From Micractinium sp. NFX-FRZ (taxonomy: Eukaryota; Chlorophyta; Trebouxiophyceae; Chlorellales; Chlorellaceae): 64,000 bases of DNA. This document shows, piece by piece, positions 1-64,000 of the stretch. Each line of letters starts with the position of its first letter. Within the stretch, counting starts at the first letter, position 1. A program made the translations under genes and the position numbers. The notes beneath the pieces are model-generated. The model saw only the letters and a list, made by a program, of their open reading frames with translations. It had not been told where the DNA came from and did no database searches. The stretch is taken from assembly GCA_029339195.1 (NCBI GenBank), contig JAPTJF010000020.1, positions 124,001 through 188,000 on the forward strand, in the 5' to 3' direction.

Positions 1-952
1 GGGTCGACTGTGACGCAGGCCGACACAGCTGACAGCAGGTGCTGCTGCAGCGGCTGCACTCGCGCTGCCACCGCAGCTGCCGTCTCGTCGCTGCCTGGCA
101 CAGCCCCCACCGCTCGCTGCAGCTCCACAGCTGTCCACGCTGCCTCGCTGTAATTACCTGCCGCCACCGCTGCATCGAAATCTGCCAGCCTCTGCTGCAT
201 CTCTGCTGCCACGCGCACCGAGGCAGCGGCTGCCGCCGTCTCGCGCATCGCGCCCAGCACGGCGGCGTGCTGTGCCGCCAGGGCGGCCAGCCCGGCAGCC
301 ACCCCGCCGTCCTCTATCGAGAGCTCAGCCTGCTCCTGCAGCCGGGCCAGAGCTGAGCTGAAGGCGAGGTCTGCATCGGAGACGCCGCCGTCGGGTGCCT
401 TGGTTGCTGCCGCTGCTGTGCCTGCTGCTGCGCCTGCTGTGCCCTCCTCCCCAGCAGCATCTTCCTCCAGCTGCTCTGCCGCGTAGCGCTCTGCCACGGT
501 GGCGTACAGCGTCAGCAGCACCTGCGCTTGTAGGGGCATCACGTTGGAATGACTGCCTGGGTGAGCTCGGTACTGCTGGCAACTCCCTTGGGAGTGTGAA
601 TTAGCCGGGCCAGGCAATTGACGGCAGCACAGCAGCAAGGGGCGCAGGTGGCAGTGGCGGCAGTGGCGGCGGCAGCGCGCGGCGGCGGTGTCTGCGCCAG
701 ACAGCGCCCCCGCGGCGCACCCACCTCCTCACGCCGCACATCCACTTTGTGCAGGTACTCCTGCAGCGCTGAGGAGGTCAGGCCCTGCACGGAGAGAAAG
801 GCGGTCGGGATCAGGGGTTGGGGCGCTCTCGGCCTGTTTTAGCGTTGGATCAGTGATCCTAGCATCCGTGGATGCTGTGGCGCTCCTACCTCATCGCTGA
901 GGGGCCCCAAAAGTTGGTCCAGCAACTCGACTTGGTGTGCCCCTTCGTGCAT
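1..952 (-). CDS. Partial gene, possible ZW10-like N-terminal region
   Basis: Three exons on the minus strand: 952-890 (start MHEGAHQ), 784-725 and 521 to the window edge. The junctions are GAG|GT...CAG|G and GAG|GT...CAG|G, all phase 0. The gene is cut by position 1, so the C-terminus is missing. The joined product (about 214 visible residues) is Ala/Glu-rich and mostly helical, with the stretches LLDQLLGPLSDE, LHKVDVRREE and LTLYATVAERYAAEQLEED. The order of helices, with a short N-terminal segment followed by coiled regions, resembles the N-terminal part of ZW10/Dsl1 vesicle-tethering and kinetochore proteins. That is only a topology-level impression, and a COG-type tether or an unrelated helical protein is equally possible. 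The start lies 210 bp from the divergently transcribed S1 gene at 1163. Confidence 0.5.
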
Positions 953-1162
953 CCTGCGAGAGTGATAAAATGTCGCTGGAAGGCATGGGTGTGGCGATGC
1001 GAGTGCCAGGAGGCTGAAAGGGTTGCATGTACCATCGGAAGAAACACCCTTTCCCATCTCTTTGCAAGCTGTTTGGCTCTCGTGCTTTGCATTTTTCTGT
1101 CCCTGCAATTTCGATCGAACGTTTGGAGTGCAGGCACAGGCAACCCGTCAACTTTGGCAGTG
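953..1162. promoter_or_regulatory. Short divergent promoter region
   Basis: Only 210 bp separate the start codons of the minus-strand gene ending at 952 and the plus-strand gene starting at 1163. The interval therefore has to hold both 5' UTRs and both promoters. No clear TATA box or other named element was recognised. Confidence 0.4.
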
Positions 1163-4100
1163 ATGGCGGATTTGGAGGAGCGATGGACAGGCGACAGAGC
1201 AGGCGGCAAAAGTGGGAGCAGGAGCAGGAGCAGGAGTCGCAGCAGGCGCAACCGCAGCCCGCCCCGGCACGCAGAGCGGCCACGCAGCCCTGCCGAGCGG
1301 CAGCGGCAGCGGAGCCCTGACGACCGCCGCCGCCGCCGCTCCCCCAGCCACAGCAGGAGCAGGAGCGCAGGGCGGCGTGATAGAGGTGAGGATTGGGCGG
1401 GGAGGAAGGAAGTTTAATGCTTTGATGGCACCAACGTGCTGCATTAGAGTTGCCCCCTGCTGGTGTCTGCTGGTCTGCACTGCAGCACCCGCTGGGCCAC
1501 CACTGAGTGCTCTCCGCCCAGCTGCTGCTGCCTCCACTGCTGCTGCTGCAGATTCCCGCCGGGAGCGGTCCCCGCCGCGTCGGCGGGAGCGCTCCCCTCC
1601 TAGCCGGCGGGATGGCTATGGCAGCAGGCGGGGCGGCAGCCGGTCTCGCTCGCCCCCACGCCGCCGTGACCGCTCACCGCCCGGCCGGGACGGCGGATAT
1701 GCTGGCAGGCGGGGCGGCAGCCGCTCGCCGCCCGGCCGGGATGGCGGCAGCTACGGCGGCAGGCGGGGCGGCAGCCGCTCGCCGCCGCCGCCGGCGTTGC
1801 CCGTCGGGCGGGGCCCGCCGCTGCCTCCACAGCAGTTCCCAGGGGGTGGCTTCCAGCCCGGCGGCTTCCGGCAGCAGCATCACCAGCAGCAGCAGCAGCT
1901 GTCAGGTGCGGGGGTGCACGTAACACTGGGGGCAGGCAATGGTGGCAGGGGTGTGTGGCACTGCCACGTAAGCTCCCTCATGCCTGCCCAAAGATCGGTT
2001 TAGTGCCCGCTCTGGCGCAACTCCCGTCAACCCACCCCACCCCCGCCGTTACCTCTGCACATGCACCCAGAACAAGAGAACGCATCAAGAAATTCGTGGG
2101 CAGCCTCCACCACGCCCACAGCCACAGGCGCTCACCCCTACATAAGTAGCCAGCTGCCGCTGCTTTCTTCGCCTGCCACCTCTCCACACGTTTGCACACC
2201 CCTCCTGCAGTTGCGCACCCCAAGGCAAGCAGCACCCACCACGCCCGCACATCACCAGCCCTCCACCTCTGCTTTGCAGCTCCGCACTTCCACACACACT
2301 TGCAGGGGCGCGAGGGTGGGCAGCACCCGCCACACCCGTAGCACACACCCACCAGCCCGTCACATCTGCTCCCTGCCCCCTTCAACACACCCCACCCTCC
2401 CGCAGAGGCGCCCCCAGAAGTGGGCAGCATCCACCGCGCCACTGTGGTGTCTGTGCGCCCCTTTGGCGCCTTTTTGGAGCTGCCCGGCTACCGCAAGCAG
2501 GCGCTGGTGCACAACACGCAGGTGTGCGTGTGGTGTGTGTGGGTGTGCGTGCTTGACATGCTAAGAGAATTGGGTGCATGGGTGCTGGCGGGGTGCCGCA
2601 AGCAGGCGCTGGCGCGCCACATGCAGGCAGGTCTGCCCCCCTCGTGAGCCGGTCTGCATGTGGCGCGACGCCAGGCAGGAGTGTCATGCAAGCTTGCTGC
2701 TTGCGGGACACGGGGCGCTTGGTTTCCTAATCAGACCCTGCCCCCTGTGCCTCCTCCTCTCCCCCGCCAGGTGTCTGATGACATCCAGTTTGGTCGTGAT
2801 GACGAGGACGAGGACAAGGTCAAAGCTCTGGAGTTCTTCCTGCCCCGCGGGGAGAAGGTGAGCAGGCATGCACCGGCTGCATGGAGTAGTTGTGTTGGAA
2901 ATGCCACGGTTGGTGTGCTTTCGAGTGCACCATCCCAACCTGATCGCTTGTTTGTTCTTTCTTGGGTTGCACCGTGTGCCTTGGCTTTCATCGTGCTCCC
3001 CACGTCCATGCAACTAATGGCCCTGCCGGTGCGGAACACAGGAAACCGGTGCCCCTCAAACACACACTTATCAGTTGAGTGTGTGCCCAGGTGTGTGAGT
3101 GAAGACCTTGGATGTGCGGCAGCACCCAACTGTTGCACGGAAACCTACTGGAGGGGTGCTCACCGATCACCCGCCTGCAACTGATTGGGAATACTCCACA
3201 TGCAGGTGTGGGTGAAGATTCTGGAGGTGCGGCAGGAGCCGGGGGGGCAGGCCAAGCTGGCGGCCAGCATGCGGGCCGTCAGCCAGGAGGACGGGCGCGA
3301 CCTGGACCCAGACAACACCCTGGCGGCAGGTAACTGCTAAGTGCAGTACTGCTTGTTGCATTACGTCGGTTCTTTTAGCATGCGGTGGCTGGCGAGGGCT
3401 GGAGTGGTAGAACACACTGGCAGCAGGTAGGCGAAATGTTGGGTGTACACTGGGCACGCCGTTCACATGTGGGGGAGAGCCAGGAGGGTGCAGATCCAGG
3501 TGGGACTGATCATAAGGGCCACGCCACGCCACCGACACCTCTGTGAGCATGCCCTGCCTGCCTGCTCTGCAGCCGGGCGTGGCGGCCCAGGCGGCCCTGG
3601 CGGCGGCCCCGGCGGCGGCCGAGGCGGCGGGCGGGACAGTGACGAGCCACCGGAGCTCTACTCCATCCACAAAGCAGGTGCAGTATATACGTGTTGTGAA
3701 CGAAACAGGTCTGGTAGGGTCTGGGAGGTTGGCAGCTATTGTAGGGCAGATGGGCTGCCCCTCTGGGGAGAGCGTGGGGCCAGCTGCGCTCCCTGCTGTG
3801 CGCTGGCACAGCGGCGGCGGGGAGTACAGAAGGAGCAGGCCAGGGAGGGGCGGTGCGGGGAGGTGAATGGGCACAAGGCCAGCCTTGTCAGCACTGGGAG
3901 CACCCCTCTGGCTGGGCAGGCACCGCACCCAGATGTCTACTCCCTTCCTGCTCCGCTGCCGCCGCTGACCTTATCTCGACGCCCGCGCCACCCCGCCCCA
4001 GCCCCACCGACCGCTGCTCCCCTGCACTGCTTCTGATGCTGCAGCGGTGCAGCAGGTGCGCCCCTTTGGCGTGTTTGTGAAGTTGGATGGCTACCGCAAG

Positions 4101-7100
4101 TACGGCCTCGTGCACTTTTCACAGGTGGGTTTGTTCAACAAAACACATCTAACAATGCTCCGCGGTGGTAGGGGGGTTGTGCGCCCCTGTGGCGGGCTTG
4201 GGAACATGGATGGCTGTCGCAAGTGACGGCCTGGTGCACTTCTCGCAGGCGTAAGGGCAGGTGCCAGCCAGCGGGATTGGAGCAGTGGCTAAGCTGCTTG
4301 CGCGACACGCCCGCGTAGGAACAGCCTTCCAACACAACACCTGCACTTCACCCCGTGCCCCTAACTGTTTGTGTGCTGCATGTGCATGCAGATCAGCGAC
4401 CACCTCAGCTTCTCTCGTGAGGACGCCGATGATGTCAAGGTTAAAGAGATCAGCGAGATTCTGTCGGTGGGGGACCCAGGTAGGGTTCTGGGGACGGGCA
4501 GGGGTAGGGGTGCTGTGCTGCGCAGCCCGGTCAGGGACATCAGCGATGTTCTCTTTGTGGGGGACCCAGGTAGGGGTTTGGTACTCTGTGCAGGGAAAGG
4601 GGCATTGTGGTGGGCAGCACGGCGGGCCCGGGTGTGGCCACGCTGCTTTCGACCCGTTTTGCTGAGTGCCTGCAGTGCGGGCCATGGTGCTGGAGGCCCG
4701 GCCCCTCGTGTGCGCTCGTGTGCACTCGTGGTGAAGCTGATTCCATGTGCATGTATCGTGGTGTTCGTGCTGTGGCCCACTGCCTGCAGTGGGGGTCAAG
4801 ATAGTGGACCTCACGTTTCATGTTTTAGCTGTTTTGATGTCCACAAATCATGTTTATTTGTGTTGCAACCCACTGCCTGCCTGCAGTGTGGGTCAAGGTG
4901 GTGGACCTCACATTCGATGAGCGCGGCGCCAAGGCAAGTGCCCCGCCTGCCTGCCGTGCCTGCCTGCCTCCCTGCCTGGGCGCGCTGGGCTCTGCCCTGC
5001 CTGCCTGCTCAGTGCACCCCGCTGCCTGTGCATGCATCGCTGGTGCGCCCCCGCCTGCCCGCCTGCCTGCATGCCTGCCTGCTCCCCATGCCCCAACGCT
5101 AGCACCTGTACCAACCGCCTCCATACGCTTCAACTCTGCAGATTGGGTGCAGCATCAAGCATGTCAGCCAGAGCGACGGCACAGATCTGGACCCTGCAAA
5201 CACAAAGTATCGGCCGCGTGGGGATGGCGGCGGCGGCCCCCAGGTGTGCCCCTGCCTAGCCACGCTTGCCGCCACTGCTGCTGCTGCTAATGTCGGTGTG
5301 TCAGGTTGTGCTCACGTGTTTTGTCTCTGAGGCTGGTCACGCCTGTCCCCTGTGTGCATTGACCTCCCAACCCATGATGCTTTCTTTCACAGCAGCTGAG
5401 CTGCCTGCCCGCAGGTTGCTATGTTCTTCGCACCTCACAGCCGGCACCTGCCTACCTGCCACCTGCCCGCCCGCCCGCCTGCAGGCCCAGCAGCCCATCG
5501 GCGCAGCCGCAGGCACTGCACACGACGGCGCCGTTGATTGGGGGCACCTCAAGGCGGACGTGGTGCAGGTGTGCTTCCTTACCTGTGCGCTGCCACTGTG
5601 CTGTGTGCGCTGTCATTCTGCTTTGTTGCGCACACAGCAGCGTGTGATGGGTTGGGGGCACCTCAAGGCGGATGTGGTGCAGGTGCGTTCTCTCTGTGTC
5701 ATCCACACATGCTGGCCTCTCTGGGCACCGCCACCCACACAGTGCGTTCTTGCTGGCCGGGCACTTTGCACCTCTGCTGTGCTTCCTCCTCCCTGCAGGC
5801 CTGACCCTGACCACAATTCCTTCTCCACTTTGCCTCCCTCTCTTGTGCACTCCTCCACCTCTGCCCCTCCACCCCTGCCCTTCCTCTACCCCTGCAGTAC
5901 GGCGCCGGCAAGCAGCAGTACGAGATCCTGGCGGACTCGGGGGATGAGGGCCCTGGGCCCTTGGGGCGCGGCCGCCCCCTCCCCCCGCAGCGCCCCGGCC
6001 CCCCGCCCGGCCCTCCGGCTGGCGGCGGCGGCTTTGGCAGCGGCGCCAACATGGCACCCATGCCCCCAAGGTGGGTGCTGGGCCTTTCTGCTGCGGTACT
6101 ACTGCTGTGCTTGGCTTCTGCTGCTGCTGCTGCTGCCCAGGTTGCAGTCCGGTGTCCCACCAAGGCGACAGCACCAGGACACCTGAGCCTAGAGCACTAC
6201 AGTGTTACAACCGGACAGGCATTCATGTGATGCGCCCCTGCATGCCAGCTCGCCCTGCAAACCAGGGGTGCTGTGTACAGTAATAAGGAGGGCTGGGATG
6301 CTAACCCTCCCCATCATCATCATTTAGCTCCTGCCCTGCCCGCTCAGCAGCCAGCCTGGCAAGCAGCCGCCGCGCCAGCTTGCACTGCGGCGCCCCCTCT
6401 GCCGCCACCCCCTGGAGCTGCTGCGCCAGCCGCTCCTCCTTGCGCCGCTTCCTCCCCTTCTTGGAGGCAGGGTCAGCCCGCTGCTGGCCCTCCTGATGCT
6501 GCCCCTGCCGCTGCTGATCCTGCTGCTGCCCCTGCTGCTGTTCCTGCTGCTCCGCGTCTGCTGCCTCTGCGCCACCCTGCTGCACCCCCTGCTGCTGCGC
6601 TGGCGCCAGCAGCTGCCCCTGCTGCTGCCCCTGCCCCTGCCCCTGCTGCTGCGCCTCCTCCTCTCCGGTGTACAGATCGTACAGCTTGCCGGGCTGCAGG
6701 TACCAGCCAAAGACGCTGTACCTGCAGGCAGGGCAGCCAGGGCAGCCAAAAGCAGTATGGGGGCGAGGGCGGTGCACCACGGTCAGCCTAGTGTCGTGCC
6801 GTGCTGCAGCAGCACAACAAGAACACTGGGCAGTGCAATCTGCCAGGGCCCTGTGCCACATGTTGTGCTGCAGCTAGCAGCGCTTTGGCACAGCCATGCC
6901 GGTGCCTGCCCGTCCGCCTACCGCCTGCCCCACAAAACCCAGGCATCCAGTGCTGCGCCCACGGGCCCACCTGACCATGCAAGCAAGCACACACACGCCC
7001 GCACACACGCGCACGGCTTTGGGGCCGGTTTCACACACACATGCACGCACCGCGGGCGGTCCGTCGTCAGCGGTGTCACCGTGTGGTACCGCGGCACGCG

Positions 7101-9429
7101 GAAGAACACCGCCGAGTTGAATTTCGGCACATACACGCGCCCTTTTGTGCGCTGCTGCGGGTGCTGCGTCGGGTCCCAGCCGCTGGCGCCGTCTGCCGCT
7201 GCCGCCCCGCCCTGGTGGCCGTCTGGAGGGGCCTCTAAGTCCACCAGCGCACCGCCGCAGCTGGCCTGCCAATCTTTTGTGAGGTAGTAGATGCAGGTCA
7301 GGTCACGTGAGCAGGAGATGACCTCTCCTGAGCAGGGGGAAGACCGGGGGGAGGCGGGGAGGCGCGGGAACAACGGACAGGCAAGAAGAGGGGGTCGTTT
7401 TCAGAGTGTAGATGCAGGGGCTGGGGGAGCCGCCGCTGATGGGGCCGAGGGGCCGGAACTGCTCCTGGCAGGCCTGGCCGGCAGCTGGGGTGCGGGTAGC
7501 GGCAGCGCCTTCGCTTGCTGCCGCTCCCCGCCCTGGCAAGCCACTCACGCCCTTGCCCCGAAGCCAGACGGCTGGCTGGACCTGGCCCAGCCGTGCCCAG
7601 GCAGCGCCCTCCACAACCCCTCCCCCTCTTAAAACCCCGACAAGCAGCGCCCTCGCAGGACCTCTGCCCATCCACCTGTGTCCAGCTTCACAGGCGTGTA
7701 GGCCCGGTCGTCATGTGGCGCAATGTGGTGCCCCTGGTCGTACCTGCGGGCTTAAGGGAGAGATAGCGTGTCAGGGTTCCTATCTTGTGTTCCCCAATCA
7801 CGCAAGCAAGCTGTGCACAGGCGTGCACTGTGGCGTGTGCCCTGGCCGTAGCTGTGACAAGAAAGGAGGGGAAGGACCGGGGAGCAGGCAGGCAATATTG
7901 GCAGGCAAAACAGGGTGCTGCTCAAGTAGACGCCTGTGTCTGAAGAGCAGGGCTGCCGTAGTGCAGCGCTGCTGGCACCCTCTGGCATTGCATCCATTGA
8001 TGCTTGCATTGCTACCTCCCACCTCATCCGCAACTCCCCTGTTGCACCGAGCCGCCCCCCTCACCGTGCCGCACTGAACGCATTGAACTGCTCCGGCCGC
8101 AGCAGGCTAAAGGCACGCAGCAGAGCCTCCAGGTCCTCCCCAGCGCTGCCGCCCCCGTGGTCGCCGCCCCCCATGCCGCCCTTGACGCTCCAAAACGCGT
8201 GGGCAATGTTGTTGTGGGTGTAGTCTTCGTCGGCCTCCGTGGCCCGCCACCGCCCCGGCGGCAGGCGCTGCAGTATGCGCAGTGCACCCTCTGCCACTGC
8301 TGGCGGCAGGAAATCTTCCACAACGCACAGGCCGTCTGACGCGTCAATCAGGGCCTCGATGTCGTAACGAGCCATCCAGCGGCTGACTTTGGGGTAGCTG
8401 TTGAGCCAGGCCAGAGCTCGGGCCACCTCGGTGCCGCCGCCGCTGGCGCCGCCGGTGGTGCCCGAGTGGCGGCGCGGCTTCTTGCCGGGCGGTCGCATTG
8501 GTAAGTGAGAACTGCAAGGGTCGCAATGCGAAAGGGTGAGGCGTGCACGCTGTAGGTGATGGCTTCGAAGCCCTGTGCAGGTGCCACCGCATGCGGCGCC
8601 CTGCGCACTCACCAGGCTACGTATGCTTGGTATCAGTCCTGAATTACACCGCTGCGCGACCAGCCTGTCCGGGCTCGGTTGGGTCGCAGGTTTCTCCTGC
8701 CCCCCGCTCTTTTACCCTGTTTTGTTAGCTGTGAGATTTTTGCATGGGCGATGGACACTTGGGCAGCGCGGGTTTGGCTGGAAGCAGCCCCTTTGGTTCT
8801 GGCTGCAGCGCACCGCTGGCGACACCGTGGCGGCAGGAAGTGTGGGACGTGCTGCCGCGCCACGGAGTCACAACCTGCGGTGCCCCTGCATATTTATGTG
8901 AACTCGTCCCCTCCCTCCCTTGGTGCTGCAGGGGGCGCGGCGGCGGCGCTGTGCTGCCCGCATGGATGACGGGTGGCGGGGGAGCCGGCGCGCCTGGCAG
9001 CAGCGGCCCGCCTCCCGGAATGGCACCAGCAGCGGCGGGCGAGCCAGGGGGCGGCGGCGGCGGCGGCGGCGACCGGCAGCACGTGACTTCGGTAGAGCAA
9101 GCGTTGGCCATTTTGGAGGATAATGCCAGGGTGGGGGGGGGGGACGGTGGGTGCAGGTGGGGGGGTGAGCTGCAGAGGCAGGGGCATGTTGCTTGCTCAG
9201 TGCCAGCAGTGCTGCCCACACATGGTGCGCAGCTGCTGCCCTGCCGCTGCCTGCCCCGCAACTGCTGTGCTGCGCTTCTTCTCGAACGCCCCTGCAGTCG
9301 AAGAAGGAGAAGAAGAAGAAGCACAAGAAGGAGAAGAAGGGCAAACACAAGAAGGAGAAGAAGAGCAAGCGCAGCAAGGAGAAGCGTAGCAGGCGGAGCG
9401 GCAGTGACAGCAGCAGCGACAGCGATTGA
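1163..9429 (+). CDS. ZCCHC17/PS1D-like RNA-binding protein with two S1 modules
   Basis: Fourteen exons: 1163-1385, 1552-1905, 2406-2521, 2771-2857, 3206-3329, 3573-3677, 4045-4124, 4392-4479, 4887-4933, 5142-5243, 5485-5568, 5898-6070, 8932-9130 and 9298-9429. The joined length is 1914 nt (637 aa). The N-terminus is an RS/RG-rich region (SRSRSRSRS, SPPRRRERSPP). Two S1 modules follow. Each has the core VRPFGxF..GYRK..LVH, then VWVK, then VSQ.DG.DLDP.NT. The VWVK and DLDPNN landmarks and the Lys-rich tail (KKEKKKKHKKEK) are those of ZCCHC17/pNO40, a nucleolar ribosome-associated and splicing-linked protein. That family normally has one S1 and a CCHC knuckle; here the module is duplicated and no CCHC is visible. 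Intron 9 (4934-5141) has a GC donor. The sixth-to-last Gly/Pro-rich linker is low complexity. A separate gene lies inside intron 12. Confidence 0.82.
2583..2636 (+). repeat. Ghost copy of exon 3 edge (S1 gene)
   Basis: The intron carries GTGCCGCAAGCAGGCGCTGG followed by a diverged ACATGCAG|GC. This mirrors the end of exon 3 (about 2490-2523, CTACCGCAAGCAGGCGCTGG...ACACGCAG|GT). The reading frame is not maintained and it is not needed by the gene model. Confidence 0.75.
4178..4251 (+). repeat. Ghost copy of exon 7 (S1 gene)
   Basis: About 73 bp beginning GTGCGCCCCTGTGGCGGGCT repeat the whole S1-core exon at 4055-4126. Similarity is high throughout, including the terminal CTCGCAG|G. The copy has an in-frame TGA (CGCAAGTGA) and GC instead of GT after the CAG, so it reads as a decayed exon duplicate inside intron 7. 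Confidence 0.85.
4528..4580 (+). repeat. Ghost copy of exon 8 end and donor (S1 gene)
   Basis: CATCAGCGATGTTCTCTTTG followed by TGGGGGACCCAGGTAGGG repeats the end of exon 8 and its donor (about 4449-4485). The donor sequence CCCAG|GTAGGG is retained exactly, so it could act as a cryptic donor. Confidence 0.8.
4778..4826 (+). repeat. Ghost copy of exon 9 start and acceptor (S1 gene)
   Basis: CCCACTGCCTGCAGTGGGGGTCAAGATAGTGGACCTCACGTTTC lies just upstream of the true acceptor and exon 9 start (about 4870-4915). It has the same CTGCAG acceptor and nearly the same coding bases. The frame differs by base changes and the copy ends without a donor. Confidence 0.8.
5635..5695 (+). repeat. Duplicate of exon 11, possibly a usable exon
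   Basis: CAGCGTGTGATGGGTTGGGG continuing to GTGGTGCAG|GTGCGT repeats the second half of exon 11 (5539-5568). Unlike the other copies it sits between an intact acceptor (CACACAG) and an intact GT donor. It is 45 nt long, phase 0, and has no stop (GWGHLKADVVQ). It could be skipped, alternative or constitutive. Confidence 0.7.
6205..6209 (-). terminator. TGTAA polyadenylation-like motif of the nested oxygenase
   Basis: TTACA on the plus strand reads TGTAA on the minus strand, about 92 bp downstream of the oxygenase stop. TGTAA is the usual poly(A) signal in chlorophyte green algae. It suggests the nested gene terminates inside the host intron. Confidence 0.5.
6301..8498 (-). CDS. 2OG-Fe(II) oxygenase, prolyl-4-hydroxylase-like, nested in an intron
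   Basis: Four exons on the minus strand: 8498-8065, 7743-7676, 7327-7051 and 6721-6301 (1200 nt, 399 aa). Intron phases are 2, 1 and 2, and all boundaries are GT-AG. The catalytic double-stranded beta-helix shows YDQGHHIAPHDDRAY, giving the HxD iron ligands, then ISCSRDLTCIYYLTKDW, then RYHTVTPLTTDRPRYSVFGW with the distal iron His and the Arg that binds 2-oxoglutarate. The reaction is therefore 2-oxoglutarate- and O2-dependent hydroxylation; the substrate is unknown. The N-terminus has a basic KKPRR run and no signal peptide. The C-terminal tail is Gln-rich with a KKGRKRRK patch and may be nuclear. The whole gene lies antisense inside intron 12 (6071-8931) of the S1 gene, with a TGTAA motif on its own strand 92 bp past the stop. 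Confidence 0.85.
7813..7852 (-). repeat. Ghost of oxygenase exon 2 start
   Basis: CACAGGCGTGCACTGTGGCG followed by TGTGCCCTGGCCGTAGCTG resembles the exon 2 and acceptor region at 7690-7746 (CACAGGCGTG, ATGTGGCGCAATGTGGTGCC). It is degenerate and lies in intron 1. Confidence 0.5.
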
Positions 9430-9561
9430 GGCGCAGTTGCTTTGTACCGGGCGCTTGCTTCATTTTGGGCGTTTCCCGTGATATGACGAGCGCTGCGGGC
9501 AGGCTCAGTCAGCGCTCTGCGCCGAGCCATTCGGCTGTATGCCTGGGCAAGCGAGCCGGCA

Positions 9562-9566
9562 TGTAA
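9562..9566 (+). terminator. TGTAA motif after the S1 gene
   Basis: TGTAA lies 133 bp after the stop of the ZCCHC17-like gene, in the 144-bp space between two convergent genes. It is a candidate poly(A) signal. Confidence 0.5.
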
Positions 9567-9573
9567 AGGGCTG

Positions 9574-12500
9574 TCAACAAAACAGCTGCCTTGCAGCTGC
9601 CATCAGCAAGGGAGATGGCGTGGCTGTATCACTGCCTGCTCTGAAGCGCTGCTCTGACCTCATGCCTTGTCCCAGGCACACACAGTCATAGCACACGCTA
9701 CCGCCTTGCCCAACTGGCGCCCTGATGGTCACGCCACGGCATGTTCTGTGGTTGGATCCTGTGAGTGTTGCACTTTCCAACAATGGAACAATCAACAACC
9801 AACAGCAGAGACTCTTCAGTCGATCCTCCTCCTCCTCCCACTCGTCCTCCCACTCCTCCTCCCCCTCATCTCCGGACCAGGCGAGGTCCTCCTCGTTCTC
9901 CTCCCCATCGTCCGTCATGAATTGCCCCTCGTCATCGGTGTCGCTCGCATAATCTGCCGCGCTGTCCACCAGCAGCTCCAGCTGGGGCGCCCCCCTCGCC
10001 AGGCGCAGCAGGTTTGCGGGCCACATGTGCCCGATGCGCCTCAGGTCCAGCCACGCCAGCTTGGGCAGCGCCAGCAGGGCGTCCACCGCCGCGCCGTCGA
10101 CGTCCAGGCCCTCGTTGCGGCGCAGGGAGAGGGCGCGCAGCTCGGGGGCAGACGCCGGGGTGAGGAAGGTGGGCAGGGCGGTTAGGCTGTTGCTGGCCAG
10201 GCAGAGCTCCTCCAGGGCTGCGGGCAGCGGGAGAAGTTGAGGGGTACATGTGAGTTAGGGGGAGGTGTACACATGTGTGCAGTTGAGGAGCACGTGGTGC
10301 TCCCCAACTGTGTGGGGGCGAGAATAGTGTGGTGGGGAGGGAGGCAAATAGCCGGGCACATCTCCTGCATGGTGGGGCGTGCGGTTGGGAACGTGGCGTG
10401 TGGCGGGGGCATGCGGGAAGGAGGAGGACGAGCGAAAACAGCCTTCCAATGGAAAGGCAGACAGCTGAGGGCAGTGTCAGCCGGCAGGCAGCACTGAGCC
10501 TCAGGGGCAGGCAGGCAGCACAAGGTGAGGAACAGGCAGGCATGCAAGTGGACAGCACAGGGCCAGAGGCATGCAAGTGGACAACCAATCAATCAATCAA
10601 TCAGTCAGCCAATTGGACAACACAGGGTGGTAGTGTGAGCAGCGGGGAAAAGCAGCGCACGAGCGCCGCCCCACCGGCCCTTAGGCGGGCTCCTACCTGC
10701 TCTACTGGCCGCCCTCTCCCTCCATCCCCACTCTCCTTCCAACCATGCTGCCTCCCTCCGCCACACTCCGCGCAGCCATGCTGTCTCCCTCACTCACTCA
10801 CTCTGGAACAGCGGAGCATCGGGTGGCAGTAGGTCGGGCAGCCCATCGTCCTGGAGGCTCAGCTTCCTGGTGGGGGGTGCACGGTGAGGGGTGCATGGTG
10901 AGGGGTCCAAGGTGTGGGGTGCATGGTGGGATGTGCACGGTGTGGGGTGCATGGTGTGGGGTGCATGGTGGGGGAGGGCACGGAACGCAGGGCGGCACGG
11001 CCATGCATGAGGGCATGGCGTGCACGGAAGCAGTGGATGCCTGGTGGGGCAGTGCAAGAAATTGATGCATGCCTGGGATGGGGAGCATGGCATGCGCTGA
11101 TGGCCGGGGGCTGGATTGCGCAAGCGAGGCGGCTGCACACGACTCCCTCCTCCTCCACCACGCCACGCCTTGTGCCTCGCCGTGCCCACCGCCCGCCCGC
11201 TCTCACCTCAGCCCAGTGTAGTTTGCCAGGCAGGGCGGCAGCACGCCGTCGCGCGCGGCGGTCCTGTCCAAACGCATGAATGCGATGCGCAGGGCGGTGA
11301 GGTGGGGCGCCTGGGAGAGCAGCCCCTCCAGTGCTGCCCCGTCTGCCCCCTGCCCCACGCCGCAGTGCGTGTGCAGCACCAGCGTGCGCAGGCCCGCCAG
11401 GCGGGAGCAGCCCTGTAGAGCCTCTGCTGTGAAGCTCTCCCCAAACATGTGGAGCTCCAGGCGGCGCAGCGGCGCGCCAGCTGGCAGCAGCCAGTCCAGC
11501 TGGCGGGCCAGCGAGGCGGGCGGGGGGTTGAAGTGGGAGAAGGACAGGGAGAGGGTGTGGGAGTTGGCGCCGCTGCTGCCAGGGTCAAAGTCGACGTCGG
11601 TACCGCTCTGTACCTTGAGGTACGCTGGTTCCAGCTCAGCACTGCAGTTGAACGTGGCACGCTTCACCTGGCCACCTGGCACCTGCCGTGAAGAGGGAGA
11701 GGGGGCAGGGGAGCGGGTGCGGGATCAGGCACTTGAGCAGAGCAGGTGGCACGTCCGGGATTCTCCCATACCAGGCTTCGGTGCTCCCAGCAGCGGCGGC
11801 ATCACAGCAGGCAGGCAGGGAGCATGGCCTGCAGCTTGGCTAGTGGGCTGCAGGCACAATGCCACACCTCATACATCACAACTTTAAAAGAGCGCACACC
11901 TCTGTGGCGCTGCACTCAGCGGCTGTACGCCAAACTCCGCTGCTGTACAGCATGGCAAAGCATGAAGTGCACTCTGGGCCAACCCCAGCCCTGGTGCATT
12001 TGTTGCCTCAAGCCCCCGTCGATCCCGGATGCTCCCGCTCGCAACGTTTCAGACTCACCAGGACCGGGCCGCGGCCGTTTTCAAAGAGGAAGGCGGACAG
12101 GCACGGCAGCTGGCAGGGGGGCGGCCCCAGCAGCGGGGCGCCCACGGGTTGCCCTGGGTCAGCCGCAGCTCCTCTAGAGTGGTGAGCTGGGTCAAGACCT
12201 GCTCAGCAGGTGGGGAGGAAGGGTAAACCTCTTTGAAGGATCAAACACAAGAGGTGCACGGTACGTTGTGCGGCCACAGCTCCCCCACGGTGGTCAGCTG
12301 CGTCAGGATCCGTGCAGGAGGAAGGGGGGAAGGGAAGGATGGTTAGGGTGCTGTGACGCAGGGGCGCAGGTTGAGGCGCACTAGCTGTGCGGGTTGAGGC
12401 GCGGCTAGGTGAGCTGGGTCCGTGGCCTGCACAGGTATCGCTTGAACAGGTTAGAGGGCTTAGCCCCAGCACGTTAACGTGCAGACCACCTGTAAGAGTC

Positions 12501-13678
12501 ACAGTCACAATCACAGTCTGCCCAGCCCAGAGCTGCTGCATTGTGGGGGGGCTGCTTCACCACAGCGCGGCACAGCATGACGCAACATGGCGCACCACAT
12601 GTCAAACGCACATGGGGCACACCGGCCCAGAGCTGCTGCACTGTGGGGGGCTGGTGCACAGCACAGCGCAGCACAGCATGGCGCAGAACGGCATGAACTG
12701 AGGTAGGCACGGGGCAGCGGCCTGATCGGGGGGAACTATCGGTGCCACTGCACCTCCCCGGCTCCCTCCTCTCCGTGCGCGCCTCACCCTCAGATCTGGC
12801 AGCTGCATCGTGCTCTCCAGCCACAGCTTGGTCAGCGGCAGCTGCAGCAGGCTGCCCACTAGCCCCGACGGCATCTCCCGCCCCCGCAGCTGCAGGCTGC
12901 GCAGGTTGGTGAGCCGCTGCAGCGCTGTGGCCGTGCCGCCCGGCAGCTGCCAGCTCTCCAGCTGCAGCGCGGTGAGGCCGGCGCGCAGGCGCGGCAGCTG
13001 CTCGATGGCTGCCGCACGCAGCGGCTTGAAGGCGCTCAGCCCGGGCTCCGAAGACAACCTCCTCATCCACCCCGTCACCCGGCGCGGCTCGCAGCACAGG
13101 CGCAGCTCTCGGAGCGTGCCAGGGCGCAGGGAGCGCAGGAGCGTCGGCAACCGCAGGAGCCGTCCTGCCCACCACCTTGTGTCGTCCAGAGCGTCCTGTA
13201 GCAGCCCCAGGCCCCGCATGTCCAGCCTCTGTACCAGCCGGCCGATGCGCGCCAGCAGCTGGGCGTGTCCGCAGAGGAAGGCAGCGGCGATGAGCAGCGG
13301 CGTGTCGAGCACCCACTGTGCCTGGTGCGCTGCGGAGGTTTGGTGAAGGCTAAAGGGCCTCGCAAAGCTGAGCTGCAGCTCGCGCCACAGCGCCGGCTCC
13401 GAGTAGAAGATGCGGCGGAAGCGGCGGCTGACCCGCGTCAGAGGGCGCCTGCGGGACATGCCAACGGGGCGATGGGGTGCAGAGGCGCGGCGGCGGAGGC
13501 GGCGGCGGCGGATTGGACGCGCACCCACAGGACCGCTGCATGCCGGTGAACACAGCGCAATCCCCCGCTGCAATGCTTACCCATCTTTTCTCCCCACAAG
13601 TGCGAAGATGGCGCCCAGTAGAGAGTCCGGCAAGTCGCCAAGCTCCACCGGCCTGGGCTCCGCGTTCTCTGTCGCCAT
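9574..13678 (-). CDS. F-box / leucine-rich repeat protein
   Basis: Six exons on the minus strand: 13678-13581, 13448-12788, 12198-12059, 11682-11207, 10866-10802 and 10217-9574. The F-box is split by intron 1: LGDLPDSLLGAIFALVG, then RPLTRVSRRFRRIFYSEPALWREL. It is followed by leucine-rich repeats (LTALQLESWQLP, LTNLRSLQLRGREMP, LTQLTTLEELRL, LRRLELHMFGESF, LEELCLASNSLTALP, LAWLDLRRIG) and an acidic tail (DTDDEGQFMTDDGEENEED...EEEEDR). The role inferred from the family is the substrate receptor of an SCF ubiquitin ligase; the target is unknown. Exon 3 is odd: its first half fits the LRR in one frame (TTLEELRL), while its second half (LPCLSAFLFENGRGPVL) fits the next exon only in another. One base appears to be missing near 12135-12150, or the splice is not as drawn. 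About 690 aa. Confidence 0.75.
10880..10980. repeat. GGGGTGCATGGTG minisatellite in F-box gene intron
   Basis: A run of imperfect 12-18 bp units (GGGTGCATGGTGAGG, GTGTGGGGTGCATGGTG) lies in the intron next to LRR exon 5. It is non-coding. Confidence 0.6.
12260..12316 (-). repeat. Ghost of F-box gene exon 3 start
   Basis: On the minus strand ATCCTGACGCAGCTGACCACCGTGGGGGAGCTGTGG mirrors exon 3 (TTGACCCAGCTCACCACTCTAGAGGAGCTGCGG). The acceptor AG is lost (TGCACGG), so this is a decayed copy in intron 2. A second intron duplication (CCCAGAGCTGCTGCA.TGTGGGGGG) lies at about 12524-12650. Confidence 0.7.
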
Positions 13679-13817
13679 TTCGCACTATAGGGATGTGGAA
13701 GACGATGAGGAATGATGGGAGGGCGTCAACGTGGGGGAGCCGTGACACCGCCACCAGCATGGTGGGCGGCAGTGCTCAGCGCGTCGCAGCGAGCGCCAGC
13801 GCAGGCTGCGGGTGCAC

Positions 13818-14335
13818 ATGTCCAACTGGGGGACACTTGCAGGTCGTCCAGCCCCATGGTACGTCGCATTTGAACAAAACTCCATAGGCCGCAGGGTAAG
13901 AATCATGCAGGGCAGCAGTGGCCCGAATCACCGTGCGGGGCTGCCTCCCTCGTCTCTGGCTATATCATCCCCCACTGCATGCCGTTGTTACTGCAGTTTG
14001 CCACCTTCCCGAGGCTTGAACAGGCATTTCATGCCAGCCCAATTGGGTGGGTGTTTGCGGAAGAGTGGGTGGAGAGGCTGGACACCTACTGCTTCCTGCC
14101 AGCCCGCGACGATGCTCCTGCTGACACCTCGTGGTGCTGCAGCACCGTGGCAGGCCCCAAGTACCAGTTTAAAGCACCTCACCGGTCGAATTTGGGGCGT
14201 GGCAGCCTGCCAGGCATGCGTCGTGCCAAGGAGCGGCAGCGGCAGCGTGGCAGGCGCTTCATCCTGCTGCCAACTGGACCGCCACAAGCTCCCGCCCCAC
14301 CCAGTGCTTCCAGTGCAGTGCCTCCCCGCACGTAG
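13818..14335 (+). CDS. Unknown small protein, two exons
   Basis: Exons are 13818-13895 and 13997-14335, joined in phase 0 over AGG|GTAAGA...TTACTGCAG (138 aa). The start MSNWGTLAGRPAPWY is the first ATG after the divergent F-box gene, whose start is 140 bp away. Visible features are an aromatic stretch WVFAEEWVERLDTYCFLP, a basic segment RRAKERQRQRGRRF and a Pro/Ala/Ser-rich tail. There is no signal peptide or membrane segment. I do not recognise the family. The perfect donor and in-phase join are the main support, so the model is tentative. Confidence 0.45.
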
Positions 14336-14496
14336 CACCACCACGGCATGACACGGGAGCAGGGCATTTAGAAAGAGCCAACAGGCTGCTGCCCCCTGCT
14401 GACATGTCCGGGGCTGCCGCTGTGGAGTGACCTGGCGTGGAATCTATCGCCCCAAACAGCGCCTGGAGTATGTCTTCTTCCTATTCTTAGGCGCAC

Positions 14497-15712
14497 ATGT
14501 CCATATCGGCATCCCTGCCATTGGGCGCCAGCCTCGCGGCGAGGCAGCAGCGGCCTCCCGCACTGGTTTGCAGGCGCGGCGTGCTAGCCGACTCGAGGTC
14601 ACGGGCACCGCGGGTGAGCACAACGCGCAGATGCAGCTTTAAACCATCACTTAGCAGCCTGCAGCTTACCGTCCGCACAGCTTACAAGTAAATGCGCCTG
14701 CAACGCGTTCCAAAAGTGCTCCCGACCTCGCTGCTGCACCTTCCTGGTTTGTCAGGGCGTGGTGCAGGCGCTTCCGGCTGTTGGGAAAGCCCGTAGACCG
14801 TCCTGGCGCTTCTGGGTAAGCGGGGCGTGCGCTTGCGCCGCACACCGTGGACACACAGCGCCGGCGCCGACAATTGTCGCATTCTGGCTGAACTTGCTAT
14901 GCTTATCTCTTGCTGCCGTGTGCTTGTCTCGTGGACTAGGTCAAGGGTGAGAACGCGCCGGATATGAGCGAGCCACCAGATGGCGAGGTGGCACCGGCCG
15001 GACCGCCAGCCTCGCCGCCGTGGGAGCGCCAAGGCGCGCTGCCAAGACCGCCAGTAGGCAAGCGGTATGGATAGCAGTGCTGTTATTGGTCCTGAGTTAC
15101 ATGCTCGTGCAGCACAACTTTGGATATTCTTCCTGCATCTCCCCAGCTCGCCCACATCCTGCCTCACGGCCCACCCAAAACAACATCTGTGCGCCTGCAC
15201 GCCCCACCCCGCCGTGCCCCAGGAGACGGCTTGGATGTGCTGCGTGCTGAGGCGTATGCGCGGGTGCCACGCACACGAGAAGAGAAGCTGGCGGCGGCTC
15301 TGGTGGAGGAGCAGGCAGAGGAGAGGATGTTTCTGCTCGGTTATGAAACGGCACGCAAGGAGGGTACGTTTCTGCATGCATGCAGGGAGGGTATGTGGCT
15401 GTGTCCAGCGCTACTGCATCCCCATGCGTGTTCCAAGCACACTCGTGTGTGTTTGTGAGCTTTGAATTCATCCGGGCCATGACTGCCACCGCTCGCAGCG
15501 GCCCAAGCCACCCGGGCAGCATCAGCAGCTGCAGTGCCACCCCATCACACCCCCACCTCCCGCCCTCAACCCTTCGCCCCCCTCCAGGCGACCAATTCCG
15601 CGAGAGCTTGTACCTGCGCTATTGGGATGAGAAAAGTGAGCTTCTGGATATGTTGCGGAACAATCCGGATGAATTCATAAAGCAGCATGGCTACCGGTAT
15701 GGTCTGCGGTAA
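14497..15712 (+). CDS. Unknown protein with organelle-type leader
   Basis: Four exons: 14497-14613, 14940-15053, 15147-15363 and 15588-15712 (573 nt, 190 aa). Intron phases are 0, 0 and 1. The N-terminus (MSISASLPLGASLAARQQ) is Ser/Ala/Arg-rich and lacks acidic residues, as in chloroplast or mitochondrial transit peptides. A Pro-rich linker leads to a charged helical C-terminal region (TREEKLAAALVEEQAEER, LYLRYWDEKSELLDML) ending HGYRYGLR. I do not recognise the family. It may be an algal-specific organelle protein. Confidence 0.6.
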
Positions 15713-16353
15713 TGCACACACGTGCCGTGGGTTGGTCAGGTGTGAGGCATTCACATGACCGGACGACGCGCAGGTGTGCACCGGTGGACCAGCATGCGCT
15801 CAACGGCCCCTGCCAGTGCTGCATGCACTTCCGTCTCCCGGCCGGCCAGCCCCACCCTGTTTGGCGCTGCCCGGCGCATCGCCTCGGGGCCCGCTCTGCT
15901 GTGCTGCCTCTGATCTGTTCTTACCTGTGCTTTGTCAGACGTTATCAGGCTGCAACAGAGTGCATCACATAAGCGTGCTTCTTTGCCATGCATGCCTCTT
16001 TGAAATGCCCCCTGGCTGCTTCACATGGGAGGGGGCAGCCTGCTGGCGGGCACAGGTGGGGGCAGGCACATCTTATGCAGCAAACCAAAGTATCTTCAGG
16101 CATCCATGGATGCGGTGTTCGCTTCGTCACCACTGGACTTTGCCCCACGTGCAGCAAAGCAGCAGCTCAGCGGCAGTTAGGGCGGGCGCGGTGGCGGGGC
16201 GGGCGCGGGGAAGCTTGGCTTGGCTGGCGCCAGCGGCAGCCGCGGGCTGGGAAGCGGGAAGCGAGAGCACAGCCACCCAAGCTGAAACAACGCTGTAGAC
16301 TCTTTCACTGCCCTCACACCTCGCACCTTGCAAGCGCTCAGGCAGAGTACGCC
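15713..16353. other. Intergenic region, nothing recognised
   Basis: This 641-bp interval lies between two plus-strand genes. It holds the 3' UTR of the first and the promoter of the Cys-rich gene. I see no tRNA, repeat or conserved ORF in it, and no TGTAA motif was found. Confidence 0.5.
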
Positions 16354-19300
16354 ATGCGGGCCCGCGCGTTGCTGGTGCTCACATTGCTGTGCGGTGAGTC
16401 AATGCGCGCCATGACGCTGGCAGGATGCTTGATCGATCGCGCCGACACAGGGCGGGAGTGCACTCGCTACGCTCTTGGGGGCAGGTCCGTTTGGCCCCGC
16501 TGCTCGTGTCGGCAGCTAGCCGTGGGTGCAGCTTCGTTTGTTGCGGTGCCTTGGCACCTGCGCGCCGGTTCCGAATTGATGGCAGCCGAGGTAGCACCGC
16601 CCTGCCGCGTGTTCGCCCCGCCTGCCGCCACCCCGCTGCCGCCGCCCCGTCTGCCCCCGAGCCCTGCCTGCGTCTCACCCCTCTCTATTTCCGCTTGCTC
16701 CCGGGGATCCTGCCTCCAGGCGCCGTGGCCACAGCCTCAGCGGAAACCCACGCAACGAGCATATCCAATGCAACGACTACAGCCAACGTCACGTGCAAGG
16801 AGAACCCTCAGCAGCCCGATGACGAGACGGGTGAGGGGGATCAGAACCCCTGCAAGAAATGCTCCGCCGATGGCACCAAGTGCGACGAGTGCTGGCTGAC
16901 GTATGGAACAAGCGCCGGTGGAGGGTGTGTGCAGGTGGGCGGTGCACGCAGAGGCACGGGGGGGCCGGGGGGGCACGGCTCAGGTGGAGGGGCGGCCTGA
17001 GACCGGCATGGGGGACGAGTGCAGGTGGCGAGTGGGTATGCGTGGCCTTCAGCCGCGCACAGCACACACACGCTCCCGCCTCCATGCACTCGCAGCGTAC
17101 ACAGCAGCACTGCCAATTTGTCCTGCCTGCCCCCTCCCGCCCCGCCACAGTGCAACGACTCCTCCCGCTGCTTCAGCTGCAACGGCGACCCCAACTTTTG
17201 CACAAAGTGCGGCGACTGGTGGGGCGAGGCGGAGACCGGGTTCTATGCCACAAAGAAGGGCAAGTGCAAGCCCTGGTACGTGGGCACTGCCTGTGGTGTG
17301 TGCGTGCGTGGCGGGAGGGAGGGGAGGGGCGGGGGTCGGGCAATCAAGCAGGGTGTGTGTCGGCACGGTGTGTGTCGGCACGGTGTGTGTCGGCACACTG
17401 GAGGGTGCACTGGAGGCCGTGTTAAGGCTGCATGTGATGAGCGCATGCTACATCTGCATGCCGCTTTCGTAACTAGGCACCCATTTGGCACGCCATGTGT
17501 TGTTGCCGCTCTCTTTGCGGACCCTGCTGCTGCACCCAATGCTGGCTGCTGGTGCCTGCCGGCAAGGGCTGTGCTTTCGGTCGCCGCACCTGCCTCCCAG
17601 CTGGCATGGCCCCGTCTCCATGCCCTGCCTCCTGGCCCACCCCTCGGCCCCTGTTTCGGGTAACCCCCCCTGCCAGCGCACCCGTGGCCTCCAGTCTGCC
17701 CCCCTGCGTAGGCCCCCTAACGGGGCAGCAACGACTGGGCCGCCCCTGCTTGCAAAGAAAACCCAGCTGCCCTGCCGCACCCCCCGCGCCATCTGTGTGC
17801 ATCTGAGAGCGCCATTTCACCTCCCCTGTTCCCTGATTGCCCCTGCGCAGCCGCCAGGAGCACTGCATGCAATGCGAGAGCCTGACTGGGAAGTGCACCG
17901 GCTGCTCCACTGGCATGGTGGGTGGGCGGGCGGGCGGGGTGGGCGGGGGGCCTTGCGGGATGGGTCCCACAGCAGCGGCAGCAGGTGAACGCGGGTGGGA
18001 CAGCGCACAGGCTGCGGTGGCGGGCCTGCAGCGGGAGGCAGCAAGCAGTTGGTGGCGATGCCGGGCAGCGGCGGCTGAAAGGGGGCTGCCGGGCAGAGGG
18101 CGCAGATGGTGGTGCTGGGCAGCAGCAGCCGTTTGGCGGTGCTGCCTGCCATGATGCAGCCAGATTGCCTCGTGCACTGCATGCTGTGGCGAGAGGGTGC
18201 CATGCAGGCCCTCCGTGGCAAGCACAGGTGGCAGCCTGCGGTTCAAATGCACATGAACAGCATGTGCACAGCACCACTGATTGCCCATGGTGTGCAGGGC
18301 GTGATGGAAGACGGCACCTGCCAGCCCTGCGACGACGCAGAAAACTGGTAGGGGTCGCTGGGGCTCTTGTTCCTTGTATTTGATGAAGCTTGGGTTCACA
18401 GCTTACCCTGTGTTTGAGCGCGTACCCACATGCCGCTCCAGCTGGGTTTGAGGGGAGGCATGCCCCGCCATCTCCCCGCCCCTCGCTCGCTTCCTGCCTT
18501 GCCTGCCCCCTGCCTGCCCTCCCCCTGTCCCTGACCACCCTCCTCCCAATATGCGCTCACAATCAGTGCCTGCCTGCATTAGTACACAGCGCCGGCTCGC
18601 AGAGTACTCCCCTGAATGCCCGAAGATTAGTCCCCGGAATGCCGCGCTGCGAGCAGGGCTAGCGCCTGCCCCGGGCTAGCGCCTGCCCCGCGATCCCCGA
18701 ACCCACGGCAGACCGCCGCCGCCTCCCCGCCTCCCTGCCTGCCTGCCTGCTCCCTGCAGTGTCTCCTGCAATGGCGACCCCGCTGTGTGCCAGGAATGCA
18801 TGGGGTCCCATTTCCTGGAGGATGGGCAGTGCAAGAAGTGAGTGCTGGCTGGGGTGGGTTGGAGAGCGGGGAAGAGGAGATGGGGCGGCCACGGGGCATG
18901 GTCTTCGGTAACTTGAGAGGGAATGGGGTGCTTGCACTGATCAGATGCTGGCATCGCGCGCTGGAGGAGGGGTGCTGCGAGGGCTGAGGGCCCGCCTGGG
19001 CAGGCCAGGGCACGCCTGGGCACTGCAGAGAGACTGGAATGGGGATTGTCGTGGCTGGCAAGGCCCAGGGAAGGGGCGAGGGAAGGAGAGGGGGTGTGCG
19101 GGCACGCCCAGGTCTGGGCTCTACAGCACCCCTGCACCAGGGGTGTAAGGGGGGAAGAGAGACGCCAGCGGGGACGCTGCCCATGCCCGTCGGCGTGGCA
19201 TCGGAGTCGGACCCAAGGGAGCCCACTCCCCTTGCACGTTTGTCACCGCCCTGTCCCTGCCGTGTAGCTGCCCAGACAACTGCTACAAATGCCCAGACGC

Positions 19301-20926
19301 CGCCAGCTGCACAGAGTGCGACAGCATGGGGTACACTCTGGACAATGCCACCGCCCTCTGCGTCCCCTGCGCCTCCGAGGGGTGCACCTACTGTCCCGCG
19401 GGCGCCGACAAGTGCGAGGTGGGCGGGCCGAGGGCGAGGAGGGGAGGGGAGGGGGCGAAAGGTGCCGCCTCTGCAGCAGTGCCTGCGTATGAAGTGTGAA
19501 CATGTGCCGTGCCAGCTCAGCCTGCCTGCCCGCAAGCCCACCACCTCTCTGCTGTGCTCAAGGCTCCTGCTGCCCTCTAGTTCTGCTCGCTCTGGGTCGT
19601 CCCTGCCCGGAGCCCTGATCACAACCTTCAGAAAGGCCACCCACGACTGTCCTGGTCCTGCTTCTCAAACACCTGCGACACCCAGTGTTACACCAACCAT
19701 GACAACAGCGCTCATCACCTTAATGTGGCATCATGCGTGTGCTACCTCCCCACGCCGCTTGCAGACCTGCGACACCTATTACACCAACATGACGGGCGGG
19801 GGCTGCGCCAAGTGCACCGACCCGCATTGGTGAGGCTGTAAGGGGCTGGGTGGCCCGCGGGATGGCGGTGCTGTGCCCAACCCCTGCTGCCCCCACATAG
19901 CACCTGCACCTGTGCCACATCTCGACCGGTGCATGCTGCGGCACTCGTTGTTCCCCCAGCCAGCCTCCCACGATCTCCACCCCCGCCTTCGCTGCTTCCC
20001 TTGGAGGCATTATGTCATGACCAGTGCACAAGTGTGACACCAACGCGCTCCCCTCCCCTGCCTCCCCTCCCCTTCCCTACCCTACACACCGTTGCAGCAC
20101 CACCTGCACCCCGGATGCCCCCGACAAGTGCCGGATCTGCGCCGACCCTTCCCTGGAGTGGGGGGTGGACAAGCCCACGGGCACCTGCGTGAAGTGCAAG
20201 ATCGAGAACTGTGCAGCGTGAGTGGCCCTGGGCGCGCCAGAGTGCTGAAAGCATGTGTGGAGGGTGTGCCAAGGTCGCGGCCGGGTGCGGGACATACACC
20301 AGCACGCGTGGTCAGGACGGCAGGCTGGTTTGGTGCGGGCCATGCGTGCGCCTTGCCGCCACGATTCGCCTGCCACGAGTGTGGCCGTCCCTTCTTTCTT
20401 CACAGGGCGCATCCCACTGATTCACAACCCATGCAGCTGCCAGGAGGATGCCACAGACTGCGACTGGTGCGAGGACGGTGAGCGCGGTACTGCTCGCTTG
20501 TGTGCAGTACCATGTATGCAGTGCCGTGAATGGCAATGCCTTGGGTGCTGTGCAGCATTTGCCACAGAGCAGTGCTACGGAGCGTGCAGCCCCACTGTGC
20601 ACTCCTGCCTCATTGCCCCGCCCTCCACAACCACGTGTGCCCCCCTGCATGGAGGGGCCCTTGCGGCCCCGCCGCCGCCCCATTGCAGCTACACCCCACA
20701 TGTTCTGCTCTGCCCTCCTTGCACCCACCGCCATGCAGGCTTCTACAACGACAAGATCAAGCACGTCTGCTCCCCCTGCAAGGAGGACCACTGCACCTCT
20801 TGTGGCTCAAACGCCACCCCGGGGCACGACCCAAACGTGGAGGAGTGCTTTGGCTGTGAGGATGGGTGGGACATTGACGAGAGCATCCCGCCCAAGTGCG
20901 TGCCGGTGAAGGACGTGGAGGAGTAG
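16354..20926 (+). CDS. Secreted Cys-rich repeat protein (growth-factor-receptor-like)
   Basis: Eleven exons: 16354-16393, 16720-16934, 17151-17275, 17851-17917, 18298-18347, 18760-18837, 19268-19418, 19765-19829, 20098-20217, 20437-20477 and 20739-20926 (1140 nt, 379 aa). The first exon encodes a signal peptide (MRARALLVLTLLC). A Thr/Asn-rich linker with N-glycosylation sequons follows, then an unbroken array of CxxC motifs (CKKCSADGTKCDECW, CFSCNGDPNFCTKCG, CMQCESLTGKCTGC, CRICADP, CTSCGSNA). This spacing is that of the growth-factor-receptor / furin-like Cys-rich fold, found in extracellular proteins of many protists. No membrane anchor is seen, so it is probably secreted. The Cys-rich half of the gene at 54990-63473 has the same motif style. 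Exon 7 uses a TAG acceptor. Function unknown. Confidence 0.8.
17350..17402. repeat. 16-bp tandem repeat in intron
   Basis: GGTGTGTGTCGGCAC is repeated three to four times in the intron after exon 3 of the Cys-rich gene. Confidence 0.8.
19668..19715 (+). repeat. Ghost of Cys-rich gene exon 8
   Basis: ACACCTGCGACACCCAGTGTTACACCAACCATGACA precedes the true exon 8 (19765-, ACCTGCGACACCTATTACACCAACATGAC) by about 95 bp. It has no AG acceptor before it and the frame is broken. It is a decayed exon copy. Confidence 0.8.
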
Positions 20927-21390
20927 ATGAGGCATTACGGAACGAAGGCTGTGAAGAGGGGGTGTGAAGGCGATGAGAGCGGCCCACTCCCAAAAGTGCC
21001 CACCGCACCAAACATTCAGACTGCCGAGCAGCCTAGCATACAGTAGCAGCCCAGTGCACAGTACCTGCTTCCAATTTTGTCACATGCCAGCCTCATGTGA
21101 CAGCTTCAAGCATGGCCCCATTTTCAGCATGGCAACCGCCTGCCAGTCGAGACGACTGGCATTTGTGACGCACCCTGCACCATGATTGAACCGAGTCGGC
21201 TGCTGCTCCCCCCATCACCACACCACACTGTTCCAAGGCTTCGTTTCGTTCCACCCCAAATAACCCTGTCTTGCCAATGTAAGTGTTACAAGTTTTTGCA
21301 ATACATAGGTAGTACCTTATTAGCGCCCACAGCAGGCCACAGGCAGTACGGCCGCCGCCCGTGGCAGGCAGCACATGCCGTGCTCTCAGG
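20927..21390. other. Convergent intergenic region
   Basis: This 464-bp interval between convergent stops contains the 3' UTRs of both neighbours. The only clear element is the palindromic TGTAA/TTACA site at 21278-21290. Confidence 0.6.
21278..21290. terminator. Palindromic bidirectional TGTAA site
   Basis: TGTAAGTGTTACA holds TGTAA on both strands within 13 bp. It lies 352 bp after the Cys-rich gene stop on plus and 101 bp after the stop of the convergent minus gene. It could supply the poly(A) signal for both. Confidence 0.55.
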
Positions 21391-24300
21391 TCACGCCAGC
21401 TTCAGGGTTTTGCCGCAGCAGGACTTGAAAGATTTGTTGCTGGCCGGGCACTTGGTGTTCCTCCCCACCGCCATCCCCGCCAGCGCGCACCGCTGCCCCT
21501 TCTTGCCCACGTGGTCAAGCGGTACCATGGCGGCGGTACCGCTGGCACCCTCCGCCGCCCCCGGGTGCTCGCTCTTGTACTGCCGCCAGGAGCCCAGCAT
21601 GCGCTCCACCTGGCAGGGAGGCGCCGAGGGGGGGGGGGGGGGGGATAAGTTTGGAGGCAGCAGTGGGCGGAAAGGGACACAGGGACACAGGAAGCAGGAG
21701 CGCATGCCACGATTCGGCCCACAAGGATGAGACGGGGCAGGGGAAAAGGTGAGGTGGAGAGGGGGAGGGCAGGGGCAAGCAGCCAGTGCTGCGCTCTTCC
21801 CCTTCAGCCCAGCACCTATCCAGTGCAGCGTGCCGCCTGGCTCCACATCATCCCTGCCAGCTGTACGACACAACCATGGCTCATCCAAGGCTGCCCTGCC
21901 TGCCGCCCTGCATGCCATGCACACACCGACGGACCGGCGCACGCATACTCTCGACGGCCCAGACGCACGCCGCGCCCTCAGGGGACCGCGGCTCACCGCG
22001 TCCACGCTCTGCGGCATCTCCTTCCCCTCCTTCTTCAGCTGCGCCACCTTGCTGCAGGGCCAGTGAGGAAGGTAGGTCGAGTCAGGTATCAATGAACCGT
22101 TCTGCAGCTCCAGCATTGCAGGGTCAGACATGCAGGTTGGTAGAGTCAGGGGTATGGCAGTCAGGCATGCATACCAAGCGGATACATCCAGTGCCATGAG
22201 TCAGGCGGGGTGGGCGGGCACGTGGGCGGGTGCGTGAGGGTGCCGGCGCTGGGCAGCGGGCAAAGCATGCCCACCCTGGAGAGCTCGCCGTCCCCCGCTG
22301 CCACCAGCCACAATCCCGTCTCGACGCCCCCCCTTCCTGTGCAGAACGGCTCACAGGGCGCGCTGCACCGTGTGCACACCCCCCGCACGCTGCCAGCCCC
22401 CACCCCATTTAAGCTGCCAGGTCAGCCGTCAAGACACGTGCGCGCTATGGCCATGATGCATGCACGCTGTGGTCACTCACCGCGTGAGCTCCCGCGTCCA
22501 CAGGTAGCGCGCTATGCAGTCGTCCACTTGCTGCGTGGTGGCGCCCACCTGCGGCCAGGGCGGAAGACACAGGATGAGTTGGCAGCACCAGGGGCGAGGC
22601 AGGCGGGTGGGTGGTTGTGTAGGCACCGTCGGTGCAGGGCAGGCGGGTGCAGAGACAGGCAGCGGGTGCGGTGGGCCTCTGGGAGAGCCCGGCAGGCGGG
22701 TGAGCAGGAGAGCAAGGCAGGTGCAGGCTGGGGCAGGCAGGCTCGGAAGGGCAGGCAGGCAGGAAGCACAGGGCGCCGCCGGCATAGCCGCGTACCTGCC
22801 CCTCTTGGCACCAGCGCGCCCAGCACCGGGGCCGGCACTGGCACATAGACCCTCGAGCAGCCCCTGCCTCAACCTGTGCAGTAACATCAGCTCATCAAGC
22901 AACCACCTTTAGCCCACCTCATCCGCCACTCGCTGCCGCGCCGCCATGTCAAACAGCTGCAAGTCCTTCTTCTCCTCAAGCCGCATGGCGCTGCAGGGGC
23001 AAACTGGAGGCCAAAGGCGGAAAGCGCTGAACATCCGAAAACAGCAGGAAGGTGCCGGATGTACAGCGGTACACATCTGAGCCAGGACAGGGGTTGGAGC
23101 TAACCCTCACAATCCAGCGCATGCCCGGTGGGCTGATACGACCCGAACCTGCCCACCCCCGCCCAACCTGCCCGGTGGGCTGATTCGGTCCGAACCTGCC
23201 CACCCCCAACCAACCTGCCCGGCGGGCTGATTCGCTCCGAACCTGCCCACCCCCAACCAACCTGCCCAACGGGCTGATTCGCTCCGAACCTGCCCACCCC
23301 CAACCAACCTGCCCGGCGGGCTGATTCGCCTGAACCTGCCCATCCCCGCCCAACCTGCCCGGTGGGCTGATTCGCTCCGAACCTGCCCACCCCCAACCAA
23401 CCTGCCCGACGGGCTGATTCGCCTGAACCAGCCCACACCTGCCGAACCAGCCCACCCCCGCCCAACCTGCCCGGCGGGCTGATACGACCCGAACCTGCCC
23501 ACCCCCGCCCAACCTGCCCGGTGGGCTGATTCGCTCCGAACCTGCCCACCCCCAACCAACCTGCCCGGCGGGCTGATTCGCCTGAACCTGCCCACCCCCG
23601 CCCAACCTGCCCGGCGGGCTGATTCGCCNNNNNNNNNNNNNNNNNNNNNNNNNNNNNNNNNNNNNNNNNNNNNNNNNNNNNNNNNNNNNNNNNNNNNNNN
23701 NNNNNNNNNNNNNNNNNNNNNNNNNNNNCCGCCCAACCTGCCCGGCGGGCTGATTCGCCTGAACCTGCCCACCCCTGCCCAACCTGCCCGGTGGGCTGAT
23801 TCGCTTTGAACGTGCCCACCCCCAAGCAACCTGCCCAGTGGGCTGATTCGCCAAAACATGCCCACCCCTGCCGAACCTGCCCACCCCCAGCACACCTGGC
23901 CATGCCCTAATGGAAGTGAGCAACTCTGTGCACGGCAAACCATATCAGGGGGACCCACCGGAGCCTTACCTGATGACCTGCTCAAACAGGCGCAGCGTGC
24001 CCTTGGCCTGGCTGTCGTTGATGGAGGCGGTGCCGTGCACAAACCCCGTCAGGCTGCCCAGCTGGCGCGCGCGCTTGAGGGAGGAGGCAAAGGCTGCAGG
24101 GAGTGGGGGGGCATACCGGGGGGGTAAAGTGCGTCAGGAGTTGTGTGGCTGTGGGCAGCACAGGGCAGCCAGAGGGTCCGCACTTGATGCCTTCCCCTGC
24201 AATCTAGGGCAGCAACTCCACAGCAGGATGCAGGAATGCTGTCGGTGCGGGATGGCACGGGGCAGCGAATTGACCAGGATGATCCTGCAAAGGGAACCGC

Positions 24301-24875
24301 GCTGTGTTGAGCTGCCGCTCCCACCCATGCACCACTGCCGCTGCCACACACCCCACTGCCCCGGCATGTGCGCACACAGCTCACCCCCCACGTCACCACG
24401 GCTCCCCAACACGTATCAGGGAGGCTGCTCCCTTGCAACCGTGCTGCACTGGATGTCCATCTGCACGCTGCAGTGCACAAATTCATAAAATCATTCGTCC
24501 CCAATCTCCAGCTGCGTGTCCGTCCCCGCCACACTGTGCCAATCCATGCCAACCACTCCGCCCCGCTCCCTCTGCCCCCAACTCACTTTCTAGGTCCAGA
24601 TCTTCGACTGGTTTGTCCATCCCCAGCATGCTAGGCAGCTTAGACGCCAGCCACCCCGTAATGCCCGGCCCCTTGCCGCTGCCGCCACCATCTGCCGCCT
24701 CGCCGCTGTTTGTCGCGCTCCAGCGGTGCCGCAGCGCCGCGTGCAGCCAGGCAGGGCTCGCGGCAGCGCTGGCATTGCTGCTGGGGAGAGCTGCCGCTGC
24801 GGCTGTGGGCTGGCAGTGGGCCAGCTCGGCCAGCCGGGACAGCACTCGAGTCTGTTGCCGTAGAGACGACAGCAT
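21391..24875 (-). CDS. Organelle-type protein with SRP54 M-domain-like core and SEC-C-like tail
   Basis: Six exons on the minus strand: 24875-24587, 24093-23970, 22990-22918, 22548-22481, 22051-21997 and 21609-21391 (828 nt, 275 aa). The N-terminus (MLSSLRQQTRVLSRLAELA) is an amphipathic basic presequence typical of mitochondrial import. The core LKRARQLGSLTGFVHG..., RQRVADEVGATTQQVDDCIARYLW resembles the helical M domain of SRP54/Ffh, where KKMGSLSSL and GSGTTVQEVN occupy similar places; no GTPase domain is present. The C-terminus CALAGMAVGRNTKCPASNKSFKSCC resembles a SEC-C zinc motif. An organelle protein-targeting or RNA-binding role is a guess. The intron between exons 2 and 3 carries a minisatellite and an assembly gap. 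The gene is divergent from the FAS1 gene. Confidence 0.7.
21631..21644. repeat. Poly-G run
   Basis: About 14 consecutive G residues lie at an intron start of the minus-strand gene. They are a likely sequencing-error site but are outside the exons. Confidence 0.6.
23121..23905. repeat. 43-47 bp minisatellite interrupted by gap
   Basis: About 14 visible units follow the pattern GGGCTGATTCGCTCCGAACC + TGCCCACCCCCAACCAACCT + GCCCGGC, with a shorter variant using GCCTGAACC. The array lies in an intron of the minus-strand gene. Because unit lengths are often not multiples of three, all minus-strand frames stay open and give long repetitive ORFs that are not genes. Confidence 0.9.
23629..23728. other. 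Assembly gap of exactly 100 N
   Basis: One hundred N residues sit within the minisatellite. A round number usually marks an unknown gap size, so the true array length is unknown. Confidence 0.95.
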
Positions 24876-25401
24876 GGTCTGCAGTGTGGCGGGCTGGCAG
24901 GCGGCGCGTGTGGACAGTGGCGGCAGTCGGCGGCGGGCGGCGGCGGCACCAACACCCGCCGGCCGTTGCTGACTGCTGTCGGAAGCATCGCAAATGCCGC
25001 ATATTTTCCCCTCGGACTTCCTCGGGCAACAGCCGGCCAGCACGCCCCGAGCGACGCTGCTCGGGGTTTGCTTCCGAGCGGTGGCATTGCCCGGGTAGCA
25101 AGCTGGCTCCCCTTCCAACTCTTGATAAATAAACTTGCCTTTGAAGCGTCAGAGAGCGTCGCTGGAGAGTGGAGCGCTCGGGTTGGGTCCTGTAAACCAA
25201 CAGGGCTGCGGCTAAGCTCCCCTGCTGCAGTTTGGACAATACTATGCCTACGGGAGAGCATGCCCTGCAACGCAGGCAAGTTCACCCTGCTGTGGTATCG
25301 CAGCACGGTGCTGGGCGCGAAAACTTGACCTCGAGGAAGTGGCGATATTCCAGTCTCGTCATTTTGCACTGCACACCACACGAAGACACCTATACCACAG
25401 C
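24876..25401. promoter_or_regulatory. Divergent promoter region, SRP54-M-like / FAS1
   Basis: This 526-bp interval lies between divergent start codons. No named promoter element was recognised and no ORF is supported. Confidence 0.4.
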
Positions 25402-28042
25402 ATGCAGGTCGCTGCACTTGTGACTCTCGGAGCTTGCCTGGTCCTTGCAGGCGAGTCTACGGCTTCTGTACCTCGCGCCCGTCCGCATGCTTGATCGCAC
25501 AATCGCACGGGGGTGTGCGGCGCTTGGTTCCGCTTGGGTGTGGCGCGCCGGGGGCTCCCTGCGCCGCTGCTGACGCCGCCTGCCTGAGCCCGCTTGGACC
25601 GCCCCACAACAGGTCACGCCACCGCACAGGAGGGAAACCTGCTGCACCCGAACCTGAATACTACCGAACACTCACCGACTGGGCAGTGGAGACCAATCAC
25701 ATGCGGCATCTTTTGGTGGTCGAGGTGAGCCCAGGCACACTCCCGTCACGTGCATGACGCCTCCCGAGCCTCCCTGGAGCGGTGGAAGTGAGAAGGACTC
25801 CTCTCACAGTCCCTCCCCTCCCCTCCCCTCCCCTCCCTTCTGTCCTGCATGCTTTTCAGCCTATGACACATTCCCGTCACTTCACGTGTGCCTTACACAA
25901 ACCACTGGCCCCCCGCCCCCCCGCCTGCGCCACCCAAGCCACCCAACCCGCCCCCCCACATCGCAGTCGGCAGCCCCTGACCTTGCCACCTCTTTTGAGG
26001 ACCCCTCTTCTTTGCAATCGCAGGTGATCCCTCCCTGGCAGTGTGAGGGTGGGCTAGGGTTTCGAGGAGTGCCCCTCTGCCTCCCAGCTGCGCCCCCTGC
26101 CTTCCCTCTTGCATCCCCCGGGTGCCCCTCCATCTTCCCCACCCCCCTCCACTGCCCATACGGTGTGAGGGGGCCTGCGGCCCTGCCCCCCTGCATCATG
26201 GAATCTGTCTTGCCCTAGCGCCCCTCCAGCTTCCCCATCCCCCACCCCACTGCAGACCCGGTTTGGGAGTTAATGGCCAAAGTGGACGGCATGCGCGACT
26301 TTGGGAGCATGATGGCACGCATTGACGACGACGCACGCTACAGAGCGGGGATGGAGATGGTGCGTGCACAAAGATAAGGGTGGGTGGATGGGACGGTGGA
26401 TGGCACAATCTCGACATGATGTGGGTTCGCTCGAGCTCGCCGGTGCAGAGGGGGCAGCGGCATGCGGTCACTCACTGGCTGGGCTCTGCTGCTGTTGCTG
26501 CTGCTGGGGTCTGTCACGCATGCTTCATTGCGGAGAAACGGACTGTAAACACAAACAGGCAAGCAAGCTGCCGGCGGGCTGCTGCTTTCACCCACAGCAT
26601 GCCACGCCTCTGCTGGCATCCGTCCATGGCGCTGCAGTTGGTCAAGTACAATGTACTGCCTGACGAGGCCCTCACGTACTCCGAACTGCGTGACCTGGCG
26701 GACCAAGGCGCCAACCTGACGACGCTGGCTGGGCAGGAGGTTGGGGTGAGTGGGCTGCATGCAAGGGGGCGGGGTGGAGGCGGGGAGCGGCCAGGGGGGC
26801 ACTGGCGGCGGGGTGCCGGCTGCAAGGGAGGAGCGGGGAAGGGCCTCCAAAGGAGAGAGAGCCAACAAGGCAGCAGAAAAGGGCCTCCCGGGCCTCCCAT
26901 GAGCGGCCTCTGCTGCCTGCCTTCCGGTGGCAGCATCTGGCTCACACCTGTGTTGTCACGTCATGCTGCGCCCTGCTGTGCATGCAGACCATGCTGAGCG
27001 ATGAGAGCGCCGCGGGAGCTGGCAACCTGACACTGATACCCGCAGGGCGGGAGATTGGGAACGTTCAGGTGCGGCAGCGGCGCTGGCGGCGACACAGGCG
27101 GGGGGCGGGCAGGGTTGGGAGGGTTTGCAAGCAGGTGCCGTGCTGCCGGGGAGTAGGCAGCAGGCATGGTGCCGGGCGGGCACGGCACACGGGCGAGGCA
27201 AGAGTCATGTGCACACCTGTGCTGCTGCCCAGCCAGCCAGGCGCTCCACAAGTGGAGCCTCCGCCCTCCAGCTCTAGATCCCTCAGATGCTCCTGCCACA
27301 GTGTGGACCCCAGCTACTGCATCGGGGATCCACAACCATGCCTCACACCCCGCCGTGCTATGGTGCGCTGTGCTATGCTGTGCTGTGCTGCGCTGCGCTG
27401 TGCTGTGCAGGTGCTGGCAGGGCCCGACGTTTACGCAGGCAACGCCACCGTGCTCTCCCTTGACAAGGTGTGTGGCTGTGCGGTGATGACAGCTGGCACA
27501 GGGACCCCTGCTTCACCAAACAGGGAGTGCTCTGCTCCATGGGGAGCCTCAGTGTGCCCCGCCCTGCTGAGTCGAGCATTCACAGGAAGTGAAGTGTGTG
27601 CGGGAGGTGGGCGGTGAGGGGCAGCAGCAGGACAGCCGCACATGGGCAGCCAGCCAACTGGGGGTCCGCCTGGCTGCAGCCTGCCGACTGTCACTGCCAG
27701 CCAGTGGGCTCCCATCCTCCCTCTCTTTGGATGCATGAGATGAGATGCAGTGCTCCTCCCAGATATGTCGAGCCTGTTTGCAAGTGGGCCCTGAGCCGCT
27801 GGCCGTGGCCGGCCAGCCAGGCAGCACTCCCAAGGTGGATGCAGGGCAGGGAGCCCAGCGCGCCTGGGGGGGGCGGCGACCGGTGGCAAGGGGCCGGGTT
27901 CCAACTCTGCAAAGCAGCCACACGGGCGCCGCCACGAGCTCCCGGCTCTTCCCCTCAGCTGTCCGTGCAGGCAGACACACCGTCTGTGCGCGCCGCTGCG
28001 TCCAACTGCAGCAACTCAAACAGTGCCCTGTTCATTATGTAA
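25402..28042 (+). CDS. Secreted single-domain fasciclin (FAS1) protein
   Basis: Eight exons: 25402-25450, 25630-25724, 25967-26048, 26256-26359, 26638-26745, 26988-27068, 27411-27467 and 27959-28042 (660 nt, 219 aa). A signal peptide (MQVAALVTLGACLVLA) is followed by one FAS1 domain. It shows the weak first motif (HLLVVESAAPDLATSFEDP), the H-box-equivalent VKYNVLPDEALTYSELRDLA and the terminal strand VLAGPDVYAGNATVLSLDK. FAS1 proteins are extracellular adhesion modules. The short C-terminus (SNCSNSNSALFIM) does not look like a full GPI signal. Intron 1 appears to use a GC donor (GCAG|GCGAGT); reading through instead meets a stop within 50 bases. The gene is tail-to-tail with CYP97, with 203 bp between the stops. 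Confidence 0.75.
26118..26215 (+). repeat. Ghost of FAS1 exon 3/intron junction and acceptor tract
   Basis: GCCCCTCCATCTTCCCCACC...CACTGCCCATACGGTGTGAGG duplicates both the pyrimidine tract before exon 4 (26218-26255) and the TGTGAGG donor area of exon 3 (26042-26050). It lies inside the same intron. Confidence 0.6.
27363..27410. repeat. TGTGC/TGCGC pentamer run
   Basis: Repeated GCTGTGCTGTGCTGCGCTGC ends at the acceptor of FAS1 exon 7. A similar run occurs in the phosphoesterase gene near 51172-51210. Confidence 0.8.
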
Positions 28043-28245
28043 TTCACAGTTATGTGGGAGCAGCGCCGCATCTAGTATCGTCATTATCATGCAAAATTGA
28101 AGCGCAGCAAAGGTGCAGCGAGGGGGAGAGCAGTGCTTGTGTGTATGCGATGCTGCGGGAACAGATTGAGCATTGCGGGTAACCTGGGAGTAACCAGGCG
28201 GGCAGCACGCAATGCAGCAAAGCCACCCACCGGCGCCGCCGCCCC

Positions 28246-31200
28246 TCACGCCGCACCCACCGCCGCCGCCGCCGGCTCCGCCGCCGGGCCGCTGCCGCTG
28301 CCGCTGCTGCCGTCCCGCCGGCTGACAATCATGTAGAGCCCGTTCTTGGTGTGGATGGTGGCACCGGTAGTCATGCCGGGGTCGTGCCCCGGCTGCGGGC
28401 GGAAGTCGTACCGCTTGATGGCCACCGCCAGCGCCACCACCGCCTCCATGAGAGCAAACTGGTCGCCCACGCACTTGCGGGGCCCGCCGCTGCAGGGGCG
28501 GGGAGGTGACGGTACCAATGGAACACAGGTCAGGTCCCCTGTGGTGAGATGAGAGCGGCGGATCGCAGCAGCAGGCGCAAGGGATAGGGGGCCATGTGCG
28601 TGCGCGTGCTGAGCAGGCGCCAGCACGAAGGCGTGCAGCAGAGCAGCGGTGCAGTGGTCGGGACCACCCAGCATCCATCCACTGGGCAACACTGGTTTGA
28701 GGACCTTGACGGCACTACCAAAACCCACCCACTAGCCCCACCTGAAGGGGATGTAATTGTAGTCGGTGCACGGCTGCCCATCTCAGCACCAGGTTCTTTG
28801 GCGACCAAACCGTGCACCTCACAGGCCCACTCGCACCCACCCCCCCACTCAACCCACCTGAAGGGGATGTACTTGTAGTCTGTGTTCTGCTCGTTGGGCA
28901 CGGGGCCGTCCAGGGGGAAGCGCTCGGGGATGAAGTCGTCGGGGTTGTCCCACACTGCAGGTGGGTGGGGCCGACAAGGACGTGTTGTGAGCTGAGTCAG
29001 AGGTGGAGGCGCTCCAGATGAAGGCTTGATTGGGGGGACAGGGGCAGGACGCGTGTTGAGGGTCAACACGGGGGAGAGTGTGCCCCGCACGGCACCGGAC
29101 CACCCACCCATGTTCAATGCCACGTGATGGGGAGCTGCGGGCGCCGCCGACCGAGACCAACCATCCATCCACCCTGCCTGGCCCCCCCACCCGCTGTATC
29201 CAACGAATTCCCTTTCCCTCCCTAAAATCTATCGGTTACACGCCCAACCGTGCGCACCTGCCGGGGAGCGGTGGATGTTGTACACCGAGATCATGACGTC
29301 CTGATTGGCGGGCACGGTGTAGCCGCCTGGGGGAGAGCGGGGGAGGGGGAGGGGAGGAGGACCGGAAAGAGAGGGTGAGCAGTGGGCATGGCAGATGGCA
29401 TATGGTGTAGCAGCCTCGGGGCGGGGGGGATGAGGGTGTGGCAAAACTGCACCAGTATGTTTCACCTGTTGTACTTTTGCACACACTTCACACAAGACAG
29501 CACCTCCACACCCCGGTGTGCCGCGCTCTCACCGGGCAGCGTGTCCTCCACCAGCGCGCGGCGCAGCAGCACGGGGGGGTGCGGGTACAGCCGCATGCTC
29601 TCGTTCACGCAGCGCATCACGTACTTGAGGGCCATGTAGTCCTCTGCAGCAGCGAGGCAACAAGGGAGGTGAGAGGTGTGGGGGAGTGAGAGAGGAGATA
29701 GGGGCAGGGTTATTATGAGACAACAAGGGAGGTGAGAGGTGTGGGGGAATGAGAGAGGAGACAGGGGCAGGGTGTTCATGAGCAGCGCATGACGCACTTC
29801 AGCGCCATGGGAAGGAAGAGGGAAGGGAGGAAGAGGGGAGGAAGAGGGGAGGAAGGGTGGGAATACGGGGATGACGGGGGGGATACAAGGGTAGCGCATC
29901 AGGGGCCATGCAGGAGGGGAGGAGGGGAGGAGGCATGGGGGGTAGACAGGGGTGATGGGTGGTGAGGGTGGGGACAAGTTCCGCGCTACTAGTGCAACGG
30001 CCATGCAGCCCTCTCGGGCCGAGGGGAGGAACATCGGTGTGGGTGCCAGTGTGGCTGGCAGTTGGCGGTGGGTGCCCAGGCTGCCTTCCCCCAGCTGGCT
30101 GCTCTGCCACATCATGCTGCTGGTGCTGTGCTGTCATGCTTGCTGTGCTGTGCTGTGCCTGCTCACCCATGGTGGGCTTCTCCCGGTCCCCCAGCACGCG
30201 GTCCACCTCCTCCTGGGCCTGCAGGAATGAAAGGAACGCATGGGAACACAAAGATGGTCAGTTCCTCACGCCTATAATAGTGCGACTGCCTCAACATCTC
30301 CCTCCAACACGCGGTCCGCCTCCGCCTGGGCCGGAAGGAGTGGAAGAGCGCGACATACAAACGACAAAGGGAATTTGTACATGGGTGTAATAGCGCGACT
30401 TGCATCAACACGTGTCCCAGCAGTTTAGCATCTGGTCCACCTCCTAACAGATAGATCCACACTGCAGCGCCAATCCAGAGCCACAGCCCATCAGCTGCAC
30501 GTCCTTGCACCCAGAAAGAAGCGAGCAACAGCAGCACAAACTCCCAGGTCTCCGCCCCACCTTGCGCACCTTCTCGGGGGTGCATGCCGGCAGGTCCACC
30601 CCACACTGCTCCCAGCACACCCCTGGCAGGTGCTTGCCCTCAGACGCGGGCAGCATCAACAACGCCCCATCATCTCTTCAAGGTTCCCAAGCCCGGCGCC
30701 TGCAGGTCCACCCCACGCTGTGTCTCAACACACCCCTGGCAGGCGCACACCCGCAGAAACACGCCCGCAGAAACACGCGGAAGCAGCATCAACAACGCCC
30801 CACCTTGCGCATCTTCTCGGGGTTGCGCGCCAGCAGGTCCACCGTCCAGGTCAGCACAGAGCCGGTGGTCTCGTGGCCCGCCACCTGCGCACAGCACGCA
30901 AAGCGCAGCGGGCTCAGCATGGCACATTGGCAGGGCACAGCACCGGGCTGAGCACGGCTGAACGCACACCTGCCTGCTGCTGTGCAGGAGCAACGTTATG
31001 CCTGCAGAATGTGTGCGAATTCACCGCCAGCCGGGCGCTCTGCCAGCGTGGCAGAAAACCTCCAGCTGAGAAGGGCTGAATGCCTGCCTGCCTGCCCCAG
31101 TGCGGGAGCAACGTGATGCAGGCACCGTGTGTGCAATCCACCGCCAACCGTGCCCCCGAAGTGGTGGCACCCCGCCTGCCTGGCACCCTGCCAGCCTGGC

Positions 31201-34200
31201 GGCTGAGTCAGCGCACCAGCATGGACAGCAGGTCGTCGCGCAGCTGCTCGGCGCTGACCTCCTCCCGGGAGGCGATGAGGAAGCGCAGCACTGCAGGGGC
31301 AGGGTTTGGGGAGGTGGAGGAGTGGGTGAATTGATTGGGTGGGTGGGAACGGAGGCGATGAGGAAGCACAGCAGAGCAGGGGCAGGGCAGGGCAGGGCAG
31401 GGCAGGGCAGGGCGGGGAGGGTGGAGTGTGTGGGAAGAGGTGTACGGTGTGAAGGGGGGCGACGGCGCGGGAGGGGCGGACGTCTTGCACACCGACGACT
31501 TGCCACCTCACATGCCGTTTTTGTTCAGACACAGGTTGGCTTTGGTGAGCCCTACCGGAGGGGTCGGAAGCGTTGATGTAGCCCTCCTCAAACTGCGCCG
31601 CCTCCTCCTCCGCCTCCACCATCGCCCGGCACTGCGCAATCAGCTCCTCCGTCGTGCGCCTGCAGGTGGTGGAGGTGGAAGGATGCGAGCAGTGGTGAGG
31701 AGCTGTGGAGGGTTTGCAGGCTGGGTGAGGAAGATGTGGGCGGTGTGCTTGCACTGATTTTGACAACAAGCAGCAGGGAAGTGGACACGATCCCCTCCGT
31801 GGTGCACCCGCTGAGGGAAACGGGAACAGCTGCCAACCCCTGCTGGCACTGCGCAATCAGTTCCGCGGCCAGGCGCCTGCAGCCGGGGAGCATTAGCCCT
31901 AGAGCTTCCTGGCCCACCCACAACCCTTCCTCTTTCCCTCCCCCCTCCCCCCCCGTGCCTGTGGCACAGCTCCGATGTGCCCATGCCCACCTGATGAGGT
32001 CTACTGCCGCGGCGGCCTTGCGCTGACGTGGCACAAACAGGTCGACCAGAGGCAGCTTCCAGTACGGCAGCAGGTCGGTGGCGCGCGTCTCCGTCTCCTT
32101 GAGGGCTGTGTACACCGCCTGCACAGGGACAGCACAACAACGACAGCACAGGTGACGCTGTGGTTCTAGCTCGTGTTGCAGTTGCTGTTGACTACGACAC
32201 GCGGGGCGGGACTGCAGGGCAGCTGGCCGGCCAGCAGGTATGACAGCCTCCTTCAGGCTGGTGCGCCGCAGGAGGTGCGCCGCCTCTTGAAAGAACAGCA
32301 CGGCATGTGACAAGGTGCTACCACTGCACACCATCATCTCCGGAACAACAAGGCACGTGACAGGGTGCCATCACTGCACATCAATAATTTCCGGAACAGC
32401 GAGGCATGTGACAAGGTGCCACCACTGCAGCACATCAGCATGCAGGCGCACCTGGATGACAGGCGACTGCGTGTTGAGGGCGTCAAAGTCGTAATTGAAG
32501 ACGGCCTTGCCGATGACGTCCAGGGTGAGCTGGCTGAAGCAGGCCTCCACGTCGATGGGCTTGCCTGGGCGGGGTTCGGGAGGGATGGGAGGAGGGTGGG
32601 CCAGGGAGGAGAGCAGGGCAGCGGGAAGAAAGCAGGCTTCCACATCGACGGGCTTGCCTGGGGGTAGGTAAGTGCAGGGGGTGAATGGGAGGAGAGTGGG
32701 CTGGGAGACGAGCAGGGGGACCGGAGGAGGGTGGGCCAGGAGGGCAGGGCGGCGGGAGGAGCGCAGGGCGGAGGCAGGGACGGTTTCGCAGCGTACCGCT
32801 GGGGGGAGCAGGCGTCCCCCCGCCCCCCGTCCCCCGCCCCCCGCTCCTCCTCCTCCTCCTCTAATGGCCATCACAGCCACAAACAAAGCCTCACCCGATG
32901 CCGCCGCCTGGTCCAGCTTCTTGTTCAGGTGCAGCGCCGACTCGCCAAACACGCGGTCCAGCATCACCTCCAGGTACCCCCTGCATTGTGGTGTGTATTT
33001 GTGGGCAGATGTATACAGCAGGGGCGGTCAGCAGGGCGCGGGGTGGTGGAGGAAAGAAGGAGGAGCCCCACCTCCAGGTACCCCCTGCGTTGTACTGGTG
33101 AGTACAATGAAGAGGAAAGGTGGGTGAGCTGGGGTGGCGCCACTCCGCCAGACCCCACTCGTCCACTCCTACCCCGTGCCATCCTCACTGCTGCTCCCTC
33201 CTGCACAACATCACCCGTGCCACCCGTTGCCGTGCAACACATACCCCACAGCCCCGTGGCATATGCGCCCCTGCACCCACCCCTGCAAAGGCACACCACA
33301 CGGCCCCACCGCCTCTTCCCCCCTCCCACCTGTGCAGCGCAGGCCCTCGGCCTTGTGGCAAAAGCACCCCCCTGCCCCCTGTAATGGCACGCTCCACACC
33401 CCCATCGCCCCTTTCCCCTCATCTCCTCCGCACCTGTGCAGCGCGGGCCCCACGGCCTTGCGGCGCACGCGCCACTGCTCGCCTCCCGTGATGGCAAAGC
33501 CCTCGCCAAACAGGAACTTGGACACCTCGGCCACCAGGCCCTTGACGTAGATCGGCTTGTTGGGGTTGTCTGCATGCGAGGGAGGGACGGAGGGAGGAAA
33601 GACGCAGATCGGCTTGTTGGGGTTGTCTGCATAAGCGGAGGGGAGGGGTCAGGCTCGTTGGGGGTGTCGTCTTGGAAGGGGGGAAAGAAGGGGGGCAGCC
33701 GTGTTGGGGTTGCCTGCGACAGGGGCAGGGAAGGAGGGCGAAAAGGATGGGAGGGACCGAGAGAGGGTTTGTCGGCGCCGCAGGAGGGAGGGGGAGAGGA
33801 AGGGCAGTAGGGCGGCACATCAATGCTGTTTGTTCTGTGCTGGCGCTTGAAAACATGATGACACATATGGCATCAAAGAGGTTGGCAACAGGGCCTCGCA
33901 CAAACACTGGCACCCGGTGTGGCCGCACCCACGCGAGCCCGCAGAATTTGAGCCACACCAGGGTGCTGTGCATGCTGCGCCTGCCCCCCACCCACCTGAG
34001 GCGCGCAGCACGTGCTTGGCGCAGTCGGGGTCCGAGATGACCAAGAAAGAGGAGATGGGGCCTGCAGGAGGGAGGAAAGAGGGCAGGGAAAAGGAGGCAT
34101 CAGTTGGGCTGGCACAGGCGGCAATGAAACCTGCTGGGGTGGGGGCAGCGGGCAGGCACGGCCGCTCTCTGTGCACACAAGGACAGGCTGCCTCACCCAT

Positions 34201-35883
34201 CCGTGGGCAGCTGGCACACGGGGCCGCTCTCGTCACTCTACTTGCACGGCGCCCTCACAAACGGCCACCCTCCCTCCCTCCCACGCAACAACACGGCACA
34301 GCAGCACCCACCCGTGGGCAGCAGGTACACGGGCCCGCTCTCCTCCATCCACTTGAACAGCGCCTTGAACAGCGCGCCCCCCAGCAGGTCTTGGATGTCG
34401 TCAGGCTTGGCCTCCGCCACGGGCACATTCTGCACGTGGTGATACAAAGGTTTCGGCAAATTATTACACAAGTTGTGGCACAAAACAAGGCACGTGGATG
34501 GCAGACGGCAGGGGCAAGGCGGCCAGCAAGCCCTCGGCAGCGCTTGGATGAACTCACAGGCAGGCACATGCATCCTCTGGGTGGCAGCAAAGGACATCAG
34601 AGCTTCTGTGGCTGCCTGTGCATGCATGCCAACAGGCCCAACCCAGCCCTGCTCCCCCCAGCAGGCCCGCCCGCCCACCCACCGACTTGCCGCCCCACAG
34701 CTGGTTGAGCTGCAGGCAGGGAGGGGGAGGGGCACAGGGATGCAGAGGTTGCATGTTTGGGACGTGCCAGCAGGCAGGCATTGCAGGCGCTGTGCAGGGG
34801 GGTGGCAAGCCGGCACCAGCTGGTGGGTGGCGTGCTGCTGCCCAGCTTCTTATGAGTGCTGCCATCGCTTGCAAGGCAGCAGTGCCCGGCAGCCGCCCAG
34901 CACAAGGCACCCCCTACAGGCACCGGTGGCATCAGCAACCAGCACTGACCAACCAATGACCAGCAGCAACGCCGCGCCCCGCTAGTATCCAACAGTGCCT
35001 GCCGGTAGCCAGCACACAGGGAACAATGCCCAGTGCCCCACTACTTGCAGCCGCCACACAGCACACAGCCAATCCCTGGCTGCCAGCACCCGCCAGCACC
35101 CACCTGGGGCCCCCAGCACCCACCAAGACATCAGCAACCGCATGCACCCGCTAGCACCCACCTGGGGCCCCCAGCACCCACCAAGACATCAGCAACTGCA
35201 TGCACCCGCCAGCACCCACCTGCGTGAGCCAGCCTGGGCTGAACATGGACCGCCCCGCGCCCGCGCTGTCAATCAGCTTGCCCGTGTCAATCTTCTGGTC
35301 AAGGTCATACTCCTCCTGCATTTAAAAAAAAGTGCTGAAATTCAGCACCCAGTCGACAGCACATGCCATGGCAGCTTGCAGCGTGCCGGCCGGTTGCAGG
35401 CTGTTCCTCTCCCTCGCGGAAGGGCACTGCGTTTCCTCCCGCACCCCAACCGCGCGCTGTTTGCAGCAGGGGGGCGGGGACATCGCAGTGGCTGCAGAGG
35501 CTGACAGCAGTCAGCTGCGGTAACAGCAGTAGGCAACTGATGTGCATCTTTCCCCTGGCCGCCGCATTCCTAACTGACATACTTGATGAGGGAACGAGCG
35601 GGCGGCGCAAGCTTGGCAGGCGGCAGGCGGCAGCGGCGGCAGCACCGCCGCAAGCCCCCCAATATGCGGCGACTAGCACATTTTTGCTATAATGCACAAA
35701 CATTTCAATCCGTGCATCAAAGGGGCGCTGCTGTGGAGCGCAGCGGGAACCCACCTTCTCCTCAGTGGCAGCCCGAGCAGCCAGGCTCCGGCGCGGCGTC
35801 TGGCGCTGTGTTTTGAAGGGACGAGGGTATGCCGCACGGCTGGTTGACGCCGGGGGCGCCCTGAAGGCGGAGAGGCTCTGCAT
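28246..35883 (-). CDS. CYP97: CYP97-family carotenoid hydroxylase (cytochrome P450), plastid
   Basis: Seventeen exons on the minus strand: 35883-35755, 35315-35220, 34709-34683, 34429-34312, 34061-33996, 33569-33434, 32980-32895, 32564-32452, 32118-31991, 31659-31556, 31290-31217, 30884-30804, 30218-30167, 29643-29533, 29326-29258, 28954-28858 and 28489-28246 (1731 nt, 576 aa). The N-terminus ([21 protein letters not shown]) is a chloroplast transit peptide. P450 motifs are complete: I-helix [13 protein letters not shown], ExxR as [15 protein letters not shown], and the heme loop [15 protein letters not shown] with the Cys ligand. The plant CYP97 signatures [15 protein letters not shown] and [17 protein letters not shown] place it among the carotenoid ring hydroxylases of lutein and zeaxanthin synthesis. 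Whether it is the A (beta-ring) or C (epsilon-ring) type cannot be settled by eye. Almost every intron contains a ghost of the neighbouring exon edge. Confidence 0.93.
28738..28790 (-). repeat. Ghost of CYP97 exon 16 end
   Basis: CACCTGAAGGGGATGTAATTGTAGTCGGTG repeats 28855-28882 (CACCTGAAGGGGATGTACTTGTAGTCTGTG), including the donor. It lies in the next intron. Confidence 0.85.
29690..29815 (-). repeat. Tandem intron copies and ghost of CYP97 exon 14
   Basis: Two near-identical segments of about 65-70 bp (ACAAGGGAGGTGAGAGGTGT...GACAGGGGCAGGG) also match 29659-29710. The second ends in GAGCAGCGCATGACGCACTT...AGCGCCATGG, a degenerate copy of exon 14 (CGCAGCGCATCACGTACTTGAGGGCCATG). Confidence 0.8.
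30262..30450 (-). repeat. Two ghosts of CYP97 exon 13 acceptor edge
   Basis: CACGCGGTCCGCCTCCGCCTGGGCCGGAAGGAGTGGAA (about 30308) and GCATCTGGTCCACCTCCTAACAG (about 30428) are increasingly diverged copies of CACGCGGTCCACCTCCTCCTGGGCCTGCAGGAATG (30195-). The two copies also share flanking intron sequence (TAATAGYGCGACT). Confidence 0.75.
30551..30725 (-). repeat. Two ghosts of CYP97 exon 12 donor edge
   Basis: CACCTTGCGCACCTTCTCGGGGGTGCATGCCGGCAGGTCCACC and a weaker ACGCCCCATCATCTCTTCAAGGTT...CTGCAGGTCCACC copy the exon 12 edge at 30793-30845 (CACCTTGCGCATCTTCTCGGGGTTGCGCGCCAGCAGGTCCACC). Both lie downstream in the same intron. Confidence 0.85.
31344..31412 (-). repeat. Ghost of CYP97 exon 11 start, with GGGCA microsatellite
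   Basis: GGAGGCGATGAGGAAGCACAGCAGAGCAGGGGCAGGG repeats 31270-31306 (GGAGGCGATGAGGAAGCGCAGCACTGCAGGGGCAGGG), with the acceptor AG lost. It runs into about six GGGCA units. Confidence 0.85.
31795..31885 (-). repeat. Ghost of CYP97 exon 10 start
   Basis: CTGGCACTGCGCAATCAGTTCCGCGGCCAGGCGCCTGCAG copies 31628-31662 (CCGGCACTGCGCAATCAGCTCCTCCGTCGTGCGCCTGCAG). Acceptor and frame are retained at first ([11 protein letters not shown]), so it could be used as an alternative exon, but the family sequence favours the other copy. Confidence 0.8.
32280..32432 (-). repeat. Three tandem intron copies in CYP97 intron 8
   Basis: GGCATGTGACAAGGTGCYACCACTGCA occurs three times (about 32312, 32350, 32403), each with a TTTCCGGAACA-type spacer. 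It is non-coding tandem growth beside exon 8. Confidence 0.85.
32632..32668 (-). repeat. Ghost of CYP97 exon 8 start
   Basis: CAGGCTTCCACATCGACGGGCTTGCCTGGG copies 32540-32570 (CAGGCCTCCACGTCGATGGGCTTGCCTGGG), acceptor included. Confidence 0.88.
33066..33105 (-). repeat. Ghost of CYP97 exon 7 start
   Basis: CCACCTCCAGGTACCCCCTGCGTTGTACTGGTG copies 32966-32994 (CACCTCCAGGTACCCCCTGCATTGTGGTG). Confidence 0.88.
33241..33405 (-). repeat. Ghosts of CYP97 exon 6 end
   Basis: CACCTGTGCAGCGCAGGCCCTCGGCCTTGTGGC...GTAATGGCA (33329-33392) copies 33431-33498 (CACCTGTGCAGCGCGGGCCCCACGGCCTTGCGGC...GTGATGGCA). A weaker third copy sits at about 33250-33310. Confidence 0.8.
33595..33640 (-). repeat. Ghost of CYP97 exon 6 start
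   Basis: CGCAGATCGGCTTGTTGGGGTTGTCTGCAT copies 33545-33576 (CGTAGATCGGCTTGTTGGGGTTGTCTGCAT), acceptor included. Confidence 0.9.
34196..34260 (-). repeat. Ghost of CYP97 exon 4 end
   Basis: CCGTGGGCAGCTGGCACACGGGGCCGCTCTCGTCACTCTACTTGCACGGCGCC copies 34312-34365 (CCGTGGGCAGCAGGTACACGGGCCCGCTCTCCTCCATCCACTTGAACAGCGCC). It lies in the following intron. Confidence 0.88.
35085..35222. repeat. About 62-bp tandem repeat beside CYP97 exon 2
   Basis: CACCCGCYAGCACCCACCTGGGGCCCCCAGCACCCACCAAGACATCAGCAAC occurs about twice. The CAGCACCCACCTG element is present at the exon 2 donor itself. Confidence 0.85.
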
Positions 35884-36342
35884 AGCTTATGTTCTCCGTC
35901 CTCACTGGCGCATTGACCGATGAAGCAACACAGATGGCTTTACTAAGCGTGCCTGTACCGAAATCAGAAGGCTGGGTCCCGATGGGTGACGTCGCGAGAA
36001 TGGCTGGCCTGTTGCGAAGCAGGCGCAGCAGGGTTCCGGCTCTCCCCATTGTGGGCTCCTGCGCCTTGCCTGTTTGTTTATTCCAGGACGTACAAACTGC
36101 CAGGGCGTATTTGGCCGCATAACAGCGCATTTGCGCGCCTGTGCTGAAGGGTCTTGTCTGAACGCGGCCGGCCTCCTGGGCACGTGCGGGCCGCTGCAGC
36201 TGCTCGTTGGAACCGCGGCTGATCCTAGAAGCAGGAGTAGTCGGCCAGCGGCTGCTGGCAGCAGCTCCGACCTAGGGCTGCCGGCAGCGGCGGCAGCAGC
36301 AGAAGCAGTGGCAGCAGTGCGCCAGGCCTTTGACGCTGCACC
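35884..36342. promoter_or_regulatory. Divergent promoter region, CYP97 / OPA3
   Basis: This 459-bp interval lies between divergent starts. It contains both 5' UTRs and a GCAGCAGCAGAAGCAG tract near 36290. No named element was recognised. Confidence 0.4.
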
Positions 36343-37811
36343 ATGGCGGCGCTGATCTTCAAGGTGGGCAGCTGCAGCGTTATTTTGTAGATAAGGTTCA
36401 GGGATGCCTGTGCTGGATGGCGTTTGACTAGCACAGACTCTGCATGCAGCAAGCAGGAGGGGCAGAGGTCGGGCCAGCCGGCTCCCTCTCCCTCTCGCCT
36501 AGGTTCCGCATTCTAGAGCTCGATCCATGAGGCACCTCCCCATTCTTTGGTTTGTGCAGCTGGCTCTCCTCACGATGAAGACGGCGGCCAAGCCGCTGGC
36601 CGCCCGCTTCGAGAAGGTTGTGATGAACCACCCGGTGGCACGCAGGAAGGTCATCGACGTGGCGCAGGTGCACCTGTTTGTGTAATCCCTGGCATTGAGC
36701 AGGGATCAGTGTTTGGGGTGGCTGGGCGATGCCGTATTGTGGCAGCCACCTGCGGATACCAACCGGGAGGCGTAGGGCACGGCGTGCTTGGTGTGTTGAT
36801 CTCACCTCCACTCAACCCCCCGCGCCCATCTCCTCCCCTCCCCTGGCCGCCGCCCCGAGTGCAGTGGATCCACCAAATGGACGTGGGCATCAACCGGGGG
36901 GCGGAGGGCAAGACGGGCAAGGCGTTTGTTGCGGCCATGACGGAGGAGAAGGCGATGGAGCTGGCCAGCAAGGTGGTGTCGGAGGGCTTCATCTACACGG
37001 TGAGTGCTTGAGCACAACCGCATACAAGCTGGCCACTGCCGCAGTTAGGGGTAGTGCTGGTGACAATGGAGCGGCATTGCAAGCAATAGCAGCAACTAAG
37101 TGTGCATGAATGCTGCGGCGCCCCTTGTAAGTTTCCTCCTCTTGCAGGCGTGTGGCGTGCATGGGTGTGTGGCTGCTGCGCCGGGACAAGGAGGGCCGTT
37201 TCCACCTGCGCTGCACCACTTGGCTGGGTCTGTCCTCAAACTTCTGTTTGCCTTTCACAATTTCCACTGCAGGTGGGCGTGGTCCTGTTGGCTGTTGAGC
37301 TGCAGCGCAAGAACAAGGAGGACAATGCAAAGAAGGCAAAGGAGGCAGCAGAAACAGCGCGAGTGCTGGACCTGCACGCACGCCACCTCAACACGGAAAA
37401 GGTGGGGTGGGGTGGGGTGGGGTGGGCAGCGCAGCGCAGCGCAGCCATGCACAGCTGTGCGTGGGTGCGGCGCCTCGTCCCAAAGATGCTGGGGGCGCAG
37501 TACAGTGTGCAGAGTTACAGTACAGTGCATGCAGCAGCGTCGGGCAAGGTGGGGCGCTGGCGGATGGCCCGTTTGCAGGGTCCCCCTGCGCCCTGGCACC
37601 CACCGGGGGAGCAGCTGCAGAAGCCTTAAACCCTGGCCATGGCCTGGGCTGAGTTTGCTGACTGGACATGGCGGTTGTGTATTGCCCTGTGCAGGAGCTG
37701 CGGGAGCAGCTGGCAAACCTGGGGCAGCAGCTGACCCGCATGGATGAGCGGCTGGCGTTCATGGAGGAGCAGATGGGGCGGAGACGCAGCTGGCTGCCGC
37801 TGTTTGGATGA
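36343..37811 (+). CDS. OPA3: OPA3-like mitochondrial membrane protein
   Basis: Five exons, all introns phase 0: 36343-36363, 36560-36667, 36865-36999, 37273-37401 and 37695-37811 (510 nt, 169 aa). Family landmarks in order: a short hydrophobic N-terminus (MAALIFKLALLTMKTAAKPLA), the KPLAARFEK motif matching KPxAxRxK of OPA3, a central conserved segment with GKAFVAAMTEEKAMELAS and FIYTVGVVLLAVELQR (the family's membrane-associated EEKA...F.VGG..EY/VQR region), and a C-terminal coiled coil (ELREQLANLGQQLTRMDERLAFMEEQM). OPA3 is a small mitochondrial membrane protein linked to mitochondrial morphology and lipid metabolism. Length matches the family. Confidence 0.85.
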
Positions 37812-38389
37812 AGCAGCGAGCAATCGAGGAGCACTGGCGGCAGCAGCAGGGGCATCAGGGCTGGTGTGTGCCGCAGGCACGCGCGCATGATGGTCCGTGC
37901 ATAAGCTGCCGGCTTGCCTGTCGCTCCATGAGCTGGCTCGAACCTCCCCGCCTCCCTGCGCCGCTTTCCTCTCCTTACTCTGAACACACTTCCGACGCTG
38001 TGCCACCACTGAAGAAATTATGTACGTCATAGAACTGTCTACATGTGCCTCCTGCTTTTTACGCACGATCTACATTGCCCTAGTGCTGGCGCAGCAGCGC
38101 TTGTAAACCTGCGCCCCAGCGGGAGAGCCAGTGGTCGGCGGCAAGGCGGCGGCCCGCCTGGCAACACATGTGGCAACTTCTTCTAGGCCGGCGCCGCCCC
38201 CTCGATGGGTGCTCGATTGTTTCGCTACTATTTCCCGTGCTCCTTCGACCCGTCTTCTCAGCATTGCAGCCTCCGCCATTGCAAGTCTCAGCGATCGTCC
38301 CGCTCTGCTCTGTTGAGCCCTGCAAAACCACCCCAGGACAAAGGCGTCGCTAACCTGCCCCACACAGCGCTGTTGGCTGCGCAAGCGCC
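37812..38389. other. Intergenic region between OPA3-like and EMC5
   Basis: This 578-bp interval holds the OPA3-like 3' UTR, with TGTAA at 38102-38106, and the EMC5 promoter. Nothing else was recognised. Confidence 0.5.
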
Positions 38390-39303
38390 ATGGTTGCCGG
38401 CAAAGTCGTCCTCCTCGCAGGCCTGGCGCTGCTAGTGTACACGGGCTACCAGGCGATGACATGTGAGCAGCTTCAAGTGGGATGCACGCGTGTAGAAGGC
38501 ACAGCCGCTTGCCGTCGGGGGTGCTCCCGCTCGCCGCTGCCGCCACCGCTGCCCTGCCTGCCTGCCTGTACCGTTTACAAGCACCCACGTGCACACACCC
38601 TGCTTGGTTCCCCTGCAGACCGTGAGGCGCTGCGGCTGACGCAGCAGGAGTTCTCGGGACTGCCTCTGCCGCTGCTGGGGCAGCTGCTGGCGGCGGTGGC
38701 GGCGTGTGTGCTGGGAGGGTTGCAAACATCGGGCAGCTTTGCACCCATCAGAGTGGCAGACGCACCCAAGTGAGCGGGGCTTCTGGCTTGGCCGGCTGGT
38801 GGCCGCTTGCTGAGCTTGCAACTGCTCTCATGCATGCTGCCGCAGCAGCACAGCTGGGTGCCTTTTCTGCCCGGCAGGCGTGCCCGTGCCCCAGGCGCGC
38901 TCTGGCTCCATGCCCGCCGCAGCCTGCCTGCCCTTGTTCCACGCTGTTCTGCTTGCTGCGCCCACATCCCCCTCTGTACCCCCACTCAGCCCAGCACTGC
39001 TATTGCACCACCCTCCCGCCCTTCCCCCCCCTTCCGCCCTTTGGCCTGCCCTGCGGGGCGGCGGTCATGTGGGCGCAATCTGCCGCAGTGCACTTGCTTT
39101 TTCCACACTCGATCCGTCTCAAGCAGCCACTCCTTCCTGCCCTCTCCCCCCTGTGTGTCCTGCCTTGCAGGGCGGTGGTCATGCGGCCTCAGCGCACCGA
39201 CTTTGTGACATTCAACCATCGGGGCACCCTGCTGGGCTGCCTGCCGCACATGAAGGCTCTGGAGGAGCTGGGCAAGAGCAGCAGCCGCCTGCAGATTGGA
39301 TGA
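38390..39303 (+). CDS. EMC5: ER membrane protein complex subunit 5 (EMC5/MMGT)
   Basis: Three exons: 38390-38462, 38619-38769 and 39171-39303 (357 nt, 118 aa), with intron phases 1 and 2. The first membrane helix is VVLLAGLALLVYTGYQA and the second LGQLLAAVAACVLGGLQTSG. Between them is the family motif YREALRLTQQEFSGLP (animal form YMRLTEKEDESLPIDI), and the C-terminal conserved block ends in FVTFNHRG. EMC5 is a core subunit of the ER membrane insertase for tail-anchored and multipass proteins; the alternative name reflects a proposed magnesium transport role. Length matches the family. Confidence 0.88.
39042..39092 (+). repeat. Ghost of EMC5 exon 3 start
   Basis: GCCTGCCCTGCGGGGCGGCGGTCATGTGGGCGCAAT copies TGCCTTGCAGGGCGGTGGTCATGCGGCCTCAGC at the exon 3 start (39161-39194). 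The acceptor AG is lost. Confidence 0.8.
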
Positions 39304-39869
39304 GGCAGCGGCCGCCGGGGCTGGGCAGGGGCAGCAGCCGCCTGCAGCCTTGAAAGAGGCTTGGCAAGGGCAGGAGCGGCTTCCTGAGTGGCAAACGCGG
39401 GCTGCTGTGGGCAAGGGCAGACAGGATGATTGATGCCAGCCTGCTGCAAGGCTGGGCAAGGCCTGCAGCAGCAGCTTGCAGACCGGCTGCTGCAGAGTCG
39501 GCTGGGATCTTCAAGAGCAGCAGCAGCTACCTGCACGTCAGCCGAGGCTGGTGCAGCGCCCCGACCTGCGGCAGTGACGGAAGCGCTTGCTGTGTTTGGG
39601 AGCTGTGTTCATGCCCCGTTTTAGTCTCACGCCTCAACATGTCGCCTTACAAGTCATTCTCAATCATGAGCCAGAGCGTTAAGCGAGATGCCCACTACAT
39701 GCGCGCAGCCTGTACATTCATAAAAAACAATAAGGCATGGGAAATGTGCAAGGTGTTGCGGGGCGCTGCTCCTCCTCTGCGCTGCGTGCGCCTCTCTCTC
39801 GCTCGCTCCTCTGTTCTGCCGCTGTCCAGCTCAGCACAGTCTGCCAGCTCAGCCCAGTCTGCCAGCTCA
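39304..39869. other. Convergent intergenic region
   Basis: This 566-bp interval lies between the EMC5 and Cys/Pro-rich stops. It contains several imperfect copies of GGCAAGGGCAGCAGCMGCYTGCAG (39250-39500), one of them overlapping the EMC5 C-terminus, and a minus-strand TGTAA at 39647-39651. Confidence 0.5.
39647..39651 (-). terminator. TGTAA motif after the Cys/Pro-rich gene
   Basis: TTACA on plus (TGTAA on minus) lies 219 bp downstream of the minus-strand stop at 39870. It is a candidate poly(A) signal. Confidence 0.4.
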
Positions 39870-42482
39870 TCACCCCGTGAAGCTCGTGCCCTCCACTGGG
39901 ATGGCGGTTGAGGCGTTGCGCACGTAGTCGTACATCTGCTGCAGCCCGTACGCAGCAATGCTGCGCAGCTGCGGGGAGGGAGCAGGGCAGCACAGGGAGT
40001 GGGGCGCGTTGAAGGGAGGGGGGCAGGGGCAGGAGGGGTGGAGTGTCTCAGGTGGCACGCCAGGGCAGCCCCGGGTGGTTGGGTGGGGCCGGCACAGCTC
40101 GGGGGCAGTTTCACGGCCCCCGACTGGCACGCAGCCGAGGCGCAAGGCTTCCCTGTGGTGCAGGTAAGCTTGTCACCAATTGCGACCCCCGCTCCCAAAG
40201 TGAGACGCTAACCAGGGGCGCTCACTCAATGCCATTAACACTGACGAGCACACACATGATGGGCAAGTGCGCACCTCGCCGGCGTCCCCCGTCTGGCTCA
40301 TCTGCTGGGTGGCGTTGGTCTGGAGGGAGGACAGACCCTCCAGCGTGGCTGCAGGGCAGGCAGGCAGGCAGGCAGGCAGGGGACGAAGCGCCAGAACGGC
40401 AATGCAGTCGGTGGGGGGGTGGGTGCAGGCAGGCAGGCAGGCAGCCGAGGGGGGAGACAAGATGCACACACATTAGAGAGACATGGCAGTCAGTAGCGGG
40501 CAGGTGCAGGAGCCACGCATGCCAGTTGAAGGGTCAGGTTGGTGCTTGAAATTACTGAAAAGGGGTAATGCCCAGGCCCTGCCCCAGGTCCAGCCCAGGC
40601 ACCCCTCAAGACAGCAGCGACAGGCTGGGTCCGGCTCGCTTCCGGCTGGATTTTGGCTTGAGGGGTGCGCGCCTGTCACATTGTAGCAGGTGACGTTCAG
40701 GTTGGAAGGGGGGCTCGGCGGCGTGGGTGGGGCGGGCTTCGGGGTGGGCTTGGGCGGCGAGGGAGGCTTGGGGCAGGTGGGGTCGCTGCCGGGGCTCTTG
40801 AGCTTGGTGCAGCAGGCCTGGAGGTCGGCTGCACAGTGGGGTGTGCTAAACGGCCTGTTATGATGTATACAATATCCGGCTGAGAAGGAGCGGACCAGGC
40901 AGCTGCAGGCATGCATGGCAGGCTGCCGACCGGTCAGAAGGGCACCCTTGCTCGCTGCTGTTGTGCGTGGCTGCTCTCCTGCTTTGCCGCCGCTGCTGCT
41001 ACTGCTGCCGCCTGGGCGTCACAGCCCGCACACACCGGGTGGGGTCAGCAAGTTCCATACTGGCTTTCTAGCCGTCCGTTTGGTGGCGCCAGAGCACCAA
41101 GCATGGCTGGCTGGCCCGCACAGCCCCCGATTGTCTGACCTGGGCTGATGCCTTGGATGGCACCGCAGGCAGGGGACGGGCAGGAGTTGTCAGTGCGGGG
41201 GGCCTTGCCCTCGCAGCACCTGCAGAGAGGGTGGGAGGAGGGAGGGACATGGGAATTTGATTGGCGCATGCGCATGCGGAAGCTTGAGCGCTCAGGCAGG
41301 CGGACATGTAGGCAGGCAGGCGGACATGCGGGCTGCCAGACGGGCAGGCACTGTTGGGCAGGTGGGCAGGCCCACGATCAGGCGAGCAGGCAGGCAAGCA
41401 GGTGCAGGCGGTTCAGGGGTGAGGACGAGAAGGCGGTCACCCACAATGTGCAAGTGTGCAGGGAAGGACGAATGGGGAGGGGTTCATGGGGTGCAGAGAG
41501 GGAGGCAGGCATGCAGGCAGGGAGGCGGGCGGGCACTCACTTCACCCAGCCGCTGGGCCCGGTGGAGCTGCACTTGCTGCCCGGAGCAGGGCCTGTGCCA
41601 GGAATAGGGTTTGGAGGGGGATGGCGGGGAGGTGCACTTGTCAAGCTGTGATGGGCGGGGACGGCTGACTAACCCTGGCAAGGTTCAACCGGCAGTGTGT
41701 CAACAGTGTCCGACCCAGTGCGGACTGCCTTGCCTCACCGGGGGGAGTGGGAGGGTTGCACAGATTCTTAGGTGAGGTGCAGGACTTGTCGGCAGTACAA
41801 GTTCCCTCTGTGAGCTTGCGGGCGCAGCAGCCTGCAGGCGGGGACAGGCAGGCAAGAACAGGGAGGGGCGGCGGGAGGAGGCGAGGAGGTGTGGCAGGGC
41901 TACCCGCAGTGCGGTGGCGGGTGCACACACAAGCACCCTGTGCAAACCCGACCCAGGACTGGCGCTGTGGTCTAGGCGCGAGCGCGCACACCACCCACCC
42001 ACCCACCCCGAGCGCACCTGCCAGGTTCGCGGGCCCTGTTGAGGAGCAAGTGGTGCCCACGAGCTGCTGCTGCTGCCCAGACGCGCCGCCGCCGCCGCCT
42101 CCGCCGCCCTGCAGCAGCCCCCTCGCCTGCCTGCACACATGGAAGCAGCTCTGTCTGGGTGAGTGTTACGGTTCGCAAAGAGCGAGGGGTGAGCGAGCAG
42201 GCTGGGGATGTGTGCAGCCCTCCCTCTCTGCCACGCTCCACCTGCAGCTGGTTGCGCCGCCTGCAGGCTCCAGGTGTGCCTCAACCCCCTCAGGAGACTT
42301 TGATGCGCGTCCCCGACCCCCCCAGCTTGGCATTCGTTGCGATCTCCGAGACTTGCAGACGCACGCGGCGGCACTTGCCTGGTGGCGATGTCGGCGCTTG
42401 CGGGGTTGAGCAGTAGCAAGAGGAGGAGGAGGAGGGGGGGCCCAAAAGTCCTGGCGAGCGCGGAAGTTTGCGAGGCACCCAT
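39870..42482 (-). CDS. Secreted Cys/Pro-rich protein, family unknown
   Basis: Eight exons on the minus strand: 42482-42375, 42126-42018, 41831-41739, 41592-41541, 41219-41140, 40828-40673, 40348-40275 and 39968-39870 (771 nt, 256 aa). The signal peptide contains nine consecutive Leu (MGASQTSALARTFGPPLLL...NPASA). The mature part has short Cys clusters (CCARKLTEGTCTADKSC, CSSTGPSGWVKCCEGKAP, CPSPACG, QACCTKLKSPGSDPTCP), then a PKPTPKPAPPTPPSPPS stretch of cell-wall type, then NVTCYN and a C-terminal region with N-glycosylation sequons. The exon 6 donor is uncertain: keeping frame needs a GC donor at 40672-40671 (ACAG|GCGCGC), while a GT donor at 40680 breaks the frame. No known family was recognised. 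An extracellular-matrix role is inferred from composition. Confidence 0.65.
40346..40445. repeat. GGCA tetramer runs
   Basis: GGCAGGCAGGCAGGCAGGCA at 40353-40379 and another run at 40429-40443 lie in an intron. Similar runs occur at 41290-41400 and 44680-44712. Confidence 0.8.
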
Positions 42483-43564
42483 GGATGCTTGTACCGACTC
42501 TCCGAGCTGGAGTGGAATGTGTGGTGTGTGCCGAGGCTCGATCCGTGGCGTCAGACACAAGAAAGCAGATAACTGGCAACCGAGCAAAGCTTCCTGCTTT
42601 GTAAGTCCAAGAGGCACGCCACCTGGCAGGAGAGGTGCCAAAATCTTGTGGGATGTGACAGATGGCAGCCGGGACGCGCCCTCGCCCAACGGTAAGCTTA
42701 GGTTCTTTAACGGACCCCGCCCCACTACAAATACTTTACACAAAGCCCTGTGTGGCGGTAGCCAACGGCGGCGGCAGATGACGCACCCGAGCTGCATGCG
42801 CATAGGCCGCCCTTGCATACCCACACAGCATAGCATGCACAATCGTTGTGTCTACAGCATGAGCTGCAAGCTCCCAATCTCGGCACGGCAGCACGAGTGC
42901 GCCGCGGGGTCACGTCACGAGCGAGGTGCAGCAGAGTGCCGGCAGTTTGGGCGGCCCAGCGCCCCACCCCGCTCCGAGTGGCCTACTGGGCCTGCGGGCT
43001 TTGCATGTGGCGGCCGGCAACCCCAGGGCACACTTCCTTTACCTCCGAATGCGTGGGGTGTATCAGTCCTGCCTGCCGCATGGGGTGATTCGGGAGGGAG
43101 GAGGGGCGCCCTGGGCGGCAAGGGACGCGGCTGTACTCCGCCCGGGACGGCCTGCCACTCTGTCTGCCCCCGCAGCGGGGGCAGCAAGAAGTTGCAGCCA
43201 GTCAAATGGTTGGCAGACGGGCAGCATGATTTCAAGGGTGATGTCGCATCGACATCGGTGGAAGGGCCTCTAACGGGCACACATGTGGGACATGTGCGGG
43301 GTGGCACGCCATGCTCATATGACGGCATCGCTGACGTGGCGCTGCCCCATCCCGGCCCCTTGCTCTCACAGCACCGGTGTGGATTGCCTTGCTTATCGTC
43401 GCACACAGTTCACACACCCTGTCATGGGTCTGGCTCGATAGTGAGGGCGCGTCACTAGTATGCACGGACGGCTTCCGGCTCAGCTCCGCAAGTGCCGGGT
43501 CGCCAGCAGGCAGATGCACGCCGCAAGCTGCTGACAGGTCGTTTAGACTGTCAGGGGGCGGCGG
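42483..43564. other. Divergent intergenic region
   Basis: This 1.08-kb interval lies between divergent starts. A long stop-free plus-strand frame crosses it, but it lacks recognisable protein character and it runs into the coding exon of the opposite gene. I see no RNA gene or mobile element here. Confidence 0.5.
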
Positions 43565-46500
43565 ATGCGTCCCCGGCACGCGCGGCTGTGGGGCCCGTTT
43601 CTCGTCCTTCTGCAACTGCTCGGAGCGGCAACTGTGGCGCGGTGCCGCGGCCCTGCGAGAAATTGGCTTGCCGATCAAGCAGGCAAGGCACATCGGGGTG
43701 GGATCGTGTGGTACACAGAGGGCTGCAAGCCAGGCAGGGGCGGCGGGCTCCGCGGCGGCGCCGGGCGCCGGGCGGCACGTTGGTGGCGCGCAGCCACCAT
43801 TGCAGCTTGCAGCCTGTGCAGCGCACCATCCTGCGGGCCTGCGAGCAGGCATTGTAGTCAGGCGATGCACTGACGTCCCCCCTCCCTTGAAGAGAGGAGG
43901 GGCAGGGGGCCAGAGCAGTCCTCGGAACGATGAGGACGCCCCTGGCGTCCGGCGCCCGCTCCGTACCGACACACGCCCGTCCCGGTGAACATGAGCTGTC
44001 CCGGTGCTGAACGCAAGCCACTGGCATCACAGGCCCGGCTCAGCGCCTGCCCCCGCCCTGCCCTGCCCCTCTGCAGGCAGCGCACCGGGGCGCAGGGACC
44101 GTGCAGACTCCTCGCGGTTGCAGAAGCAGCAGCAGGCGCAGCAGCAGCAGGGGTCTTGGGAGCAGCCCATCCCCATCACCTCCCTGCCCTTCACCAGCGA
44201 CCTCATCAGCGTAAGTCCATGAGCTCTTGCTAGCCCAGGGCCCCCGGTCCCCTGCCACGGCTCACGCCACACCGCCCCTCCATTCTCCCCACTCCTCGCC
44301 TGGGGCCCCAGCCCACCGCCACAGCTCACTCCACCACGCCCCTCCTTTTTCCCCACTCCTCACTGCGCCCCACCCCACTGACCTTTGCCTCGCCCCTCCC
44401 TCGTGCCCTTCCCCGCTCCCCCCATGCAGCCCGACACCATCCCGCCCTTCGACCCCACCCCATTCCTCCTCCCCTCCTGCGAGACACCAGACGCGCCGCT
44501 CATCTTCCGATGGACCTCTCCTGCCAACGCCGCTGGCACCCTCACTGCCTCCTCCTGTGCATACAACACAACCGATGCCGCCGTCAGCGTGCTAACCTGG
44601 GATGACAGCAGCGGAGAGCCGGTGTTCGGCTGCGCAGGGTGGGTGCCGGGCGGGCCCATGGAGGCAGGGCGGGCGGAGGGGCAGGCAGGCAGGCAGGCAG
44701 GGCAGGCAGGCGGGGGAGCGGGCACGGGGCAGCGTCGTAGGCTGGTGGGACGGCAGGCTGGCTGGAAGGCAGGCGCCGGGCCGCCTGGTGTGGAGTAACA
44801 GGCTGGCCGGCATCGGGCGTAGGCAGGCAGGCCGGAGAGGGGCTGGCCGACCTACTAGGGACACCACATGCATTGGTTGGCTGGGCAGGCTTGCATGCGC
44901 AGAGCTCGCACTGCCGGCATCTCCCAGTCCCGTGCGCGCAGCACATGCCCCTTTCCCCCTCACCCTGCCAACCAACCTGCCAGCACCTCTCCCCCGCACC
45001 CTGCCAGCCAACCTGCCAGCACCTCATCCACCCCCACTCTGCCGGCAGGTATGCCGACGGCGGCTGCGGCTCCAGCCTGGCAGTCTCACCTTTCAAGCTG
45101 GCCATCCCAGTGTCCCCAGGCACCGTCTACCTAATTGCCGTGGGGTTCAAGGGCCCCGCCACCCCGCCCTTCAAGGTGCAAGTCACGCTGCAGGCCCCGG
45201 CAGCCGCTGCAGGCGCCGTCATGCCGCAGGTGCGTGTGCTAGCTATAGCCCCGCCCTGCTTGCTTGCGATGGATGCATGCATAGGGAGGGCAGCCTGGAA
45301 GCCTGCCTGGACTGGCACCGCTGCCCAGCCTGGCCTGCGCTGAGCGTGGCGCCTGGCATGTCACATCAAGCACTGCCCTATTCCACCGCCCCTCCCTCCA
45401 CACCTCCTGCTTGCCCTCACCGCCCCTCCCCCTGCACCGACCGCCCTTCCTCACCGCCCCTTCCCTGCCGCTCCTGCCTGCGCCTGCAGCTCTCGCAGCA
45501 GTGGGGCGGCCCCGCCGACGCGTCAGGCCTCATACTGACGCAGCCCCAGGGCGTGGCCGTGGATTCAGACGGCTTCTTATACGTCGCCGACACTGGGCAG
45601 CACCGCATCGTGAAGCTCACACCCGCCGGCCTGCTCAGCCGCTCGTGGGGGTACCAAGGCGCCGGGGGCGGCGTGCAGATGGACCGCCCGCACAGCGTGG
45701 CGGTTGCTCTCAGCGGCAACGTGCTGGTGACAGACCAAGGGAATAGCAGGTTGAAGGAGTTCTCGCCTGCGGGCGTGCTGGCGGCCTCGTTTGGGCGGCT
45801 GGGAGCGGGCAATTCCCAGTTTGAGCTGCCAGCTGGCATTGCGGTGGACCCGCGGGATGGTAGCATATACGTCGCAGACACGGGTGGGTGGAGGGTGGGC
45901 GTGCGTGGCGGTGCTGGGAGGGTGGGAGGGCCAGGGATGCGGCTGGCACAAGTGGCTGGTTAGGTGGCAGGTTAGGGTGGTGAGTGTAAGGCTGGGGATT
46001 GGGGGGAGGGTGGAGGGCATGCAGGGGATGTGATTGGAAGGGCAGTGATGGGGGTATTGCGAGGCAGGGCAGCATGCTTTGGAGTAAGGCCGGAAGGGTG
46101 GGAGGCATGTCTGTGCGGTTTGGTATCATGCCGGTGCCGCGCTGCGCTGCACCCTGTGCAGGGCCTCCTGTGCAGTTCCCGCGGTGCTTTGCGGTGCCAC
46201 GTCGTGCCGTGCTCCCCATGCTGTGCCACGCCATGCCATGCAGGCAACGCACGCATCGTCAAGTACAACGCCACGCGGCAGTACCAGCGCAAGTGGAGCC
46301 GGCCAGAGTGGCTGGCGGAAGCTGTGGGCGTGCAAGGCGGGCCGCTGGGGGTGGCGGTGGACGGCAGCGGGTCCGTGTTCGTTACAGACCCGGGAAACCA
46401 CCAATGGCAGGTGCGTACTTGACAGTGGCATGGGATGGGTGTGGATGGAGAGGAGTGCCATGGGATGGGCGTGGCCACCGCGTGATGGCTGTTTGTACGC

Positions 46501-48857
46501 AGGTGTATGTACGCAAGTGTATGTACGCGGGTTTATGTACGTGACTGTGTGTACGGGACTATGTACAAGTGTATTGGCAGGTGCATGTACCGGTGTATGT
46601 GCATACACCCGCGCTGTGCCGCGCCGCTCTCTGGCGCAGCCGACAGCACAGCGCGGGTGGGTGGGTGGGTGGGGCGCGCTGTGGCTGTGGGCCCTTGCTG
46701 GCTCGCCGCTCACGCCATCTTTCACATCATAAGCAGGCTTCCCACCGGCCTGCCAGCCCCCCCGCCCGCCCGCCCCTCCCGTGCCTCCCACTGCAGAAGT
46801 TCGACTCCATTGGGACCCTGAAGGCGTCCTGGGGCAGCCGTGGTTACGGGAATGCACAGTGAGTGCCGCCGCCAGCCTCAGCACTGCGGGCCGCCGCCGC
46901 CCACCGCCAGTGGGCCCAGAGCTGACCGACACTGCCCGCCACTTACTTCACTCTTTACTTGTTACGGCCTCCCGCACCCTGCTGCAGGCTCAACTTCCCT
47001 GCAGGCATCGCCGCTGGCCGGGACGGAAGCATTCTGGTGTGCGACTCAAGCAACAACCGAGTGGTGGTGTTCAACCCTGCCGGACAGTTCCTCACATGTG
47101 AGTGCCTGTGCCTGTCCACCTCTCTGCCCTCCTGCCTGCCCGCCTGCCTGCTTGTGTGCATGCGCCTGCCCGCCCGCCTGTGTGCCTCTCTGCGTGCATG
47201 CCTACCTGCCAGCCCGCCTGCCTGCAAGTTTGTGTGTCTTGCCTGCTGTGCATGCCTGTCTGCCTGTCCAAAGGCCGGCGTGCAACGCATCAACTATGTG
47301 GCTTCTGCGTGGCTTCTCTGTGGCTTCCTTCTTGTGCCATGCATGCTGCAAGCATCATCTCTTTGCGGCTGAGAACTGTGCGTGCTGCTGCACACCTGCC
47401 AGACTTTAGCCAGGCGTGCAGCCTTGTTGGGAGAACCTGAGGCAGTCAACTCGCCCCACCGGGCCGGCCGCCACACACACCACCTGCACCTGCACTCAAG
47501 CAAGCCAACAACGCAGCCACCGGGAGCAGTTGTACTTCCCCCCTTCCAGCTGGCTGACAGCACTGCCTGCCTCTGCCTCTGCCCCTGCCTCTGTTGCCCC
47601 CTTCCTCTGGCCCGCGCATGCAGCGTTCCGGGCCGCCGCTGGCAGCGATCCTCAGCTGGACGAGAGCCCTGTGGCGGTGGCGGTGCACCCAACCCCCGAG
47701 GGAGACACAATCTACGTTGCCGACGCCTCCGCTGTCCACGTGTTCACAACGTGCGTTGCCCGGGGCCGGCAGCGGCCCTGCCCCTTGCCGTCCGGCCTGG
47801 AGGGGGTGCGCTGGATGCCGCCTGCGCTGTCCTGCCGTGCGGCGGTGCCTGGGGGGGGCGGGGACGCCTTGCTCTGTACGGCACGGCCATGCCTCGTGCA
47901 TGCCGTGCTGCGCAGATGCGCGATATGCACGCTGTGCTTGGCCTGCTCACATAGCTGGGCTCTCCACGTGTGGCATCCAAACATGTTGCTGCCGCCTGCT
48001 GGCCGTGTTGCTGGTGCAGGTCGGATGTGCGTGCTTCCAACCTGCCGCCCCCACGGCCGCCGCCGCCCCCAGCCCCTAGGCCGCCCCCGCGCCCCCCTCC
48101 GCCAAGGCCGCCGCCGCCTGCCCCGCCTTCGCCCCCAAAACCTCCCCCGCCCCGCCCGCCGCCTCCACCCCGTCCACCGCCTCCCTCTCCTCGCCCTCCT
48201 GCACCACTGCCTCCCCGCCCGCCTCCCCCTCCGCCTTCCCCCTCGCCTTCCCCGCCGCCACCTCCACGCCCACCGCCGCCCAGCCCTTCCCCTCCGCCGC
48301 CTTCCCCCCCGCCGCCCAGCCCATCCCCCCCGCCGCCCAGCCCGCCCCCCCCGCCGCCCAGCCCGTCACCGCCTCCCCCCTCTCCGTCACCCCCGCCGCC
48401 CAGCCCATCACCCCCACCGCCCAGCCCATCACCCCCACCTCCGAGCCCGTCTCCACCTCCGCCCAGCCCATCACCCCCTCCGCCCTCGCCCCCGCCGCCC
48501 TCGCCCTCCCCTCCCCCTCCCAACCCACCTGAGCCCTCGCCACCGCCGCCATCACCCCCACTTCTTACTCCTTTACCGCCCCACCCCTCACCCCCGCCTC
48601 TGCCACCCCCACCGCCAAGAAAGACGCCTCCCCCCCCGCCGCCCCGCCCGTCACCACAGAAGACTCCCCCACCCCCGCCGCCCTTGGGAAAGAAAACACC
48701 ACCGCCGCCACCGCTGAGTAAAACAGTCACTCGCCAGCCGCCGCTTCGGCCGCAGCCAAGGCCACCACAGCAGCGGCGCTCAGCATTCAGTCTACCCGTG
48801 CTGCCTACCGTAAGGCAGAGGGCGCCAGCTCCGCCGCAGGGGCGGCGCCCAGCGTAG
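43565..48857 (+). CDS. Secreted NHL-repeat protein with polyproline (extensin-like) tail
   Basis: Ten exons: 43565-43697, 44077-44210, 44430-44638, 45049-45229, 45490-45883, 46244-46410, 46797-46858, 46988-47097, 47624-47750 and 48020-48857 (2355 nt, 784 aa). The signal peptide is MRPRHARLWGPFLVLLQLLGAATVARC. A beta-rich domain like the pre-peptidase C-terminal (PPC) fold follows (LIFRWTSPANAAGTLTASSC, GTVYLIAVGF). Next is an NHL beta-propeller with repeated PxGVAVDxxGxLYVADTGxHRI patterns (GVAVDSDGFLYVADTGQHRI, GIAVDPRDGSIYVADTG, GIAAGRDGSILVCDSSNNRV). The last exon is about 230 residues of SPPPPSPPPP-type sequence, as in hydroxyproline-rich glycoproteins and pherophorins. The role inferred is cell-wall or matrix anchoring of a propeller binding module. 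The exon 1 donor (GGG|GTGGGA) is the least certain junction. Confidence 0.8.
46495..46612. repeat. Degenerate GTATGTACG repeats in intron
   Basis: About eight imperfect GTGTATGTACGC units lie in the intron before exon 7. Confidence 0.7.
48056..48750 (+). repeat. Polyproline-coding low-complexity region
   Basis: A C-rich tract coding [10 protein letters not shown] and PPRPP units makes up most of the last exon of the NHL/extensin-like gene. Such tracts are length-variable and assembly-prone. Confidence 0.9.
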
Positions 48858-49194
48858 CGGCCTCAGCGTGCCGGAGCGCAGAGGTGGCCTACCGCTGTGG
48901 CAAGCACAAGGCGAGCACAGTATTGCTCTTCTTTTGCAACAACCGCCAGTATGGCAGCGGGCTGACTGATGAAGGCACCACTGGTACCTTGCTACCTGCT
49001 TTGGCTTCATAAGCCAACATGGCACCCACCTGATTCGGTGACTCTACATCTTCCTGCGCCAGCCTGGCCCGGAAACTTGATAATCCCGTGGCAGCCGGAC
49101 TAGTGACGGCATGCCAAGCGTGCGCGGCTGCGCAGCAAAACTGCCCCCAAGCCCCGCCTCTTGAGCACCGACCGGTGATCATGATTGCCTGCCA

Positions 49195-49480
49195 GGCATT
49201 CTTTTCTACACATTGCAATTGCAAGTATTGAGTAACAGCTGTATACCCGCCCAGTATGTCATTACCCATTCTTGATTTAACCAAACCCACGATGAGAACT
49301 TGGAGACACAACATCCAGCAGCTCATGGCGTTTTAAGACTGGTTCTAGAAATGAATGGAGAAGTTGTACAACGAGCACATCCGCATGTGGGTTTATTGCA
49401 TCGAGGGACTGAAAAACTTATTGAATACAAAAATTATATCCAAGCATTACCTTATTTTGACCGATTAAGGGGATGCAAAA
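49195..49480 (+). pseudogene. nad7: NUMT: fragment of mitochondrial nad7
   Basis: This is an AT-rich island in GC-rich DNA. From 49309 the frame reads [20 protein letters not shown], then [20 protein letters not shown] and [10 protein letters not shown], the N-terminal region of NADH dehydrogenase subunit 7. Codons such as TTA and AAA differ from the nuclear genes. The start of the conserved block is altered ([10 protein letters not shown] where the family has NFGPQHPAAHG), and the match ends at FDRL before normal GC-rich sequence resumes. It is a truncated, non-functional transfer from the mitochondrial genome. The insert edges are approximate. Confidence 0.9.
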
Positions 49481-50016
49481 TGTGGCAGGTGGCAGCGCAG
49501 CTACAGCGGGTACCCTGTACGGCATGGGTGCAAATGTAACAGCAGGCCCCGAGAAGCCCTGAGCCATGTGTATCCATGTAAACTCATGAGGGCTTGGTAC
49601 TCCAAGGTGGGGACATCCCCCAGCTGGCGCCCCCTGCCAAGGTATCTCCCTCCTTGCCACCGCCAGCATGCAGCGGCAGCTTCTGTCCTTGGCCGACCTG
49701 CACTGTGCGCGCCTGCCCTCGCCTCGCCCAGCCGGCTCTGCGAAACCTATTTCATTGAAGCGGGCCTTCAATGCTTCTCGACGCACCTTGACACGCCACG
49801 GAAGCGGGTCCCGCCTCCCAGGTCTCCGCAGTCAGGCCTCGACCTACAACCTCCCACACTTCATTCGGCATTCGCAGGAGAGTTTAAGCCGCGCGCCGCG
49901 GTGTGCTCGCTCGCGGCGCGCGCCACACCGCACCCTTTGGCAGCGCCGCCACCGCCCCCGCTGGCGCCGCCGGTGGCCGGGCGAGCGCACGCCGCCCGCT
50001 CCCTACCACAGGCAGC
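49481..50016. other. Region between NUMT and phosphoesterase gene
   Basis: This is a 536-bp presumed promoter and 5' UTR. TGTAA motifs at 49535-49539 and 49575-49579 could serve the upstream NHL gene but are more than 600 bp from its stop. A plus-strand frame from 49668 is open but overlaps the phosphoesterase start in another frame. Confidence 0.4.
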
Positions 50017-53000
50017 ATGCCTGCATCCAGGACCTTTCCTCCACGGCTACTAGTGCCGCTGCTAGTATCTCCCTGGTTGCTCCTTTTGGCCCTTGGCCCC
50101 GAGACGGCGTGCGCTGGCGCAGCGCCCCGCCCGCCCCCGCCCCGCCTGCGCTTCCGACCCGACGGCACCTTCTCCATCGCTCAGTTCACAGACCTACACT
50201 ACTCGGGCAACCCAGAGGTTGACACGTTAAGCGACCAGGCGAGCATGGCAGAGTGATTGCATTTGTGTTGTGCGCCGGTCCCGGGGGCGCACATGGCATC
50301 CACCCCGCGCCGGAAGCTGCGGCAGGCGGGACGGCAGCGGTGCCGCCAGTTGTGGCCAGCAGCAGGCATCCCAGCGCCGGCGCCCTGCCGCGCCTTGTCG
50401 ACCCTGCCCCCACTGAGCGCAGCAAGTCCTGCATGATTGTCTGTTCCCTCCCCGTCTGCTCTGCTCACGACCTGCACGCTGCGCTGCCCCGCCGCACGCT
50501 GCAGGTCCAGCGCGCCGTTCTGCAGGCAGAGCAGCCCGACTTGGTTGTGTTCAGCGGCGACCAGGTGTCTGGGTTTGCTTGGAAGCACAACAGGAGTGCA
50601 GGTTGGTACGAAGACAGCTGGCGACAGCTCATCGGGCCCGTGCATGCAGCGGGCGTGCCATATGCCAGCATTCTTGGTGAGTGCAGGGGGGGGGGAGGAC
50701 CTCTGTGTGTGTGTATGCTTGGCAAGGAGACGAGGGGGCAGCGGGAAGGGGCTATCAATGGCTGCTGTGCAGCAACCATGGGGAGACATCCCGGCAGAAT
50801 GAACCGGCTTCTGGTACTCCTTGCCTGGTGTCATTCCATGCCCACTGTTGGTGCTGGCCGGCGTGATGCAGGCGAGCTGGATATGACTGCGCCCCTGCTC
50901 AAGTTTCACCCAGACGGTGCCACCCTTCTAATTACAACCTATCTACTGATTACTACCTATCTACTTGCTTGGTGTGCAGGCAACCATGACGGGGAAGCGG
51001 ACCTCAGCCGGCAGCAAATTGTGGCCCTGGACATTGCCACAGGTGGCAACCTGTCGCTGACTCAGATGGGGCCCAGGTGCGGGGGTGTCGCGCCCTGCTG
51101 CGTGCTGTGCTGGGCTGGGCTGTGCAGTGCTGGGCCCAGGTGCGGGTTGGCGCTGCACCCTGCTGTGTGATGTGCTGTGCTGTGCTGTGCTGTGCTGTGC
51201 TGCGCTGGGCACCCCCTGCTCTGATGCTGTGCCCGGCTGCGCTGGGCTGGGCTGGGCCCAAGTGCAAGGGCGCCGCGCCCTGCTGTGGTGCTGCGCTGCG
51301 CTGCGCTGCGCCTGGTGGTGGGCTGTGCACCCTTTCCCCCTGCAATGGTGCCACACCGACCCTTGTCTGACGCGTTGTTGTGCTGCGCCGCAATGTGCCA
51401 TTGCTGCCGAGCTGCACCTGCAGGCCGCAGCCGCAGCGCCCCTGCCCTGCCCACTTCCTGCCCCTGCCGCCCCTGCCCCCGCCCCCGCCCACCTGCCTCC
51501 CGCCCCGCCCTTCCCTCTCGTCCCTCCCGCCCCTGCCCACCTCACGCCTGCCCCCCGCCCCGCCCCGCCCCGCAGCTACCTGCCCGGGCACAGCAACTAT
51601 TGGCTTGACATCCACAGCGCGGATGGCAAGGCAGTGGCGGCCCGTATCTGGCTGCTGGACTCTGGGAACCGTGGGTGTGACGGCAGCCTGGACGGCTGGT
51701 GAGTGGGGCTGGCGGGTGGTCCTTTGGTCAGCCTAGCCGGGCGTTGGGCGGTCCAGGCGGCCGGGAGAGTGCCTGGGGGGGCGTCATGCTCTGGGACGGG
51801 CGTCCCATGCGCACCGCTGATCCCTGGCTGCGCTGCGCCACGCTGCGCTGCGTCCCCTCGTGCCCGCCGCAGGTGCCTTTGGCTTATGGTAGCTGACTGG
51901 TGCCTTTGGCTTAATTTCCTGTTGGCTTCCTCAACCCCACGCCCTCGGACTGTAATCTTCTTCTGTCTTCATGGCGCAGGGGCTGCGTGCCAGCAAGCGT
52001 GGTCGCGTGGGTGGAGGAGCGGGCGGCGGCGCTGCCGCGGGTGCCCTCCCTGGCTTTTGTGCACATCCCGCTTCCCCAGGTGAGGAAGATAAGTTGAGTG
52101 AGGAAGGGGTGAGGCCCGGGGAGAAGCTGTAACCCGTGGGTCTGGGCAGGGCTGCAAGCATGGCACGGTCTTGGGAATGAAACAGGCACACCACACACCA
52201 CCTTTGAATGCTGCCTGCAGTTCATGCTCATGGAGCTGCGGAATGAAACAGGAAATACATGTGCCAATTGTTAATATCATCCTTTCTGCAGTTCATGGAG
52301 CTGTGGAACGAGCAGGCCACGGTGGGCAAGAAGGGCAAGCGGGTGGCCTGCCCCCTGGTGGACACCGGAGCCTTTGAGGCCTTCAAGTGAGAAGCCGGTG
52401 ACCGCTCGCCCGTCATGGGAGGGGCAGGGGCCAGGGTTGCCAGAGCCAGGTGCCCTGTGCGATCAAGCGCCTGTGCGCCTGTGCCGGGTGCTGGCATGCG
52501 CCTCCCCATGCAGAGCGCTGCGCTGTGCTTGCCTGTGCCTCCTGCCCTCCCTAGTCCCTGCCTGCCTGCCGCCGGCCCCACATGCACTCTGCATTTTTAG
52601 AGCCCCGCCTGCAGCTTCTGCTTGCTGCCATGCCGCCCCGTGTCCTGCGTACTGCCCCACCACATGCTGCCCTTGCCAGAGAGCCAAAGCACACTGCTGT
52701 CGAACCCATGATGTGCAGGCGCTCGGGCGGGCGCCCTGCCTGTGTGCAGCGGGCATGGCCACCCCGCCGCTCCCTGCCCTTACGTCTGCTCCAGATGCTG
52801 AATCATTAAGCACCGTGCCCCGCAGGCGGGCGGGCACCCTGCCTGTGTACAGCAGGCACGGCCGCCCCGCCGCCCCTGACCTCTACGGCCAACGCTGTCA
52901 CAATACACCTCCTGCTGTGCAGGCGGGCGGGCATCCAGGCTGTTTACAGCGGGCACGACCACCCCAGCGACTTCATGGGAGAACTCCGGGGCGTGCGGCT

Positions 53001-54074
53001 GGCATACGGGTGAGTGTGTGGCTGGGTGTTGAGGGTTGGGGCTATAGATATAGCTGTAGATAGATCAGGATAGATAGATGGATAGGATAGGTAAGGATCT
53101 GGGATGAGGTGGGGCTGTTGCAGTGGGGAGCAGTGCATGCCGCTGCTGCCGCTGCCGCTGCTGCGCCGCTGCTGCCAAGCCAGGTCTGGCAGTGCGGCAC
53201 CAATGGGAGTTGAGGAAACCTAGACCCATTACCTGCTGTCCCTCACGCCCTTCCCTCGTCCTCCCCCGCCCAACCTCACCCCCTGCCCCCCCGCCCCGGC
53301 AGGCGCAAGACGGGGCACGGCGCCCGCGGCCCTCGGGGCGCCAAGGGCGCCCGCATCATCCACCTCCGCACGGGGCAGAGCGCTGCGCTGAGCACGACCT
53401 GGATCAGGACGGGCGATGGGGAGCGGGAGGAGCAGATGGGCGGGCCCCCGACGCTGCCAGGGGCGAAGGAGCGGCAGGAGCGGTGCTCTGCAGGCAAGAC
53501 AGCCGCACGAGGGGCGGCTGCGTTGAGGAGCCAAGACGTGCACAGCGGCAGCATGCCTGGGGGCTGGCTTTGCAGGGCAGCGCTGCGGGGCTTCTTGCAG
53601 AGAGCCTGGGCAGTTGTGTGCCTCGCGCACCATGTTGGGGCGCCTGCCGCCTGCTCCACAAACCCCCACTCCTGCCCGCCTGCCTGCCTGCCTGCCTGAA
53701 TCTGCGCCCCACCCCCCACCCCACGCCTGCCTGCTGTGCCGGCCTGCTGTCCTGGATCTAAACAAAGCCCCACCCCTGCCTCCCTGCCTGGCTCGCTTGC
53801 AGATCCCTGGCTGCTGCAGCGCCTGCGCAGCCGCTCCTACGTTCTCTTCTGGGTGACCCAGCTTGCCGTGGTTCTGGCCACGATTGCGGTCTCGGCGGGC
53901 ACGACAGTTGCGGTGATGCGCTGGCGCCAGCGGCGCGGCAGCAGGCGGCTGCCCAAGACCGGCAAGGGCGGTGTGCTGGCAGGAAGAGGAGATGAAGAGG
54001 CACTGCTGAAGGTGTCCACCGAGCTGCCCACTGAATTCAGGCGAGACGCGACTAGCTACACACACGCACATTGA
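50017..54074 (+). CDS. Calcineurin-like phosphoesterase (purple acid phosphatase type), membrane anchored
   Basis: Nine exons: 50017-50238, 50505-50676, 50980-51076, 51576-51698, 51980-52079, 52292-52386, 52923-53009, 53303-53493 and 53803-54074 (1359 nt, 452 aa). A signal peptide (LLVPLLVSPWLLLLALG) precedes the metallophosphoesterase motifs in order: FTDLHY, VVFSGDQV, GNHDGEAD, AFVHIPLPQ and YSGHDHPSDF, which together supply the two-metal site. The closest remembered relatives are plant PAP28/29 and fungal Dcr2-type phosphatases. The C-terminal exon adds a transmembrane helix (VTQLAVVLATIAVSAGTTVAV) and a basic cytosolic tail, so it is a type I membrane protein with an extracytosolic catalytic domain. 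Two introns need GC donors (50239, CAG|GCGAGC; 53494, CAG|GCAAGA); without them the frame stops or loses the membrane segment. Confidence 0.85.
51077..51275 (+). repeat. Ghosts of phosphoesterase exon 3 end and TGTGC run
   Basis: CTGGGCCCAGGTGCGGG (about 51128) and CTGGGCCCAAGTGCAAGGGC (about 51251) repeat the exon 3 junction ATGGGGCCCAGGTGCGGGGG (51066-51085), each followed by related CGCCCTGCTG sequence. A TGTGC pentamer run lies between them. Confidence 0.75.
52208..52256 (+). repeat. Ghost of phosphoesterase exon 6 start
   Basis: GCCTGCAGTTCATGCTCATGGAGCTGCGGAATGAAACAGG copies TTCTGCAGTTCATGGAGCTGTGGAACGAGCAGG (52285-52317), acceptor included. It lies just upstream in the intron. Confidence 0.88.
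52711..52885 (+). repeat. Two ghosts of phosphoesterase exon 7 start
   Basis: TGTGCAGGCGCTCGGGCGGGCGCCCTGCCTGTGTGCAGCGGGCATGGCCACCCC (52712-) and CCGCAGGCGGGCGGGCACCCTGCCTGTGTACAGCAGGCACGGCCGCCCC (52820-) copy TGTGCAGGCGGGCGGGCATCCAGGCTGTTTACAGCGGGCACGACCACCCC (52916-52965). Both keep a CAG acceptor. In both the GHDH active-site codons have decayed. Confidence 0.9.
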
Positions 54075-54989
54075 TGGGCATGCAATGGCATGACTAGCAT
54101 GCCAGGCCTGGCGGTGGCCGCGTGCTCAAAGGCCCTTTGCCCGCCTCTGGCGGCGGTACGTCCAGCCCTGCACAGTGGATGACCGTGTACATTTAAAATC
54201 TGCTTGTAAGTGCATCAATAAATCACAGCAGGGCAGCCTGTGGCTACTACTTAAGGGAGGCAGTGGGGGCACCAGTTTGGGGGGTGCACGTGCCGGAACA
54301 GGGCGGGGTGGATGGGGGAGCGGAGAGTGGCCACGTGACACGAGCGGCATGGGAGAGGAGCGTGGATGAGATGGGGATTACAGCGGGAAGGGATGCGGCA
54401 ACGAGCGGTGGAGAGGGAGTCCGTTAGCACGTCCATGATGGGATGTGGAGTGATGCCACCGACCGCCGCGGCAGGCGCGGAGGGGCGGTCCTGCAGAGGC
54501 CGCACCCTCTGGTTGCCCACCCCCTCGGCAGCCCGTTTCAGCCCCTCTATATTGAATTTCCATACTTTGACACGTTGACAGCCATACTTACAGGAGATGA
54601 CATGCTCGCAGAAGGTGGCAGCCTGGTGGCACCTGCCGTCGCGGCGGCCTTGTGGCCTGCCTGCCTGCGTGTGAAGCGCCGCCGCCCGGCCGGCGGCGGC
54701 ACCCCGCCGCGCCGCTGCTGCCCCACCGGCATAGCACTGGCTTCAGCGCTCTTGCATGTATTGATGTCTTCATTGTTCCCTTGTGCACAGATTTACAAGA
54801 GGGGCACGGTTCAGACACTCGTTGACAGTCCTCGGCCTCAGTACCCTACGAGCGCGCCCGCACGCTCCACCGTGCAAAACCATGTGCCCCTAGTTCCTTT
54901 TCTGAGACAGAGTTTGCATATTAAAAGCGCCGACAAGGCCCCATCGCGCATGTCACGGCTCCAGGAGAGGGCTTGAGAAAGTGTTCGAC
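54075..54989. other. Intergenic region, phosphoesterase to NHL/Cys-rich gene
   Basis: This 915-bp interval contains the phosphoesterase 3' UTR and the promoter of the next gene. Open frames here lack recognisable domains or splice logic. No RNA gene or mobile element was seen. Confidence 0.5.
54205..54209 (+). terminator. TGTAA motif after the phosphoesterase gene
   Basis: TGTAA lies 131 bp after the stop at 54074. It is a candidate poly(A) signal. Confidence 0.5.
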
Positions 54990-57900
54990 ATGCTGGGCGC
55001 AACCCACGCGGCCACGATCATTGTGGCGGCCTCAATTCTGCTGCTACAGCTCCCAATTTGCACAGGTGCGCCGCAGACCCCCGCAGGTCGGCGTGCGGAA
55101 AGGTGCGGGGCCATCCTGGTTGTCCCATTCCTCGCCAACCCGCAGCCCGAACCCGCCACAGAGCGTCGGAGCGCAGTCAGTAGCCGTCTGGACGGTCGGC
55201 AGGCCGGCAACCCTTGTGCACGTGCCGCACCAACCGAGTGGGTGGCCGGCGCCGCCCCGGCGCCCGCTGAGGGGGTGGCGCCAGACTCTAGTTGGTGTCT
55301 GTACACATTTGCATCCACCTCACCAGCTCGGGGAGGCCCGTGGTGCTGCCGCTTGATGTTGAACTGCAGGATCGAGCGAAGATGGCGACTTTGGCCGCCG
55401 GAGCAGCCGCAAGCTGCAGGCTGCCCTCGGGTACAACGTGAGGCGGTGGCATGGGGTGGCCCGGCAGCGGGCGGGGCGGGTGCTGTGCGGCAGGCTGCGC
55501 TGGCTGACGCTGGCTGCGAGTGGCAGCGCTGGCCCCACCTCGTGTCATTCCCCGCCTTCCACCCCGCCCCACCCACCCTACCCCACGCCGCCGACCGCGC
55601 TCCTGTCCCTCCACTCCGCTCCCCTCGCCCGCCGCCCCACACAACGTCTCCACCAGAACTCGGCAAAGGGCAGAGAGAGCAGCATCCTGGACCTCATCCC
55701 TCTCATCACATCCTCCCTCATATTGTTTACATCACAATCACACTGACCCCCACCCGCATCCCCTCCCTCCCTGCGCCACCTGCGCTCCCCCCCCCCCTGC
55801 ACAGTTTGAGGGCTACTGGCTGCAGCAGAACCTGACGGAGCAGCAGGTGGAGGGCGGGCAGAATGCGGCGGTGGCCGTCGCCACGGCGCCCGGGGGCCGG
55901 GTCTACGAAGCCCTCGGCTTCATCTCCTCCGGCATTGTCAAGGCGTTTGATGCGCGGGGGCTGCGGGCGGCGCCCAGCTGGGGCATGCTGGGAGGTGGGG
56001 CCAGCCAGATGGACGGCGGGGCGCAAGATTTGGAGGTGGACGCCGCCGGCAATGTGTTCCTCCTCGACAGCAAGTGAGTGAACTTGGCTGGGGTTGCCGT
56101 GGAGTGGCACTGGAATGGGTGTGCAGGTGTGCGGGTCAACGCGCGCTGGGTGCAGCCGTAGCGCTGGCGCTGGGAGTGTGTTCCTCCCCAGAGAAAACAA
56201 AAAGTGAGTGAGCTGGCTGGAGGCGATGTTGGAGTTGCTGTAGAGTGGTGCGGGAGGCGGGCGCAGGTGGGCGGGCGGGGAGGGCCACGTGTATGGCTCA
56301 GGCGGGCTGCCGAAGCGCACTATGGGCGCCGTAGCGCTGGCGCCGGCGCCGCGCCCTCACGCTGCCGCGCGCCGTGCCCGCGTGCCCTTCCCACCCGCCA
56401 TCCCACCCGCCCCTCCCTCCTCGCTTTCACTCATGTTCCCGATCCCACCATGTTGTGTCATGTTATGTCATGTTGTGTCCCCCTCCACTCCGCTCCCCTT
56501 CACACCCATGCAGGAGCGTCAAGAAGTGCACCCCCACTGGCGCCCTGCTGCTGCGCATTGATGTGCCAGGGCCTGTGCTGAGTGACGAGGGAGACTACAA
56601 GCCTCCCTACATCACCTCTGGCCTGGCGGTCGACCCCAGTGACGGCAGCATCGTTGTGGGCGTGTTCTCCGAGTATGGGTACGGCACACAAGGACAGCTG
56701 TTCAAGTTCAGGTGGGTGGTGGGCAGCTGCCCGGCAGCTGGGCACCCGGCTGGCGTGCTGTATGGGGGTTTGGCACTGATGGACAGCTGTGCACATTCTG
56801 CGTGGGTGGCCCAGCTGCCCGGCATGTGTGCTGTACGCTTGGCAGTGCGGCACGCGCGAGCCAGCAGTTCGAACAGCGCACGACACAGGGAGGTGTTTGC
56901 ACGCTTACCACACCCGGTGGCGGCTTGTTCTTGAGTCGCGCACGCCCCACCTTGATCTGTCTTCCATTCCTGTCCTACACAAGTGCAGCCGTGGCGGCGC
57001 GCTGAGCTGGCGTGTGGGCTTGAATGGCACGGGGCGGCCCTACGAGGAGTATGGGGCCGGCAAGGTGGCCATCGATGCCTCTGGATGCATCTATGTTCTA
57101 GATAAGGACGGCAGCGGGATACTCAAGTGAGTGTACCTGCCATGTAGCTGCCGCGTAGCTGCTGCCGCCGCCTCCGCTGTCGCTGTGCATAGGCAGCAGT
57201 GGGTGACGACTGACACCAGCGGCACGCTTGATCAAGTGCTGCTGCTGCTGCCACATGGCAGGTGCCGCCGCTGCTGCTGCGCAAAGGCAGGTAGCACCGG
57301 GCAGGGGCGGCATCGGCATGCCAAAGCGGGCATGTCGTGCCTGCGGGCAGCTGATGGAAACACTTCCCATCACACCTCGCGCCTACCCCTGGCCCTGCTG
57401 CGCCGTCTGCACCAAGCCAGCCACAGCAAGGCTATTTGCCACCTGCTCAAGCAACGATGGAGTCTCACGGCATGCATTCATCCCACTGCATTCCCTGCCC
57501 CTGCCCCTGCCCCTGCCCCCGGCCCCACTCAGGATGAGCCCGTCTGGGACCCTGCAGCGCCGGTTGAGCCAAGTGGGAAAAATCGGCGGCCTGACATCCA
57601 TCGCCGTGCACTCCGCCACGGGCCGCATCTTTGCCACGCACACGGCCCGGGCGGAGGTGCAGGTGTTCAGCACTGCGGGCTCGTACCTGGGAGTGGTGAG
57701 CGGGGAGGGCAATGCATGGGGAGGGCAATGCATGGGAACAGGATGGAAAGAGGGGCAGAGGGTGGGGAGTGCGGGCAAAGGGTGGGAGGCTGTGGGAGTT
57801 GTTGACACCTCGGGGTACTGCCTGGGAGTGGTGAGCAGGGGGAAGGGGGTTGGGGAGGGGTGAGCAGGGGGGGAAGGAGTGGAGGGGTGGTGAGCAGGTC

Positions 57901-59222
57901 GGGGACGGGGTACGCAACTGGTGGCCGACACATGCTGGCGCTTTGCTGGGCTGCGCTGGGCTGGCTAGGAGCGAAGCCGCCCCCCCCTGCCGCTTGCGCC
58001 GCCCGTCGGTTGCAGCCCACCCGCCCTGCCTCCTGCCATCCTCAGAAACGGGCTTTGCCTCTCAAAGGCGTTCCACCCTGCCCTCTGCCTGCCTTTCTGC
58101 CTTGCCTGCGAAACCTGCCCGGAAACCACGCGCTGGTTTGCCCGCCCACTCCCACCCCCGCGCCCACCCGCCGTGCAGCTGGGCACCGCCGGCAGTGGCG
58201 CCGGCCCGCGGTATGGCAATCTCGTGATGCCCAACTCCATTGCAGTCGAGCAATCTACGGGTGAGGGGCGGGAGAGGAGCAGGCACCGTGCAGCCAAAGC
58301 GAGCAGCCAGGCAGGCGCAGGCCCAGCCGCCTCAAGCAGCACCGGCGGCATCTGCACTGTGGGGCAGCAGCACATGGGGTGGCAGGGCAGCAGCACGCGA
58401 GGTGGCACGCACCTGCCGGGACGCCACCCTCTGGTGTGCTGCCCAGCGCCTCCTTCCGCTCCCCTTGGCCCACTCGCTCCGCAGGCTGGTCATGCTCTTG
58501 CAGCTGTCACTTTACATGAACCTGTCACATCCTTGCAGGCACACTGTATGTGGGAGATGCCGCCACGTTCCTCATCCTACGGTACAAGAACGGGTGCGTG
58601 CGTGCGCGCATGGGTGACGCGCGCAGAGGCAGGGCTGGCTGGAGCCCAACAAGAGCGGCCTGCCACGTCGGCACTCAGTGGCGGATGGGGTTGAAAGGCC
58701 GACTGCATGGGCAATTGCCTGATGACAGCGATTGACCCCAATTAAACGGCAGGAGCGGTCGCCGTTGAGCGGGTGGTGCAGAGCAGGCGGCGAGAGAGGA
58801 GCACTGTCGTGCATGCCCCACACCGGCCAGGCGCCCGCTGCACCCCGCCGCAGAGCTGCCCTGAAGGCATGGCCTGACCAAATGCGCATATGCGCTCCCC
58901 TCCCCGGTTCACTAACCGCAAACCCCCTGGTGCGCTCCCCTCCCCTGTTCACCGACCATGTGCAGGCCTGTGGGACCCTGCACCGCCTTGGACCCCTTCT
59001 GTAGGACCTGCCTGCACCCCACCGCCTGCGCGCAGTGCATCAGCCCAGCATACTCCATTGGGGACGACGGCAAGGTGGGGCCAGCAATGCTCGCAGCAAA
59101 AGTTTGCAGCAACGCGCGCAGCCTGCCTGTCTGCAGGGGAGGGTAGGATGCATGCCACGTCAGCACAACCCTGTGCGACTCGCAGGCATCAACACTCGCA
59201 GCGCTGCTCTGCATCAGGAGCA

Positions 59223-59255
<33 letters not shown>

Positions 59256-62200
59256 ACCGGGCTCCTGCTGTTGACGCCTTAACAGGCGCGGCATGCATCT
59301 TGATGGCTACCCCCCAAAATCCCTTGCCGTGCTCGCCGAGCTGCCCCCTCTTGCTCATGTTCGTGTGCGCCCTGCCAACCACCCTCATGCCACCCCGCAG
59401 TGCCGCGCGGGCACGTGCCACGACGTCGTCGACGACTGCGCAACCTGCGCCTCCCTCACAGCATGCAAGACGTGCCTGCCAGGCTTCACGCTCTCCGCCT
59501 TTGGGAAGGTGTGTTGAACCCTCCGTGTGTGTGTCTGCTTGTTTGTGGGAGTCTGTCTGTCGTGGGTGGATGGCAGTACCCCATGCTGGGGGGATCGCGG
59601 CCTTGCGGGCTGCCGCACCTGCTTTTGCCACAGCGCTGGCGCTCCATCCTCGAGCTCAATCCAGCCCTGCTTTGCCCTCCCTGCCTGCACTCCTCCCCCC
59701 CTTCCCCTTGCAGTGCGTGTCGGACGACTGCCAGGACCCCAAGTGCAAGACCTGCGCCACCCCCACCACGTGCGAGGAGTGCTGGGACCCTGCGTTTGCG
59801 CCGGGCGCCACCGGCAAGTGCGAGCCCGAGATCTGGTCCAGGTGGGCCAAGTGCAACAGTGTAGTGTAGTACACCATGTATAGTGCAGTACAGTATCGTG
59901 CAACAGTGTAGTGTACTACACCCATGGACTATCATTCGTGTGGGCGTGTGTGTCGTATGCGCAGGAGCAGGGGGGCGGGGAATGCCCCTGTGCGCAGGGA
60001 CCCCAGCACGGGTCGCCCTTGCCTCTGCTGTCTGCCCCCATCCCTTCATATGAGCGTCCACTCCTGCCTCTGCGATTGATCGTTTAGTTTTTTCTCATTC
60101 AGTATGTAACCACCTGCATCCTGCTGTCGGTGCAGGTGCCGGCAGTTCGACCCCAGCTGCCGCTACTGCTCCTCCGCCGTGCAATGCACCCTGTGCCTGA
60201 GCGACGACTATGTGGTGGCGGTGGATGGCAAGGTGCGTTTCATGACCATTCACGACTGCCTTTCGTGACTATCTTGATACTGGCATCTGGTAGGGGACAG
60301 CCCTGCAAGGTGGCATGTGCCTGGCTGCGAGCTACGTGGCGGCGGTGGATGGCAAGTTGCGGGCTGTGGTCATGCCACCTTAACAAGAGTCACATTTAAC
60401 GCGCCATGATGTATTTTCCTCCTTCGCAAGCATGTGGCGCGTAATTGAGATCAGCATGTGTCCGATGGGATCTACAACGTCCCCACGTGTCTGCTGCCTT
60501 CCCAACTGACGCCCGCCGAAGCTGTGAAGCACCCTCTGCTTTCTTCTGCACCGCCTCTCCCACCTTCTTATGCAGCACAACCCCTCCCCTTTGTTCTTTC
60601 TTCCTTTTGCACTGCAGTGCCAGCTGGACCCCACCAAAGCCTGCCGGGCCGCCGACCCGCAGTGTGCGGTGTGCGCCAGCGCCACGCGCTGCCAGCAGTG
60701 CAAGGGCGCCGGTTGGGTGGTGGGCACCAACGGCAGGTGCCGCCCCCGGCAGTGCACCGACACTGACCCCTTCTGCGCGGCCTGTCTCTCTCCCACCCTG
60801 TGCGGCCAGTGCAAGAGCGACGCGTACACTGTCAACGAGGGGGGGAAGGTGGGCACAGGGAGTGTGTTTCTGTGTACACATGCTGCCATTTCGTTCCGCC
60901 CCTCCTCCAAAATCCACCCACACTCGGCTAAGCACCACCCACCCACCCACCGGCCCCACACGAACCCCCCTAACACCACCCACGCCACGCACCACCACCC
61001 TTGCGTGCAGTGCGAGGACGCCGGCTGCAAGCAGGCCGACCCCCAGTGCCGGTCATGCCGGAGCGCCACAACATGCGCAGCGTGCAACCCAGGCTTCGTC
61101 GTGGTCAATGGCAAGGTAATGCGCTGCACACACTTCAAAGGCACAAAATCTGAAAGGGCAATAGGTATCATGCTGCAACAACCTTGAGCTACCAGCCAGT
61201 TTGTCAGGGCAGGGCTGGGATTAGGGTGGCTGTGTGGAGGCTTCGTTTGGGCAGATGGAAGGGCGTGGTGCCTGCCTGCACAGTGGCTGCCTGACTGAGG
61301 TATGCCACGGAGGGTGCAAGGGCGTGCTGGATCTGGTGCCGCCGCACTACTGGCATCGCCGATCCACGTGCCGCACATTCTGACACAAGCGGCGCTGCCC
61401 CCAATGTGCCTTCACTGCTGCTGCCACTGCTGTTGCCTCCACCCCTGCAGTGCCAACTGAAGGAGGCAAACGTCGACACGCGCTGCGTGCGCAGGATACC
61501 AGCCTGCAAGTCGTGCAAAAGCCCCACCCGCTGCGCGGTGTGTAAGGCTCGCTACGCGCTCACCGGCGCTGGAACGGTGGGTGGTGGTACAGAGGTGCAG
61601 GTACAGGTGGCGGCAGGGCGCTGCCAGGGGCTGGTGCGAGCTGCGCTGCGGGGTTCCGTGCCGTGGCACTGCTGCTATGCATGCTGTGGTCGTGCCCTCG
61701 CTGTGCAGCAGCACAGCGCGCAACTCCATGCCGCTGGCGTGGTGGGCTGGCCACAGCAGCCACGCGGGCAGGCCTCGCACGGCAAGCCCCTGCACTGCAG
61801 CGCTGCGACGTGGCAACCCCCGGCAGCCAACCTGCTCCCCCTCCCCGCCAACCTCCCTCACGATCTGCCCTGCTGTGCCTAGGCCTGCTCTGCCTGCTCT
61901 GCCTGCTCTGCACCCCTCCTGGTCCCCTGGGCAAAAGAGCCGCTGCATGGTTCGGGTGCTAGATGCCCTCATGACTCACTTGCCTCCTCGTGTTGATGTG
62001 TGTGCAGTGCCGCCTGGCAGCGTGCCTCGAGAGGGACCCCTTCTGCTCCGTGTGCGCCTCGGCGACTGCCTGCAAGACGTGCGTGGCCGGGTACGGCGTC
62101 AACAGCGGCACGCGCAAGGTGAGCGTGCTGTGCAGGGCACAACATGCGTGCAGCGAAGTTACACCTGAGCTATATGCAGGTGTGCTGCAAGGCTTCTGAG

Positions 62201-63473
62201 GCACCTGAAGCGTGCGGTCAGCAAGCCGCTCGCCTGCCGCCGCCAGCCTGCCAGTGCGGCACTGCCTGCAGAGCCACACATTGTGGAAGGCATAGCAGCT
62301 GGGGGGCGCCCAGTGGCGGGGGGGGTGCCTGTTGCAGCCGGCCCACAAGGCTGGGCATGAGTGCAAAAACGCGGCCATATGAGCGCTCCTGCTGCCTCCC
62401 ACTGGCAGCCCCTCTGCGCGCCCGCTCGCGCCCGCCCACCGCCCCCTGCCCCGCAGTGCACACGCCTTGGTGCCTGTGTTGGCAACAACGACCCCTTCTG
62501 CCTGAGATGTGATGCCCGGAAGCCACAGGTGAGCAGCGGGGACCATCCAGGGTGTGTTGTGAGCAGCTGTGGGGAGCTAGGCTGACCACTCGCCTCGCCC
62601 GGCAGGCAGACCCTTATGGGTGGCAGCGCTGCTGGGCCCTGCTGTCCCTCTATCGGCAGGCGCTGCTGGGTCGCACTGTCCCGCAATCGGACAGGCACCA
62701 GTGACTGCTGGGTCGTGCCACAAGCCTGCAGCCTCCAGGTGGCAGTTAGAAGGGCAGCGCCTGGAAGTCCTATGTGGCAGGGTGCCTTCCCCATGCACGC
62801 ACTCTCACGACCGTGCCGCCCCACCCCGCGCACCTGGCCGCATTTCGCTGGAGGGTGCGCCGCCTTTCTCCATGCCCACAACCCAGCCCAGCGGTTGCTT
62901 GCACGCCGGTGCAGCTCCACCAATGGTGCCGTCTCTTCCCGCATGCTCACAGCACCACCCTCCCTCCGCCTCACACCCCTGCTGCAGGTCTGCCTGATGT
63001 GCCGTTGGTTCTACGGCCTCAGAGGCAACAAGGTGGGTGGCTTTATGTGCAAGTGGAAGCAGGCAGGAGGGTCCTGAGCCGTCCCCACAGCTCATGGTTC
63101 GGTGGAGTGCGGGCTAAGCTAGCACTGCGGGCAGCAGGGGGGCGGTGGATGCACCACGCAGGGTCCGGTGGATGGCGGCGGATGTCGCTGCTGGGTGCTG
63201 GGCGGCAGGTACGTGCCATGCCTGCCTGCGCGCTGCCTGGGTGGCTAGGGTGGCCTGGGCAGTCAGGTGCGTGCATGTGCGCCTCCCCGCAGGTGCAAAC
63301 TTGTGTCCACGACTGGGCATCGGCGCTCCTGGATGCACCGTGCAGGGTGACCCGCTGCCCACGCTCAACTTGCCTGCCATCTGTGAACGTGATATCCGTG
63401 CGCTCATAATTTATTAAGTTTGTGTTCCCCCGTCCATGGCCTGCAGTGCGTGTTCTGGGGCTATCGGCGGTAA
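54990..63473 (+). CDS. Secreted NHL-repeat / Cys-rich array fusion protein
   Basis: Nineteen exons: 54990-55065, 55370-55437, 55805-56073, 56514-56711, 56989-57126, 57533-57695, 58179-58260, 58539-58593, 58966-59074, 59401-59508, 59714-59841, 60136-60232, 60618-60848, 61011-61115, 61451-61576, 62008-62118, 62457-62528, 62988-63032 and 63447-63473 (2208 nt, 735 aa). The signal peptide is MLGATHAATIIVAASILLLQL. The first half is an NHL-type propeller (DLEVDAAGNVFLLDSK, GLAVDPSDGSIVVGVFSEYG, KVAIDASGCIYVLDKDG, SIAVHSATGRIFATHTARA). The second half is an array of eight-Cys-style units such as CTALDPFCRTCLHPTACAQC, CHDVVDDCATCASLTACKTC and CEDAGCKQADPQCRSC. Most Cys-rich units occupy one phase-0 exon beginning with TGC and ending GK. 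The end VCLMCRWFYGLRGNK-CVFWGYRR is short of a membrane anchor. It is a probable extracellular binding protein, and its function is unknown. Confidence 0.8.
56150..56260 (+). repeat. Ghost of NHL/Cys-rich gene exon 3 end
   Basis: GTGTGTTCCTCCCCAGAGAAAACAAAAAGTGAGTGAGCTGGCTGG plus GTTGGAGTTGCTGTAGAGTGG copy the exon 3 end, donor and intron start (56053-56112: AATGTGTTCCTCCTCGACAGCAAGTGAGTGAACTTGGCTGG, GTTGCCGTGGAGTGG). Confidence 0.85.
57795..57850 (+). repeat. Ghost of NHL/Cys-rich gene exon 6 end
   Basis: CTCGGGGTACTGCCTGGGAGTGGTGAGCAGGGGG copies GGGCTCGTACCTGGGAGTGGTGAGCGGGG (57678-57706), including a full GT donor. Confidence 0.85.
59214..59258. repeat. CAG trinucleotide tract
   Basis: AGGAGCAGGAGCAGCAGCAG continues as about nine CAG units, in an intron. 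Confidence 0.9.
60298..60375 (+). repeat. Ghost of NHL/Cys-rich gene exon 12 end
   Basis: TGTGCCTGGCTGCGAGCTACGTGGCGGCGGTGGATGGCAAGTTGCG copies TGTGCCTGAGCGACGACTATGTGGTGGCGGTGGATGGCAAGGTGCG (60192-60238). The GGT donor has become GTT. Confidence 0.9.
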
Positions 63474-64000
63474 ACCCGGGCCCTCGACATTTGATCACAA
63501 GAAGGCGGAAGGCCGCCTGATGAACGGGCGTGGGAGAGGAAAGGAACAGCCTCCGTCTGTCTTTTCACCGGAAGCTACTCCAACTGTTATCACAAGGGTT
63601 ACATAAAGGAGCACTACATTCACACAGCACAGCACAGCACAGCTGGCCAGCTGCGGCACAGCCTTGCAACATTGCCTGCAAGCTTGGCGTGGCTAGCAGC
63701 AGCGCTGCACGCAGCGTCGCCACGCGCCCACACACGCACCCGTTCGGTTTTTCTATTTGTCGGCTCGCAATTGCGAGCCACGCCTGGCGGGCCACTGATT
63801 GTGTGCTTGTTTGCACCCCTGCTAGCTCCCTCAACCCACGCCCAAGGGCGTATTCTTCTTCTTCTTTCTCCCTTTGTCTGCCAATGGCGTTCTGTGTGCA
63901 CCACCGTTTCCCTCCCAAGCAAACCGTGTTCTCACTTGCACCGGGCTGCCATGCAACCACGGCCGGGCCTGGAGGTGCACGTGTGGCGCCGCATCACGCC
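63474..64000. other. 3' flank, nothing recognised
   Basis: This is the 3' UTR and downstream sequence of the NHL/Cys-rich gene. A minus-strand open frame at 63565-63960 has no recognisable domain. A short ACAGCACAGCACAGCAC run lies near 63626. Confidence 0.5.

Follow-up and report, generated by a model that had tools for sequence, protein, structure and literature searches.

In 304 kb of DNA from the chlorophyte alga Micractinium sp. NFX-FRZ, 112 of 590 predicted introns (∼19%, counting matches from either of two detectors) carry a direct copy of the exon edge that adjoins them. We interpret these copies, with a probability of about 0.7, as remnants of short tandem duplications, most of them 90–135 bp long, that arose repeatedly across the borders of existing introns, the inner copy then turning into intron filler.

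The DNA examined comprises the window, a stretch of 64,000 nucleotides from contig JAPTJF010000020.1 (positions 124,001 to 188,000) to which all coordinates below refer, and stretches of two other contigs of this 66 Mb genome. The assembly is a draft of 838 contigs with 65% GC; simple repeats are plentiful in the sequence examined, and one 100-base N gap lies within the window. A self-trained gene finder, run without RNA, predicted 58 genes with 648 exons and 590 introns in the 304 kb, the window's share being 13 models and 119 introns; predicted intron lengths have their 5th percentile at 91 bp. Exon edges were compared with the introns they adjoin, a score of ≥18 being the threshold for gapped alignments, and introns were classed as copy-bearing when the union of the two detectors gave a direct-orientation copy of the adjacent exon edge. 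Lenient banded alignments over-extend and were used for the inspection of pairs only.

Within the window, where the initial annotation had counted at least 25 intronic segments of this kind, 25 of the 119 introns have a copy by the union of both detectors, which bears out that count. They are distributed over seven of the 13 gene models, with nine in CYP97C, six in the S1-domain gene, four in model 49586–63473, two each in the Cys-rich and OPA3-like genes, and one each in the F-box/2OG-oxygenase gene and model 43319–47954. Individual sites are listed as original, copy and strand, with offsets in bp.

2476–2521, copied at 2581–2626 in intron 2522–2770, plus strand: S1-domain gene, donor-side copy of exon end; offset 105, 80% identity over 46 bp
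3206–3240, copied at 3093–3127, plus strand: S1-domain gene, acceptor-side copy of exon start; offset 113, 80% identity
4056–4124, copied at 4179–4248, plus strand: S1-domain gene, donor-side copy of exon part; offset 124, 84% identity, ∼70 bp
4439–4479, copied at 4529–4569, plus strand: S1-domain gene, donor-side copy, head-to-tail; offset 90, aligned length of 92 bp close to the period
5538–5571, copied at 5652–5685, plus strand: S1-domain gene, copy predicted as exon 5638–5682; offset 114, 97% identical
12162–12197, copied at 12273–12308, minus strand: F-box/2OG-oxygenase gene, acceptor-side copy of exon start; offset 111, 78% identity
12625–12692, copied at 12525–12591, minus strand: F-box/2OG-oxygenase gene, donor-side copy of exon part; offset 100, 88% identity
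19765–19793, copied at 19671–19703, plus strand: Cys-rich gene, acceptor-side copy of exon start; offset 94, score 19, near threshold
28858–28891, copied at 28742–28775, minus strand: CYP97C, donor-side copy of exon end; offset 116, 85% identity, ghost GT retained
30188–30218, copied at 30301–30331 and again one unit further on, minus strand: CYP97C, acceptor-side series from exon start; offset 113
30804–30843, copied at 30561–30600, minus strand: CYP97C, donor-side copy of exon part, about two units away; offset 243, 88% identity
31268–31290, copied at 31351–31373, minus strand: CYP97C, acceptor-side copy of exon start; offset 83, 96% over 23 bp
31628–31665, copied at 31845–31882, minus strand: CYP97C, exon-edge copy predicted as exon 31838–31876; offset 217
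32521–32564, copied at 32614–32657, minus strand: CYP97C, acceptor-side copy of exon start, head-to-tail unit; offset 93
33434–33496, copied at 33330–33389, minus strand: CYP97C, donor-side copy of exon part; offset 104, 80% identity
33544–33569, copied at 33601–33626, minus strand: CYP97C, acceptor-side copy of exon start, a rare short unit; offset 57, 96% identity
34312–34382, copied at 34201–34270, minus strand: CYP97C, donor-side copy of exon part; offset 111, 79% identity
37276–37321, copied at 37147–37194, plus strand: OPA3-like gene, acceptor-side copy of exon start; offset 129, score 18, near threshold
52923–52965, copied at 52826–52868 and again near 52724, plus strand: model 49586–63473, acceptor-side series; offset 97, 84% identity
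60176–60232, copied at 60300–60356, plus strand: model 49586–63473, Cys-rich part, donor-side copy of exon end; offset 124, 82% identity

As first described, copies lie on both the donor and the acceptor side and also in series, for example in intron 30219–30803, and they occur in several unrelated gene models. The earlier figure of nine or more genes is not reproduced exactly by our seven, as the total changes with the way in which fused models are divided. Model 49586–63473 is likely to be such a fusion, since it combines phosphoesterase and NHL matches with a Cys-rich region, and it probably joins several genes that had been distinguished before. Gapped scores for the Cys-rich, OPA3-like and 43319–47954 models are 18–19, close to the threshold. 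The exon-edge survey finds no copy in models 26273–28042 (four introns) and 39870–42803 (eight introns). Region 38390–39527, taken to be the gene previously labelled EMC5, has blastn self-matches at 39040–39527; it has no copy in the gene-model survey and no family from Pfam. The copies are overdispersed among genes, for which poor gene models may account in part.

Similarity between introns and their own flanking exons greatly exceeds that in the controls. Swapping of introns between genes left 1, 2 and 0 of 590 introns with a copy (one of the two detectors). In gapped alignments of exon edges with their own introns, a score of ≥18 is reached on the donor side in 39/590 and on the acceptor side in 50/590, compared with 14/2950 and 20/2950 for introns of other genes and with 3/590 and 8/590 for the reverse complement of the same intron. 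Ungapped local direct repeats scoring ≥18 number 47 in the window and none in either of two windows shuffled locally, and gapped blastn self-matches of the window scoring ≥30 are direct in 58 cases and inverted in 0. Many of these 58 rows are supplied by a 47-bp minisatellite at 23122–23883. Direct copies are far above inverted ones in the window self-matches and in the exon-edge survey alike, and these two data sets, with the swap controls, uphold the original proposal of recurrent local duplication at exon-intron junctions that goes beyond microsatellite growth.

The offset between copy and original is 90–130 bp in 53 of 89 cases and <90 bp in seven, with a detector recall of 41–71% for simulated 40–90 bp units. 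The same hump is seen in shared direct 9-mers plotted by lag and is missing from inverted 9-mers. The exonic part of the duplicated unit measures 20–50 bp in 58 of 79 cases. Of six alignments selected because they were well covered, several clearly show head-to-tail units in which similarity runs through the junction; at some sites three copies stand in series at a spacing of ∼110 bp, a layout distinct from the short-unit, many-copy pattern of satellites. Copy-bearing introns (score ≥20, n = 65) have a median length of 368 bp as against 249 bp for the others, and are thus longer by about one unit; they make up 47 of the 235 introns of 300–900 bp and 18 of the 350 of 40–300 bp, five longer introns being left out. 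Existing introns appear to grow by one unit.

The copies decay neutrally, without regard to reading frame. They show 3–30% mismatches to the exon edges together with frameshifting gaps; mismatch rates at codon positions 1, 2 and 3 are 0.158, 0.187 and 0.181, and 84 of 93 gaps are not a multiple of three. A ghost GT is kept in 15 of 29 donor copies and a ghost AG in 16 of 31 acceptor copies, where ∼68% would be expected from the mean mismatch rate. Functional upkeep of the ghost splice sites is rejected on these three measures, and the frame-breaking gaps and the GT and AG counts likewise depart from the pattern of mutually exclusive exons.

Two copies that were predicted as exons are missing from aligned homologous proteins, with the exception of Chlorella sorokiniana at one of them. 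The 15 extra residues of S1-domain exon 5638–5682 are missing from five homologous proteins, and CYP97C exon 31838–31876 is missing from homologues P0001, P0002, P0003 and P0005. The annotated CYP97C protein of C. sorokiniana (P0004) carries a tandem insertion of its own, 33 residues (99 bp) long, where the same exon begins, which suggests an independent duplication at this exon.

A tandem duplication that crosses an exon-intron border would leave the splice site present twice, and lineages still splicing at the outer, original site would keep their protein unchanged. With the outer site kept in use, the inner copy would therefore become intron filler and decay neutrally; each event would add one unit to the intron, and repeated events would give copies in series. 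We infer this continued use of the outer site from the homologous proteins compared for the two genes above. The duplication is presumably of the break- or nick-repair type.

Under simple neutral tandem duplication, the intronic half of the unit should match far better than it usually does, a point against our explanation. A median of 0.24 of the expected intronic length is recovered, with ≥0.8 in eight of 50 cases, and recovery shows no clear dependence on the identity of the exonic part. Intron-specific indel turnover could explain these poor halves; alternatively, it may have been chiefly the exon edge that was copied.

The closest competitor, which we regard as a serious but lesser possibility, is tandem duplication anywhere in the genome, with no junction-specific process: exon edges would act as a conserved yardstick, and selection would purge duplications that lie within exons or have long exonic parts. 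It differs from our preferred explanation only in denying a junction preference, and our confidences in the two overlap. Duplications internal to introns are indeed common, with 110 matches as against 116 exon-intron matches, and the quick decay of intronic halves hides internal events. Internal matches lie near junctions in 14 of 26 cases, which fits the ∼56% obtained in a simulation with uniform placement. However, junction-crossing units of 90–135 bp number 72 where the intron-internal spectrum, placed uniformly and with only 23 matches of this size as input, predicts 23–39 (a 1.9–3.1-fold excess); at 30–90 bp, 18 are seen and 28–45 predicted. Units with >60 bp of exon make up 3 of 79, where uniform placement would give ∼31%, and 11 of 60 when alignments are extended with gaps; their scarcity obliges this reading to assume selection in addition. 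The strong junction focus implied by the exonic-part lengths is itself weakened because intronic parts decay fast, and we rely instead on the milder excess in unit numbers just given. The contrast with intergenic DNA, in ∼100-bp duplications, is not significant with a uniform detector (P = 0.23).

On our preferred explanation, the excess of junction-crossing units of 90–135 bp would stem from a repair event of limited size or from a threshold of splicing tolerance near the minimum intron size. A more specific version is doubtful. It posits a junction-focused process in the Chlorellaceae that duplicates 90–135 bp units comprising the splice site, 20–50 bp of exon and 50–90 bp of intron; this would be the main route of intron lengthening, in quantal steps of one unit. 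The sharp lower edge of unit size, at ∼90 bp, lies near the 91-bp percentile given above; on this version it would mean that units below the minimal spliceable intron are not tolerated, perhaps because a ghost CAG|GT can act temporarily as a recursive splice point.

The initial annotation had centred the duplications on AG|GT junctions. The junction excess and the mostly 20–50 bp exonic parts agree with the junction as a focus; the motif is not clearly enriched, with AG preceding the donor in 53% of copy-bearing and 49% of other introns, and GT beginning the next exon in 18% and 15% respectively. The duplications do not appear to target AGGT as such. This bears also on the model of Rogers, a model of intron gain that the annotation had thought to fit, in which introns are themselves born from duplicated AGGT-containing exon pieces. 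Such intron gain has been demonstrated in vivo once (PMC3443670), comparative cases are reported elsewhere (PMC4974935), and tandem duplication is evidently active in the genome examined. Under the model, donor and acceptor contexts should resemble each other when shifted by one intron length, and at a score of ≥16 they do so in 1/590 introns compared with 1/3439 mismatched pairs. This sole apparent gain (intron index 456) is set aside, its 3-bp upstream exon looking mispredicted. The result speaks against recent gains, very old ones being expected to have lost all trace. At the weak score of ≥10 there is a slight excess, 23/590 compared with 81/3439 (Fisher P = 0.035), behind which a few old intron gains may lie. 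With the copies sitting within long introns and no clear AGGT enrichment, we consider an origin of these introns by such gain very improbable.

Chance similarity or low complexity in a GC-rich genome is ruled out for the copies as a class by the swapped, reverse-complement, reversed and shuffled controls and the narrow offset distribution, although simple repeats are many and control rates predict that ∼7 of 590 introns pass the gapped threshold by chance, so that single near-threshold matches may be fortuitous. False local duplications in the assembly are just as implausible, even in an 838-contig draft with an N gap in the window, as they would be near-identical and would lack the mismatches and frameshifting gaps observed.

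Several known systems resemble the one described here. In a potato RdRp gene a tandem duplication across an intron-exon boundary created a new intron (PMC4974935), a single case, whereas in our sample ∼19% of introns are affected, apparently by growth of existing ones, and the unit has a preferred length. The AGGT model shares with our data the extra splice-site copies from local tandem duplication; its defining register is not clearly present. Fill-in of staggered breaks by Pol alpha-primase/CST with end joining yields duplications at induced breaks in mammalian cells (PMC8355091) that are likewise small, head-to-tail and direct; the accessible text of that study describes no splice-junction preference, and a corresponding mechanism here is our inference. 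Tandem exon duplication, as outlined in PMC9013439, also copies exon sequence locally, but retains exons for alternative splicing, whereas ours are partial and decaying. Introners (PMC9860276) similarly affect many introns of one genome, but are dispersed related elements, whereas our copies resemble their own exon and other-gene controls are near zero. In the 304 kb of the 66 Mb genome, introns match those of other genes at E ≤ 1e-5 in 22/590 cases, and over more than half their length in 1/590; introner-like families are rejected within this sample, introns of different genes being rarely alike. A phrase search of open-access literature, which other wording could escape, gave no account of such copies in green algae among the titles and opening lines of abstracts listed.

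The timing of intron lengthening is poorly dated in most genomes. A conserved exon edge provides an internal ruler that sizes, and roughly dates, single lengthening events without a second genome, and an intron-dense alga permits direct testing of how duplicated splice sites are tolerated, and hence of splice-site choice. A search for alleles or paralogs of region 28200–36000 for dating returned the region itself and 22 other matches of only 36–91 bp. Third codon positions in the exonic originals have diverged hardly more than the rest, which would be surprising if the events were old and counts against our preferred explanation.

Introns of Micractinium sp. NFX-FRZ repeatedly contain decaying, direct-orientation copies (ghosts) of the adjoining exon edge, derived on the donor side from the end of the upstream exon and on the acceptor side from the start of the downstream exon. 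The genome comprises 66.07 Mb in 838 contigs, with a GC content of ~65%. The gene models are predictions from a purpose-written hidden-Markov gene finder that was self-trained on 304 kb of DNA (the window, C1:1-200000 and C60:50001-90000). At convergence it gave 58 genes, 648 exons and 590 introns for this DNA, with the splice consensus CAG|GTGAG at donors and TGCAG|G at acceptors and a median intron length of 262 bp (5th percentile 91 bp).

When each exon edge, taken as at most 150 bp, is aligned to its own intron with a gapped detector (score at least 18), matches are obtained for 39/590 donor and 50/590 acceptor edges, compared with 14/2950 and 20/2950 against introns of other genes, and 3/590 and 8/590 when the own introns are reverse-complemented. 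Self-similarity between introns and their exons exceeds the controls, in support of the copies noticed in the initial annotation. In a second, ungapped and complexity-filtered detector, restricted to copy-to-original distances (lags) of 75–145 bp, the best match of each intron was classified; it joins exon and intron in 79 of the 590 introns (38 donor, 41 acceptor), is intron-internal in 26 and exon-exon in 11. Swapping of introns leaves 1, 2 and 0 exon-intron pairs in three rounds, and reversal of the 3′ half of every intron reduces the acceptor-side pairs to 3 and preserves the donor-side pairs (39). The union of both detectors covers 112 of the 590 introns, spread over 33 of the 56 intron-bearing models, where ~7 introns are expected by chance from the rates of the gapped-detector controls; 25 of the 119 introns in the window are included, in 7 models. 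The copies are unevenly distributed among the 56 models (chi-square 101.8, 55 df, P = 1.3e-4), and 9 of the 17 introns of the CYP97C gene bear them.

The copies have a characteristic size. Offsets from the original are 90–130 bp in 53 of 89 cases and below 90 bp in 7, with a tail beyond 200 bp. Since simulated junction-crossing units of 40–90 bp are detected at rates of 41–71%, the scarcity of shorter offsets is not a detection limit. An independent count of 9-mers shared by exon-intron pairs shows a hump at lags of 90–130 bp (58, 37, 29 and 11 per 10-bp bin), compared with 3–4 inverted 9-mers per bin. In six alignments picked for good coverage, the units lie head to tail, some with three copies, and similarity continues across the splice junction. 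The exonic part of the unit is 20–50 bp long in 58 of 79 cases and exceeds 60 bp in 3 of 79 (~31% under uniform placement), or in 11 of 60 junction-reaching matches after gapped extension; long exonic parts are scarce yet present. A 47-bp minisatellite of many copies occupies window positions 23122–23883, in an intron of gene model 21391–24875 (minus strand), and is interrupted by 100 consecutive N at 23629–23728, probably an assembly gap.

The further proposal, that duplication is centred on AG|GT junctions, is partly supported, for one size class. Uniform placement of the intron-internal duplication spectrum, which includes only 23 internal matches at 90–135 bp, predicts that between 23 (equal decay) and 39 (intron decay doubled) units of this length cross a junction. 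Seventy-two are observed, and we conclude that this class is over-represented at junctions, relative to a small internal reference. Units of 30–90 bp number 18 (28–45 expected) and those of 135–180 bp number 13 (13–23 expected). Against a strong claim of junction focus, the intronic halves of units are recovered over a median of only 0.24 of their expected length (0.8 or more in 8 of 50), and their similarity is far below simple neutral decay, with no clear dependence on exon identity, so that intron-internal events are under-detected. In addition, 14 of the 26 intron-internal matches lie near a junction, consistent with uniform placement, and the contrast between introns and 41 kb of intergenic DNA is not significant (P = 0.23).

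Ghosts behave as neutral relics, not as maintained splice sites. Splice dinucleotides are retained in about half of them (GT in 15/29 on the donor side, AG in 16/31 on the acceptor side), less than the approximately two thirds predicted by the mean mismatch rate, and the length of 84 of the 93 exon-ghost gaps is not divisible by three. The first, second and third codon positions differ at rates of 0.158, 0.187 and 0.181; there is no extra divergence at third positions, as if synonymous sites were near-static and introns fast-changing.

Introns with a copy (score at least 20, n = 65) have a median length of 368 bp, compared with 249 bp for the others, a difference of about one unit. With five introns above 900 bp omitted, copies occur in 47 of 235 introns of 300–900 bp and 18 of 350 of 40–300 bp; chance matches are likelier in longer introns, their expected number being small. 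Tandem duplication of an AGGT-containing exon piece had also been put forward as a source of new introns, in which case donor and acceptor contexts should match at an offset equal to the intron length. At a score of at least 16, one of 590 introns does so, against one of 3439 control pairs, and this intron, preceded by a 3-bp exon after a pyrimidine-rich stretch, is read as a misprediction. The weak excess at a score of at least 10 (23/590 against 81/3439, P = 0.035) is compatible with a small number of old gains. Existing introns appear to grow, with no clear gain of new ones.

The most likely source of the copies is local tandem duplication by DNA repair. Small duplications in direct orientation arise when staggered breaks are filled in and the ends are then joined (PMC8355091). 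A duplication crossing the junction would be harmless provided that the outer splice site remained in use, and the lower edge at ~90 bp may reflect a repair tract or a threshold of splicing tolerance near the minimum intron length. The closest precedent found is a duplication across an intron-exon border in potato RdRp (PMC4974935); the titles and abstract openings listed from the open-access literature gave no description of such copies in green algae.

Some ghosts are predicted as exons. The CYP97C gene (28246–35883) matches Micractinium sp. CCAP 211/92 at 88%, M. conductrix at 86% and Chlorella sorokiniana at 81%. Its model (589 residues) aligns to the homologous protein P0001 (576 residues) with no gap longer than one residue, except for 13 residues that are a ghost taken as exon. 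The S1-domain model (best match M. tetrahymenae, 73%) likewise includes a ghost, as 15 inserted residues that five homologs lack. The copy concerned, at window 5638–5682, is 97% identical over 34 bp; its predicted exon has a length divisible by three (45 bp) and may be an alternative exon in the making that stays in frame. This model has a further error near exon 4676–4717, and some of the remaining models are wrong or fused. The donor of intron index 233 (C1, plus strand) resembles that of a GC-AG intron (CCGCAG|GCAAGT), and its predicted boundary may be 6 bp off.

The annotated CYP97C of C. sorokiniana, P0004, carries an insertion that repeats ETTEELIAKCKA in tandem:

Alignment A1, columns 304–336: tandem insertion in P0004, 33 residues

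The insertion falls at the exon start that carries a ghost in Micractinium sp. NFX-FRZ. Its 99 bp would divide into ~39 bp of exon and ~60 bp of intron, a similar geometry. Because the P0004 repeat shows no difference in protein sequence and the Micractinium ghost shares 84% identity with its exon at a distance of 217 bp, the two events are probably independent, as read from protein in this single case. The insertion is either a ghost annotated in error or a recently duplicated piece of exon.
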